64,000 nt of DNA from Membranipora membranacea (taxonomy: Eukaryota; Bryozoa; Gymnolaemata; Cheilostomatida; Membraniporidae). Positions 1-64,000 of this stretch are shown here, one piece after another; positions within the stretch are counted from its first letter, which is position 1; every line of letters starts with the position of its first letter. The stretch is taken from the NCBI GenBank assembly GCA_914767715.1, contig OU612074.1, forward strand, positions 5,037,501-5,101,500, given 5' to 3'. Both the position numbers and the translations under genes were made by a program. The notes beneath the pieces were generated by a model. That model saw nothing but the letters and a program-made list of their open reading frames with translations. It had not been told where the DNA came from and did no database searches.

Positions 1-59
1 TAGGAGGATGCGGTGAAGGAAAATTTGATGACCATGTGTCCGTAGAAAAAACCATCTTT

Positions 60-1005
60 TGATATGAACATACTTTTAACATTCATGTAGCTGACAGAGG
101 ACCGTAAAGTCAGGTCTGTGATAGAATCTTCACTCATCCATCAACTAACAGGAATGCATTATATATATTATGTTCACATTACATAATGTATTACTGCTCA
201 GAAAAACAGTTTACAACAAGGTCCAACCCGAATGCGGAAGTCTCTTATTTCACAGTTTAAAGCTAGTCCAGTAGTTAATCTGACCAATAACCAATCAATA
301 ATTATGAAAGCTTGCTCAGTTACCCTAAAATTGAAATCACTGCAACTATGTGGTAATGCAGACTATGTGTACATATCTGTATTGGTCCAAAAGGAATTTA
401 GCAGTTGTAACCTCAGAGGTATGCACAAGGTCCTAATTTTTAACACATATGCTGATAGCAGCCTCAGCCTATCCTCAGAGGTTTGACCAGCAGATGCAAC
501 CCAGAATGCAGAGCAATTTGCGTGACATGACATTACTAGCATATTAGCCTCAGCTGATGCTCCGAGCAATGTTATGTATACAAAAACAAATTGAGCAACC
601 CCTGTCAGTGAGTTAAGACAGTAATACCAACATCTGCTTATATCACCGAAACAACAAACTCTCAACCGATTGACTTTGTGAATGACCATTCAAGGCGATT
701 TTCTCATAAAACCAAACTTGGTAAGCAAGAAATGAAGTTTTCTCATACCACAGTGTATTAGTTCACCAGCCATGGACATTTACATTGGGGGGGTTGTTAT
801 CGACGTTCTATCATGACAGTGCTAAAATAGGATGGCATGAATCAAGCCATAACTCCTACATCGAAGCTCTGAAAATAACCTACGACCTAGGCTCCTAATC
901 TGAATCTGAATGCTTGTTTATTTCGCTAGCTGCCACTATAATTTCTACGAGTGCGTCAGCAGAGATTAGTGCCATTTACTAATTTCTGACCATTCATCTG
1001 CTATC
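60..1005. repeat. Left arm of a long inverted repeat
   Basis: Several blocks here reappear as reverse complements at 4385-5210. They include the stretch around 100-130, matching 5150-5180, and the stretch around 830-910, matching 4480-4560. The order is mirrored, so the arms enclose about 3.4 kb. Similarity is clear but imperfect by eye. This could be a foldback-type element or an old inverted duplication. No transposase is visible between the arms. Confidence 0.55.
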
Positions 1006-1724
1006 TTATCCCGTGTCTCAATAATGAGTCCATTCAGTGTCATCTTACCTAGTGAACCTAAGCCCTTTCATATACTGGAATTCTTTTAATATTAAATATT
1101 TACTCTTGGGAAATATCATCTCTTCCAAAAAGTGTTTGGACAGTGCCACTTGCCTGATAATTCCGAGTTGAACATTGAATAACTTGGCTGAGTCCCAGTC
1201 GTCCCTTCCTCTACAAAATTTCAACTCAGCTTGTGAAGTCCCGATACGAACTGATAAAATCTTGCTTGGGATTACTATTATTTCGCAAATGTGGAGAGAG
1301 AAGGGTTGACCATCTAAAAATATATATGATTTTCCAGTGTGCCTTCAATAAATAAACACACAAGGTTGTTATGATGTGGCTTCTCAATGACATTATGAGA
1401 GACAGATTTTTGATATGAGTGTTTATTTTATTGAGGACTTTATTTTCCAAGTTCCCAGATTTGCACAGTACTGAAATGTTATTACTGGCTTCCCAAGGAT
1501 ATTTTTTGAGGCCTGGTTAAGGCACACAAATTGAAATTTAGTTAGGGATCGACAAGAAGAACAGGATCTGAAGGAAATATGTACTCATTTTGTGTATTTG
1601 AGTAAAACCTCAATTTTATGTTCAAAGCAGTATTATCAACAGGATCAAAGCAGGTGATTAAAGCAGATAAGAATAAATTGAATGTATTTAATTGTTTATA
1701 AAAAGGTACAACGGAATGTTTACC
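1006..1724. other. Gene-free AT-rich stretch
   Basis: I see no gene, RNA or clear repeat here. The open frames are short, lack codon structure and show no recognisable motifs. Confidence 0.5.
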
Positions 1725-1935
1725 TACCTGAGATCTAAAGAGAAGTTCAGCTCATTTAAAACTTTACTATTCTACTGTATATTATCGACTTGACCAACAT
1801 CATTGACAATATTATTTCCTTTCTGTTTCTATTTTTTTGTTTTAAAACTTTTTTCTCTGGCACTGAAGGCAAAACAATTCGAATGAGATGACTTTGGTTG
1901 CCAAAAAAAGTATATATATATATATATATATTTTG
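1725..1935 (+). mobile_element. 3' tail fragment of a LINE-like element with (TA)n end
   Basis: This segment matches 27625-27822 in order and orientation, including the run from the GAGATCTAAAGAGAAGTTCAG block to the GAATGAGATGACTTTGG block. The 27.3 kb copy still carries the C-terminal coding end of a non-LTR retrotransposon, so this is a more 5'-truncated copy. It ends in a (TA)10 microsatellite at 1911-1930, a common kind of tail for CR1/L2-type elements. It cannot be functional. Confidence 0.6.
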
Positions 1936-2930
1936 TTTTGGTAACCAACTGAGGCTCAGGGGTACAGCATTTTGTTCGTTGGTTCATTTCTGATACTATC
2001 TGTTAACTGACGTCAACGTGACAATGCAGCAAAGAGTCAAGTCTACTTTTAGACTTAATCCTAACAATAAACTCGTTTATGTTGGGACAATGTCCATTTG
2101 ATGAGCGGCAAATCTTACACAGCAAAAAAGTTTGAGGATGAGTGGCTGATTAGGTGGAATCCTACTTCGATGATCTCAAAATAACCTGCATCAAGGATCT
2201 AAATCCTAATCTAAGATTTAATGTTCATTTATTTCACTTAGTACGAACATAACTGTGTCATTGGAGATTAATTCTGTTGACTTCTTTATAACCATTTAAA
2301 TACTACTTTATCTTATTTATCAATTTTTAAAAAGACAGCGTTTTCTTGACTGGCTGGTTTCAAATAACTGAACATGTTCTTATGAATAAAATTTACATTT
2401 AAAGAAAATTTAAATCCAATCTCAATCCAAAATTGTTTTTGGCCTGGACAGTGTAATTTGCCCAATGATTTAGAGTTGGCCTTTAAAATCCATCCATGAT
2501 TTCGGAACCGTACTGGTTTAGCACAGTTACTGAAACCTGAATGTGAGCTGAAAACTTAGATAATGTTTGATAACTCATCAGAGTCAAAGTCTTCCCTAGT
2601 TCTGAAGAATGTCAACACAGCTTGTGATGTGGTGATACATGATACCGCTGAGCCAATGTTGGGTCTCAGCCTCAGATTGTCTTGTCTTATGTGGGGGGAG
2701 GGTAGTAGTATGAGACCGTACTCTCCAGAGAACAGGTGATTGACACCCCTAGTGCTCAAACACTCCTTGATGATTTCAATTATTTCTGATAAGACACATT
2801 CTTGATGTTGGAAGGATGAGTAGATCTGTCAGACGGATTTGTGATTATGAGAGTTGTTTGAGTTTGAGACATGTGTAATTTGTGGAAGTTGTTGATTGAG
2901 GTTGATTTGGTCTTCATGTGGTGTGTGGGT
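1936..2930. other. Gene-free stretch
   Basis: No gene seen. A block at 2150-2230 is a weak relative of the 830-910 repeat, and 2590-2660 weakly resembles 1200-1270. Open frames such as 2556-2759 (minus) have no motif support. Confidence 0.45.
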
Positions 2931-2934
2931 AGGG

Positions 2935-3030
2935 AGTAGCCAGGGTAAATCCCTTGAGACAAGAGCAGGGATTGGACCGGGGACCTCTCACTTGATAGCA
3001 AAGGATGTGATCTTTTGCATTATCAAAGCT
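2935..3030 (-). mobile_element. Possible tRNA-derived SINE fragment
   Basis: Read on the minus strand, this contains a B-box-like GGTCCAATCCC about 50 nt after an AGCTTTGATAATG stretch in the expected A-box region. The B box has one mismatch to GGTTCRANNCC and the A box is weak. There is no clean cloverleaf, so a decayed SINE is more likely than a tRNA gene. Confidence 0.3.
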
Positions 3031-4384
3031 CCTCAGACTAAGATATTTGCATGCATGTTTTATGATTTTGTGGTGGGGAAGGGAGGAGCCAGTCTTAAAC
3101 CAAGCTGTTTATGCATTGGTTCACGTACTTAGGGACTTTTTTGGGTTGAGAGCCCTTACCTATACTTTTGATCAAAATATATCAATATCATTTGAGAGAG
3201 AGAGGAATTATATTTCATGTAGAATTAAGTCTACGGTCTGGTCAAAAGTGTTTGCGGAGCAAGTGTTTAATTGGTTATATCAATTTTAATATATTTTGGA
3301 TAATAATTATGTTTGAAAGTAGGAAATAGTTTAATTTATTCTCGCAGTATGATGCATACCTGACAACTCTCTCTATTTGGTCGGAGGGCTCCAAGTTTTT
3401 AGAGGTTTTTGCCACCCCCTCCCTATCTCCCTTTTTCCTCTTGTCCTTCAGCTCCCTTCCCTCAGAAAATGTTTAGGTTTCCTTTTTCAAGGGAAATCAT
3501 GTTGTATTACATCTACCGTATGTTTACCTGTGTTTGCTTTACCATTATGCAGCAATTCGTTATCTTTACCTAGCCTAACACAATTGCCAGGGTGGTCACT
3601 CAAGTTCAGATAAAGAACAATGCTATCAACTATAAAATCAGGTGATATGACCGCTTCAGAAATTTATACTCAAGTTTATGCTTAGAAATATGACAAACGA
3701 GGGATGAACTGCACCTGCACTGCAGGATGCAGAGTGGTAGTCTGTATCAGGAGATTGTACGCCAAAACCTCCTGATGTCTGAGTCAGCCAACTTTTCATA
3801 CTATGACATGACGATTCAGATGACATTTACTTTACACACCGGCCAACTAAGACGATGACAACAATTGTAATTATTGCTGCATTAATCTTCAATGACGCAC
3901 TAGTTGATGCTATCATTGTTGCAGTTAGTGAAATAAATTAGCATCAGGATTAGGATTAAGATCCCAGGACGTGTAGGTTAGTTTGAGAGCTTCGATTTAG
4001 GACTCCCAGCGTGTGTCGTAATACAGATTACTGGTTTATGTATCTATAAATGGAAGTATTGTTCAAGCAAAACGGACTCAAACAATTACTGAAGTCCTGC
4101 CATAAACTAAGACTCAGGCCAAAATTCAAACAAAATCTTTATGTATTGCCGCTAAACCTGAAAGCCATTAGAAAGAATTTTAGATGGACTTGAAATTTCA
4201 ACACAAAATTACGGAGCAAATAGCACTATCTAGACCTAATACAGTTTTTCAATAAGAACTTATTTACAATTTTTCTGAACAGTAAGGATACATTCATAAA
4301 AAAACATTTTCATTAGTTAAAAGGGCTTAAATTGACTGGAAACGCTTGATAGATTTCTTGTTGAACAGCAAGATAAGCCAACAA
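3031..4384. other. Gene-free stretch
   Basis: No gene recognised. Around 3900-4010 there is another weak copy of the repeat seen at 4480-4560, with AGGATTAGGATTAAGATCC. Short open frames at 3047-3289 and 3377-3613 lack any domain or splice support. Confidence 0.45.
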
Positions 4385-5210
4385 ATGCAAGGACAGAGAT
4401 TAGTCACGGGCATTAATCTCCAACGCACTCTCAATGCACTTGAAGATGTTTTACTTGCAGTAAGCCAAATGAAGGAGCATCAAATTAGGATTAGGAGCCT
4501 GGGCAAAGGCTATTTTAAGAGCTTCGATGTAGGAATTATGGCTTGTTTAATGGTGTCTTATTTTAAGACTGTCATGATATCACGACATCACGGCAACGCA
4601 AACTCTCTCTGACAAGGCTATTGCAGTAAAGATTCATGGCTGGTATGAGTAAACTTCAATTTATGTTCACACAGTTTCGGCTTTTGGAGTAAATCGCCTC
4701 AAATTACCATTCACAAAGTCGATAGGCTGCTAGTTTGATGGTTAAGGTAATAAAAGCAGAAGATGGTATTACTGGGAAAAAAACAATATGCCCGTAGACT
4801 GTTTTAACTTATATTTGAGGTTTTAAATGAAGACATGTTCAACGGATTTTCGAATAACAGTTTGGAGATCATGCTCTCACAATTAACTGCTGCAGATTGG
4901 TTGCACAAACTGAACGACTAATTTGACTCTAACTTTGAAAAGTGTGAAAATATAGGTCTGCCATTTTTTAGGAATACTGAATGTGACTTAATGATAAGAT
5001 TCCGTGTCCAGAACTTCATTCCCTATAAACAATGTATTTTTTTAACACACACATGATAGATTTATGCTGTCTCACATATGTTTATTCATTCTTGGTAGCT
5101 GAATGATATTACTGCCATTATCAGGAATAAAAGTATGACATCATGTGAAACTCCATCACAGACCTGACTACGGTCCCCTGTTGGCTAGTTGAATGTTACA
5201 TGAATGATTT
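4385..5210. repeat. Right arm of the long inverted repeat
   Basis: Reverse-complement partner of 60-1005, in mirrored block order. The short open frame at 4346-4612 lies inside this repeat and is treated as non-coding. Confidence 0.55.
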
Positions 5211-5263
5211 TTTTTATAATCAATTAATGCTTTTACAAAATTAGCCACACATCTGCCTATTTT

Positions 5264-5535
5264 GTTGTGACTGGTTGGCATATCAACCAGCTTAGAGTGT
5301 GATTATAAGTATAATGATATATCACATAGTATGTCAGTTCTTTTTAGATTTAATCTTACCGACTATCTTATTGATTATTATTGTTATTATTATCACCACA
5401 AAATCAGACACTCATCCTTCCCTATTGTTGTGAGTGGTTGGCATATCGACCAGATTATACCCATTATTATATGTATAATAATATCACGCAATGCAGTGAA
5501 GGTTCCACTCGGCTTTAGATTTAATCTTAGCCATA
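5264..5535 (+). repeat. Imperfect tandem duplication upstream of G1
   Basis: A block of about 100-110 nt that starts with TTGTGACTGGTTGGCATATC and ends with TTTAGATTTAATCTTA occurs at 5264-5365 and again, diverged, at 5426-5535. The second copy leads into the G1 promoter. Each copy carries a TTTAATCTTA element, related to the TAATCT sites in the promoters of the other family members. Confidence 0.6.
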
Positions 5536-5549
5536 ATATTGTTAAATCC

Positions 5550-5640
5550 CGGATTATTGTAGACTGATGAGCTTTGATTGGTTAACAGATTCAGTATAAA
5601 AGGCAGGACACAATGAAGTATAAGGTACACAGCTTCTAAC
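5550..5640 (+). promoter_or_regulatory. G1 core promoter
   Basis: A TATA box, TATAAAAG, lies at 5595-5602. Upstream, GATGAGCTTTGATTGGTTAAC corresponds to the GATGAGCTTGACTAGGTTTAC found before the TATA box in the other genes. The start of transcription is expected about 25-30 nt downstream, near the ACACAGCTTCT block that all copies share. GATTGG also makes a CCAAT box on the other strand. Confidence 0.65.
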
Positions 5641-5686
5641 TACAGAACCAGCAGTACAACAGAGACAAAACTAGTATATAGAAATC

Positions 5687-6501
5687 ATGAACAAGTTAAC
5701 AATCACTCTTCTCTTCGCAGCTGTTGTTGGTAAGTACTTTGAGCAGATACCACAACCATTCATCGATTCAACGCATCCATTTATTGACTCAACTGTTTGT
5801 TTTTGATAACTTTTCCTTTCATCTTCAAATATGACAAATTATCTGTGAGTTGCCTAGTGTGAAAGTAAATTCAAGAAGCGATACTAGAGATTTATAATTG
5901 AAGTTTTCATAAAATAGGTTGAGGGTAGTTGTTAGCAAGTGAATCATTTTTTCTACTTACAATTGTTTTAGGTGCCTGCATCGCACAAGGCGAGAGCGAT
6001 GGTGCTGTTGATGGTGAAATTGAGGCCCAAGGCGACAGAAGAATGCGTTGCCGATGTGGAGAAGGGCCATTGCATAGAATGTTCAAGGGAGAAAAACCAA
6101 TTGGAGATGGAGAAAGTGGAGAGGGGCGAGGTGAGGGCGATAGAAGAGGACCACCAAGAGGGGACAGAGATGGACAAGGAGAGGGAGGAAGAAGAGGACC
6201 ACCTAGAGGAGAGGGAGGTGAGGGAGAGAGAAGAGGACCGCTAAATGGAGATGGACAGGGAGAGGGGCGAGGACCAAGAGGTGATAGAGAAGATGAACAC
6301 AGACCAAGAGGAGAGGGAAGAAGACAACAAGGTGAAAGAGAAGGACAAGGACAAGGAGAAGGTGGAAGGAGACGACCACAAAGAGGAGAGGGACAAGTGG
6401 ATGGTGAGAGAGCAGGACCAACAACAGAGGATGGACATGGACGACCAAAGTGCCAGTGTCGCCCAAGAGGTGAAAGAAACGAGACAGAAGAATCAACTTA
6501 A
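5687..6501 (+). CDS. G1: diverged member of the secreted Gly/Arg-rich repeat family
   Basis: The coding exons are 5687-5729 and 5972-6501, with introns 5730-5971 and 6510-6786, both GT-AG. The product is 190 residues. A signal peptide covers about 1-19, with likely cleavage after ACIA. An acidic segment runs to Arg37-Arg38. A first Cys-x-Cys lies at Cys41/Cys43 and a second at Cys175/Cys177. Between them is a low-complexity Gly/Arg/Glu/Pro/Gln region with repeated RRGPPRG-like units, unlike the GERPQGDGE units of G2-G8. The tail is Glu/Thr-rich instead of GKKEESA. The 5' UTR runs straight from the TATA region to ATG, so the non-coding first exon and intron of the other members are absent. It is the most diverged copy. 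Secretion is well supported; function is unknown, and an immune or extracellular-matrix role is only an inference. Confidence 0.82.
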
Positions 6502-7055
6502 ATGTACAAGTAAGTTTATACAACATTTAATCTCACACTAGCACAAATACCTATCAGGACAAAGAGTTGAGATATTTGAGAATATCTGCACTGCCTCATG
6601 CAATTCTAAATATTGAATGTAGATAGTAAGATAGTAAAAATAATTGGACAACCCTTTATTCAGGCTAGGGAAGTCATCCATTCCTGCCTTCAAATGGCTC
6701 TGCTGTTATTATATACCCACCTATTCTGGTGCAGATATAAATAGAAGTTTACAATTTTGACAGGCATGTTTGGTCTCTTCCAATAGGCAGTCACAGACAA
6801 AGATAATCACACAGACGGTAATTACCTTATGGATATGGACACAGACAGAGATATGAATGATATTCACATATCACCATGTATATTCGAGTACTGAAATTCA
6901 GTTTCTTATTTTGAGATGCCAACCAGTCTATCAAATCAGGCCAGTAAGATGTCTTAATATGGAAGCTGTTTTGTGGTATTCATATTTATGTGAGACTTAT
7001 AATTTATAATCAATATGTATATTTTCCTTCCTGCTTGCTTTTTAAAGGCTCATAA

Positions 7056-7061
7056 AATAAA
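7056..7061 (+). terminator. G1 polyadenylation signal
   Basis: AATAAA follows the 3' UTR exon that begins at 6787 after a TTCCAATAG acceptor. The exon contains CACAGAC-type repeats, as in the other copies. Confidence 0.6.
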
Positions 7062-7084
7062 CACTATGCAACTTGAAACTAACT

Positions 7085-8440
7085 CTTGAGTTATTATTCC
7101 ATCCATGTGTAATCTACTATGTTATATACAAGATGTCAAACAACATATCCTCAGCATGCCTACAGAGTTAGAATCTTAACTGGAAAAATGTGTAAGTGTG
7201 TTTTGGCTACATATTACATAAAGTAATACAATCACCATCAAGCAACTCGACACTAGATCAGCCGTTTATCAGCCCTGATACCCGCAAGATCATGTTACCA
7301 TCAATAGTGCATTTTAGGTCTCTGGAAGCGTGCCTGGAACTGTGACTAGTTATCACAATGGGTTGTAAAATATAAGTAAAGTCAGCTTCTGATGTAAATT
7401 TAAAACAAAGAAAGGATTTTAAGTATGATATATTGACACAAGATCTTTGCAAGATCTGATTTTAAAAAGGTTTATTCTGAAAATAGAAATAAAATGTAAT
7501 AATATTACTTGGTTTTTGTGGTATTGATAATCTCCTAATACTAATACTTTATCACTGCATTAGCTGAAGAAATGCTCATAAAATGACAGATTAGTAATAA
7601 GATCATAGTCAAATGTTATTTGAGAGCTGTGATACAGTCCACCACAATATTAATATGAAGTGCATAAGGCGACATTTATCTAATAAGAGATTACCAGTAA
7701 GAAGATTGATGAAGATTATTTTCAGGGTGTCAAGGTTTTCCAGCAAAGCTGATACTGGTGTCAATGATTATTTACGGCTAGTTTGAATACATCCTATTTT
7801 ATGGCCATGGTTATGGTGGTATTTATATAAATTGTATATTTATATTATATCAATGAAAAGGCACAGCAAAACATTTATTGCGGGAAACCTCGTAGATATG
7901 TTTACGCTGTTATGCCCTAGTGATGATCTTATTTCGATTGTTACATCGCCTGAATATCAAACATTTGGATACTGAGATTACTCATGTCAGCAATCATAAA
8001 ACATTACAAAAGCTTTAGGGTTGTCATTTTTTTCAATTTTCAAGCTTTCTTATGCATTTTAAAGATTACATAGGGTATTTAGAGTGGCTGCTTTGAAATT
8101 CAACTCTACATTAAATTGTGTTAAGACAGATCACATCTTTTTAATTTCATTCTGCTCCTTCCAATCCAACCCACCCATCTGACAGATATTCAAATAATTT
8201 GTCTGCGTGAATGCCCTGTTGTTTAAATGAAATTTGTTTTTTATTAGTGTTGCCCTATGTCATGGCCTTAATTCTGATCTTATTTATACCAACGGATGTC
8301 CTAATGCCATTAAAAGTTTTATTTTTATGGCTGTGATGTTAACACCTACTAACTTTGCCAAAAATCATATAGGCTATGCAAGGCTCTGTTAAGACAAAAT
8401 CCACACCAATAATAAATAACCAATCATATCTATACTGTTG
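7085..8440. other. Intergenic DNA between convergent G1 and G2
   Basis: No gene, RNA or clear repeat recognised. The sequence is strongly AT-rich and the reading frames are short. Confidence 0.45.
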
Positions 8441-9555
8441 GGATATTCGACCGCTGGTTTGTCTGAAAAGCCGCCAATCTGACAGTCAGTAATCATAATG
8501 TGCTTTATGTGACTGTTCAGTCATGAAGTTTTTTTACAATTTAGCCTTTGAGGTCATCCCATTCACCTCCAACTTCAGCAATCATCAAGCCAATCAAATC
8601 ATGCCCTATAATATCATCCTACAAAAATGACGCTCATGTATACTGGCTTAAATCATAATCTCAGGAGTATTACTGGGCATCCTACATCAGAGCTCTAAAA
8701 ATAGCATTCATCTGTTGTCATATAATACTAAATAAATTAAATGTCATAAATTAAATGTTTATTTCAGCCACCGCAGCAATAATGTGATCAAATGCATCAT
8801 TTAGGATTAGCAAACTCACATCAAGCTTCCAAGTATTATCAAACAGCCATCTGGATACTCCAATAATAATTCAAACTTTCCTCAAAATTGGCACAGGAGC
8901 ACTTATATCAACCATTTTCTGTCTTTTAATACTGATATGGGAACCTATAAACTACTATACTTCAACCATTCTGTCAGTGGTTTGTTTAAGTGTGTCACCA
9001 TGGTTTTTCAATGTCACTTATAAGTATTAAAATTCAGATATCAATAGTCAACAGTTCCAATAGCAATATAAATCTTGCTCATCAAAAACACGTGAAATAA
9101 AAGTATTCTCCTCATAAATCTGTAAGAATTTTAAACCGCCTTGATTGAAATAATTTTGATTCCTTCCACAATATCATTTTAAGACCAATATCAACCACAG
9201 TGTGACTTCCTCTATGATGATAAAAAAGTGATGTCTGTTACAATCATGACTATTTTGAGTGCTGCAAAAGTTTTGCTGTTGGTAAATTGCCTTTTCTGCC
9301 ACTGCCAACTTTGATATAAATTTGTCCTGGTTTTGGAGAATGGTAACTGTCAGAAAGGCCAAAAGTCAGAAAGTTTTCACCAAGCAGTTGTCAAATCTGT
9401 CTGTCAGATCCGAACACTTTAATCTCAATTTATTTCTGGAGTCTTGCCATTGCCATCCATCCTTGTATTCAGAGTTAAGCTTTAAAATGTATGTACATTT
9501 TTTTTTGGGTTATATTGAAATATTGTTCCTACCCATAATATTAAATTTGTGAAAT
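8441..9555. repeat. Dispersed flank repeat, copy 1
   Basis: From about 8640 onward this follows, in order, the blocks seen at 20560-21560, 39290-40200, 32170-33060 and 50550-51480. Shared landmarks are the AGAGCTCTAAAAATAGC block, the CCAAGTATTAT block, CAATAGCAATAT and the CTCATAAATCTGT block. It lies at comparable places beside other family members, so it seems to be duplicated with the genes and not an independent mobile element. The open frame at 9322-9552 falls inside it and is not supported as coding. Confidence 0.6.
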
Positions 9556-10400
9556 TATTTCAATGCAGTGTGTCAAAATTCTGTTCAAACTTTACCAAAG
9601 TACTCTAAATACGTCCTTTGGTATTATCATTACCACAGCAGGCTCTCAAGTATAAGGAGCGTGCCATAAATATGTTTGAAAATAAAACTAATTCAATCAT
9701 ACCCGTTAAACATATAAGGCGTCAGCATTTAGGTCTTAACTAATGACGTAGAAAAATATGTGTAAAAAATAGGTTTCTTTTAATGGTATATTAGTACCAT
9801 AATTCACTTTTTCTCCATATAATTGTGCAAATAAGGCTGATATAAACTTGATCTATGGTTCAGCATGGATAACAGCACCAAATCACTGAAGGATTTCTTG
9901 TTAAATACATGACCACTATTATTGAACCTTCCAGGATAAATTATTGAGACAGAATCACCCCAATATTATTTCTGATCAATTTGGCAATTGTGTGATATCA
10001 GTTACAAAACTGAGAATGGAGACATCTTTTCAACACTACAAACAGATCTCTCATGGTATTACTTGATTTAATGCTAGTCTACTGAGGGCTTCAACGTTAT
10101 GATTTGGAGAGGCTTGTCAGGGATCAATGGCCAATGAGTGGGATGAGGCAATTGCGAATAAACCTTACAGTGGTCACACAAACTAGCTTTTCAATCGGTA
10201 AATCTTACCACAAGGATCTGCTGCATTGACATGTCGTCAAATATTGATTGAGTCATGCTAAATTATTTTTAGTAGGGATCGGCGGCATATATGTGAGATA
10301 TCACTATGATGCGACTAGGGGAAAAGTTCTGAGGCTTTAACTGTGATGACCATGACAAGGGATGAAGTAAAGCACTAATGATAAAAATATATCTGCACAT
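9556..10400. other. Gene-free stretch 3' of G2
   Basis: No gene. The block near 9940-9980 is the reverse complement of 29070-29105, so this stretch is an inverted and diverged relative of the flank of G4. Confidence 0.45.
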
Positions 10401-10414
10401 TCAGTTCGGATGGG

Positions 10415-10420
10415 TTTATT
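10415..10420 (-). terminator. G2 polyadenylation signal
   Basis: AATAAA on the minus strand, in the context GGCTTATGAAATAAACCC shared with the 3' ends of G3, G5 and G7. The 3' UTR exon runs from 10586 downward, after a TTTCCATAG acceptor. Confidence 0.65.
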
Positions 10421-10850
10421 TCATAAGCCTGACAGAAATGTTACATATAATTAGATAGGTAAGATTATTTCATCTAAAGGGGCATCTGGATGCCATACAA
10501 AATGTGAGCAAAGCAATCAAGTATCTCTTTGGGGTTGTGGTGATCTGTAGCTCTGTCTGGGTCTGTGTCTGTGTCAGTAACTGCATCTATGGAAAAAATA
10601 ATGTTTAGAATGAGAGAGGAACAACAGTTTGATTGGGATTGACATCAGATGAAAAAGACACAAGCATTTTGAAATTTATATCATTTGATCCCAAAGATAT
10701 CTATTCTCAACTGACCCATTTTGTCTTATAGCTCGCTAGACCCTGTTTTGGTAAAGCTTAGGTAATGTGGGAGGCAGTTTTCTGTGCTGCTTAATTTTTT
10801 TCTCCTGATTGGGAAGAAATAAAATCAACAGGTGTTATAAGCTTACTTAC

Positions 10851-11703
10851 TTAAGCTGATTCTTCTTTCTTGCCTCTTCCGCCTCCTGGTCGACAATGGC
10901 ACTTTGGGCGACCCTCTCCATCACCTTGTCTTGGTCCTCGTCCCTCTCCATCACCTCGCTCTCCTTGTCTCTCTCCACCTCGTCTTGGTCCTGGTCCCTT
11001 ACCACCTTGTCTTGGCCCATTTCCCTCTCCTTCACCTTGTGGTCTCTCTCCATCACCTTGTGGTCTCTCTCCATCACCGCGTCTTGGTCCTTGTCTTTCA
11101 CCGTCACCTTGTGGTCTCTCTCCATCACCACCTCGTCTTGGTCCTGGTCCCTCTCCTTCTCCTCTTGCTCCTCGTCCCTCTTCACCACCTCGTGGTCCTT
11201 GTCCCTCTCCCATTTCCCCATCCCTCATTTGTCTGCCTCTAAATCCCTGTCCACAGGAGCATCGCATTTTTCTTCTCACTCCACCATCTCCAACATCCAC
11301 TTCAGCATTTGTATTCTCAACTTCGGTTTGTGCGATACAGACACCTGAAAGTTATGAATAAGTAGTTTTACTTACTTAAAAAACCGAATCAGTTCTTGTG
11401 TACACAAAGAAATTCCTGTTTCCAATCATCATTTTTTTTATCCAGTCAGGAAGAATCAGTGCTGCAACACCACCTCTGTTTTACAAGTTTCATATTCAGT
11501 GGCAATATTTATTTCAGATTCCACATGCTGTTTTGTCTAGAAATCTCAATATGTATAGCTTCTAGTTTCTAGTTGTACCTCATAAATACCATACAAAATT
11601 ATTGATGTTGATATTTGATTTAGTTGAAGTATCAATATGAGGCTCTTTCCCAGTACTAACCAATAACAACTGTGAAGAGAAGAGTGATTGTGAACTTCTT
11701 CAT
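10851..11703 (-). CDS. G2: secreted Gly/Arg-rich repeat protein
   Basis: The coding exons are complement 11661-11703 and 10851-11344, giving 178 residues. A non-coding exon 1 ends at 11837 and exon 2 starts at 11708 after TTTTTTGCAG. The signal peptide is MKKFTITLLFTVVIGVCIA. An acidic stretch ends in Val-Arg-Arg-Lys, followed by Cys43/Cys45 and, near the end, Cys163/Cys165 and the GKKEESA tail. The middle has GERPQGDGE and GPRRGG units. Oddities: the intron 2 donor is GTTAGT rather than GTGAGT, and the TAA stop is the last codon of exon 3, directly on the splice junction. A stop so near the last junction should escape nonsense-mediated decay. It is intermediate in divergence between G1 and the G3-G7 group and is convergent with G1. 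Function is unknown; secretion is confident. Confidence 0.85.
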
Positions 11704-11909
11704 GGTTACTGCAAAAAATTAAAAGTCGAGAATTACAAGAAGCTTTAGTCAGTAAATATATTATTTGCGATAATAAAACATTTCAGCCAGACAAAGACAA
11801 TAAAGCTAGTTTTATCAATAGTCTGATTGAGCCTACCTTGTGAATATTTCTCTATGTTCTGTCTGAAGCTAAGTAAGAAGCTCTGTGTCTAAGCCTCATC
11901 TCACTTTGC

Positions 11910-11917
11910 CTTATATA
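11910..11917 (-). promoter_or_regulatory. G2 TATA box
   Basis: TATATAAG on the minus strand, a one-base variant of the TATAAAAG used by the other copies. It lies about 70 nt above the end of the non-coding first exon. Confidence 0.65.
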
Positions 11918-11944
11918 GTAAATCTATCAACCCAGTCAAGCTCA

Positions 11945-12520
11945 TCAAATGACCATAATCCCAACACGATTGAGTTTTAAGATTAATTCCACCACTAGTG
12001 GTAAAATAAACTCTTTGCACTGGCACATTGACGTAGTTTGATGGTTATAATCAGAACCAAAATACTCAGTTTGGTTATTAGCGAGCTCAGACAAGTGACC
12101 GATTGCGACAACATAATAAACAGGACATTTAGTTTGCGAGTCATCTATATCTTCTTTATCAAAGACAAACTCACCCTATAACCTGAAGATTCGATTTCTG
12201 ATCTTGTTTTGAGATATCATGGTAATAATTAATCTGACCAAGAAAGAAAACACACCACTGATTATGTTTTAAAATATCCTAACAAAAGTATTCTGACCGA
12301 GAAAGAAGATACGCCACTGATTGGTGTAGACATCAAATTTATGAACAGGTGTATATTTTAAATTCATGAACAAGTTTTTATGCCTAGTACATTTTAGCTT
12401 GTTCATCGTTGATGAGCCAGGGACAGATATTCTATTAGAAACTGAACCAGACAAGCTTTCCTTGTCATTCCCAGTCCAGTAGGTCATGCAGACAGCGACC
12501 TCCAAAGTTTATAGCGACAA
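11945..12520 (-). promoter_or_regulatory. G2 upstream module
   Basis: Read on the minus strand this contains the family upstream blocks: a TATCTTCTTTATCAAAG-type element (the palindromic GATA site is only partly kept), the region before CCAAACTGAGTATTTTGG, the ACGTCAAT CRE-like half site, CACTAGTGGTGG, TTAATCTTA and GTTGGGATTATGGT before GATGAGCTTGACTGGG. The distal part, 12250-12520, resembles 42330-42600. The open frame at 12269-12505 falls in it and is not coding. Confidence 0.6.
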
Positions 12521-15324
12521 AGCATGTCACTGATATAACCTCCCTTGTTGAGCAGATCAAATACCAATCTCTTTCATTGCATTCACATGTACTCTACATA
12601 AAAGCTAGATTTTATATTCAATATTTATGATGTAATGTACAGAGAACATTTCAAATTTTGTATATCTATAGGCAATGAGCTCACTCTTGGCCTTCAACAA
12701 TTATTGGTTATGATTATCAAATTAAAATTGTTATCTGTTGATGTCTTAATTTCCAATTATATATTTTTAGCCTCAGCAGAAACAATTCCCTAACTATTTG
12801 TAGCCTTACACTTGCGACAGCTATTTCAGGTGATTATCAGATTGATTCATGGTGATATAATAAAGACTTTCAATCCAACCCTCTAGCCTGAACTTTTTCG
12901 TCCATAATCAACACAAACTCTCAAGCATTCTTAATGTTTTTCTGGATTAAAAGCCTGTGAAATGAAAAGGACACCCATTAAACCAGCTTTGTATCAAAAT
13001 GACATCAGAGTTGTTGCAAAATATCTTAAAATAACCCTCCCATGCCGCCTTACTATTAATCCCTGATTCCATGATCGTTTATTCCCATAAATTTAACCAA
13101 AACCAAACAGGTCACAAAACAACTATTGGGAGACTGCTATTCCTGTATATTTATATTTGTTTCCATAAAGGTAAGGTAAGGGAATGTATAGGGTCAACAA
13201 GAAACAGAAGCAAAAGGTCCCCATTCAATTGGGCTGTCAAATAAGACCAAGTGTACATTGAAACAACAAATTATTTTGGGATTAAAATATCGAAAACAAC
13301 AAAGCAGTTAAGAATCCTCAATGTATGTGAGCACCTAAAAAGAGTATTTTCTGTATTTTCAGGACTTTAGGGGAGGAAATAAGCAGATTTCTTTTGTCCA
13401 ATCCCTATTTTCATCATGAGATGAAAATTACCATTAAAAGTCAATATTCCCTAATCTGTTTATCTGTAAACAAATTCAACTACTGGAGTGATAATGCACC
13501 AAAATGTTTTTTTTAGGATTAGCCTTCCAAATCTGCCATTCCTAATATTTGTGGCTTTCTATTATATCAAAATCCCAGCTCTTACGCATACTGAGTATCT
13601 GTGACAGACCTTTTAAAAAAAAAACCTAAAGGTACAGTTTTTTTGACAAGGAGGGGAAGAGGCAAGATGGAGAAATGTATCAAAATATTTGCATCCATTA
13701 ATGTCACTTTATGAAAAACGGAGAGTTGGTCACGGCAGGCAAGGGAATAGATAGGGTCCACAAGACACAAGATACAGCAGCTAAATGATCCCCTCTAAAT
13801 CGGGCGGTCATATAAGCCCTAGGGTACATTGAATTAAAAGGTAATTATTCTTATCGGTTATGAGATAAAAACCTGGAAATTAAAAGCATTTCAAAATTAT
13901 TAAATGTATGCGAGCGCCCAAAGCAAGTCTTTTTCTACGTTCAGGACCTTAGGTGAGGAACTGTATAGATATTCTTTTGTCTGATTCTTGTTTCCTCACC
14001 ATTGATACGGCTATAATTTATTTTCAACAGGATCTGTACAAAGAAAATCTACGGAATTAATCTTCTCCAGTTCTAACACTAAAAACTGACAGACTATAAT
14101 GTTTAATGGATATGGTGAAATGAGTGTTAATGGTAATGATAATACCAATTGACGCATTAAACACATTACAACCTGCATTGGACAATTTAATGTTCAATCA
14201 ATCATAGATTATTAGAAAGAGGATAACCGAGATCATTTTAAAATCCTTGGCGCTGGCCTCTTGCATGTCTTTTTCGCCAACAATTTGATGACTAACAGCT
14301 AGTATATGGCCACTGGTATGGCTTCATTTGGATTAACAGAGAAAAACATAAAAAAATCAGGCCATCCAAAGTTTCAGAATATTTATTTTCACAGACTGCT
14401 TGAAAAAAAAACTTGAGAGTGCAAATATCACAGGCAGGCAAATAATGACAATTTCGCACAAAAAAGTACATTTACAATTACAATTTACATTATTTACAAG
14501 TTTATCATGAATTCAGAGATGGATTGCAATGTCCTGAGAAAAATAGGATTAAAATTTTCAGATGTGACAGGCTGAGATTTAACATCTGCTTTATCAAATC
14601 TCTTGGGACAATCAATAGCCTGCTTGACCTCTACGAAACTACTAACCAGGACAATTATGATTTATCTATAACATATCGAAGCCCCTCCCCCCCCCGCATC
14701 GGCAGAATCAGAAGCTAACCTTTTTGCAGCACTCAAAGTAATTGAAGCAGACATGACTGTTCTATTACCATTGAGGAGGTCACATTGCGCTCGATATACT
14801 CAAAGGGGTAACATTCTAGATGTACCAGACACCTGATGTTTATCTTCATTGATTCTTTGAATGCGGTCAAAACAGAATTATTTCAATCAACATGATTTCA
14901 AATTCTCAGATATATCAAAGTGACAGTCCTACTAGACCATGCTGGTAGCGGGACCATAGTGGATCATAGTGATTTATTGCCTCGACCTGGCTACTATGAT
15001 CCATAATAATCCTTGCCAAAATATTTACAAAACAACTTAAATGCTATTTCCAACAACTTTAATTTTTCATTATTTTTATTTTGTCCTATGAACTCACAAT
15101 ATTCGATTTACTGGGGTAAAACTTCCTTTTCACTATTAGGATTAACTCTTTAAGGGAATAATTTTATTGTATGTGTTGTTGACAAACAGGATTAAATGCT
15201 ATTGGGTTTGTCAGCTATTGATATTTGAATTGTAATACTTTGAACTTACCCTGCAAAACCCTGGTGACGCATTTAAACAAGCTACTACCGGAGTGGTTGA
15301 CTTAGATGTTCATAGGATCCCTTA
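12521..15324. other. Gene-free repeat-rich interval between divergent G2 and G3
   Basis: No gene found. Parts are inverted relatives of flank DNA elsewhere. 14100-14250 is the reverse complement of the 21730-21830 region, and 14480-14640 that of about 21300-21460. 13200-13260 and 13720-13830 belong to the family seen at 23560-23660, 41270-41400, 43080-43200 and 61600-61720. A perfect 10-bp hairpin (GGATCATAGT with ACTATGATCC, 22-nt loop) lies at 14961-15002. Confidence 0.5.
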
Positions 15325-16379
15325 TCCTAATAGTTGTTTTGTGACCTGCTTGGTTCATCAGTGCTACACCGTTGGAAGTAACTAACCATGGAAAAGGGGA
15401 TTAATATCCAGGCGGCAAGGGAAGGTTATTTTGAGAGATTTTGCAATAAGTCTGATGTCATATCGGGTTCAAGCTGGATTGATAAGCGTCCTTCTCATAG
15501 GCTTTTAATCTGGGGATTAAAATCAATATAGCTTGGGAGTTTGTGTTGATCATGAACACAGTTTTATTTGATCAAAATTCCCTAGCATTCATTGAAAAGA
15601 ACAGAAAAAAAGTTAACTCATGATGGAAACAGGCAGCATTCGAATGCTTAAAGATTTTGCTGCAAGATTGATGAAAAAATGAATTCATGGTTTAATGAGT
15701 GTCTTTATCATTTCATGGGCTTTAAATGCAGGAGAGGGAGAATATCAATAATGATAGAGAGTTTAGGTTGATCATGAACAGAAGTTTCAGACTAAAGGGA
15801 TTGATTGCAAAGTTTTATTTGCCCAGTGTGTGTAGTTAGCGAATTGGCTGGGCCCCAAAAAAAATATATAACTGGAAGTGAAGACACCCATAGATAATAT
15901 TGTAAATAAACATAAACTTATTGTTGTCAGACTACAAATATGTAAAGTTTGAACTGCTCTCTGCATATTTGTCATTTTTCGAGTTCATGATGGTTGCATC
16001 GCTCCGGTAAATAAGTGGTCTTCAATTTGTAAGCCATTTATAACCACAGTATCTGATATGTAGCTGATTAAAAGTCTCTTATATATGCCATCATGCACAT
16101 TTGCAGCTCTTGGGCATAAGCTGCAAATTGAGACTTGGAATTTTGAAGACACTTTATTTGTCACATGAGTGGTGCCTGTCTGTTCGTTTGTCTGTTGTCA
16201 ATATTAGCTCATAGTGATTATCAGTTCATACAGGTGTATCTGATTATCCTCAACTCATTGTGATTGCACATGTAAGCTTACATCTTACAGAATATCTGTC
16301 TCTGACACACCAACCCTGTGAACATGCTAAAAAGCACTATTTATAAGCACCTTGTGTATAAAATTTTCTTATGCAGCCA

Positions 16380-16767
16380 CGAATAAATATGATGTATATA
16401 CCGGTCAGTGGTGGATCTTATTGGTCAGAACAAAACGTTTTTCTCCTAACACATTATATTGAAGAAGGATCACAAAACGAAATGAATCATCAGAATATAG
16501 GATGAGTTTATCATTGATAAAGAAGATACAGATGCCTCCAAGACAGCATGTCCTGTTCATTATGTTTTTCCAATTTGGTCACTTGTCTGAGATCGCTAAT
16601 AACCAAACTGAGTATTATGGTTCCAATTGTAACCATCACTCTACGTCAATGCGCCGGTGCAAGAGTTTTAGTTTACCGCTTATGGTGAAGTTAATCTTTA
16701 ATCTCAATCATGTTGGGATTATGGTAATTTGATGAGCTTGACTAGGTTTACAAATTTACTATAAAAG
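16380..16767 (+). promoter_or_regulatory. G3 upstream module and TATA box
   Basis: The TATA box TATAAAAG lies at 16760-16767. A 15-base palindrome, TTTATCATTGATAAA, at 16507-16521 holds two inverted GATA sites. A CRE-like ACGTCAAT follows near 16643-16650, then tandem TTAATCTTTAATCT at 16691-16704 and GGGATTA at 16715-16721. The same blocks in the same order precede G5, G6 and G7. Binding by GATA, K50-homeodomain (Otx-type) and CREB/ATF factors follows from known consensus sites and has not been shown here. Confidence 0.65.
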
Positions 16768-16969
16768 CACAAGCACAATTAAACTCCAGCACACAGCTTC
16801 ATACTTAGCTATAGACAGAACATAGAGAGAATATTCACAAGGTAAGCTAAGATTTATCAAGCAAAATCGCTCAATTTAGCTCCACTTATTCGATCGACTG
16901 ATGAGTTTTATTATTCTGAATACATTACTTACCAAATATTCTTGTACTTTTTGATTTTTTGCAGTAACC

Positions 16970-17836
16970 ATGAAGAAGTTCACAATCACTCTACTTTTCG
17001 CAGTTGTTATTGGTGAGTACTAAAAGGGAATTTCATATAAATACTTCACCTCATTTGAACTTTGCTAGACTATTCATTTTCATGCATATCTAGATAAAAC
17101 AGCATGTGAACTCTGAAGTTAATATTGCAACTGAATGACAAATTTATAAAAAAGAAGTGGCTCACAACAGTGATTGGTGATACACCTGAACCTTTCTGAA
17201 GAACCTTCCTGTATGTATTTGACAGAAATAAATGCTGGTTTAAGATATGATGATTAGACATTGAACTTCCATTAAGTATGCGTGTAACCATAATAACTTA
17301 GTCAGTGTTTAAAGTAAATAAAACTAAAGTGTTCGTATCTTTCAGGTGTCTGCATCGCACAAAGTGAAGTTGAAAATACAGATGCTGAAGGGGATGTTGC
17401 TGGAGATGGTGGAGAGAAGCGAAGGATGCGTTGCCCCTGTGGACAAGGGTTTACCGGCAGACAAATGAGGGATGGGGAAATGAGAGAAGGACAAGAACCA
17501 AGAGGTGGTGAAGAGGGACGAGGAACAAGAGGAGAAGGAGAGGGACCAGGACCAAGACGAGGTGGAGAGATACCACAAGGTGAAGGGCAGGGAGATGGAC
17601 CAAGAAGAGGTGGTCATGGAGAGAGACCACAAGGTGATGGAGAGAGACCGGAAGGGGAAGGACAGGGAGATGGACCAAGAAAAGGTGGTAAGGGACCAGG
17701 ACCGAGACGAGGTGGAGAGAGACAAGGAGAGAGAGGTGATGGTGAGAAACAAGGACCACGAGGTGAGGGAGAGGGTCGCCCAAGATGCCATTGTCGACCA
17801 GCAGGCGGAAGAGGCAAGAAAGAAGAATCAGCTTAA
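16970..17836 (+). CDS. G3: secreted Gly/Arg-rich repeat protein
   Basis: Coding exons 16970-17012 and 17346-17836 give 177 residues. The non-coding first exon ends at 16841; the introns are 16842-16964, 17013-17345 and 17841-18113, all GT-AG. The signal peptide is 1-19 (VCIA before the cut). Residues 20-38 are acidic, then Lys39-Arg40-Arg41 gives a possible proprotein cleavage site. Cys44/Cys46 and Cys162/Cys164 form two Cys-x-Cys pairs. The region between is a disordered, nearly charge-balanced Gly/Arg/Glu/Pro/Gln repeat (I count about 28 basic and 25 acidic residues after the dibasic site) with GERPQGDGE and GPRRGG units. The tail is GKKEESA. Gene G5 is its near twin in unit 2. The short Gly steps do not keep the Gly-x-y register of collagen. 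The family role is unknown; an extracellular host-defence role is a hypothesis. Confidence 0.88.
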
Positions 17837-18400
17837 ATAGGTAAGCTTTTAACAAGGGTATATTTCAACACCAAAACAATACCAAGCAGGAGAAGAAATT
17901 AAGGCAGCACATAAAAATCTCTACAATTACCTATTGCATTACGCAATATTGACATCTACTGAGAGCTGAGCTGATCTTAGAACAAATAGATCAGTTCAGA
18001 ATCTATAGAATGAGATAGAAGCTCTTTTTTTGTATGAGCTGCTTTTTTTTATCTAATGTCAATTACAATAAAACTGTTATTCCTTTCTCATTCTGAACAT
18101 TCTTTTTCCCTAGGTTCAGTAACTAATGCAGACACAGGCCCAGGCACAGACACAGAGACAAACACAGACAGAGACACCGACAAAGACCACCACAACCACA
18201 ACCATAAAAAAAACAATTATTAGCTTCGTTTTCTCACAATGTATTTCGATAGTTTTTGTGCAATACTTATTTCCATTAGTTCAGTTCAAGAGCTGTATGG
18301 CATCCAGATGCCAATCTTCGTCAAATAATTTGACTTATATACTGATTAAATTTGATGTGACATTTTTGTTCTTTGTTAGAATCTTTTGAAAGGCTTATGA

Positions 18401-18406
18401 AATAAA
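18401..18406 (+). terminator. G3 polyadenylation signal
   Basis: AATAAA near the end of the 3' UTR exon that starts at 18114 after TTTTTCCCTAG. The exon opens with a CACAGA-rich stretch; its open frame at 18126-18389 lies after the stop codon and is not translated. Confidence 0.7.
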
Positions 18407-18445
18407 CCTATCTCAATTCAATTTATTGGCATGTGTAACGTCACC

Positions 18446-21400
18446 TCATTGCTGGCTTACTTGAAACAGTCAACACCTCGAAAATGTCTTCTGTCCTTAG
18501 TTTTGACATAGATTATACTTGCAACCTGAAGAGAAAAAAAACAAATTACCATAAAATAGTATGTGGAAGCTTCAGTGATGATTAAAATGCATTGTGACGT
18601 TTTAAAATATATCAATGCTGGGAATAAATTATCATGGAGTTGCAGATTGATAGTAGAGTTGGGAGCGGATGCTATTTTGAGAATTTTAGCAATATGTCTG
18701 ATGTCATTATGAAATAAAGCTGGTTTGATGAGCATCAATTTCATAAGATTTAGTCTTAGGATTAAGATCAAAATAGCTTGGGAGTTTGCGCTGAACATGA
18801 GCACAGAATGGCTTGAGTGCCAGTCTGATCATTAAATGGCTGTTGCTAATGTGATGAACCTGAGAGTTTGTGTACAGTGTGTGTCGATGAAATAATGTTT
18901 TCCCTAAATTATGCTTAACAAAATGACCAAAAACATAATATCCAAACCCCCCCCCTCCCATAAAGTGGACTGCTCTGGGTGTTTTTATGAGTGCAAGTTA
19001 GGAAAATGATGTTCACTACAAAATCACTATGATCAAACAAAGCAAATTTGTACTTTGTGACTAAAAATATAGATAACACATATAATATATCACTGAAAAC
19101 TGTTGTGTATTATCTTAAAGTACCATTATACCTTCTTTACATTGAGAGAAAACATAATTGGTGGAAAAGGCATACGCCTTCGGCCCTGAAATTTCTCAGC
19201 GTCAATCAGAGTCTGTTGATTTAAAGATCAGGTCAAATTCTGGTTTATTTCTTATTCTTCGGAAACAAGCTAATATCTTAATTAATAAATTATTATCTTA
19301 TTGACAAAACATTCTAGGCAAAGATATTACAATTAAATTGTTGTGAATTGTTATCAAGGACCAAAGATATATTAATGCAGGACCTGAAGGCACCTGATGG
19401 TACATAGTACATGGAAGCTTGCAGTGATAGTCATAATATATCGGGACATTTTTTGAATACATCAATGTTACACTGTTGGGAATAACTGATCATTGAACCG
19501 CAGATTAAAAGTAAATTCGCATGGGAAAGTTTTTGAGAGGTTTTTCCTGCAAGCATGATGTTATATTGATTTAAGCTGGATTAAAGAACGTCCTTCTCCT
19601 AGATTTCAAATCCAGGGATTAAGTCCAAGATTGTTTGAAAGTTTGCGGCCTGCACATGAACACATCTTTATTTGATCAGAATGAATTTCAACAATCGTAA
19701 TTATCATCGAGTGGGCTAATCGTCTTGAGGTAAACTATATTTCTACTGCTGGCTGTACAGTTTGCCAGCCTTCCAGTTCAAAATTATCAAATTGGTTAAA
19801 AAATTCAGTAGCACTTATTGTCAATCGGGATGATGGTCGTTATATAGAAGGCTCAAAAACCATCGATGCAACCTTTGACCATGCACACTAAGACTTGTTC
19901 CCACAATCTCTCACGGAGTATCGAATGCGATCCTTGCTGTAGGCAACCGATGCCTGAAGCTGTGATCGCCTTTCTAAAGCTCTTGGTGTTTCCTGTGGGG
20001 AAAAGTATCCAAAAATTTTTTCTCATTTTAATATCCGCCACAAACTCACCATGATTCCTAGCTGAGTCTCCAAGAATAATACCTTTCTATTCAATGAACC
20101 GATAGCATGGTCCTAAGTTTTTGTTATTAAAGCTGTATTTTTCATCTTTTTGAAACTGAATCATATAATAGTAAAATAATGTTAAAAATAGGGTAGTTTT
20201 TAGCAACTGATGTGAGCTCGGATAATATAATACAACCATTAAGACAGACCACTGAATTCACAACCGCATTGTACAACCAAGGGCTTTCATTTATTCTGTT
20301 TGAGAAACTTGAAAGTTAGCCGTTTTTGTTCCCAACTTTAGCAGAAGATATTGATTGAAGTAAACTGCATGGATACATTTTCTTTCAAATTATTACTTCA
20401 GCCTATTTCACTGAACCCATTCAATCGATCCTGTTAGATAAAACTCCTCTTATTCACCTCAAACTTTGGCAATCATAGTTAAAACAAATTATAAAGCCAC
20501 TTGAATCATGCCCTTTAAAATTGAGCATATAAAAAAGACGCTCATAATACTAGCTTCTAATGATTATCCCAGCAAAATTACTGGAAAACCTAGATCCGAG
20601 CTTTAAAAATAGCATGATCTATACTCATATAATATTATTCTGTCATAAAATATATGTTTATTTCAGCTACTGCAGCACTAATTTGTTTTGAAATGCGCCA
20701 TAAGGGATCATCATAATCACCTCAAGCTTCCAGGTATTATAAAACAGACATCTAGATATTCCTAAAATACTTCAGACTTTCTGAAGAATCTGCGCTGGAG
20801 CACACAAATTAACCATCATCTGTCTTTTTAGTATTGACATGGGAATCCATGAACATCAACCGCTCCGTTAGTGGTTTGTTTAAACGCGTAACCGGGGTTT
20901 TGCGATGTCTCTTCCAAGTATGGCAATTCAAACATCAATAGTTGACAATTCAAATAGCAATATTTATATTGCTCATTGATAACACATGAAATAAAAATAT
21001 TCCCCTCATAAATAATCTGTGAGAATTTGAAATCATCTTGATTCAAATGGTTATGTTTTGATTCGTTCCCAGGAATCAGATAAAGATCAAGAACAGGGGT
21101 CCGATTAATTTATATTTCGATACCCCTACGTGTTTATCGAGGGCAGTGTGACTTTTTTTCTCTTTTGTAGTGAAACCGTCATGTCTGTTTCAATTATTTG
21201 GAATGCTGCGAAAGAATGGCTCTAGGTTAGGTAACAAATTCTGTCGATGCGGGCTGTGATATGTTATAGATAGAATTCAATTGTACCGGTAAGGAGAAGG
21301 GTAGTGGTCAAGCAAGCTATTGATGATGTCCAAGAAGTTGATAAAGTAGTTGTTAAATCTTGGTCTGTCAAATCTGAAAGTTTTGATCCCGTTTTTTTTT

Positions 21401-21950
21401 CTTGAAGTTGCAATTCATTCCTGAATTAATAATTAAACTTGTAAATGAATGTACTTTGTGGTGTAAAATGGACATAATTTTCCTGCTCGTGATATTTGTG
21501 ATATATAACTTCTCCGAGCGTACTCTCTGAAATTTGTTATTTTCAATTCTTTTCAATTCAGTTCTTTAAAAAAAGACGCTCTACAAAAAGATAATATATC
21601 TTTGCATTTGTTTCTAACTATAGGCCTAAACTATCAAATTTCTCTCGGTTAGTTCAAGTAAAGCCATCAGTGACCAGAAAACGGGACACGGTCAACATAA
21701 GCCATCATTTAGTGTTGAAAAAATCTTGCAGGTAACCCGCACCAAGGATTTTAAATTAATCTAGGATATCCTCTCACTAATAATCTATGATAGATTGAAC
21801 ATTAAATTGTCCAATGCAGAATTTAATTTGTATAAATATGTCAATTGGTTTTATCATTAACATTTACACTTATTTCACCATACCCATTGAACGTGTAAGC
21901 TATCAGTATTCAGTTTTATAACTTGTGAAGTTTGATTGTGGAAATTTTCG
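18446..21950. repeat. G3 3' flank: stacked dispersed repeats
   Basis: No gene. 18446-18900 and 19370-19690 are two relatives of one repeat, with ACTGTTGGGAATAACTGATC-like and GGGATTAAGATC-like blocks, also seen at 30200-30510, 41430-41660 and 61790-62000. 18947-18955 is a C tract. 20560-21560 is a further copy of the flank repeat described at 8.4-9.6 kb. All of it is repeated at 37.2-40.67 kb. Small open frames (for example 18457-18804 and 20828-21046, minus) recur in both units only because the DNA is duplicated. Confidence 0.6.
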
Positions 21951-21960
21951 TTGTTCAGAT

Positions 21961-22015
21961 CCTGTTACTGCAACTTGAGGGACCCACATCAACCTCTTGT
22001 TAACCCATACCCTCT
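21961..22015 (-). pseudogene. Decayed exon 3 fragment, copy A
   Basis: Read on the minus strand this aligns weakly with the 3' end of family exon 3, around the GAGGGTCGCCCAAGATGCC part that encodes the second Cys pair. It is the weakest of five such pieces; the homologous piece at 33520-33580 is clearer. Short and degenerate, so it is only a possible relic. Confidence 0.3.
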
Positions 22016-22084
22016 GCATCAATTTTCAAAGCTTATGTTTGGTTTTAAAAAAATTGATTGTTACAAGTACTCGGTACGCAATGT

Positions 22085-22535
22085 ACACCGGTATATAAAC
22101 TTGATGTTTACACTGAACAGTGGTGTATCTTCTTTCTTGGTCAGATTTTTTTTGTCATGATATTTAAAAACGGGATCAGTTGTGTATATTCTTCCTCGGT
22201 CAGATTTTGTTTGTTTTGATGTTTCAAAACAGGATGAGTGGTGTGTTTTCTTTCTTGGTCAGATTTATTTTTATCATCATTTTTCACACCAGAATCAGAA
22301 ATTGATTCTTCAGGTTAAAGGGTGAGTTTTTCTTTGATAAAGAAGATATAGATGACTCTCAAACTGCATGTCCTGTTTATTATGTTGTCTCAATTGGTCA
22401 CTTGTCTAAGCTAGCTAATAACCAAACTGAGTATTTTGGTTCTGATAATCACCATCAAACAACGTCAATGCTCCAGTGCAAAAAGTTTTATTCTACCACT
22501 AATGGTGAAACTAATCTTTAATCTCCATCTGACAA
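22085..22535 (+). promoter_or_regulatory. Orphan family upstream module without a gene
   Basis: This has the family upstream blocks in normal plus-strand order: the GTGTATCTTCTTTCTTGGTC block, TTTGATAAAGAAGATATAGATG, CTAATAACCAAACTGAGTATTTTGG, AACGTCAATG, CCACTAATGGTGAAACTAATC and TTTAATCTCCATCTG. It then stops exactly where GGGATTATGG, the TATA box and the gene should follow. Unrelated sequence takes over at about 22536. It is best explained as what is left after deletion of a gene copy. Transcription from it is doubtful without the core promoter. Confidence 0.65.
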
Positions 22536-24599
22536 AAATAGTGACTACTTCAACATCCTTTGTTTGGCTGATCAAATACCAATTTATTTCACTGCATAAC
22601 AATCATGTGCTGCAGGGCTTACATTGTCAATGATAGACTCAATAATCAATTTTGACAGCAGAAGATTAGCTCTTGAGTGGTTGATGTCGGTGTCAGTAGC
22701 CAGGTATGTATAGACATCTCCGTAGTCCGTACACCACATTGACGGATAAGTTCCAACATCCTATATAGCAGACTTTGCAGCAGCTTCATATCAGATATGT
22801 TGGCAAAACAGGCTATTGAATAGAAGGTCACAGAAAAATTGGAGTGAATCAATCATCATCACTCGAAGAATGACAAAATGAACTGAATTGAGGTTATGAT
22901 CATCAAACTATTATCTATTGATGTCTCAATATCCAGTGAGATATTTGTTGTTGGCACAAACAATCCGCTTACTTCCTGATCATTGCATTTGTGACGGCCA
23001 TTCTAGGATATCCATTCACATTTATCAAATAAAATTTGGCAACCCATTTGTTTAATCTGAATCTTTTGCTCAAGCTCAACACAAACTCTCTAGCTACCTT
23101 AATCTTCTTCTGGACTAAAAGCCCATGAAATGAATAGGACGATAGTTGAACCAGGTTTAAATGATTATGTCATCAAACTTGCAGCATAAGCTCAAAGGCT
23201 TCCTCAATGAAAAAGGTTTTAATGAATGCTAGGGGATTTTGATTGAATCAAAATGTGTACATGATCAGCGCAAACACTGGAGCTATCTTTATCTTGATCC
23301 CTGTATTAAAAGCCTGTGAGAAGGACTGTCATTAAACCCACTTTAAATCATTATGACATCAGACTTGTTGCGAAATATGTCAAAATAACCTTCATTTGCC
23401 ACCTTAGTATTAATCCTCAATTCCATGATCAGTAATCCCCAACAGTGTAGCATTGATGAACCAAGCAAGCCGCAAACAACTATTAGGAGTCTGCCATTCC
23501 TGTATTAGTCTATTTGTGTCCATAAATGACTCTTTATTATTGAGGCCTCGACAAAGGAGAGTTGGTCACTGCAGGTAAACGAATGGATAGGGTCCACAAG
23601 ACACAAGACAGAGAGGCATAAAGGTCCCAATTAACTTTGGCGGTCCAATAAAGCCTAGTTTACATAGAAATAAAAATAAAGTTTTTGGTACAAAAAAAAG
23701 ATTTTTTTCTGCCCTTATAACACTCTCCTTGTCTTGGCAATCAGTCCAAAGACATGACAAATAAAAGTCAACTGAATAAGAAGTTGCCCTCCCTCAACAA
23801 GCTAAGGAAAACCTATTGGTAAGGAAAACTTAGAACTACTGTTCAAAGCCAATGGTAGGCTTTTACGGGGATGTAACAAAAATGAAAGTTGTTCTGTCGA
23901 GCAGGGCGCACCGTCTTAGGCAGGGAGGTTCATGGTGAAAGTCTTAAAAACGTTTATATATTTATGCCTACATATTCACTAGCTCGTACTTAAAGGTTAA
24001 AAGATCTTTATTTACGCTGGTGCAGGTCCACTCTCTCTCAAGTCGAACACTGCTCTGCTCTCAATTCATAAAATAAGGCAGACTAAGTGCCTGCACAATC
24101 TAGGTTAATTCAAAATCATTTCATAATAATGTCTGCTACATGTGAGCTCAGGTAACTCTAACTCCTGTCAGCATGATAGTATTGAAAGAAAAAAGTCTGC
24201 TCAAATTCTGTGCCAGCTACTCACCCAAAACTAGCTACTAACGAGGTATTTGATGCATATTGAAAAGATATACTGGAACTGGAACTGGAAGGAAGTATTA
24301 TCATTGATTTGATAGAGGAGACTGTCTAAAAAACTTTCATGTTCAGGATGAAAAGGAGTAAATATTCATCATTTTGATGATAATGTAGGCAATGAATGAG
24401 CTAGTTCATTGATGTTCATTCAATCAAGGGTGATTCAACTCCAATATAACCAAGGTATTCCAATGGATAATATGCTGGTTCTGACATGACTTGACTGGTC
24501 AGAGTAAAGTTACCATTTGATAGAGTGTCACCTCCCTGGTAACTTAATACTACATATTAGGAGTTATCTCCCCTTGTAGTTGAATTCACATTGAATGCA
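22536..24599. other. Gene-free rearranged interval
   Basis: 22620-23160 is the reverse complement of 41740-42320 in unit 2, while 23160-24600 is collinear with 42700-44450. The open frame at 22646-22852 (minus) has a counterpart at 42107-42313 (plus), which reflects the duplication. I see no gene in this interval. Confidence 0.5.
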
Positions 24600-25304
24600 T
24601 ATTGAATTACAAGTGCACACTTATGTCTGATGGATAAAGAAGATGAGTACAACCGGAATGGAGTAACACCAAACACACAAGAGAAATGGAACATGATAGT
24701 AGAGGCAAACAACAAGGCGGCAGTAGAAGTCCTAGGTCACAGAAAACACAAACAGTATAACAGCCCTGATATCATCCAACTATCAGAGGAGCAGAAACAA
24801 CTACACCATAAAATGAACTCAACCACAAACAAAGAGAAGAGATCAGAAAAGACAGAGTTGGCACCATCAGGGTACTGAGAAAGGCAGTTGTAAGGGAGAG
24901 AGAAGCAGAGTTTGAGAGGGAGATCAGCATCATCGAACAATCAAAAAATGACTCAAACAGAATGTACAAGGCTGTGAGAATTCTGGAAAGGATGAAGAAA
25001 AAGCAACCACTGCTGATACAAACTGAAGATGGACTAACAACAGAAACAGAAGTGCAGATAAAACTGATTGGAGAATACTTCAGCAGCCTTTTCTGTGATG
25101 AGAACGAACCTGCCATAGAAGAGATATCACCTAGAGAGATGGAAAGACCTTTCACTGAGACAGAGATCAAGAATGCGATGAAGAAGCTGAAGAATGGCAA
25201 AAGCCCCGGCAAAGACCAACTTAAAGCCGACCAACTAAAACATGGACCAACAACCGCCTTCAGTATTATTGCAGACATTCTAAATGAAGCAGCAAGAACA
25301 GGCT
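24600..25304 (+). mobile_element. LINE (non-LTR retrotransposon) fragment, copy 1
   Basis: The translated frames read as the linker between endonuclease and reverse transcriptase, with MERMKKKQ-like coil, then the N-terminal RT block F-T-E-T-E-I-K-N-A-M-K-K-L-K-N-G-K-S-P-G-K-D followed by LKADQLKHG. That NGKSPG-x-D block is typical of RTE/CR1/Jockey-class polymerases. The frame is broken by a stop and shift near 24845-24880, and the element stops within the RT fingers at a junction with the flank repeat. It is non-functional. The same piece occurs at 44.46-45.15 kb. Confidence 0.8.
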
Positions 25305-25536
25305 CCCAACTCTACTATTAATCTGCAACTCCATGATAATTTATTCCCAGCATTGATATATTTTAAAACGTCACAATGTATTTTAATCATCACTGAAGAT
25401 TGATTTTTTCTCTACAAGTTGCAAGTATAATCTATGTCAAAATTAAGGACAGAGGAGATTTTCGAGGTGTTGACTGTTTTAACTAAGCCAACAATGAGGT
25501 GACGTTACACATGCCAATAAATTGAATTGAGATAGG

Positions 25537-25547
25537 TTTATTTTATT
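25537..25547 (-). terminator. G4 polyadenylation signal
   Basis: Two overlapping AATAAA hexamers on the minus strand after GGCTTATAAAATAAAATAAA. The 3' UTR exon begins at 25829. Confidence 0.65.
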
Positions 25548-26105
25548 TTATAAGCCTTTCAAAAGATTCGAACAAAGAACAAAAATGTCACATCGAATTT
25601 AATCAGTATATAAGACAAATTATTTGACGAAGATTGGCATCTGGATGCCATACAGCTCTTGAACTGAACTAATGGTAATCAGTATTGCACAAAAACTACC
25701 CAAATACATTGTGAGAAAACGAAGCTAATAATTGTTTTTTTTGATGGTTGTGGTTGTGGTGGTCTTATTCGGTGTCTCTGTCTGTGTTTGTCTCTGTGTC
25801 TGTGCCTGTGTCTGCGTTAGTTACTGCACCTAGGGAAAAAGAATGTCCAGAATGAGAAGGGAATAACAGTTTCATTGTAATTGACATCAGATAAAAAAAA
25901 GCAGCTGATACAAACAAAGAGCTTCAATCTCATTCTATAGATTCTGAACCGATCTACTTGTTCTAAGATCAGCTCAGCTCCCAGTAGATGTCAATTTTGC
26001 GTAATACAATAGGTAATTGTAGAGATTTTTATGGCTGCTTAAATTTCTTCTCCTGTTTGGTATTGTTTTGGTGTTGAACTATACCCTTATTAAAAACTTA
26101 CTTAT

Positions 26106-26945
26106 TTAAGCTGATTCTTCTTTCTTGCCTCTTCCGCCTGCTGGTCGACAATGGCATCTTGGGCGACCCTCTCCCTCACCTTGTGGTCCTGGTTTCTCGC
26201 CCTCACCTCTCTCTCCTTGTCTCTCTCCACCTCGTCTCGGTCCTGGTCCCTTACCACCTCTTCTTGGTCCATCTCCCTGTCCTTCACCTTGTGGTCTCTC
26301 TCCATCACCACCTCTTCTTGGTCCATTTCTCTCTCCATCACCTTGTGGTCTCTCTCCATCACCACCTCGTCTTGGTCCTGGTCCCTCTCCTTGTCCTCTT
26401 GTTCCTCGTCCCTCTTCACCATCTCGTGGTTGTTGTCCTTCTCTCATTTCCCCATCCCTCATTTTTCTTCCTGTAAACCCTTGTCCACAGGGGCAACGCA
26501 TCCTTCGTTTCTCTCCACCATCTCCAGCAACATCCCCTTCAGCATCTGTATTTTCAACTTCACTTTGTGCGATGCAGACACCTGAATGATACGAACACTT
26601 TAGTTTTATTTACTTTAAACACTGAATAAGTCCTTATGGTTACTCGCATACTCAATGGAAATGCCTAATCATCATATCTCAAACCAGCATTTCTTTCTGT
26701 CAAATAAATACAGCAAGGTTCTTCAGAAAGGTTCAGGTGAATCACCAATCACCGTTGCAAGCCACTTCTTCTTATAAATTAATCATTCAGTTGCAATATT
26801 TACTTCAGATTTCACATGCTGTTTTGTCTAGATATGTATGAAAAGTCTAGCAAAGTTCAAATGAGGTGAAGTATTTATATGACAATCTCTTTTAGTACTC
26901 ACCAATAACAACTGCGAAAAGTAGAGTGATTGTGAACTTCTTCAT
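26106..26945 (-). CDS. G4: secreted Gly/Arg-rich repeat protein (shortest member)
   Basis: Coding exons complement 26903-26945 and 26106-26581 give 172 residues. Introns are 26951-27062, 26582-26902 and 25830-26101. Signal peptide 1-19, acidic segment, Lys-Arg-Arg at 39-41, Cys44/Cys46 and Cys157/Cys159 are all kept. The repeat region has one 18-residue unit plus a partial one and lacks a 7-residue DGERPEG-type segment found in G6. The first intron has lost about 20 bases next to its donor compared with G6, leaving GTAAAATAGC, which is still a plausible donor. G4 is convergent with G3 in the same unit and corresponds to G6 in unit 2. Confidence 0.87.
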
Positions 26946-27136
26946 GGTTACTGCAAAAAATGAAAAATCAAAAATTACAAGAATATTTAGTCAGTAAATG
27001 TCTTCAGAATAATAAAACTCATCAGTCGATCAAATAAGTGAAGCTAAATTGAGCTATTTTACCTTGTGAATATTCTCTCTATGTTCTCTCTGTAGCTAAG
27101 TATGAAGCTGTGTGCTGGAGTTTAATTGTGCTTGTG

Positions 27137-27333
27137 CTTTTATAGTAAATTTGTAAACCTAGTCAAGCCCATCAAATTACCATAATACCAACATGATTGA
27201 GATTAAAGATTAACTTCACCATAAGCGGTAAACTAAAACAGACAGCTCAGACAAGTGACCAAATTGGAAGAAACATAATGAAGAGGACATGCTGTGTTAG
27301 AGGCATCTATATCTTCTTTATCAATGATAAACT
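27137..27333 (-). promoter_or_regulatory. G4 promoter with an internal deletion
   Basis: TATA box TATAAAAG at 27137-27144 (minus). The GATA palindrome TTTATCAATGATAAA is at 27317-27331, only 173 nt above the TATA box, compared with about 220-240 nt in G3, G5, G6 and G7. About 60 nt are missing near 27240, including the CRE-like ACGTCAAT site and the AACCAAA block that G6 keeps. A LINE fragment was inserted directly above the palindrome. Confidence 0.65.
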
Positions 27334-27822
27334 TATTATGTAATGCACATTACACATTATCGCCAATGTGCATTACATCCCATATTATCTCATTTCAACC
27401 GAATCCATTACACAATCATTACAACTCCTACCTCTTCCTAAGCTTGTTTGTTATTTCACTGTACTGTTTGCGCATAAGATAAACAATTTTTTAACACCTC
27501 CATTTATATATAGAGGATTTAAAAACAATGCCAAGTTCAATTTTCGTGATAAACATTTACTTTTATATCATACAGACAATCTAAGATACAAAGTTTCTGC
27601 TACATACAATTCTTTATTGTTACATTTGAGATCTAAAGAGAAGTTCAGTTCATTCAAAACTTTACTTTTCAACCATATATTATCGACTTGACCAACATCA
27701 TTGATGATATTATTTCCCTTCTGTTTCTCTTCTTTTGTTTTAAAAAAAAATTGTTTTCTGGCACTGAGTGCAAAACATTTCGAATGAGATGACTTTGGAT
27801 GCCAATAAATAGTATATATAAA
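27334..27822 (+). mobile_element. 5'-truncated LINE 3' end inserted upstream of G4
   Basis: The frame at 27368-27691 ends in a typical C-terminus of CR1/L2-like polymerases: a YNSLLLHLRS block, then FKTLLFNHIL and a stop. Comparison with the empty site above G6 (47263-47270) shows an insertion of about 490 bp. The flanking ATAAACT occurs on both sides and is a probable 7-bp target-site duplication. The element tail matches 1725-1935. It is too truncated to move. Confidence 0.75.
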
Positions 27823-29560
27823 CTCATCCTATATTCTGTTGATTCATTTCGTTTTGTGATCCTGTTATGATATAACGTGTTAGGAGAAAAACTTTTTCCT
27901 CTGACCAAGAAGATCCACCACTGACCGGTATATACATCAATATTTATTCGTAGCTGCATATTAAAAATGTATACACAAGGTGCTTATTAATAGTGCTTTT
28001 CAGCATGTTCACAGGGTTGGTGTGTCAGAGACAGATATTCTGACAAAAATAGAACCAGAATAAAACTGAACAAGGCTAATTTTGGGAAAAAATATGTCTG
28101 ATAAAACCTCCTTTGTTTGGCTGATGAGTCCTCGATATTGGCAACGAAAGCCCAAATATGTGAAGATTTCTCTGTACACTACATTGATGCATATATACAT
28201 ACTGCCTCTCGTGATCATGCCGGGGCATTTAGATCATTGATAAACGAGGCAAACATTACAACAAAGGAGGTTTCTCAGCTTAGCTTAGCTTAGCTTAGTA
28301 AAGCTTACATGTGCAATCACAATGAGTTGAGGAGAATCAGACGCCCCTGTATGAACTGATAATCACTATGAGCTAATATTGACAACAGACAGACAGACAG
28401 GCACCACGTCATGTGACAAATAAAATGTCTTCAAAATTCCAAGTCTCAATTTTCAGCTCATGCCCAAGAGCTGCAAATGCGCATGATGGCATATATAAGA
28501 GACTTTTGATCAGCTACATATGTTACTTCATCCCTTCGATGCCATGGTTATCACAGTTAAAGCCTCAGAACTTCTCCCCTCAATGTAATTTTTGGATAAA
28601 TACAGCTTTGCAACTAGCACGCATCACATAAATATCTGCTGCTGATTCCTACTAGAAAAATCATTTATGGTGGCTCACTATATATTTGATGCCATGGCAA
28701 TGGAGCAGGTCACTGTTTTCAGTAACATTAATCTGGATAATGATAATGTCCATTGGAAGCCGGTCCCTTCAATACAAAGCCATAGCAAACAAGGTCTATT
28801 GAAAAATCTATAGCCTCTTTTACACACAGCAGCCTATTTGAAAAGGTTGTTGGTCTGACCACTATATGTGGCAATATAAGGAGTTATCGCAATCATTTCA
28901 GCCTTCCCCTCTAATGATCTCAGACGTTTTAAAACGTGCACATCTGATCACAATGCTCAGGCCCAAAGCAAACTGGTATGAAATCAGAATGAATATCAGT
29001 TAATAATTTCTCTCCATCATAGGCTTTGTAACTGTTAGTTATCATAACATTGGGATGAATCAAAATGTAATACTGGGGTGATTCTGTCTCAATAATCTAG
29101 TCTTGTCTGGATGGTTGATCAATGGTGGTCTTTTTGTGTGCAGAGTTACATTTTATCCCTGACAGAATTTGTGAACTAGTTAGAGTGTTTAATGATAGTT
29201 GTTGATACATATTCTAGATATTTTGTGTTAACATAATTTAACTAGAAATGCCGCCGATAATAAACGCCACAAAACTTCAGGGGTGTGGATGTCATACACT
29301 TAGGTTGTCGATCGAGTTTATGATGGATGGCCATTTGGCAATGTCATAATAGGGGCAAATTAAAATTGCTGTATTTGCTATACCACCTATGAGGTAGACA
29401 TCCTGAGTAACATTGTCCTTTTATCTGGCAGAACTCCCCCACCAATATTCCCAGCGCATACAGCCATTGAATAGAGTGCAACAAACAAGTAATGATTGTG
29501 GTATATTTATAAAAATCATATGATAATAAGAGGTCTTCCCATTGCTCCTCCTTGCTTTAT
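27823..29560. other. G4 distal upstream flank, no gene
   Basis: 27823-28545 is the reverse complement of the upstream DNA of G3 (16000-16500) and G7 (53220-53900). It includes an AGCTT pentamer run at about 28276-28305. 28550-29560 is repeated at 47980-48960. No gene seen. Confidence 0.5.
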
Positions 29561-29569
29561 TTAATCTGG

Positions 29570-29645
29570 CCTCACCGGAATTTGAACTAGAGCCTCTCGC
29601 ACTGAGATCAAACACTCTAACTGCTAAGCCACGCTGGCCTGCTGA
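29570..29645 (-). mobile_element. tRNA-derived SINE head, copy 1
   Basis: On the minus strand there is a very good A box, TGGCTTAGCAGTTAGAG, then a B-box-like AGTTCAAATTCC about 35 nt later. The acceptor ends do not pair well, so this is a tRNA-related SINE and not a tRNA gene. A diverged copy is at 48970-49025. Confidence 0.55.
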
Positions 29646-29754
29646 AGCTTGCAAAGCTCAGCGTGATAAAATCCAAATGTAAGTAGTTATAAATAGGTAT
29701 CGTAACAAAACAGTTAAACCACCAAGTAGCAAAAGAGATGATATGTAAATAAAA

Positions 29755-29835
29755 TCTTGCTGATTGAACTCGGGCCTCTTGCGCAAAAAGCAAGTTACAA
29801 CTGTGGTATAATTTATAAAAATGATAAGTAGTAGG
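29755..29835 (-). mobile_element. Second tRNA-like SINE piece, copy 1
   Basis: On the minus strand TTGCGCAAGAGGCCCGAGTTCAATC ends in a B-box-like GAGTTCAATC. The copy at 49138-49200 keeps the fuller AGTTCAATTCC. No usable cloverleaf was found. Confidence 0.4.
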
Positions 29836-31399
29836 CCTACACATGCACCTCCTTGCCTTACAGATTTCATTGAAGATGAATGCGTAAAGTAAGCTTTTGT
29901 CTAATTTTGTTTAATTTTTTTTTCAAGCTTTCATGGCAAAAATCAGGAACAAAAGTTAAAAATATGATATGCACACCCTCAGCTGGTTTTTCTAGGCATA
30001 TGAGGTTGAAGACAGGACTTTGATTCTGCCATTTCTTCTTTTTTTAAAAAAAAACCTTTATGTAAAAGTGTTATGAGGTACTGGATATGGGTTTCTTTTG
30101 TTTTATATACACATTTATACACTTTTATCATAAACACAAAACTAAAGTTTTGGGGATTATTATTATTATTATTGTGATCCTGTTATCGATTATCAATGAT
30201 ATATTGATACAGGAATTGAAGACAGCTGATGGTACATAATATATGGAAGCTTGCAGTGATAGTTGTAATATAACGTGACGTTTTTCAAATAAATCAATGT
30301 TACACTGTTGTGAATAACTGATCATTGAACAGCAGATTGAAAGTAAATCGCAAGGGATAGTTAATTTTAGAGGCTTTTGCAGCAAGCCTGATGTCATATT
30401 GAGTTAAGCTGAATTGATGATTTTAAATCCAGGGATTAAGATCGAAATTGGTTAAAAGTTTGCAGCTTGCGCTGATCATGAACACATTTTTGTTTGATCA
30501 GAAGGGACTAAGCCAGTCTGCTAATTTCCTAAAATTGTTGGTTGACATTGAGAAATCATGCAACTGAACTTTACGAAGGCAATACATTACACTTTCCATA
30601 ATCATAATTATATTTGATCACAGCCGAGGTGGGTAAGTTAGACTATATTTCTACTGCTGGCTGTACAGTTTACCAGTCTTCTTGTTCCAAATTATCAAAT
30701 TGGTAGAATAATTTAGTGCCCCTTATCTTTACACTTTCTTTTCTCATTTTAATATCCGCCACTGACTCATCATGATCCTTCGCCTGAATCTCTAAGAATA
30801 ACCCCTTTCTATTTACCGGCAGCATAAGCAATACTGAAGTATTTTCATTAAAGCTGTATTTTTCATGTATTTGAAACTGAAATATATTAAAGGAAGAGAA
30901 TTTTTAAATTTAGCAACCGATGTTAGCTTGGATAAGATAATAGAACCATTGATACAGACCACCGATTTGAAAGTTCACAACCACATTGTACAACCAAAGG
31001 CCTTTATTTATTCTGCTTGAGAAAGTTAGCGGTTTTTGTTCACAACTTTACAGGGAGATCAAATTAAACTGAGTAGATACATGTCCTCTCAAATTATCAC
31101 TTCAGCCTATATCACAGAACTTATTTGATGAATCCTGTGAGATATAACGCATCCTGTTCACCTCAAACTTCATTATTATTATCTTCATTCTGAATATTGA
31201 ATGTCACACAGATTGTTAGACCTTAAAAAGTCTTGTTACATGAAAAGTGACACCTTGTGTTAAAAAGATCATGTTTTAAAATTCGGTAAAAATAATTTAA
31301 AAGGAGTAAAAACCTATTCTTTGTAAGATATGATATCCTGATTAGCATATGGCAGCAACAATGCGTTTTTGCGTATTTCGGTTCCGCAGTTGTTGACCG
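29836..31399. other. Gene-free flank, partly unit-1 specific
   Basis: About 1 kb here (near 29.99 to 31.0 kb) is absent from unit 2, where the sequence passes directly from the 29.97 kb equivalent to the 31.0 kb equivalent at about 49370. 30190-30510 is a relative of the 19370-19690 repeat. Nothing coding is recognised. Confidence 0.5.
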
Positions 31400-32140
31400 C
31401 CCTGGGATTCAGACGTACAGATCATTGATATTCAGTTTGTGGTTAGGGTAGCAGCTTGTGCAGGCAACGATAAGGCATTTTGATTTCGCATTGCTGGTTG
31501 ATATAGTCATCCAGTGGTTTGAGTTCTAAGGCAGATCCTCTGTCATGGTTATGACCCGATGCTGAGCTTATCATTTTGACTGCCAATTTCTCATGCGATA
31601 AGAACTGGTCTTTCTATGTTGAGCTGAGGAAAGGGTACCGTGCAGGGCAGCCATACACCATTTCAGGTCTAGTGCAGGCTGTGTAGAATCGAACAAGAAG
31701 ATCTTTTGGCATCCCTGAGCGCTTGAGATTGGTCAACACATAGGTAAGAGGTCTGACTTTTTCTCACACCATATTGATGGTTAATCCGAGAAACTTGCTT
31801 TGGTACTGCGCTGCTATTTGTTTGTCGTTGAGTGTGACTGGTGGAGCAGTTGATGTATCTGATCGGGCATGCTTGTTTCTGAAGTGTACGGTCACAGATT
31901 TCTTGGTATTTGCGAACATACAGTGATCAAAGCACCATTGAGCTATGCCATCAACTGCAGATTGTAGGCAGTGGGGAGTCCCTAGATGCTTAGTTGGATG
32001 CTAAATCAAGGTGAGGTCATCTGCATATTTTATCATATAATAGGGTAGTTTGAGGGTGTCCCCATGCAGAAGCCAAAACATTGGTCCCAGCAATGTTCCC
32101 TAGGGTGTGCAATTTCCAACATACTGGCTGTCACTGCACG
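31400..32140 (-). mobile_element. LINE reverse-transcriptase fragment with YADD motif, copy 1
   Basis: On the minus strand a frame reads GTLLGPMFW (RT palm block, with the usual preceding Gln codon now TAG), then LKLPYYMIKYADDLTLI. The YADD catalytic motif is at 32016-32027. Downstream follow blocks typical of the thumb and C-terminal part (FANTKKSVTVHF, KFLGLTI). Stops break the frame. This is a dead CR1/L2-like element. Its twin is at 49.78-50.53 kb. Confidence 0.8.
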
Positions 32141-32159
32141 TCACTGCAATCGTGGTAAA

Positions 32160-33515
32160 AAGAAATACTATCCCAGCAGTATAACTTGGTAACCTGCATC
32201 AGAGCTCCAAAAATAGCCTTAATATGTACTCATGTTATATTAATCTGTCATAAAATATATGTTTATTTCAGCTACTGCGGCAATTATCTCTTTCAAATGC
32301 GTCATCAAGGATTATCATAATCACCTAAGACTTCCAAGTATTATAAAACAGCCATCTAGATATTCAAAGAATACTTTAGACTTTCTGCAAGATCTGCATT
32401 GAAGCACTCAAAATAACCATTTTCTGCCTATTTAGATCCATGATCACTTATTTCAACTTCTCCGGTAGTAGTTTTTTCAAATCCGTCACCATGGTTTTGC
32501 AATGTCACTTCCATGTATCAAATCGCAGACATCTATAGTCAACCATTCCAATAGCAATATTTATCTTGCTCATCAAAAACACAAGCATTTTCCTCATATA
32601 TCTGTGGGAATTCAAAATCATTTTGGCCCCATCCAAAGAATCAAATGAAGATCAACGCCAGATGTCTAGAATTTGAACTCCCTTTGTGTACCTCAAGCAC
32701 AGTGGGACTTCATCCATAGTAGTAAAACGAACTTTTTTTTTCAATTATTTTGAGCGCTGAAAAAGGTTGGCTGTAGGTTATTCACCAACTCTGACGATGC
32801 AGCTTTGATATGTATATATATATATATGAATTGATTGTCCTGGTTAGAAAAAGCGTAATGGTCAAGCAAGTTATTGAATGTGCCCAAATATTTGATAAAG
32901 CAATTGTTAAATCTCAATACTTCACAATCCCATTTTTTCCGGACAGTGCAATTCATCTCTGAATTCCGAATTAAGCTTGTAAATATATATAATTTTTGGT
33001 GTTAAATTGACAAAATTTTCCTGTCTGTGATAAGTGTGATATTATTACTGCGAGCACATCTCTGAAATTTGTTTATTTTTCAACGCAGTCTGCAAATATA
33101 AACTCTCTGAAAATGTTGATGGCTTGAATCATCTACACACTTATGTTTGAGTTTTCGTAAAATATAATACAGCTGTGCATTTGTTCCTAACTATAAACTA
33201 TAATATTTCTCAGTTAGTACAAATTAAACCATAACAGTGGCCAGAAGAATAGGACACAGTCAACGTAAGCCACCAGTTATTGTTGAAAAAAACTTGCAGG
33301 AAACCAGCACCAAAGGATTTTAAAATAATCTTTTTAATAATCCATCAGTGATTGAACATTAAATTGTCTAAGGGATAATATAATGTGTATAAATACGTCA
33401 ATTGGTGGTATAATCATTAACATCAAAACTTATTTCACCATACCCATTAAAGATGTAGGCCGCCAGTAATCAGTGTTAGAACTGGTGATAATTAATTGTG
33501 TAAATTTTCTCTCTT
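32160..33515. repeat. Dispersed flank repeat, copy 3
   Basis: Homologous in order to 8640-9500, 20560-21560 and 50550-51880, including CAATAGCAATATTTATCTTGCTC. It contains a (TA) run at about 32812-32827. No gene. Confidence 0.6.
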
Positions 33516-33519
33516 CAGA

Positions 33520-33580
33520 TCCTGTGACTGCACCTTGAGCGACCCTCTTCACCCTCTTACTGTCCTCGACCCTATGCATC
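33520..33580 (-). pseudogene. Decayed exon 3 fragment, copy B
   Basis: On the minus strand the piece reads GAAGAGGGTCGCTCAAGGTG, aligned with GAGAGGGTCGCCCAAGATGC of family exon 3. The similarity covers about 50 nt and continues into a GAGG/GACAG-rich part like the repeat region. No open frame remains. It sits about 2.0 kb upstream of G5 in divergent orientation. Confidence 0.45.
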
Positions 33581-34107
33581 ACTTTTCAAAAATTCTGTTT
33601 GTTTTTATTGAAAAAGATTTGTCAAGAGTCCTCAGTATGCATAAGAGCTGAGATTTTAATTTATCGGAAGGGTGGAATGATGACAATGGTTGGTGACATT
33701 TTGGCGCATTATAACACCAGCAGTTGAATTATTTTTTTATGAAATAATAATTTAGGATAATTATGACTTTAATGGTAATTTCTGATGGTTTGCTAGAGGA
33801 ATATTCTGCGATTCCACTTCGATAAATTATAGCGGTCTCGATGGTGTCCAACGGCCTTCATCACTACAACGCAACTTTTTAACAGAAGCTCGTGATGAAA
33901 ACAGGAATTGTACAACGGAGATATACATAGTTTCTCTCCTGACCTGAAAACACAAAAAATAACTCTCTTTAGGCGCTCACATACATTCAATTATTTTAAA
34001 CTGCTTGTAATTTGTTTATGTTTTTTTCTCATAACCGATTAGGATTATTTGTGTTTTCTATGAATACTAGGTCATATTTGTTTTGACCAAGTAGGTCAGG
34101 TTTTGAC
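33581..34107. other. Gene-free unit end
   Basis: The blocks recur at 52010-52500 and, diverged, at 60720-61080. No gene seen. Confidence 0.5.
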
Positions 34108-34136
34108 CAACTATTGACCAACTAGGTCAATAGTTG
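34108..34136. repeat. Perfect hairpin at the unit 1/unit 2 junction
   Basis: CAACTATTGACC (34108-34119), a 5-nt AACTA loop and GGTCAATAGTTG (34125-34136) form a perfect 12-bp stem. The same hairpin stands at 52499-52527, the unit 2/3 junction. Unit 1 keeps only the outer AATAGTTG at its start. Confidence 0.75.
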
Positions 34137-35189
34137 TTTTGTGGCCTGCTTGGTTCATCAGTGCTACACTGTTTGGCATTACTGACCATGGAATAGGGGA
34201 TTAATAGCCAGGCGGCAAGGGATGGTTATTTTGAGAGATTTTGCAATAAGTCTGATGTCATATCGGTTTCAAGCTGGATTGATAAGCCTCCTTCTCATAG
34301 GCTTTTTATCTGGGGATTAAAATCAATATAGCTTGGGAGTTTGTGTTGATCATGATCACAGTTTTATTTGATCAAAGTTCCTTAGCATTCGTCGAAAGGT
34401 ACAGAAAAAAATTTAACTCATCATGGAAACAGGCAGCATTAGAATGCTTAAAGATTTTGCTGCAACATTGATGACAAAATGAATTCATGGTTTAATGAGT
34501 GTCCTTATCATTTCATGGGCTTTTAATCCAGGAGAAGGAGAATATCGATAATGATAGACAGTTTGGGTTGATCATGAACAGAAGATTCAGACTAAAGGGA
34601 TTGATTGCAAAGTTTTATTTGCCCAGTGTGTGTAGTTAGCGAATTGGTTGTGCCCCCAAAAAATATATACAACTGGAAGTGAAGACACCATTAGATAAAA
34701 ATGTAAATAAACATAAAGTTATTGTTGTCAGACTACAAATATGTAAAGTTTGAACTGCTCTCTGTATATTTGTCATTCTTTGAGTTTATGATGGTTGCAT
34801 CGCTCCCGTAAATAAATGGTCTTCAATTGGTAAGCCTATTATGCCCACAGTATCTGATATGTAGCTGATACAAAGTCTCTTATATATGCCATCATGCACA
34901 TTTGCAGCTCTTGGGCATAAGCTGCAAATTGAGACTTGGAATTTTGAAAACACTTTATTTGTCACATGAGTGGTGCCTGTCTGTTTCTCTGTCTGTTGTC
35001 AATATTAGCTCATAGTGATTATCAGTTCATACAGGGGCATCTGATTCTCCTCAACTCTTTGTGATTGCACATGTAAGCTTACAGCTTACAGAATATCTGT
35101 CTCTGACACACCAACCCTGTGAATATGCTGAAAAGCACTATTTATAAGCACCTTGTGTATAAAATTTTCTTATGCAGCCACGAATAAAT

Positions 35190-35567
35190 ATGATGTATAT
35201 ACCGGTCAGTGGTGGATCTTATTGGTCAGAACAAAACGTTTTTCTCCTAACACATTATATCGAAACAGGATCACAAAACGAAATGAATCATCAGAATATA
35301 GGATGAGTTTATCATTGATAAAGAAGATATAGGTGCCTCTAAGACAGCATGCCCTGTTCATTATGTTTTTCCAATTTGGTCGCTTGTCTGAGATCGCTAA
35401 TAACCAAACTGAGTATTATGGTTCCAATTGTAACCATCACTCTACGTCAATGCGCGGTGCAAGAGTTTTATTTTACCACTTATGGTGAAGTTAATCTTAA
35501 ATCTCAATCATGTTGGGATTATGGTTATTTGATGAGCTTGACTAGGTTTACAAATTTACTATAAAAG
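35190..35567 (+). promoter_or_regulatory. G5 upstream module and TATA box
   Basis: TATAAAAG at 35560-35567 and the GATA palindrome TTTATCATTGATAAA at 35308-35322. The CRE-like ACGTCAAT, CACTTATGGTG, TTAATCTTAAATCT and GTTGGGATTATGG elements are present in the same order as in G3. Confidence 0.65.
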
Positions 35568-35769
35568 CACAAGCACAATTAAATTCCAGCACACAGCTTC
35601 ATACTTAGCTATAGACAGAACATAGAGAGAATATTCACAAGGTAAGCCAAGATTTATCAAGCAAAATAGCTCAATTTAGCTTCACTTATTCGATCGACTG
35701 ATGAGTTTTATTATTCTGAATACATTACTTACCAAATATTCTTGTACTTTTTGATTTTTTGCAGTAACC

Positions 35770-36634
35770 ATGAAGAAGTTCACAATCACTCTACTTTTCG
35801 CAGTTGTTATTGGTGAGTACTAAAAAAGAATGTCATATAATACTTCACCTCATTTGAACTTTGCTAGACTATTCATTTACATACATATCTAGATAAAACA
35901 GCATGTGAACTCTGAAGTAAATATTGCAACTGAATGACAAATTTATAAGAACAAGTGGCTCACAACGGTGATTGGTGATACACCTGAACCTTTCTGAAGA
36001 ACCTTCCTGTATGTATTTGACAAAAATAAATGCTGGTTTAAGATATGATTATTAGACATTGAACTTCCATTGAGTATGCGTGTCACCATAATGACTTATT
36101 CAGTGTTTCAAGTAAATAAATCTAAAGTGTTCAAATCTTTCAGGTGTCTGCATCGCACAAAGTGAAGTTGAAAATACAGATGCTGAAGGGGATGTTGCTG
36201 GAGATGGTGGAGAGAAGCGGAGGATGCGTTGCCCCTGTGGACAAGGGTTTACCGGCAGACAAATGAGGGATGGGGAAATGAGAGAAGGACAAGAACCACG
36301 AGGTGGTGAAGAGGGACGAGGAACAAGAGGAGAAGGAGAGGGACCAGGACCAAGACGAGGTGGAGGGAGACCACAAGGTGAAGGGCAGGGAGATGGACCA
36401 AGAAGAGGTGGTCATGGAGAGAGACCACAAGGTGATGGAGAGAGACCGGAAGGTGAAGGACAGGGAGATGGACCAAGAAAAGGTGGTAAGGGACCAGGAC
36501 CGAGACGAGGTGAAGAGAGACAAGGAGAGAGAGGTGATGGCGAGAAACAAGGACCACGAGGTGAGGGAGAGGGTCGCCCAAGATGCCATTGTCGACCAGC
36601 AGGCGGAAGAGGCAAGAAAGAAGAATCAGCTTAA
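35770..36634 (+). CDS. G5: secreted Gly/Arg-rich repeat protein (twin of G3)
   Basis: Coding exons 35770-35812 and 36144-36634 give 177 residues, the same length as G3. Introns are 35642-35764, 35813-36143 and 36639-36911. Signal peptide, acidic segment, Lys39-Arg40-Arg41 and Cys44/46 and Cys162/164 are as in G3. The visible protein differences are few: GGGRPQ in place of GGEIPQ, and GEERQ in place of GGERQ. Both lie in the repeat region, while the Cys pairs and ends are unchanged. It probably arose with the unit duplication. Function is unknown. Confidence 0.88.
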
Positions 36635-37192
36635 ATAGGTAAGCTTTTAACAAGGGTATAGTTCAACACCAAAACAATACCAAGCAGGAGAAGAAATTAA
36701 GGACGCACATAAAAATCTCTACAATTACCTATTGCATTACGCAAGATTGACATCTATTGAGAGCTGAGCTGATCTTAGAACAAATAGATCAGTTCAGAAT
36801 CTATAGAATGAGATAGAAGCTCTTTTTTTGTATGAGCTGCTTTTTTTTATCTAATGCCAATTACAATAAAACTGTTATTCCTTTCTCATTCTGAACATTC
36901 TTTTTCCCTAGGTTCAGTAACTAATGCAGACACAGGCACAGACACAGAGACAAACACAGACAGAGACACCGACAAAGACCACCACAACCACAACCATAAA
37001 AAAAACAATTATTAGCTTCGTTTTTTCACAATGTATTTCGATAGTTTTTGTGCAATACTTATTTCCATTAGTTCAGTTCAAGAGCTGTATGGCATCCAGA
37101 TGCCAATCTTTGTCAAATAATTTGACTTATATACTGATTAAATTCGATGTGACATTTTTGTTCTTTGTCAGAATCTTTTGAAAGGCTTATGA

Positions 37193-37198
37193 AATAAA
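37193..37198 (+). terminator. G5 polyadenylation signal
   Basis: AATAAA in the GGCTTATGAAATAAACC context. The 3' UTR exon begins at 36912 after TTTTTCCCTAG. Confidence 0.7.
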
Positions 37199-37219
37199 CC
37201 TATCTCAATTCAATTTATT

Positions 37220-40200
37220 GGCATGTGTAACGTCACCTCATTGTTGGCTTAGTTAAAACAGTCAACACCTCGAAAATGTCTTCTGTCCTTAGTTTTGACA
37301 TAGATTATACTTGCAACTTGTAGAGAAAAAAAACAATTTACCGTAACATAGTATGTGGAAGCTTCAGTGATGATTAAAATACATTGTGACGTTTTAAAAT
37401 ATATCAATGCTGGGAATAAATTATCATGGAGTTGCAGATTAATGGTAGAGTTGGGAGGGGATGCTATTTTGAGAAGTTTAGAAGCATGTCTGATGTCATT
37501 ATGAAATAAAGCTGGTTTGATGAGCATCAATTTCATAGGATTTAGTCTTAGGATTAAGATCAAAGTAGCTTGAGAGTTCGGGCTGAACATGAGCACAGAA
37601 TGGCTTGAGTGCCAGTCTGATCATTAAATGGCTGTTGCTAATGTGATGAACCTGAGAGTTTGTGTACAGTTTGTGACGATGAAATAATGTTTTCCCTAAA
37701 TTATGCTTAACAAAATGACCAAAAACATATTCAAACCCCCCCCCCCCCCCCAATAAAGTGGACTGCTCTGGGTGTTGTTATGAGTGCAAATTAGGAAAAT
37801 GATGTTCACTACAAAATCACTATGATCGAACAAAGCAACTTTGTACTTTGTGACTAAAAATATGGATAACACATTTAATATATCACTGAAAACTGTTGTG
37901 TATTATCTTAAAGTACCCTTATACCTTCTTTATATTGAGAGAAAACATAATTGGTGGAAATGCATACGCCGTCGGCCTGCAAATTTCTCAGCGTCAATCA
38001 GAGTCTGTTGATTTAAAGATCAGGTCAAATTCTAGTTTATTTCTTATTCTTCAGAAACAAGCCAATATCTTAATTAATTAATATAGGACCAAAGATATAT
38101 TAATGCAGGACCTGAAGGCACCTGATGGTGCATAGTACATGGAAGCTTGCAGTGATAGTCATAATATATCGGGACATTTTTTAAATACATCAATGTTACA
38201 CTGTTGGGAATAACTGTTCATTGAACCGCAGATTAAAAGTAAATTCGCACGGGAAAGTTTTTGAGAGGTTTTTCCTGCAAGCATGATGTTATATTGATTT
38301 AAGCTGGATTAATGAACGTCCTTCTCCTAGATTTCAAATCCAGGGATTAAGTTCAAGATTGTTTGAAAGTTTGCGGCCTGCACATGAACACATCTTTATT
38401 TGATCAGAATGGATTTCAACAATCGTAATTACAATCGAGTGGGCTAACCGTCTTGGGGTAAACTATAGTTCTACTGCTGGCTGTACAGTTTGCCAGCCTT
38501 CCAGTTCAAAATTATCAAATTGGTTAAATAATTCAGCAGCACTTATTGTCAATCGGGATGATGGTCGTTACATAGAAGCCTCAAAAACCATCGATGCAAC
38601 CTTTGACCATGCACACTGAGACTTGTTCCCACAATCTCTCACAGAGTATCGAATGCGACCCTTGCTGTAGGCAACCGATGCCTGAAGCTGTGAGCGCCTT
38701 TCTAAAGTTCTTGGTGTTTCCTGTGGGGAAAAGTATCCTCACATTTCTCATTTTGATATCCGCCACACACTCACCATGATTCCTAGCTCAGTCTCCAAGA
38801 ATAATACCTTTCTATTCAATGAACCGATAGCATGGTCCTAAGTTTTTGTTATTACAGCTGTATTTTTCATGTTTTTGAAACTAAATCATATAATAGTAAA
38901 ATAATGTTAAAAAATAGGGTAGTTTTTAGCAACTGATGTGAGCTCGGATAATATAATGCAACCATTAAGACAGACCACTGAATTCACAACCGCATTGTAC
39001 AACCAAGGGCTTTCATTTATTCTGTTTGAGAAACTTGAAAGTTAGCCCTTTTTGTTCCCAACTTTAGCAGAAGATATTGATCGAAGTAAACTGCATGGAT
39101 ACATTTGCTTTCAAATTATTACTTCAGCCTATTTCACTGAACCCATTCAATCGATCCTGTTAGATAAAACTCCTCTTATTCACCTCAAACTTTGGCAATC
39201 ATAGTTAAAACAAATTATAAAGCCACTTAAATCATGCCCTTTAAAATTGAGCATATAAAAAAGACGCTCATAATACTAGCTTCTAATGATTATCCCAGCA
39301 AAATTACTGGAAAACCTAGATCCGAGCTTTAAAAATAGCATGATCTATACTCATATAATATTATTCTGTCATAAATTATAAGTTTATTACAGCTACTGCG
39401 GCACTAAATTGTTTTGAAATGCGCCATAAGGGATCATCATAATCACCTCAAGCTTCCAGGTATTATAAAACAGCCATCTAAATATTCCTAAAATACTTCA
39501 GACTTTCTGAAGAATCTGCGCTGGAGTACACAAATTAACCATCATCTGTCTTTTTAGTATTGGCATGGGAATCCATGAACATCAACCGCTCCGTTAGTGG
39601 TTTGTTTAAACGCGTCACCGGGGTTTTGCGATGTCTCTTCCAAGTATGGCAATTCAAACATCAATAGTTGACAATTCCAATAGCAATATTTATATTGCTC
39701 ATTGATAACACATGAAATAAAAATATTCCCCTCATAAATATTCTGTGAGAATTTGAAATCATCTCGATTCAAATGGTTATGTTTTGATTCGTTCCCAGGA
39801 ATCAGATAAAGATCAAGAACAGGGGTCTGATTAATTTATATTTCGATACCCCTACGTGTTTATCGAGCGCAGTGTGACTTTTTTTCTCTTTTGTAGTGAA
39901 ACCGTCATGTCTGTTTCAATTATTTTGAATGCTGCGAAAGAATTGCTCTAGGTTAGGTAAAAAGTTCTGTCGATGCGGGCTGTGATATGTTATAGATAGA
40001 ATTCAATTGCACCGGTAAGAACAACGGTAGTTGTCAAGCAAGCTATTGATGATGTCCAAAAAGTAGTAGATAAAGTAGTTGTTAAATCTTGGTCTGTCAA
40101 ATCTGAAAATTTTGATCTGTTTTTTTTTCTTGAAATTGCAATTCATTCCTGAATTAATAATTAAGCTTGTACATGAATGTACTTTGTGGTGCAAAATGGA

Positions 40201-40670
40201 CATAATTTTCCTCCCGTGATATTTGTGATATATAATTTGTTCATAATTTGAAATTTGTTCTTTTCAATTCTTTTCAATTCAGTTCTTTAAAAAAAGACGC
40301 TCTACAAAAAGATAATATAGCTTTGCATTTGTTTCTAACTATAGGCCTAAACTATAAAATTTCTCTCGGTTAGTTCAAATAAAGCCATATCAGTGACCAG
40401 AAAAATGAGACACGGTCAACATAAGCCATCAATTATTGTTGAAAAAATCTTGCAGGAAACCCGCACCAAGGATTTTAAATTAATCTAGGATATCCTTTCA
40501 CTAATAATCTATGATGGATTGAACATTAAATTGTCCAATGCAGAATTTAATTTGTATAAATATGTCAATTGGTTTTATCATTAACATTTACACTTATTTC
40601 ACCATACCCATTGAACGTGTAAGCTATCAGTATTCAGTTTTATAACTTGTGAAGTTTGATTGCGGAAATT
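37220..40670. repeat. G5 3' flank: stacked dispersed repeats
   Basis: Collinear with 18440-21950. A 16-base C tract is at 37736-37751. A short segment present at 19285-19360 in unit 1 is missing near 38080. No gene. Confidence 0.6.
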
Positions 40671-40682
40671 TTCGTTGTTCAG

Positions 40683-40730
40683 ATCCTGTTACTGCAACTT
40701 GAGGGACCCACATCACCCTCTCGCTGTCCC
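40683..40730 (-). pseudogene. Decayed exon 3 fragment, copy C
   Basis: Unit 2 equivalent of 21961-22015. On the minus strand it ends in a GAGGGTGATG stretch followed by GGGTCCCTCAAG, weakly like the GAGGGTCGCCCAAG part of exon 3. Confidence 0.3.
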
Positions 40731-41249
40731 ATCAATTTTCAAAGCTTATTTTTGGGTTTATTAAAAATGATTGTCACAAGTACTCGGTACGCAATGTATT
40801 GGAAAGCAATATTTATATCTGAATGGTAGATTAGGATTGTTCACCATACAAACTTATTTTTTGGGATGATGACAATGCAAAGTGACACAATTTTGGCGCA
40901 TGATCACCCGGCAGTTGAATTGAGTGTTTATAGAGTAACAGCTTTAGGTGATATTGACTTTAATACAAATTCAAAGAGGTTTGATGGAGGAATGTTCTGC
41001 GATTCTGCTGCGTAATAAATTATAGCTGTCTCGATGATGTCCCATGAACTTCATCGCTACAACGCAGTTTCTAACAGCATTTTATGATGAAAACAGGAAT
41101 TGTACAAAAGAATATATACAGTTTCTCCCTGAAAGTAGAAAAAAACTCTATTTAGGCTCTCATATATATTTAATAATTTATGACTGGTTTTAATTTTGGA
41201 ATGAATTATCTCATAACCAATTAGGATAATTATTTTTTATTTCTATGTA

Positions 41250-41780
41250 AACTAGGTTTTATTGGACCGCAAAAGTTAATGGGGACCCTTATGCCTCTCT
41301 GTCCTGTGTCTTGTGGACCCTATCTATTCGTTTACCTGCAGTGACCAACTCTCCTTTGTCGAGGCCTCAATAATAAAGACTTATTTATGGACACAAATAG
41401 ACTAATACAGGAATGGCAGACTCCTAATAGTTGTTTGCGGCTTGCTTGGTTCATCAATGCTACACTGTTGGGGATTACTGATCATGGAATTGAGGATTAA
41501 TACTAAGGCGGCAAATGAAGGTTATTTTAAGATATTTCGCAACAAGCCTGATGTCATAATGATTTAAACTGGGTTTAATGACAATCCTTCTCAAAGGCTT
41601 TTAATACAGGGATCAAGATAAAGATAGCTTGAGTGTTTGCGCTGATCATGTACACATTTTGATTCAATCGAAATCCCCTAGCATTCATTAAAACCTTTTT
41701 CATTGAGGAAGCCTTTGAGCTTATGCTGCAAGTTTGATGACATAATCATTTAAACCTGGTTCAACGATCGTCCTATTCAT
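41250..41780. repeat. Inverted-repeat arm, left
   Basis: Reverse complement of about 42700-43210, with the blocks around GAGTTGGTCGCTGCAGG and GTCCCCATTAACTTTGG mirrored. The two arms enclose about 0.9 kb, part of which is inverted relative to unit 1. Confidence 0.6.
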
Positions 41781-42319
41781 TTCATGGGCTTCTAGTCCAG
41801 AATAAGATTAAGGATGCTAGAGAGTTTGTGTTGAGCGTGAGCAGAAGATTCAGATTAAACAAATGGGTTGCCAAACTTTATTTGATCAATGCGCATTGAT
41901 TTCCTCGAATTGCCGTCACAAATGCAATGATCAGTAAGTAAGCAGATTGCTTATGCCAACAAAAAATATCTCACTGGATATTGAGACATCAATAGATAAT
42001 AATTTGATGATCATAACCTCAATTGTGGACAGCCAATATCGAGGTCAGCACCTACAGATAAAAAAAGTTAGAACTGTACATTTTGTCATTCTTCTAGTGA
42101 TGATGATTGATTCTCTCCAATTTTTCAGTGACCTTCTATTCAATAGCCTGTTTTGCCAACATATCTGATATGAAGCTGCTGCAAAGTCTGCTATATAGGA
42201 TGTTGGAACTTATCTGTCAATGTGGTTTACAGACTACGGAGATGACTATACATATCTGGCTATTGACACCGACATCAACCACTCAAGAGCTAATCTTCTG
42301 CTGTCAAAATTGATTATTG

Positions 42320-42700
42320 AGTCTATCATTGACTGATCCTGTTTTGAAACATCGAAACAAACGAAATCTGACCGAGGAAGAATATACACAACTGATCATG
42401 TTTTTAAATATCATGACAAAAAAAATCTGACCAAGAAAGAAGATACACCACTGTTTGGTGTAAACATCAAATTTATATACATGTGTATATTTCTGTTCAT
42501 GGCTGGTGTGCCAGGGACAGATATTCAGAACAGCAACAGACACAGTTTTTCCTTCTCATTTTTGGTAGGGTAGATCATGCAGCTGCCCATCCCCAAACTT
42601 TATACTGACAAAACTAGTGACTACTTCAACTTCCTTTGTTTGGCTGATCAAATACCAATTTAGTTCACTGCATAACAATCATGTGCTGCAATCAATCACT
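42320..42700 (-). promoter_or_regulatory. Orphan distal upstream module, minus orientation
   Basis: 42320-42600 resembles the distal upstream DNA of G2 (12230-12520), with GACCGAGGAAGAATATACAC and GACCAAGAAAGAAGATACACC blocks. The proximal promoter and gene that should lie to its left are absent. The plus-strand frame at 42107-42313 and the minus-strand frame at 42304-42543 are not supported. Confidence 0.45.
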
Positions 42701-44459
42701 CTTTAAATGATTATGTCATCAAACTTGCAGCATAAGCTCAAAGGCTTCCTCAATGAAAAAAGTTTTAATGAATGCTAGGGGATTTGGATTGAATCAAAAT
42801 GTGTACATGATCAGGCAAACACTCAAGCTATCTTTATCTTGATCCCTGTATTAAAAGCCTATGAGAAGGACTGTCATTAAACCCACTTTAAATCATTATG
42901 ACATCAGACTTGTTGCGAAATATGTCAAAATAACCTTCATTTGCAGCCTTAGTATTAATCCTCAATTCGATGATCAATAATCCCCAACAGTGTAGCATTG
43001 ATGAACCAAGCAAGCTGCAAACAACTATAAGGAGTCTGCAATTCCTGTATTAGTCTATTTGTGTCCATAAATGATTCTTTATTATTGAGGCCTCAACAAA
43101 GGAGAGTTGGTCGCTGCAGGCAAACGAATAGATATGGTCCAAAAGACACGAGACAGAGAGGCATAAGGGTCCCCATTAACTTTGGCGGTCCAATAAAACC
43201 TAGTTTACATAGAAATAAAAAGAAAGTGTTTGGTACAAAAAAAGATTTTTTTCTGCCCTTATAACACTCTCCTCGTTTTGGCAATCGGTCCCAAGACATG
43301 ACAAATAAAGGTCAACTGAATAAGAAGTTGCCCTCCCTCAACCAGCTAAGGAAAACTTATTGGTAAGGAAGACTTAGAACTACTGTTCAAAGCCAATGAT
43401 AGGCTTTTATGGGGATGTAACAAAAATGAAAGTTGTTCTGTCGAGCAGGGCGCACCGTCTTAGGTAGGGAGGTTCATGGTGAAAGTCTTAAAAACGTTTA
43501 TATATTTTTGCCTATATATTCACTAGCTCGTACTTTAAGGTTAAAAGATCTTTATTTACGCTGGTGCAGGTCATCTCTCTCAAGCCGAACACTGCTCTGC
43601 TCTCAATTCATAAAACAAGGCAGACTAAGTGGCTGCACAATCTAGGTTAATTCAAAGTCGTTACATAATAATGTCTGCTATACATGCAAATCCACACAAT
43701 TAGCAAACACGCAAAATCAACATTATTAACTAATAAGCTCAGGTAACTCAAACAATCTGCAATCAATATACAGGGCATTAAGTGAGGTGTTTGATTCAAA
43801 TTACTGGTTGGCAACAAAAATTGTTATTAAACTACATCATCACAGCTTTTATGTTATTCACACCGTTCCTGATATCCTGTCAGCATGACAGTATTGAAAG
43901 AAAAAAGTCTGCTCAAATTCTGTGCCAGCTACTCACCCAAAACTAGCTACTATTGGCTAAGATCAAAGTGTCACTGCCAATGGCCGATTAGTGCCAGCTC
44001 AGTTGTGGCAGCTTGCTGCGCACTTATGATTAGGAGGTCCTCTATGGCCTCACCTCTAGGATGCATTCTAGTTTTCTAGAATGTATCACATTCTCAGTAT
44101 GAGGATTAGGGCAGCTTGCGTCCCTCTTTAGGGGCAGCCCAATCTTCTGTTTCTTAGCAAACAGCAAAACTAGCTACTAACCAGGTATTTGATGCATATT
44201 GAGAACATATACTGGAACTGGAACTGGAAGGAAGTATTATCATTGATTTGATAGAGGAAACCGTCTAGGAATACTTTCATACTTTCAAGGTATTACAATG
44301 GATAATATGTTGGTTCTGACATGAATTGACTGGTCAGAGTTAAGTGACCATTTGATAGAGTGTCACCTCCCTGGTAACTTAAGACTACATATTAGGAGTT
44401 ATCTCCCCTTGTAGTTGAATTCAAATTGAATGCATATTGAATTACATGTGCACAGTTAT
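42701..44459. other. Gene-free interval with inverted-repeat right arm
   Basis: 42700-43210 pairs with 41250-41780. The remainder is collinear with 23.2-24.6 kb but holds an extra segment (about 43680-43870) and a second one (about 43950-44160) not seen in unit 1. Small open frames lack support. Confidence 0.45.
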
Positions 44460-45145
44460 GTCTGTTAGATAAAGAAGATGAGTACAACCGGAATGGAGTA
44501 ACACCAAACCCATAAGAGAAATGGAACATGATAGTAGAGGCAAACAACAAGGCGGCAGTAGAAGTCCTAGGTCACAGAAAACACAAACAGTATAACAGCC
44601 CTGATATCATCCACCTATCAGAGAAGCAGAAACAACTGCACCATCAAATGAACTCAACCACAAACAAAGAGAAGAGATCAGAAGAGAAAGAGTTGGCACC
44701 ATCAGGGTACTGAGAAAGGCAGTTGTAAGGGAGGGAGAAGCAGAGTTTGAGAGGGAGATCAGCATCATCGAACAATCAAAATATGACTCGAACAGAATGA
44801 ATGAACAGAAGGCTGTGAGAAATCTGGAAAGGATGAAGAAAAAGCAACCACTGCTGATACAAACTGAAGATGGACTAACAACAGAAACAGAAGTGCAGAT
44901 AAAAGTGATTGGAGAATACTTCAGCAGCCTTTTCTCTGATGAGAACGAACCTGCCAGAGAAGAGATAACTCCTAGAGAGATGGAAAGACCTTTCACTGAC
45001 ACAGAGATCAAGAATGCGATGAAGAAGCTGAAGAATGGCAAAAGCCCCGGCAAACACCAACTTAAAGCCGAACAACTAAAACATGGACCAACAACCGCCT
45101 TCAGCATAATTGCAGACATTCTAAATGAAGCAGCAAGAACAGGCT
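44460..45145 (+). mobile_element. LINE fragment, copy 2
   Basis: Twin of 24600-25304, with the same RT N-terminal block (EIKNAMKKLKNGKSPGKHQ; the conserved Asp after SPGK is His here). A stop interrupts the first part near 44710. It ends at the same junction with the flank repeat, so it was present before the units duplicated. Confidence 0.8.
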
Positions 45146-45401
45146 CCCAACTCTACTATTAATCTGCAACTCCATGATAATTTATTCCCAGCATTGATAT
45201 ATTTTAAAACGTCACAATGTATTTTAATCATCACTGAAGATTCCACATACTATGTTATGGTAAATTGATTTTTTCTCTACAAGTTGCAAGTATAATCTAT
45301 GTCAAAATTAAGGACAGAGGAGATTTTCGAGGTGTTGACTGTTTTAAATAAGCCGACAATGAGGTGACGTTACACATGCCAATAAATTGAATTGAGATAG
45401 G

Positions 45402-45407
45402 TTTATT
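45402..45407 (-). terminator. G6 polyadenylation signal
   Basis: AATAAA on the minus strand, with a second overlapping one just downstream, as in G4. The 3' UTR exon begins at 45659. Confidence 0.65.
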
Positions 45408-45934
45408 TTATTTTATAAGCCTTTCAAAAGATTCGAACAAAGAACAAAAATGTCACTTCGAATTTAATCAGTATATAAGTCAAATTATTTGACGAAGATT
45501 GGCATCTGGATGCCATACAGCTCTTGAACTGAACTAATGGTAATCAGTATTCATAATTGTTTTTTTGATGGTTGTGGTTGTGGTGGTCTTTGTCGGTGTC
45601 TCTGTTTGTGTTTGTCTCTGTGTCTGTGCCTGTGCCTGTGTCTGCGTTAGTTACTGCACCTAGGGTAAAATAATGTCCAGAATGAGAAAGGAATAACAGT
45701 TTCATTGTAATTGACATCAGATAAAAAAACAGCTCATACAAAAAGAGAGCTTCAATCTCATTCTATAGATTCTGAACCGATCTACTTGTTCTAAGTTCAG
45801 CTCAGCTCTCAGTAGATGTCAATTTTGCGTAATACAATAGGTAATTGTAGAGATTTTTATGTGCTGCTTAAATTTCTTCTCCTGTTTGGTATTGTTTTGG
45901 TGTTGAACTATACCCTTGTTAAAAACTTACTTAT

Positions 45935-46795
45935 TTAAGCTGATTCTTCTTTCTTGCCTCTTCCGCCTGCTGGTCGACAATGGCATCTTGGGCGACCCTC
46001 TCCATCACCTCGTGGTCCTGGTTTCTCGCCCTCACCTCTCTCTCCTTGTCTCTCTCCATCTCCTCTCGGTCCTGGTCCCTTACCACCTCTTCTTGGTCCA
46101 TCTCCCTGTCCTTCACCTTCTGGTCTCTCTCCATCACCTTGTGGTCTCTCTCCATCACCACCTCTTCTTGGTCCATTTCTCTCTCCATCACCTTGTGGTC
46201 TCTCTCCATCACCACCTCGTCTTGGTCCTGGTCCCTCTCCTTCTCCTCTTGTTCCTCGTCCCTCTTCACCATCTCGTGGTTGTTGTCCTTCTCTCATTTC
46301 CCCATCCCTCATTTTTCTGCCTGTAAACCCTTGTCCACAGGGGCAACGCGTCCTTCGTTTCTCTCCACCATCTCCAGCAACATCCCCTTCAGCATCTGTA
46401 TTTTCAACTTCACTTTGTGCGATGCAGACACCTGAATGATACGAACACTTTAGTTTTATTTACTTTAAACACTGAATAAGTTCTTATGGTTACTCGCATA
46501 CTCAATGGAAATGTCTAATCATCATATCTTAAACCAGCATTTCTTTCTGTCAAGTAAATACAGGAAGGTTCTTCAGAAAGGTTCAGGTGAATCACCAATC
46601 ACCGTTGCAAGCCACTTCTTCTTATAAATTTATCATTCAGTTGCAATATTTACTTCAGATTTCGCATGCTGTTTTGTCTAGATATGTATGAAAAGTCTAG
46701 CAAAGTTCAAATGAGGTGAAGTATTTATATGACATTCTCTTTTAGTACTCACCAATAACAACTGCGAAAAGTAGAGTGATTGTGAACTTCTTCAT
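45935..46795 (-). CDS. G6: secreted Gly/Arg-rich repeat protein
   Basis: Coding exons complement 46753-46795 and 45935-46431 give 179 residues. Introns are 46801-46931, 46432-46752 and 45660-45930. The architecture is as in G4: signal peptide 1-19, Lys39-Arg40-Arg41, Cys44/Cys46, Cys164/Cys166 and the GKKEESA tail. Residue 42 is Thr where the other G3-G7 copies have Met, through one base change, so a start-codon-based search would call exon 3 too short. The repeat region has one full GGDGERPQGDGERNGPRR unit followed by a variant. Counterpart of G4; 18 residues shorter than G7, exactly one repeat unit. Confidence 0.87.
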
Positions 46796-47005
46796 GGTTA
46801 CTGCAAAAAATGAAAAATCAAAAATTACAAGAATATTTAGTCAGTAAATGTCTTCAGAATAATAAAACTCATCAGTCGATCGAATAAGTGAAGCTAAATT
46901 GAGCTATTTTGCTTGATAAATCTTGGCTTACCTTGTGAATATTCTCTCTATGTTCTGTCTGTAGCTAAGTATGAAGCTGTGTGCTGGAGTTTAATTGTGC
47001 TTGTG

Positions 47006-47400
47006 CTTTTATAGTAAATTTGTAAACCTAGTCAAGCTCATCAAATTACCATAATCCCAACATGATTGAGATTAAAGATTAACTCCACCATAAGCGGTAA
47101 AATAAAACTATTCGCACCGGCGCATTGACGTAGAGTGATGGTTACAATTGGAACCAAAATACTCAATTTGGTTATTGGCGAGCTCAGATACCAAATTGGA
47201 AAAAACATAATGAAGAGGACATGCTGTGTTAGAGGCATCTATATCTTCTTTATCAATGATAAACTCATCCTATATTCTGTTGATTCATTTTGTTTTGTCA
47301 TCCTGTTTCGATATAACGTGTTAGGAGAAAAACGTTTTGCTCTGACCAAGAAGATCCACCACTGACCGGTATATACATCATATTTATTCGTGGCTGCATA
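47006..47400 (-). promoter_or_regulatory. G6 upstream module and TATA box
   Basis: TATAAAAG at 47006-47013 (minus) and the GATA palindrome TTTATCAATGATAAA at 47249-47263. The CRE-like site, the GGTGGAGTTAATCTTTAATCT block and GTTGGGATTATGG are intact. This is the unbroken version of the G4 promoter and lacks the LINE insertion. Confidence 0.65.
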
Positions 47401-48969
47401 TTAAAAATTTATACACAATGTGCTTATAAATAGCGCTTTTCAGCATGTTCACAGGGTTGGTGTGTCAGAGACAGATATTCTGACAAAAATAGAACCAGAA
47501 AAAAACTGAACAAGGCTAATTTTGGGAAAAAATTGGTCTGATAAAACCTCCTTTGTTTGGCTGATGAGTCCTCGATATTGGCAACAAAAGCCAAAATATG
47601 TGAAGATTTCTCTGTACACTACATTGATGCATATATACATAATGCCTCTCGTGATCATGCCGGGGCATGTAGATCATTGATAAACGAGGCAAACATTACA
47701 ACAAAGGAGGTTTCTCAGCTTAGCTTAGCTTAGCTTAGTAAAGCTTACATGTGCAATCACAATGAGTTGAGGAGAATCAGACGCCCCTGTATGAACTGAT
47801 AATCACTATGAGCTAATATTGACAACAGACAGACAGGCACCACGTCATGTGATAAATAAAATGGCTTCAAAATTCCAAGTCTCAATTTTCAACTCATGCC
47901 CAAATGCTGCAAATGCGCATGATGGCATATATAAGAGACTTTTGATCAGCTACATATGTTACTTCACCCCTTCGATGCCATGGTTATCACAGTTAAAGCC
48001 TCAGAACTTCTCCCTCAATGTAATTTTTGGCTAAATACAGCTTTGCAGCTAGCACACATCACATAAATAACTGCTGCTGATTCCTAGTAGAAAAATCATT
48101 TATGGTGGCTCACTATATATTTGATGCCATGGCAATGGAGCAGGTCACTGTTTTCAGTAACATTAATCCGGATAATGATCGGTCGGTTGGTTCAATACAA
48201 AGCCATAGCAAACAAGGTCTATTGAAAAATCTATAGCCTCTTTTACACACAGCAGCCTATTTGAAAAGGTTGTTGGTCTGACCACTATATGTGGCAATCA
48301 TTTCAGCCTTCCCCTCCAATGATCTCAGACGTTTTAAAACGTGCACATCTGATCACAATGCTCAGGCCCAAAGCAAACTGGTGTGAAATCAGAATGAATA
48401 TCAGTTAATAATTTTTCTCCATCATAAGCTTTGTAACTGTTAGTTATCATAAAATTGGGATGAATCAAAATGTAATACTGGGGTGGTTCTGTCTCAATAA
48501 TCTAGTCTTGTCTGGATGGTTGATCAATAGTGGTCTTTTTTGTGTGCAGAGTTACATTTTATCCCTGACAGAATTTGTGAACTAGTTAGAGTGTTTAATG
48601 ATAGCTGTAGATACATATTCTAGATATTTTGTGTTAACAGAATGTAACTAGAAATGCCGCGATAATAAACGCCACAAAACTTCAGGGGTGTGGATGTCAT
48701 ACACTCAGGTTGTCGATTGAGTTTATGATGGATGGCCATTTGGCAATGTCATAATAAGGGCAAATTAAAATGGCTGTATTTGCTATACCACCTATGAGGT
48801 AGACATCCTGAGTAACATTGTCCTTTTATATGGCAGAACTCCCCCACCTATATTCCCAGTGCATACAGCCATTGAATAGAGTGCAACAAACAAGTAATAA
48901 TTGTTGTATATTTATGAAAGTCATATGGAAATAAGAGGTCTTCCCATTGCTCCTCCTTGCTTTTTTTAA
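47401..48969. other. G6 distal upstream flank, no gene
   Basis: Collinear with 27960-29560. The AGCTT pentamer run recurs near 47716-47745. The reading frames at 47449-47658 (minus) and 47819-48034 (plus) are matched in unit 1 only through duplication. Confidence 0.5.
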
Positions 48970-49200
48970 TCTGGTCTCTCGCACTGAGATCAAACACTCC
49001 AACTGCTCAGCCACGCTGGCCCGCTGAAGCTTGCAAAGCTCACTGCGATAAAATCCAGGTGTAAGTAGTTTTTAATAGGTAACATAACAAAACAGTTATA
49101 CCACCAAGTAGCAAGAGAGATGATATGTAAATAAAATCTTGTTGTATCAGGAATTGAACTCGGGCCTCTTGCGCAACAAGCGTGTCACAACTGTGATATA
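48970..49200 (-). mobile_element. tRNA-derived SINE pieces, copy 2
   Basis: The A-box half at 48975-49025 has lost about 22 nt around the B box compared with 29570-29645. The second piece at 49138-49200 keeps AGTTCAATTCC. Confidence 0.45.
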
Positions 49201-49779
49201 ATTTATAAAAATGATAAGTAGTAGGCCTACACATGCACCTCCTTGCCTTACAGATTTAAATTGATTATGAATGCGTAAAGTAAGCTGTTGTCTAATTTGT
49301 TTAATTTTTTTTTTCAAGCTTTCATGGCACAAATCAGGAAAAAAAGTTAAAAAGTATGATATGCCCGGGCCTTTATTTATTCTGCTTGAGAAAGTTAGCG
49401 GTTTTTGTTCTCATCTTTACAGGAAGATTAAATTAAACTGAGTAGATACATGTCCTCACAAATTATCGCTTCAGCCTATATCACAGAACTTATTGGAAGA
49501 ATCCTGTGAGATATAACGCATCCTGTTCACCTCCAACTTCATTATTATTATCTTTATTCTGACTATTGAATTTCACACTGAGTGTTAAACCTTAAAAAGT
49601 CTTTTTACATAAAAAGTGACACCTTGTTTTAAAAATCCTGTTTTAAAATCCGGTAAAAATAATTTATAAGGAGTAAAAAACCTATTCTTTGTAAGATATG
49701 ATGTCCTGATCAGCATATGTAAGCAACAATTCGTTTTTGCGTAATTCGGTTCTGCAATTGATGGCCGCCCTGGGCTTCA

Positions 49780-50530
49780 GCCGTGCAGATCATTGATATT
49801 CAGTTTGTGGTTAGGGTAGCAGCTTGTGCAATAATGCAATTTGATTTTTACTTTTCACTTCCTGCACTGCTGGTTGATATAGTCACCCAGTGGTTTGAGT
49901 TCTAAGGCAGATACTCTGTCATGGTTATCACCCGATGCTGAGCTGATCATTTTGACTGCCAATTCCTCATGCGATATGAACTGCTCTTTCTATGTTGAAC
50001 TGAGGTAAGGGTAACGTGCAGGGCAGCCATATACCAGTTCAGGTCTAATGCAGCCTGTGTAGAATCGCACTAGGAGATCTTTTTGCAACCCTGAGTTCTT
50101 GAGATTGGTGAGCACATAGGTAAGCGGTCTGACTTTTTCTCCAACCATATTGATTGTTTCTTCCGAGGAACTTGGTTTGGTACTGCGCTGCTATTTGTTC
50201 GCCGCTTAGTGTGACTGGTGGAGCAGTTGATGTATCTGATCGGGCATGCTTGTTTGTGAAATTTACGGTCACAGATTTCTTGGTATTTGCGAACATACAG
50301 TGATCAAAGCACCATTGAGCTATGTCATCAACTGCAGATTTTAGGCAGTGGGGACTCTCTAGATGCTAAGTTTGATGCCAAATCAAGGTGAGGTCATCTG
50401 CATTTGTTATCATATAACAGGGTAGTTTGAAGGTGTCCACATAAGAGAAGCCAAAACATTGGTCCCAGCAATGTTCCCTAGGGTGTGCAATTTGCAACAT
50501 ACTGGCTGTCACTGCATTGTCACTGTGGTA
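49780..50530 (-). mobile_element. LINE reverse-transcriptase fragment, copy 2
   Basis: Twin of 31400-32140. The palm motif at 50393-50404 reads NADD where copy 1 reads YADD, and the GTLLGPMFW block is again preceded by TAG. Frames at 50045-50296 and 50366-50572 are parts of this dead element. Confidence 0.8.
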
Positions 50531-50549
50531 AAAAGAAATACTATCCCAG

Positions 50550-51890
50550 CAGTATAACTTGGTAATCTGCATCAGAGCTCCAAAAATAGCCTTAAAATGT
50601 ACTCTTATAATATTAATCTGTCATAAAATATATAATATTTATTTCAGCTACTGCGGCAATTAGCTCTTTCAAATGGGTCATCAAGGATTATCATAATCAC
50701 CTAAAACTTCCAAGTATTATAATACAGCCATGTAGATATTCACTCAAGCACTCAAAATAACCATTTTCTGCCTATTTAGATCTATGAACACTTATTTCAA
50801 CTTCTTCGGTAGCAGTTTATTCAAATGCGTCACCAGGGTTTTGCAATGTCACTTCCAAGTATCAAATCGCAGACATCTATAGTCAACCATTCCAATAGCA
50901 ATATTCATCTTGCTCATTAATAACACAAAAGCACAAGCATCCTCCTCATACATCTGTGGGAATTCAAAATCATTTTGATTTAAAAAATTATGTTTTGGCC
51001 GCATCCAAAGAATCAAATGAAGATCAACGTCAGGTGTCTAGAATTTGAACTCCCTTTGTGTACATCAAGCACAGTGTGACTTCATCCATAGAAGTAAAAC
51101 GGACATTTTTTTTCAATTGTTTTGAGCGCTGAGAAAGGTTGGCTGTAGGTAATTTACCAACTCTGACGATACAACATTGATATGTATATATATATATATA
51201 TACATATATAGATATGACTTGCTTGTCCTGGTTAGAAGAATCGTTATGGTCAAGCAAGCTATTGATTTTGCCAAAATATTTGATAAAGCAATTGTTAAAT
51301 CTCAATACTTCACAATCCCATTTTTTCTGGACAGTGCAATTCATCTCTGAATTCAGAATTAAGCTTGTAAATATATGTAATTTTTGGTGTTAAATTGACA
51401 AAAATTTTCCTGTCTGTGATATTTGTGATTTTATTACTGCGAGCACATCTCTGAAATTCGTTTTTTTTCAACACAGTCTGCAAATATAAACTCTCTGAAA
51501 ATTTTGATGGCTTGAATCTTCTACACACTTATGTTTGAGTTTTCTAAAATAAAATACCGCTGTGCATTTGTTCCTATAAACTAACTATAAACTATAATAT
51601 TTCTCAGTTAGTACAAATAAAGCCATAACAGTGGCCAGAAGAATAGGACACAGTCAACGTAAGCCACCAGTTATTGCTGAAAAAAACTTGCAGGAAACCA
51701 GCACCAAAGGATTTTAAAATAATCTTATTAATAATCCATCATTGATTGAAAAATTAAATTGTCCAAGGGAGAATGTAATGTGTATAAATACGTCAATTAG
51801 TATTATCATTAACATCAAAATTTATTTCACCATACCCATTAAAGATGTAGGCCACCAATCATCAGTTTTAGAACTGGTGAAGATTAATTG
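50550..51890. repeat. Dispersed flank repeat, copy 5
   Basis: Collinear with 32170-33515. A (TA) run is at about 51184-51201. The frames at 51030-51344 and 51310-51528 are by-products of repeat DNA. Confidence 0.6.
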
Positions 51891-51910
51891 TGTAAATTTT
51901 CTCTGATTAG

Positions 51911-51965
51911 ATCCTGTGACTGCACCTTAATCGACCCTCTTCACCCTCTTGCTGTCCTCGACCTT
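51911..51965 (-). pseudogene. Decayed exon 3 fragment, copy D
   Basis: Twin of the 33520-33580 piece, about 2.2 kb upstream of G7 and divergent from it. On the minus strand it reads GAAGAGGGTCGATTAAGGTG, against GAGAGGGTCGCCCAAGATGC in intact exon 3. Confidence 0.42.
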
Positions 51966-52498
51966 ATGCATCACTATTCAAAGCTTCTGTTTGTGATTTT
52001 GAAAAAAGATTTGTCATTGTCCTCAGTATGCATAAGAACTGATATTTTAATTTATAGGAAGGGTGGAATGATAAAATGGTTGGTGACACTTAGGCGCATT
52101 ATAACACCAGCAGTTGAATTATTTTTTTATGAAATAACAATTTAGGATAATTATGGCTTTAATGGTAATTTCTGATGGTTTGCTAGAGGAATATTCTGCG
52201 ATTCCACTTCAATAAATTATAGCTGTCTCGATGGTGTCCCACGGCCTTCCTCACTACAACAAAACTTTTTAACAGAAGCTTGTGATGAAAACAGGAATTG
52301 CACAATGGAGATATACATAGTTTCTCCCCTGACCTGAAAAGACAAAAAATAACTATCTTTAGGCGCTCACATACATTCAATAATTTTAAACTGCTTGTAA
52401 ATTTGTTTATGTTATTTTCTAACAACCGATTAGGATTATTTTTGTTTTCTATGAATACTAGGTCATATTTGTTTTGACCAACTAGGTCAGGTTTTGAC

Positions 52499-52527
52499 CA
52501 ACTATTGACCAACTAGGTCAATAGTTG
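52499..52527. repeat. Perfect hairpin at the unit 2/unit 3 junction
   Basis: Identical 12-bp stem and AACTA loop to that at 34108-34136. Confidence 0.75.
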
Positions 52528-53809
52528 TTTTGTGGCCTGCTTGGTTCATCAGTGCTACACTGTTTGGCATTACTGACCATGGAATAGGGGATTAATAGCC
52601 AGGCGGCAAGGGATGGTTATTTTGAGAGATTTTGCAATAAGTCTGATGTCATATCGGTTTCAAGCTGGATTGATAAGCCTCCTTCTCATAGGCTTTTTAT
52701 CTGGGGATTAAAATCAATATAGCTTGGGAGTTTGTGTTGATCATGAACACAGTTTTCTTTGATCAAAGTCCCTTAGTATTCATTGAAAGGTACAGAAAAA
52801 AATTTAACTCATTATGGAAACAGCTAGCATTCGAATGCTTAAAGATTTTGCTGCAAGATTGATGACAAAATGAGTTCATGGTTTAATGAGTGTCCTTATC
52901 ATTTCATGGGCTTTTAATCCAGGAGAAGGAGAATATCAATTATGATAGAGAGTTTGGGTTGATCATGAACAGAAGATTCAGACTAAAGGGATTGATTGCA
53001 ATATTTTTTTTGCCCAGTGTGTGTAGTTAGCGAATTGGTTGTGCCCCCAAAAAAAATATATATAACTGGAAGTGAAGACACCAATAGATAATAATGTAAA
53101 TAAACATAAACTTATTGTTGTCAGACTACAAATATGTAAAGTTTGAACAGCTCTCTGCATATTTGTCATTTTTCGAGTTCATGATGGTTGCATCGCACCG
53201 GTAAAAAAGTGGTCTTCAATTTGTAAGCCATTTATACCCACAGTATCTGATATGTAGCTGATTAAAAGTCTCTTATATATGCCATCACGCACATTTGCAG
53301 CTCTTGGGCATGAGCTGAAAATTGAGACTTGGAAATATGAAGAAATTTTATTTGTCACCTGACGTGGTGCCTGTCTGTCTGTCTGTTGTCAATATTAGCT
53401 CATAGTGATTATCAGTTCATACAGGGGTGACTGATTCTCCTCAACTCATTGTGATTGCACATGTAAGATTTACTAAGCTAAGCTAAGCTGAGAAACCTCC
53501 TTTGTTTTAATGTTTGCCTCGTTTATCAATGATCTACATGCCCTGGCGTGATCACGAGAGGCAGTATGTAGATATGCATCAAGTAGTGTACGGAGAAATC
53601 TTCACATATTTGGGCTTTTGTTGCCAATATCGACGACTCATCAGCCAAGCAAAGGAGGTTTTTTCAGACCAGTTTTTTCCCAAAAATAGCCTGGATCAGT
53701 TTTTTTCTGTTTCTATTTTTGTCAGAATATCTGTCGCTGACACACCCTGTGAACATGCTGAAAAGCACTATTTATAAGCACCTGTGTATACATTTTTGAT
53801 ATGCAGCCA

Positions 53810-54179
53810 TGAATGAATATGATGTATATAACGGTCAGTGGTGGATCTTCTTGGTCAGAGCAAAACGTTTTTCTCCTAACGCGTTATTTCGAAACAGGAT
53901 CAAAAAACGAAATGAATCATCAGAATATAGGATGAGTTTATCATTGATAAAGAAGATTTAGATGCCTCTAAGACAACATGTCCTGTTAATTATGTTTTCC
54001 CAATTTGGTCACTTGTCTGAGCTCGCTAATAACCAAACTGAGTATTTTGGTTCCAATTGTAACCATGACTCTACGTCAATGCGTTTACCGCTTATGGTGG
54101 AGTTAATCTTTAATCTCAATCATGTTGGTATTATGGTAATTTGATGAGCTTGACTAGGTTTAAAAATTTACTATAAAAG
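53810..54179 (+). promoter_or_regulatory. G7 upstream module and TATA box
   Basis: TATAAAAG at 54172-54179 and the GATA palindrome TTTATCATTGATAAA at 53937-53951. The TTAATCTTTAATCT pair is kept, but GGGATTA has changed to GGTATTA. Further upstream (53465-53740) G7 keeps a segment that G3 and G5 have lost but G4 and G6 still carry in inverted form. Confidence 0.65.
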
Positions 54180-54389
54180 CACAAGCACAATTAAACTCCA
54201 GCACACAGCTTCATACTTAGCTACAGACATCACATAGAGAGAATATTCACAAGGTAAGCTAAGATTTATCAAACAAAATCCCTCAATTAAGCTTCACTTA
54301 TTCGATCTACTGATGAGTTTTATTATTCTGAATACATTTACTGACTAAATATTCTTGTAATTTTTGATTTTTCATTTTTTGCAGTAACC

Positions 54390-55312
54390 ATGAAGAAGTT
54401 CACAATCACTCTTCTCTTCGCAGTTGTTATTGGTGAGTACTAGAAGAGAATGTCATATAAATACTTCACCTCATTTGAACTTTGCTAGACTATTCATTTT
54501 CGTACATATCTAGACAAAACAGAATGTGAATTCTGAAGTAAATATTGCAACTGAATGACAAACTTATAAAAAGAAGTGGCTTGCAATGGTGATTGGTGAT
54601 ACACCTGAACCTTTCTGAAGAACCTTCCTGTATTTATTTGACAGAAAATGCTGGTTTAAGATATGATGATTAGACATTGAACTTCCATTGAGTATGCGAG
54701 TAACCATAAGAACATATTCTGTGTTTCAAGTACAAAAAACTAAAGTGTTCGTATCTTTCAGGTGTCTGCATCGCACAAAGTGAAGTTGAAAATACAGATG
54801 CTGAAGGGGATGTTGCTGGAGATGGTGGAGAGAAACGAAGGATGCGTTGCCCCTGTGGACAAGGGTTTACAGGCAGACAAATGAGGGATGGGGAAATGAG
54901 AGAAGGACAACAACCACGAGATGGTGAAGAGGGACGAGGAACAAGAGGAGAAGGAGAGGGACCAGGACCAAGACGAGGTGGTGATGGAGAGAGACCACAA
55001 GGTGATGGAGAGAGAAATGGACCAAGAAGAGGTGGTGATGGAGAGAGACCACAAGGTGATGGAGAGAGAAATGGACCAAGAAGAGGTGGTGATGGAGAGA
55101 GACCACAAGGTGATGGAGAGAGACCAGAAGGTGAAGGACAGGGAGATGGACCAAGAAGAAGTGGTAAGGGACCAGGACCGAGACCAGATGGAGAGAGACA
55201 AGGAGAGAGAGTTGAGGGCGAGAAACCAGGACCACGAGGTGATGGAGAGGGTCGCCCAAGATGCCATTGCCGACCAGCAGGCGGAAGAGGCAAGAAGGAA
55301 GAATCAGCTTAA
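54390..55312 (+). CDS. G7: secreted Gly/Arg-rich repeat protein (longest member)
   Basis: Coding exons 54390-54432 and 54762-55312 give 197 residues. Introns are 54254-54384, 54433-54761 and 55317-55588. Signal peptide, acidic segment, Lys-Arg-Arg at 39-41, Cys44/Cys46 and Cys182/Cys184 are conserved. The repeat region holds two near-identical 18-residue units, GGDGERPQGDGERNGPRR, at 54977-55030 and 55031-55084, followed by a variant third. One unit more than G6 explains the 18-residue difference. The sequence is closer to G6 and G4 in this region than to G3 and G5, though its position in the unit matches G3 and G5, which suggests gene conversion or exchange between members. Confidence 0.88.
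54977..55138 (+). repeat. 54-bp tandem repeats inside G7 exon 3
   Basis: Two 54-bp units follow one another with almost no differences, and a third starts at 55085 and diverges after the first half. They encode the GGDGERPQGDGERNGPRR unit. Confidence 0.85.
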
Positions 55313-55877
55313 ATGAGTAAGCTTTTAACAAGGGTATAGTTCAACACCAAATCAATACCAAGCAGGAGAAGAAATTGAAGCAGCACATAAAACTTTCTAC
55401 AATTACCTATTGTATTATGCAAGTTTGACATCTACTGAGAGCTGAGCTGATCTTAGAACAAGAAGATCAGTTCAGAATATATAGAATGAGATTGAAGCTC
55501 TTTTTTGTATGAGCTGCTTTTTTTTATCTGATGTCAATTACAATAAAACTGCTATTTCTTTCTCATTCTGAACATTCTTTTTCCCTAGGTGCAGTAACTA
55601 ACGCAGATACAGGGACAGGCACAGAGACAAACACAAACAGAGACACCGACTAAGACAACCACAACCACAACCATAAAATAAAACAATTAGGCGTATTAGC
55701 TTCGTTTTCTCACGACTTATTTCGATAGTTTTTTGTGCAATACTGATTTCCATTAGTTCAGTTCAAGAGCTGTATGGCATCCAGATGCCAATCTTCGTCA
55801 AATAATTTGACTTATATACTGATTAAATTCGATTTGACAGTTTTGTTCTTTGTTCGAATCTTCTGAACGGCTTATGA

Positions 55878-55883
55878 AATAAA
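55878..55883 (+). terminator. G7 polyadenylation signal
   Basis: AATAAA in the GGCTTATGAAATAAACC context. The 3' UTR exon begins at 55589 after TTTTTCCCTAG. Confidence 0.7.
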
Positions 55884-56362
55884 CCTATCTCAAAATTTAT
55901 TGGCATATGTAACGGCACTTCATTGTTGGCTAAGTTAAAACAGTCAACACCTCGAAGATCTCCTCTGTCCTTAGTTTTGACATGAATTATACTTGCAGCT
56001 TGTAGAGAAAAAAACAATTTACCATAAAATAGTATGTGGAAGCTTCAGTGGTGATTAAAATACATTGTGACGTTTTGAAATATATTAACGCTGAGAATAA
56101 ATTATCATGGAGTTGCAGATTAATAGTAGAGTTGGGAGGAGATGCTATTTTGAGACGTTTAGCAACACGTCTGATGTCATTATGAAATAAATCTGGTTTG
56201 ATGAGCATCGATTTCATAGGATTTAACCCAGGGATTAAGATCAAAATAGCTTGAGAGTTTGGCTGAACATGAGCACAGATTGGTTTGAGTGCCAGTCTGA
56301 TGCTGTTGCTAATGTGACGAACCTGAGAGTTTGTGTACTACAGTGTGTGACAATGAAATAAT

Positions 56363-59300
56363 GGATAACTGATTTTGTGAGGTCAGTAGAAAATACATTC
56401 CATAATCATACCTATAATTGACCACAGCTGAGATAATTGACCACAGCTGAGAGTGGGTTTCTCATCTTCAAGTAGACTAAACAAAAACCTTCGAAGCCAT
56501 CATCATAACAGACAGATAACATAGTAAATTTAGCAGGAAACTAATGAGACAGCAAGTTCCTCCATGATTTAGCAGTACCCATATAAACGGTTGGTACCCC
56601 TGATGGACTGGTAACTCTCGCAGGTTTTGACGGGCTGTCATCGCCAACTTATCAAAGCTGAGCATGACATAAGAACAAGTGCAGCTGGATCAGTGACAGG
56701 GATCAGAGGTATATTAAAATCATGACTGACTACTATCAGAGAACAGCTCTCAGAGCCTTATCATTAATGTCCAGTGTTAGTAAGTTGACAGCCATGCAAA
56801 CATCTATCAGCTTCAAGTATGCTAACATTATCTTATCAGTTGAAAATCTAACTCTGGAATGAGTATACAACTACAAAATGCGAAGCAACTATCAAATTAG
56901 ATGGCAATCATCTTCGCACAGCAATGAAGGAAACACTAAGATGTTAAAAGGTTTTTCAATTCATTGAATATGGCATTCACCCAACGGAAGATAATATCAT
57001 GGGCTGTACTCAGTATCTCGTAATACCCCGCTGTCTGGTAGGGTTGAAAGCAAAGATTGACCAAGTGGGGATTAAACGGTGGCAGCACTGACTAGTGGCA
57101 GTACTTTAGACATTAGAGTACTGCTACCACCATTTATCTCATTCTAGTGGCGAGTTTTTGCAAACTTTGAACACTGGTTGGAAGTTATCTTAAATGATGT
57201 ACATTTTATTTATATCTGTAATAACATTACTAGTAATCAGGAGTTGTTTGTTCCTTGATATTAATGACAGAACTCCAAGTTAGAAGGCAAATAGTTCAGT
57301 TTATAATCTAAACATTTATGTTAGTTAGTCATGCAAAGGCCCATTCAACTTTACTACATTATATCACCCTCTGCATGACTGAACAGTATTGTTTGGTGCG
57401 AAACCGTGTTTTATGGAAAACAGTTTGTGTAGTTGATAATTCATCATTCAAGTTAGTTAAACTGACTGAATTATTATTTTCTGAGCTTGTCAGATAGTAG
57501 AGAGACTTGTTCTACTAAAGGGCTGGTACTACTATCAACATTCTACTCTTGCTGTAGAAGCACCTGCATGTATGACTACAGATCTCCCAAATACATAAAG
57601 CGGTCTGGCCAGCTTCATCTGTAACAAGGATACGCCTCATCAAATGGAGTTGAAAGTTATATCAGCTTGTTAGTTTGTACCAAGGCATGTAAGAAAGGGC
57701 AGCTGATACATACGCTCCTGCGTTCATCAGATAAAGTCAGCTTCTTACATGGTATCATGACCGAAAACAGGTGCCAGTTTGCCATGGTAAAAGTCAAAGC
57801 TCTAAGTACTGACCCTATCACTATCAGCGAGTTCCCAAAATATATCTAATTGCAAGGCCAAAAGTTAAAGGAATCTTTGGTCTCTTGAACTCACCAACGT
57901 TTAACCTATGGAAATATAACTCATCAGTTAACCAGTCCTCTTTAGAGGGCATCATAATTGATTTATAAATCACATGCCTCCTCATAGCTCACTCCAAGGC
58001 TAAAGTTCAGTTTAGTCTGTGTAATATTGTTATCAAATTTTTAATGAGGTAATCTGTCATTCCACAAACAAATAATTTCTTACTTTCGGTCTATTATCCC
58101 ACATTATCATGCTGTGTTCACCTGCTGGTCTATCATATCGACAGTAAGAGTATCACTGGATTGTTTCTGTCATCTCAATATTTTGCTTTATATTATTTTG
58201 AAATTTCAGTGACACAGTGAGAACATTTGTTATGCCATATTCAAATAACGTCATTTGATTTTGGTAGATCAAGTCATGTATGGAACATGATCAATATCTT
58301 TCTATGATCATTTTACTTCATTATAAGGCTATTTGATTTTAACCTCAATGAGTAATTGACTCGGTTTACTAGATGAGACATTATAACAATCTGTGAGCAA
58401 CCGCAAAACCTAAAGAATCGTTCATTTAAGCTGCCCTTAAGAACACACTTTTTTCACCATTTGTCATGAAATTCATATAGTTGAGAACTAAAAGAAAGAG
58501 GTCAGCCGCCAAAAATTACTTCATGCCAACATCTAAAGTTGATTATCTAGAGTTGCACACTTACCCGTGGCAGTTCAGTCCGGCTGAGTTAGACAATACT
58601 GATGCACATGTACACTGAGGGACTTTCATCTCAGGGTAGAATGCTGAGCGAGGATTATGCTTCTAATACACATAGTAAAGCAGTTTAAAATCACTGAAGG
58701 GTGAAAAGCTTAGCCCTCACATAAAATGCAAGCACAGCGATATAGGAGATCACAGTCAACCCATTGGCCGTAGTGCTATCAAAATAACCATCTGACTTGT
58801 TTACGAGTTGTACAATGCTCAATGTGGTGAATTTAGTGGGCTATGGCACGAGAGGCAGGTGCCTAAACGATAGTGACTTTGCGCGAATGAGTTGATGGTA
58901 AGCAAACCTCCCTGCACTGGTTCTGCTTAGAGTACAAACAATAGAGTGATGGGGCGAACATTGTTGCACTGAAACAATGAATAGTGGGCAGCTTTGCTGG
59001 TTGCGAAATTCCGTAAACACATCGATTATGCCAGTAATCTACGTCAAAATTGATAAGGTGTAGAATATGTGTTGGAAACTATCCTATAATCATAAATCAT
59101 TGATTAAATTTAAACTAGAATAGAATATATAATGATGCCAACATATAAAGTCTTATATATCTACATTGTTATATAAAAAGCTTGAAAACCAACCCAGAGG
59201 TACAATGAAGGCTTTTGATGGTTTGGTGGCATTGTTTTCTTCTGAAATTGATAAATTCTCATTTATTGGAAATAAAATCCAGACTTGCTGCAATAAAGTA

Positions 59301-59498
59301 AAAAAAAATGTTGTACTATTTATATATAGCTCAAAATATTTATCGGTCAGAAATAATTTATGACAAGCCTCAAGGACCGTTTTACATTGTCACTTGATGA
59401 TGTACCTGATGTTTTGAATTTGATGAATAAATGTCACATTTCAAGCAATGGTTCTATACATGTATTCAATCCAAACGATCTATGAAGCGTCATATCAG
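56363..59498. mobile_element. About 3.1 kb insertion of unknown identity in unit 3
   Basis: In units 1 and 2 the sequence reads from AATGAAATAATG directly into TTTTCCCTAAATTATGC. Here the two halves are 3.1 kb apart. I find no transposase, no reverse transcriptase, no clear terminal repeats and no convincing gene inside; frames are 60-65 codons at most. An imperfect hairpin lies at about 57093-57130. It could also be old single-copy DNA joined by deletion. Confidence 0.45.
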
Positions 59499-59702
59499 TT
59501 TTCCCTAAATTATGCTTAACAAAATGACTAAACCCCCCCCCCCCATTAAGTGGACTGCTCTGGGTGTTCTGATGAGTGCAAGTTAGGAAAATGATGTTCA
59601 CTACAAAATCACTATGATCAAACAAAGCGACTTTGTACTTTGTGACTAAAAATAAGGATAACACATAATTTATCACTGAAAACTGTGTGTATTATCTCAA
59701 AG

Positions 59703-60330
59703 CCCCCCCCCCCCCCTCCCCGAGGAAGCAAAGCAAGGCAAAAGTTAAGCCTCCAAAATATTTTATCTGTTCTGAATAGGTGCTTAAAGAATCAATCAAT
59801 CAATGCCGTCATCCACTCCGCTTTAGCCTTCGGCACAGCAGCTTTCTTATGGTGTATATTTAGCCAATATCTGTTCTTCCCATTTATCTACCTAAGTGAT
59901 GGTCCAATTATATATCTTGATGATGGAATGCACTTTTTTATTTTCAAGAGAGTCTCCAAGCTTATTCAAAAAGATCTAGCATATATACATAGCTATTGAG
60001 ATAATTGTAACTGCCTCCCGACTCTAAAGATTATCTTTGGTGTATGGTGTACTGGTGTATGCAAAAACATCAAATCCTTGAGAAATTATATTCCACTAAT
60101 TTTTAATTTGATCAATTTGATATGCATTTTAGATAACATGGTCAATCTGTAGTTTTTTCAACACCCTGTTTTCTTTCGGTTTGCATTGCAATGGATAAAT
60201 GACAACTCACAATTTGCCCTTACATTGAAAGATACGGCGGTCACAGTTATGTGTAAATTAATTTGATGAGAGTGTAATTAAAAATTAGATCACAACTTAT
60301 TTTCCAAAACTATCAAATCAATGAACTCTA
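59703..60330. mobile_element. About 0.6 kb insertion in unit 3
   Basis: Units 1 and 2 read from TTATCTTAAAG into TACC; here they are separated by a C tract (59703-59716) and about 600 bp. The frame at 59685-59999 has no recognisable domain and its N-terminal proline run is just the C tract. Confidence 0.4.
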
Positions 60331-60594
60331 AGTACCCTTATATACCTTTTTTATATCGAGAGAGAACATAATTGGTGGAAAATGCATACGCCTTCCGCCC
60401 TGAATTTTCTCAGCGCCAATCAGAGTCTGTTGATTTAAAGGTCAAATTCTGGTTTATTTCTTATTCTTCGGAAACAAGCTAATATCTTAGATAATGTTTA
60501 CAAAAGTATAACCTTATTTTGACTTATTGATATCCTATGTGGTGAACTCTATGCATGTTATTAGCATGCTTACTGATAACCATTTATCCATCTT

Positions 60595-60670
60595 GCCGCC
60601 TCTCCTCCTGGTCAACTGCACCTTGAGCAATTCTTTTCACCCTCTCGTCATCCTGACCATCTGCATCTCC
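60595..60670 (-). pseudogene. Decayed exon 3 fragment, copy E
   Basis: The longest relic. On the plus strand TCTCCTCCTGGTC parallels the CTTCCGCCTCCTGGTCGAC of minus-strand gene G2, followed by TGCACCTTGAGC against the GGCACTTTGGGC of G2. It covers the end of exon 3 including the second Cys pair region and has several indels. It lies about 2.3 kb upstream of G8, divergent. Confidence 0.5.
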
Positions 60671-62599
60671 TTTCAAAGCTTCTGTTCGGTCGTTTGAGAA
60701 AGGTTTATCACAATTAATCAGTACGCATGAGAACTGGTATTTTAATATTATCAGAAAGCCATATTCATATAGGAATGGCAGATTTAGAATGCTCTTCCTA
60801 AAATAAATCTTTTTTTGGGATGTGGTGTGTATTTCAAGAGGTTATATTCTGCGATTCTGTAATAATGAATTATAGCTACCCCATGGCCTCCATCACTACA
60901 AAGCAACCTTTTAACAAAATCTCATGATTAAAACAGGATTTTCACAAAAGAAATCTATGTAGTTTCTCCCCTCTGTTCTGAAAATGCAAAAAAATCCTCT
61001 TTAAAGGCGCTCACATATATTTAATGATTTTACACTGCTTGTAGTTTTGCATGTTTTCATCCCATAACCAATATACAGTTTTCTGAGCTCTTATTCATGC
61101 CTCAATTAGGAGTTGTCCTCTCTCAAGTTTGGTTCTTTTAACCCACGCTGCATAGGAAAAACCTGCTGAAACAGGGTTATCTTGAAAACCGCTTATGCTA
61201 GGATAAAAACGAAATTTGATTCAGAGTCTGCACCATTGAAAACCCCAGGGTTTACAAATCATTGGAGGCTTGAAAGTTGATATATCTTAATTTTAGTGAC
61301 GAAACTCATGAAAAATTCTGCCAAATTGTCTGCAAAATAGGCAGATAATGCTATAATTGACTATCAAAATACTAAATTTATTTTCCAAACTATTACCATA
61401 TGAGTTTTCAATGCTGCAGATTCTGAATCAAAAATAATTTTTATCCTATTATAAGCAGTTATCAACCCTCTTTTCAGCACGTTTTTCCTATGCAGCCTGG
61501 GTTAAAAGTACAAAACTGGAGAGAGGACAACTCTGAAAGGAGACCTAAATCAGAGCTCAGAAAACTGTCTTTTAGGATAATTTATGTTTTATTTCCATGT
61601 ACACTAGGTCTTATTTGACAGCCCAATTTAATGGGGACCTTTTGCTTCTGTGTCTAATTGACCCTATTTGTTTCCTTGCCTGCCGTGACCAAGTCACCTT
61701 TTTCAAGGCCTCAGTCATAAGTGTCACTTATGGTCACCAATAAGATAAAACAGGAAAGGCAGACTCCTTATCACTGTTTCACAGCCGTTTGGTTCATCAA
61801 TGCTTCACTGTTGGGGATAAGTGATCATTGGACGGGGATTAAAAGTAAGGCGGCAAGGGAAATTTATTTTGAGAGTTTTCTCAACAAGGCTGATCTCATG
61901 TTGATATAAAGCTGGTTTGATGTGCTTTTAATAGGCTTTTAATCCAGGGATTAAGATCAAGGTAGCTTGACGGTTTGCGTCGATCATGAACGCAGTATTA
62001 TTTGATCAGACTGGTTTGAGTGAAATTCTCATCATTTCCCAAAATTCTCGTTACAATGTGATGAACCTGATAGTTGATGTACAGTACAGTTTTCTTAGGC
62101 TTTTAGTTCAGGAGGAGATTATTATTGTTTGAGAGTTCTTGTTGATCCCGAAGACAAAATTGCAGGCTAAAGGGAGGGATTGCCAAACTTCAGTTATTCA
62201 GTGCGCATCAACCTGGTTATTTCCTTAAATGGAAGTTGCAAAGTTTTTTATGAGAATAGTTAGGGAATTATTTGTGCCATAGCAATGTCAATGTGGTGTA
62301 CTGAGAAATTGTCACATATCTACTGACACCGATATCGATAACACATCGGGTGCTTAGCTTTATTTGTACATAGCAGGATGATGATGTAATCAAAGAGATT
62401 GGTATGCGATCAGCCAAACAAAAGGAGTTTATATAAGTCATGAGTTTGGTTAATATAAGCTTTGGCCACCAAGGGCAGTATGACTTGCTCAACCCACAAT
62501 GACAAGAAAAGCATGTCTGTGTTTTTATAGAATTCTGTTCCTGGCTCATCAGCCATAACAAAACTGAAAGTTCTAGACATAAACTTTCAATAGACACCA
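60671..62599. repeat. G8 upstream flank, no gene
   Basis: Diverged relatives of 33600-34600 and 52010-53000 in the same order. About 61100-61560 is an insertion with an inverted repeat at its ends: GAGCTCTTATTCATGCCTC near 61087 mirrors the 61540-61557 region, GGACAACTC mirrors GAGTTGTCC, and the arms carry AACCCACGCTGCATAGGAAA against TTTCCTATGCAGCCTGGGTT. Confidence 0.5.
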
Positions 62600-62964
62600 G
62601 TATATTATCTCTATATTTACACCATTCAGTGGTGTATCTTCTTGGTCAGAGCAAAGTATGTTATTTTATCTATCAGGCTATTTCGCAACAGGATCACGAA
62701 ACGAATCACAAGATAATGAGTGAGTTTGTCGTTGATAAAGAAGATATAGATGCCTCTAAAACTGCATGTCCTGTTTATTATGTTTTCTCAATTTGGTCAC
62801 TTCTCTGAGTGTTTTGGTTCTAATTATAGCCATCCATTTACGTCAATGTGCCAGTGCAAATAGTTTTATTTTACCACTTATGGAGGATTAACTTTTGATC
62901 CAATTTATGTTGGGATTATGGTCAATTGATAGGCTTGGCTGAGTTGACAGATTTACTATAAAAG
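62600..62964 (+). promoter_or_regulatory. G8 upstream module and TATA box
   Basis: TATAAAAG at 62957-62964. The GATA palindrome is reduced to GTCGTTGATAAAG, so only one GATA site remains. ACGTCAATG, CCACTTATGG and GTTGGGATTATGG are kept. Confidence 0.62.
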
Positions 62965-63178
62965 GCCGAGCACAATAATACACCAGCACACAGCTTCTTA
63001 CACAGCTTTAGACAGAACATAGAAAAATATTCACAAGGTAAGCTTTTTAAGATTTATCTAGGAAAAAAGCTTCATTCAGCTTTAATATCTTTGGTTGACC
63101 GATCTGTGTTATTATTGTTAATATATTGACTGTCTAAATCTTCTTGTAACTATTGACTTATTATTTTTTGCAGTAACC

Positions 63179-64000
63179 ATGATGAAACTCACAATCACTC
63201 TTCTCTTCACAGTTGTTATTGGTGAGTACTGGAAAAATAATCGTATTAATACTTCAACTCAATCAAATATCAACACTGTTCATGATTAATATTACTTTTG
63301 GGGTACATATTGAAACTAGTGACTATACATATTGAAGTTTCTAGTCAAAACAGGGTGTGAAATCTGAAATAAATATTGCCACTGAGAGACAAATTTCTAA
63401 AAAAAGTGGTGATGCAGCACTGATTGGTGATGCACCTGTACCTTCCTGAAGATTATTCTTGTCTGGAATGCGAATAAAAGAAATAATAATCTAAAACATG
63501 ATACCGATTGAGTTCATGAGTGTAAACAAGAACTGATTTGGTTTTTGTAAATAAGTACAACTATTTATTTTTAACTTTCAGGTGTCTGTTTCGCACAAAG
63601 TGAGGTTGAAAATACAGATGCAGAAGGGGACATTGCTGGAGATGGTAGAGAGAATCGAAGAATGCGTTGCCCCTGTGGACAAGGGTTTACAGGCAGGCAA
63701 ATGAGCGATGGGGAAATGAGAGAAGGACGAGAACCACAAGGAGAAAGAAAGGAACCAGGACCAAGACGAGGTAGAGATGGAGAGAGACCACAAGGTGAAG
63801 GAGACGGAAATGGGCCAAGACGAGGCGGTGATGGAGAGAGACCACAAGGTGATGGAGAGAGACCACAAGGTGATGGAGAGGGACAAGGACCAAGACGAGG
63901 CGGTAAGGGACCAGGACCAAGACGAGGTGGAGAGAGACAAGGAGAGCCAGGTGATGGAGAGAGACAAGGACCAAGACAAAGTGATGGAGAAGGTCGCCCC
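63179..64000 (+). CDS. G8: secreted Gly/Arg-rich repeat protein, cut by the window edge
   Basis: The coding part of exon 2 is 63179-63221. Exon 3 starts at 63582 and runs past 64000; 154 codons are visible, in frame to the edge. Non-coding exon 1 ends at 63037. Two adjacent ATG codons begin the protein (Met-Met-Lys-Leu); either could be used. The signal peptide ends VCFA. The acidic segment ends Glu-Asn-Arg-Arg instead of Glu-Lys-Arg-Arg. Cys44/Cys46 are present; the second Cys pair would lie just beyond the edge. Repeat units are GERPQGDGE and GPRRGG types, and a deletion near the start of the region removes the EEGRGTRGEGE part. It lies in the same orientation as G7, breaking the alternating pattern. 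Confidence 0.83.

Follow-up and report, generated by a model that had tools for sequence, protein, structure and literature searches.

A clustered family of putative secreted repeat proteins with paired Cys-x-Cys caps in the bryozoan Membranipora membranacea

The Transformer (185/333) genes of euechinoid sea urchins, a family which the excerpts of the literature consulted describe as known from sea urchins only, offer the closest comparison for the genes analysed here. SpTrf, HeTrf and PlTrf are short genes with two coding exons, in which a conserved hydrophobic leader exon is followed by a repeat-rich, variable second exon; they form tight clusters with segmental duplications, and their products show predicted disorder and, in some members, an RGD motif. 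All of these features are shared by the bryozoan family described below. Transformer proteins are 220-354 aa long, with a Gly-rich and then a His-rich region, and their genes are flanked by GA simple repeats. Full-length Sp185/333 proteins lack cysteine, but He185/333 proteins contain it, according to the available portion of PMC4204807. In He185/333, a phase-1 intron lies between nt 55 and 56 of the 63-bp leader. Transformer leaders are of the MELKLIL type, and immune challenge induces the family in phagocytes.

Other secreted families also bear comparison. Cnidarian minicollagens are short secreted proteins that carry a pro-region; their Cys-bearing caps enclose a Gly-rich centre in which some 12 or more successive Gly-x-y triplets occur. 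The Gly-rich or Lys/Arg-rich shell matrix families of molluscs are lineage-restricted, secreted, of low complexity and present in multiple copies. Preprosegment antimicrobial peptides of the strongylocin/centrocin type combine a signal, an acidic segment, a basic pair and a cysteine-bearing basic chain.

The 64,000-nt stretch of DNA analysed in this study (the window) contains a portion of a single tandem locus, which lies on M. membranacea chromosome 10 (24.42 Mb in the accessible text of PMC10290214). Across 157 kb of window and flanking DNA, the locus has at least 20 intact genes, a count that leaves out C10 4727001-4937500. The window's share is eight genes, of which seven are complete and the eighth (H) is cut at the window edge. 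Four subfamilies were named: genes B-H belong to I and gene A to II, while III and IV together have seven members; clade support for subfamily III was not found in the tree. The original prediction had set these genes in an echinoid or echinoderm context, which was not borne out. For a bryozoan gene family, neither echinoderm proteomes nor coelomocytes are the right place to test, and the case shows how repeat genes rich in purines can mislead a reader about phylum.

The eight genes, seven of them complete, and their predicted GT-AG junctions were all located where they had been proposed. In each, a coding leader exon of 43 nt is separated from a single large second coding exon by an intron of 242-360 nt with a predicted donor GT and acceptor AG. 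Gene A (5687..6501, + strand) consists of leader exon 5687-5729, an intron of 242 nt and exon 5972-6501, and encodes 190 aa. Gene B (10851..11703, - strand) has leader exon 11703-11661, a 316-nt intron and exon 11344-10851 (178 aa). In gene C (16970..17836, + strand) leader exon 16970-17012 and exon 17346-17836 are separated by 333 nt (177 aa), and in gene D (26106..26945, - strand) leader exon 26945-26903 and exon 26581-26106 by 321 nt (172 aa). Gene E (35770..36634, + strand) joins leader exon 35770-35812 to exon 36144-36634 across 331 nt (177 aa), and gene F (45935..46795, - strand) joins leader exon 46795-46753 to exon 46431-45935 across 321 nt (179 aa). Gene G (54390..55312, + strand; leader exon 54390-54432, intron of 329 nt, exon 54762-55312) encodes 197 aa, so that the seven complete proteins span exactly the 172-197 residues first reported. 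Gene H (63179..64000, + strand) has leader exon 63179-63221, an intron of 360 nt and an exon starting at 63582; 154 of its 171 aa fall inside the window, the exon running 54 nt past the window end.

Two upstream features were absent from the original prediction. A TATA box precedes all eight window genes, at 5595 (A), 11917 (B), 16760 (C), 27144 (D), 35560 (E), 47013 (F), 54172 (G) and 62957 (H). A putative 5'UTR intron was recognised in seven of them: 11836 to 11709 (128 nt) in B, 16842-16964 in C, 27062 to 26951 in D, 35642-35764 in E, 46931 to 46801 in F, 54254-54384 in G and 63038-63173 in H. It was looked for in gene A and not found, and over the locus it is predicted for subfamilies I, III and IV. 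A TATA pattern was present within 600 nt upstream of 18 of the 20 intact genes (clear in 17) and was not found within that distance for copies 4991347 and 5010858.

The leader exon measures 43 nt in 20 of 21 leaders. The remaining one, at 5111721, is readable as 43 nt (donor GTTATT, giving GVSIAQ) or 50 nt (donor GTGAGC, giving GYCIAQ), both models yielding 174 aa; the 50-nt model was adopted. Second-exon acceptors outside the window were chosen among candidates to preserve the C-x-A-Q motif. Of 21 copies, 12 have AATAAA or ATTAAA within 500 nt past the stop; the positions differ save for about +230 in four subfamily I genes, and these signals were left out of the evidence.

The protein layout first described, in which a predicted signal peptide and an acidic segment are combined with two Cys-x-Cys pairs enclosing a repeat region, is present in all seven complete genes. 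The putative signal peptide would end at C[IF]A followed by Q (judged by eye). The acidic segment, including a basic pair, carries a net charge of -4 in seven of the eight window genes and -2 in B. Mature proteins contain exactly four cysteines, as two CxC pairs, in 20/20 intact genes, one pair after the acidic segment and the other near the C-terminus; 13 residues follow the last cysteine in 19 genes and 11 in one. Between these caps lies a Gly/Arg/Glu region with almost no aromatics, and no tyrosine occurs in any of the 20 mature proteins. For this region the charged fraction is 0.38-0.58 and the net charge -2 to +6 (20 genes), narrowing to -2 to +3 among the eight genes of subfamily I. The seven proteins of subfamilies III and IV are clearly basic (net +5 to +9, pI 9.6-10.7). 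Over the locus, proteins range from 135 to 197 aa, and gene G has the longest repeat region among the window genes, in which an 18-aa charge-neutral unit occurs as two perfect copies. An AlphaFold2 model of the G exon, made with eight rows, had a mean pLDDT of 45.3, no residue at or above 70 and no secondary structure reported, which is as expected for disorder and would weakly suggest it, all eight rows being close relatives.

The family is apparently lineage-restricted, as far as sequence comparison can tell. With gene G as the query, none of 5884 candidates in the protein database reached E<=1, and the eight-row second-exon alignment gave none at E<=10 among the 7976 candidates sharing most words. 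This absence is weak evidence, because a reverse-transcriptase-like ORF of the window was also unmatched (74 candidates), and the database may hold little bryozoan sequence. Pfam was scanned with seven of the 20 proteins, H being truncated at the window end, and none matched above the gathering score; there were two sub-threshold matches only (13 bits versus 25), and the hint of HCV NS5a at this level was taken as a chance CxC match. Two proteins were compared with the PDB: one returned antibody light-chain matches (E 0.45 and 0.64), likewise taken as chance, and the second none. Pattern searches yielded 23 stretches in IMG/VR and 70 in GTDB contigs, with no relative among them. The window has no Rfam match and no tRNA, and literature searches turned up no description of this family. 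The view of these genes as a coherent family is upheld, with no match in the protein, Pfam, PDB, IMG/VR or GTDB collections.

Genes C-G are carried by segmental duplications (15329..55911, no strand assigned), whose direct copies lie 18.4-19.8 kb apart and share about 89-95% identity in pieces 1-6.8 kb long; gene-bearing pieces also occur in inverted orientation. Some paralogues are nearly identical (dN 0.007 for C-E). Between subfamilies, median dN/dS is 0.39-0.60 and no pair exceeds 1. Over the whole locus, 184 of 190 pairs are not above 1 (one of these undefined), and the six that are above it fall within subfamily I (four) and within IV (two). In the window this applies to two of 28 pairs, D-F (2.23) and E-F (1.08), each with few changes. 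The sequences show that the locus has grown by segmental duplication and by gains and losses of whole repeats, mostly under purifying selection.

We tentatively favour, at somewhat below an even chance, the explanation that the family provides a disulfide-linkable, charge-balanced, disordered secretion which makes a cross-linked extracellular material. The protein would be secreted. The CxC pairs at its two ends might link it to adjacent chains by disulfides, or else coordinate a metal, and its middle region, rich in charges that almost cancel out in subfamily I, could act as a flexible, self-associating spacer. The product may be cuticle or skeletal matrix, mucus or an attachment secretion, with gene copy number serving dose. 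The near-identical paralogues and the between-subfamily dN/dS below 1 are easier to reconcile with dosage and a conserved function than with arms-race diversification. Proteins, mucopolysaccharides and chitin have been reported from cheilostome cuticle in the part of PMC11358562 at hand. Selection within subfamilies III (median dN/dS 0.81) and IV (median 0.85, maximum 1.86) is not strongly purifying, which, with the six pairs above 1, counts against this explanation. In the same direction, a binder of membranes, nucleic acids or polyanions would suit these two basic subfamilies as well as matrix does. The best known biomineral proteins have acidic runs and DOPA-type adhesives have tyrosine; since the bryozoan proteins have neither, they are unlike both, a further point against. 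They also differ from the molluscan shell matrix families in lacking these features and any sequence match in the collections searched. A collagen-like or minicollagen periodicity was ruled out (none of the eight window genes has more than 2-3 consecutive Gly-x-y triplets), and the family is distinguished from minicollagens by the lack of collagen, by two cysteines per cap and by its bryozoan host. Sea-urchin tooth matrix proteins, as described in the accessible part of PMC2614417, had no described feature in common with it beyond Gly-rich and acidic stretches. If structural, the family is a candidate building block of the body wall or attachment of a fouling animal, and a natural design for a charge-balanced, cysteine-ended polymer. 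Bryozoan secreted proteins seem little studied, and a defined set of 20 genes with promoters and gene models is now available.

The roles originally suggested, host defence or matrix assembly, are both inferences, and nothing strongly favours defence. By analogy with Transformer or with preprosegment antimicrobial peptides, a conserved leader and an acidic prosegment might be removed by cleavage at a basic pair, releasing an Arg-rich, four-Cys chain that acts on microbes; we consider this conceivable but somewhat unlikely. In 17 of 20 intact genes a basic pair, the putative cleavage site, precedes the first CxC by no more than six residues; three genes lack it. The acidic segment, whose net charge is -2 to -4 across the eight genes of the window, the clustering with segmental duplications and the pairs with dN/dS above 1 within I and IV would also fit defence, whereas the near-identical copies and the predominance of values below 1 do not. 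Also in keeping with defence, leader exons are 83-88% identical between subfamilies at the DNA level, in contrast to introns (identity 0.47-0.55, near the shuffled mean of 0.45 from 20 shuffles) and to the mature part, where dS averages 0.8-1.5; the proportion of silent sites that differ in the leader is just 0.20-0.26 or so, but of a tiny sample of roughly 10 sites. Subfamilies III and IV, with a strongly cationic mature chain, would fit as well, but the mature chain of subfamily I is near neutral (net -3 to +2), which counts against. Compared with the preprosegment peptides, the bryozoan proteins are much longer, of low complexity and Gly-rich, near neutral in subfamily I, and have two CxC pairs only and no Pfam match.

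Secreted families with a conserved leader and a variable mature part are common in reproductive, larval and gland tissues. A secretion of this kind, such as an egg coat or a product of sperm, larva or a venom-like gland, with no part in body-wall matrix or immunity, would match that general pattern, but positive support for it was not found and we regard it as rather unlikely.

An independently evolved, Transformer-like immune locus in bryozoans, with a highly conserved leader and diversified, Cys-capped, repeat-mosaic disordered effectors whose variation comes from segmental duplication and turnover of repeats, is in our opinion likewise rather unlikely. If the family is immune, it has converged strikingly with the sea-urchin genes and would be, per the literature consulted on Transformer, the first such system outside sea urchins. 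Distant relationship to Transformer by descent is highly improbable. Both families are glycine-rich, repeat-based, clustered and segmentally duplicated, and in both a phase-1 intron splits the leader (between nt 43 and 44 of 57 in the bryozoan, if the signal ends at residue 19). Introns splitting the leader are common in secreted proteins, so this is a weak likeness. Against descent, the host is not an echinoid, the window proteins lack a His-rich region (0-3 His between the caps), no GA array was detected in the window (Tandem Repeats Finder, score 50), and Transformer is described from sea urchins only. As judged by eye against a single published leader and three published peptides, the bryozoan leader looks unlike the printed PlTrf leader MELKLILIIAIVAAITISA. 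The family also differs in its shorter proteins (172-197 aa in the window), in its predicted 5'UTR intron (I, III, IV) and in dN/dS values mostly well below 1. Separation from SpTransformer, as first proposed, holds on host, His-rich region, GA arrays and cysteines. Two of the contrasts then drawn need qualification: two CxC pairs occur in every intact gene of the bryozoan family, but the presence of cysteine in He185/333 makes its absence a weak Transformer criterion, and the leaders look different in sequence by eye but both have a phase-1 split.

The second exon is 74-76% purine on the coding strand and has long ORFs in several frames; as such DNA opens several frames, ORF length alone is little proof of coding. 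Ten gene pairs gave a dN/dS of 0.36-0.54 for the annotated frame, the lowest among six frames in nine of them; the exception was C-G, where one antisense frame gave 0.49 against 0.54. In nine nucleotide-aligned, non-independent pairs, all 24 second-exon gaps were multiples of three (two being the cut end of H), compared with eight of 32 intron gaps, and introns were less similar than exon 2 in every pair. The pairs with dN/dS above 1, two of 28 in the window and six of 190 over the locus, point the other way. The eight-gene observation is confirmed as real at the sequence level. A chance product of purine-rich, low-complexity DNA, suggested by the open alternative frames and the single lower antisense value, has a negligible probability in view of the annotated-frame dN/dS, the gaps in threes, and the splice sites, promoter and caps conserved across 20 genes.

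The eight genes (A-H), found by searching for leaders and exons and then assembled across GT-AG sites, have the coordinates and lengths of the original prediction: seven encode complete proteins of 172-197 aa, and the eighth is cut by the window end. Their echinoderm setting in that prediction has to be abandoned, as the source is no sea urchin: it is Membranipora membranacea, by taxonomy a cheilostome bryozoan. The leaders follow the consensus M[KNM]K[FL]TITLLF..V[VI]G[VA]C[IF]AQ and, by the usual small-residue rule, would be cleaved after Ala19. The segment between this predicted signal end and the first Cys-x-Cys (CxC) pair is acidic, and is followed by that pair, the repeat region (110-135 residues in the seven complete genes), the second CxC pair and a 13-residue tail.

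Because the purine-rich second exon (74-76% purine) has long frames open on both strands, its coding status was tested and not assumed. The annotated frame gave dN/dS values of 0.36-0.54 for ten gene pairs, in nine of which they were the lowest of the six frames; in the exception, C-G, one antisense frame gave 0.49 versus 0.54. DNA alignments of nine pairs revealed that all 24 exon gaps (two being the cut end of H) are divisible by three, compared with 8 of 32 intron gaps, and that exon identity exceeds intron identity in 9/9. Among the 28 window pairs, 2 had dN/dS above 1; such pair counts are not independent, because the gene pairs have a common history.

The genome search (339,339,785 bases in 18 contigs; the accessible text of PMC10290214 gives an assembly of 339,374,674 bp in 21 scaffolds) placed the family on C10, the contig of the window (C10 5037501-5101500), which is chromosome 10 (24.42 Mb according to the same text). 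Gene A as DNA query gave 20 matches, 20/20 on C10; with gene G as protein query there were 16 exon matches, which belong to 10 genes and again lie exclusively on C10. Both counts are lower bounds, and the latter search missed more divergent genes. We found 21 leader exons in C10 4937501-5171500 and one further stretch. Twenty genes, at C10 4955232-5112586, are intact, and each encodes a mature protein with exactly four cysteines, arranged as two CxC pairs. A broken outlying copy (C10 4721676), with an RT-like ORF downstream, has kept the leader exon and the start of exon 2, both CxC pairs being absent. At C10 5111721 a 7-nt duplication at the leader exon end is accompanied by two possible splice models of equal length (GVSIAQ or GYCIAQ), both of which keep the two CxC pairs.

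When the 20 intact genes (those outside the window named by C10 position) were placed in a tree, subfamily I (B-H and 5111721) formed a single branch (100/99), as did subfamily IV (4979036, 4985761, 4991347 and 4996915; 100/100); subfamily II (A, 5010858, 5015860, 5022249 and 5037230) received 84/83, and subfamily III (4955896, 4962312 and 4970029) was not resolved as a clade. The chromosomal order is III, IV, II, I, and protein length rises along it from 135-151 aa at the III/IV end to 156-197 aa at the II/I end, the shorter proteins being basic (net +5 to +9) and the longer ones repeat-rich and more nearly neutral (net -3 to +3). Between its CxC pairs subfamily IV (C10 4978338-4996915) carries a little-repeated stretch of the AERRQARIDxGxxPMSREE type, in part matched in subfamily III, which may be helical. 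Within IV, 4985761 and 4991347 encode identical proteins (a recent duplication of ~8.4 kb, 96%).

Sequence patterns upstream of the genes also vary with subfamily. A candidate TATA box, overlooked in the original prediction, precedes all eight window genes. In B-H it lies 81-82 nt upstream of a GT donor, the predicted end of a short non-coding exon, and the predicted 5'UTR intron (112-136 nt) ends in TTTTTTGCAG five bases upstream of the ATG. In gene A the putative TATA is 92 nt upstream of the ATG, and an upstream intron of the B-H type was not found. The other four subfamily II genes resemble A in having no donor; TATA is at -91 or -92 in three and was not found in the fourth. All seven intact genes of III and IV have a putative AGGTAAGC donor and an acceptor upstream of the ATG.

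Genes C-G lie within direct segment copies (spaced 18.4-19.8 kb; pieces of 1-6.8 kb with ~89-95% identity, for matches of at least 900 nt), of which gene pieces were found inverted too. Close relatives differ in the repeat region mostly by whole units, with gaps of 21, 54, 57 and 60 nt and a few of 3. The 18-aa unit GDGERPQGDGERNGPRRG is charge-neutral, and its gain therefore leaves the charge balance unchanged. Between subfamilies, leader exon DNA identity is 83-88%, and intron identity 0.47-0.55, with 20 shuffles averaging 0.45. Mature dS averages 0.8-1.5 and the leader silent-site difference is ~0.20-0.26, which is suggestive of an unusually conserved leader, the latter value coming from a very small sample (about ten sites) and mature dS being inflatable by low-complexity alignment. 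Across the 190 locus pairs, dN/dS exceeded 1 in six (four within I, two within IV); for one pair, which is identical, the ratio is undefined, and none was dropped for saturation.

Tyr is absent from all 20 mature proteins, and Phe and Trp occur at most once each. Low complexity, the lack of Tyr, high charge near balance in subfamily I and a low AlphaFold confidence (mean pLDDT 45.3) point to a disordered chain, and two CxC ends with a flexible spacer would resemble a chain-linking or metal-holding module. Mostly purifying selection, near-identical copies and a net charge of about zero in the most expanded subfamily make us favour a secreted material (matrix, cuticle, mucus or attachment) over host defence. 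A defence role may still be suggested by the subfamilies with basic proteins, by the conserved leader and by a basic pair directly N-terminal of the first CxC in 17/20 intact locus genes.

The sea-urchin Transformer (185/333) family, as described in the accessible parts of PMC5491942, PMC8634487, PMC8268236, PMC4204807 and PMC9623053, has in common with the bryozoan genes a leader exon, a phase-1 intron within the leader (He185/333: 55/56 of 63 bp), a repeat-based second exon and clustering with segmental duplication. It differs in phylum and size; its His-rich region is absent from the bryozoan family, its GA arrays are not in the bryozoan locus (within the window), and the CxC pairs are not common to Transformer. 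On the features tested, and as those parts describe them, the bryozoan family is not a Transformer member; it may work like one. The leader and N-terminal strings retrieved no paper from one open-access literature collection, and the family was absent among the matches listed for bryozoan secreted, adhesive, immune and skeletal proteins in that collection; the accessible portions of PMC9484238 and PMC11358562 contain nothing on this family.

Short CAGACA-type hexamer arrays occur ~290 nt past the stop codons of C (window 18129-18187), D (25772-25814), E (36927-36979) and F (45586-45644), and were copied together with the gene duplications. An RT-like fragment, LINE-like by eye, is present in two duplicated copies (24606-25321 and 44516-45162), 44605-45159 having no match in a protein database search; further RT-like ORFs were seen by eye at 31669-32000 and 50045-50365 and in flanking DNA. 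The right flank of the locus (C10 5145492-5171500) is occupied by a tandem ORF cluster which, by eye, looks to be of the monocarboxylate-transporter type.
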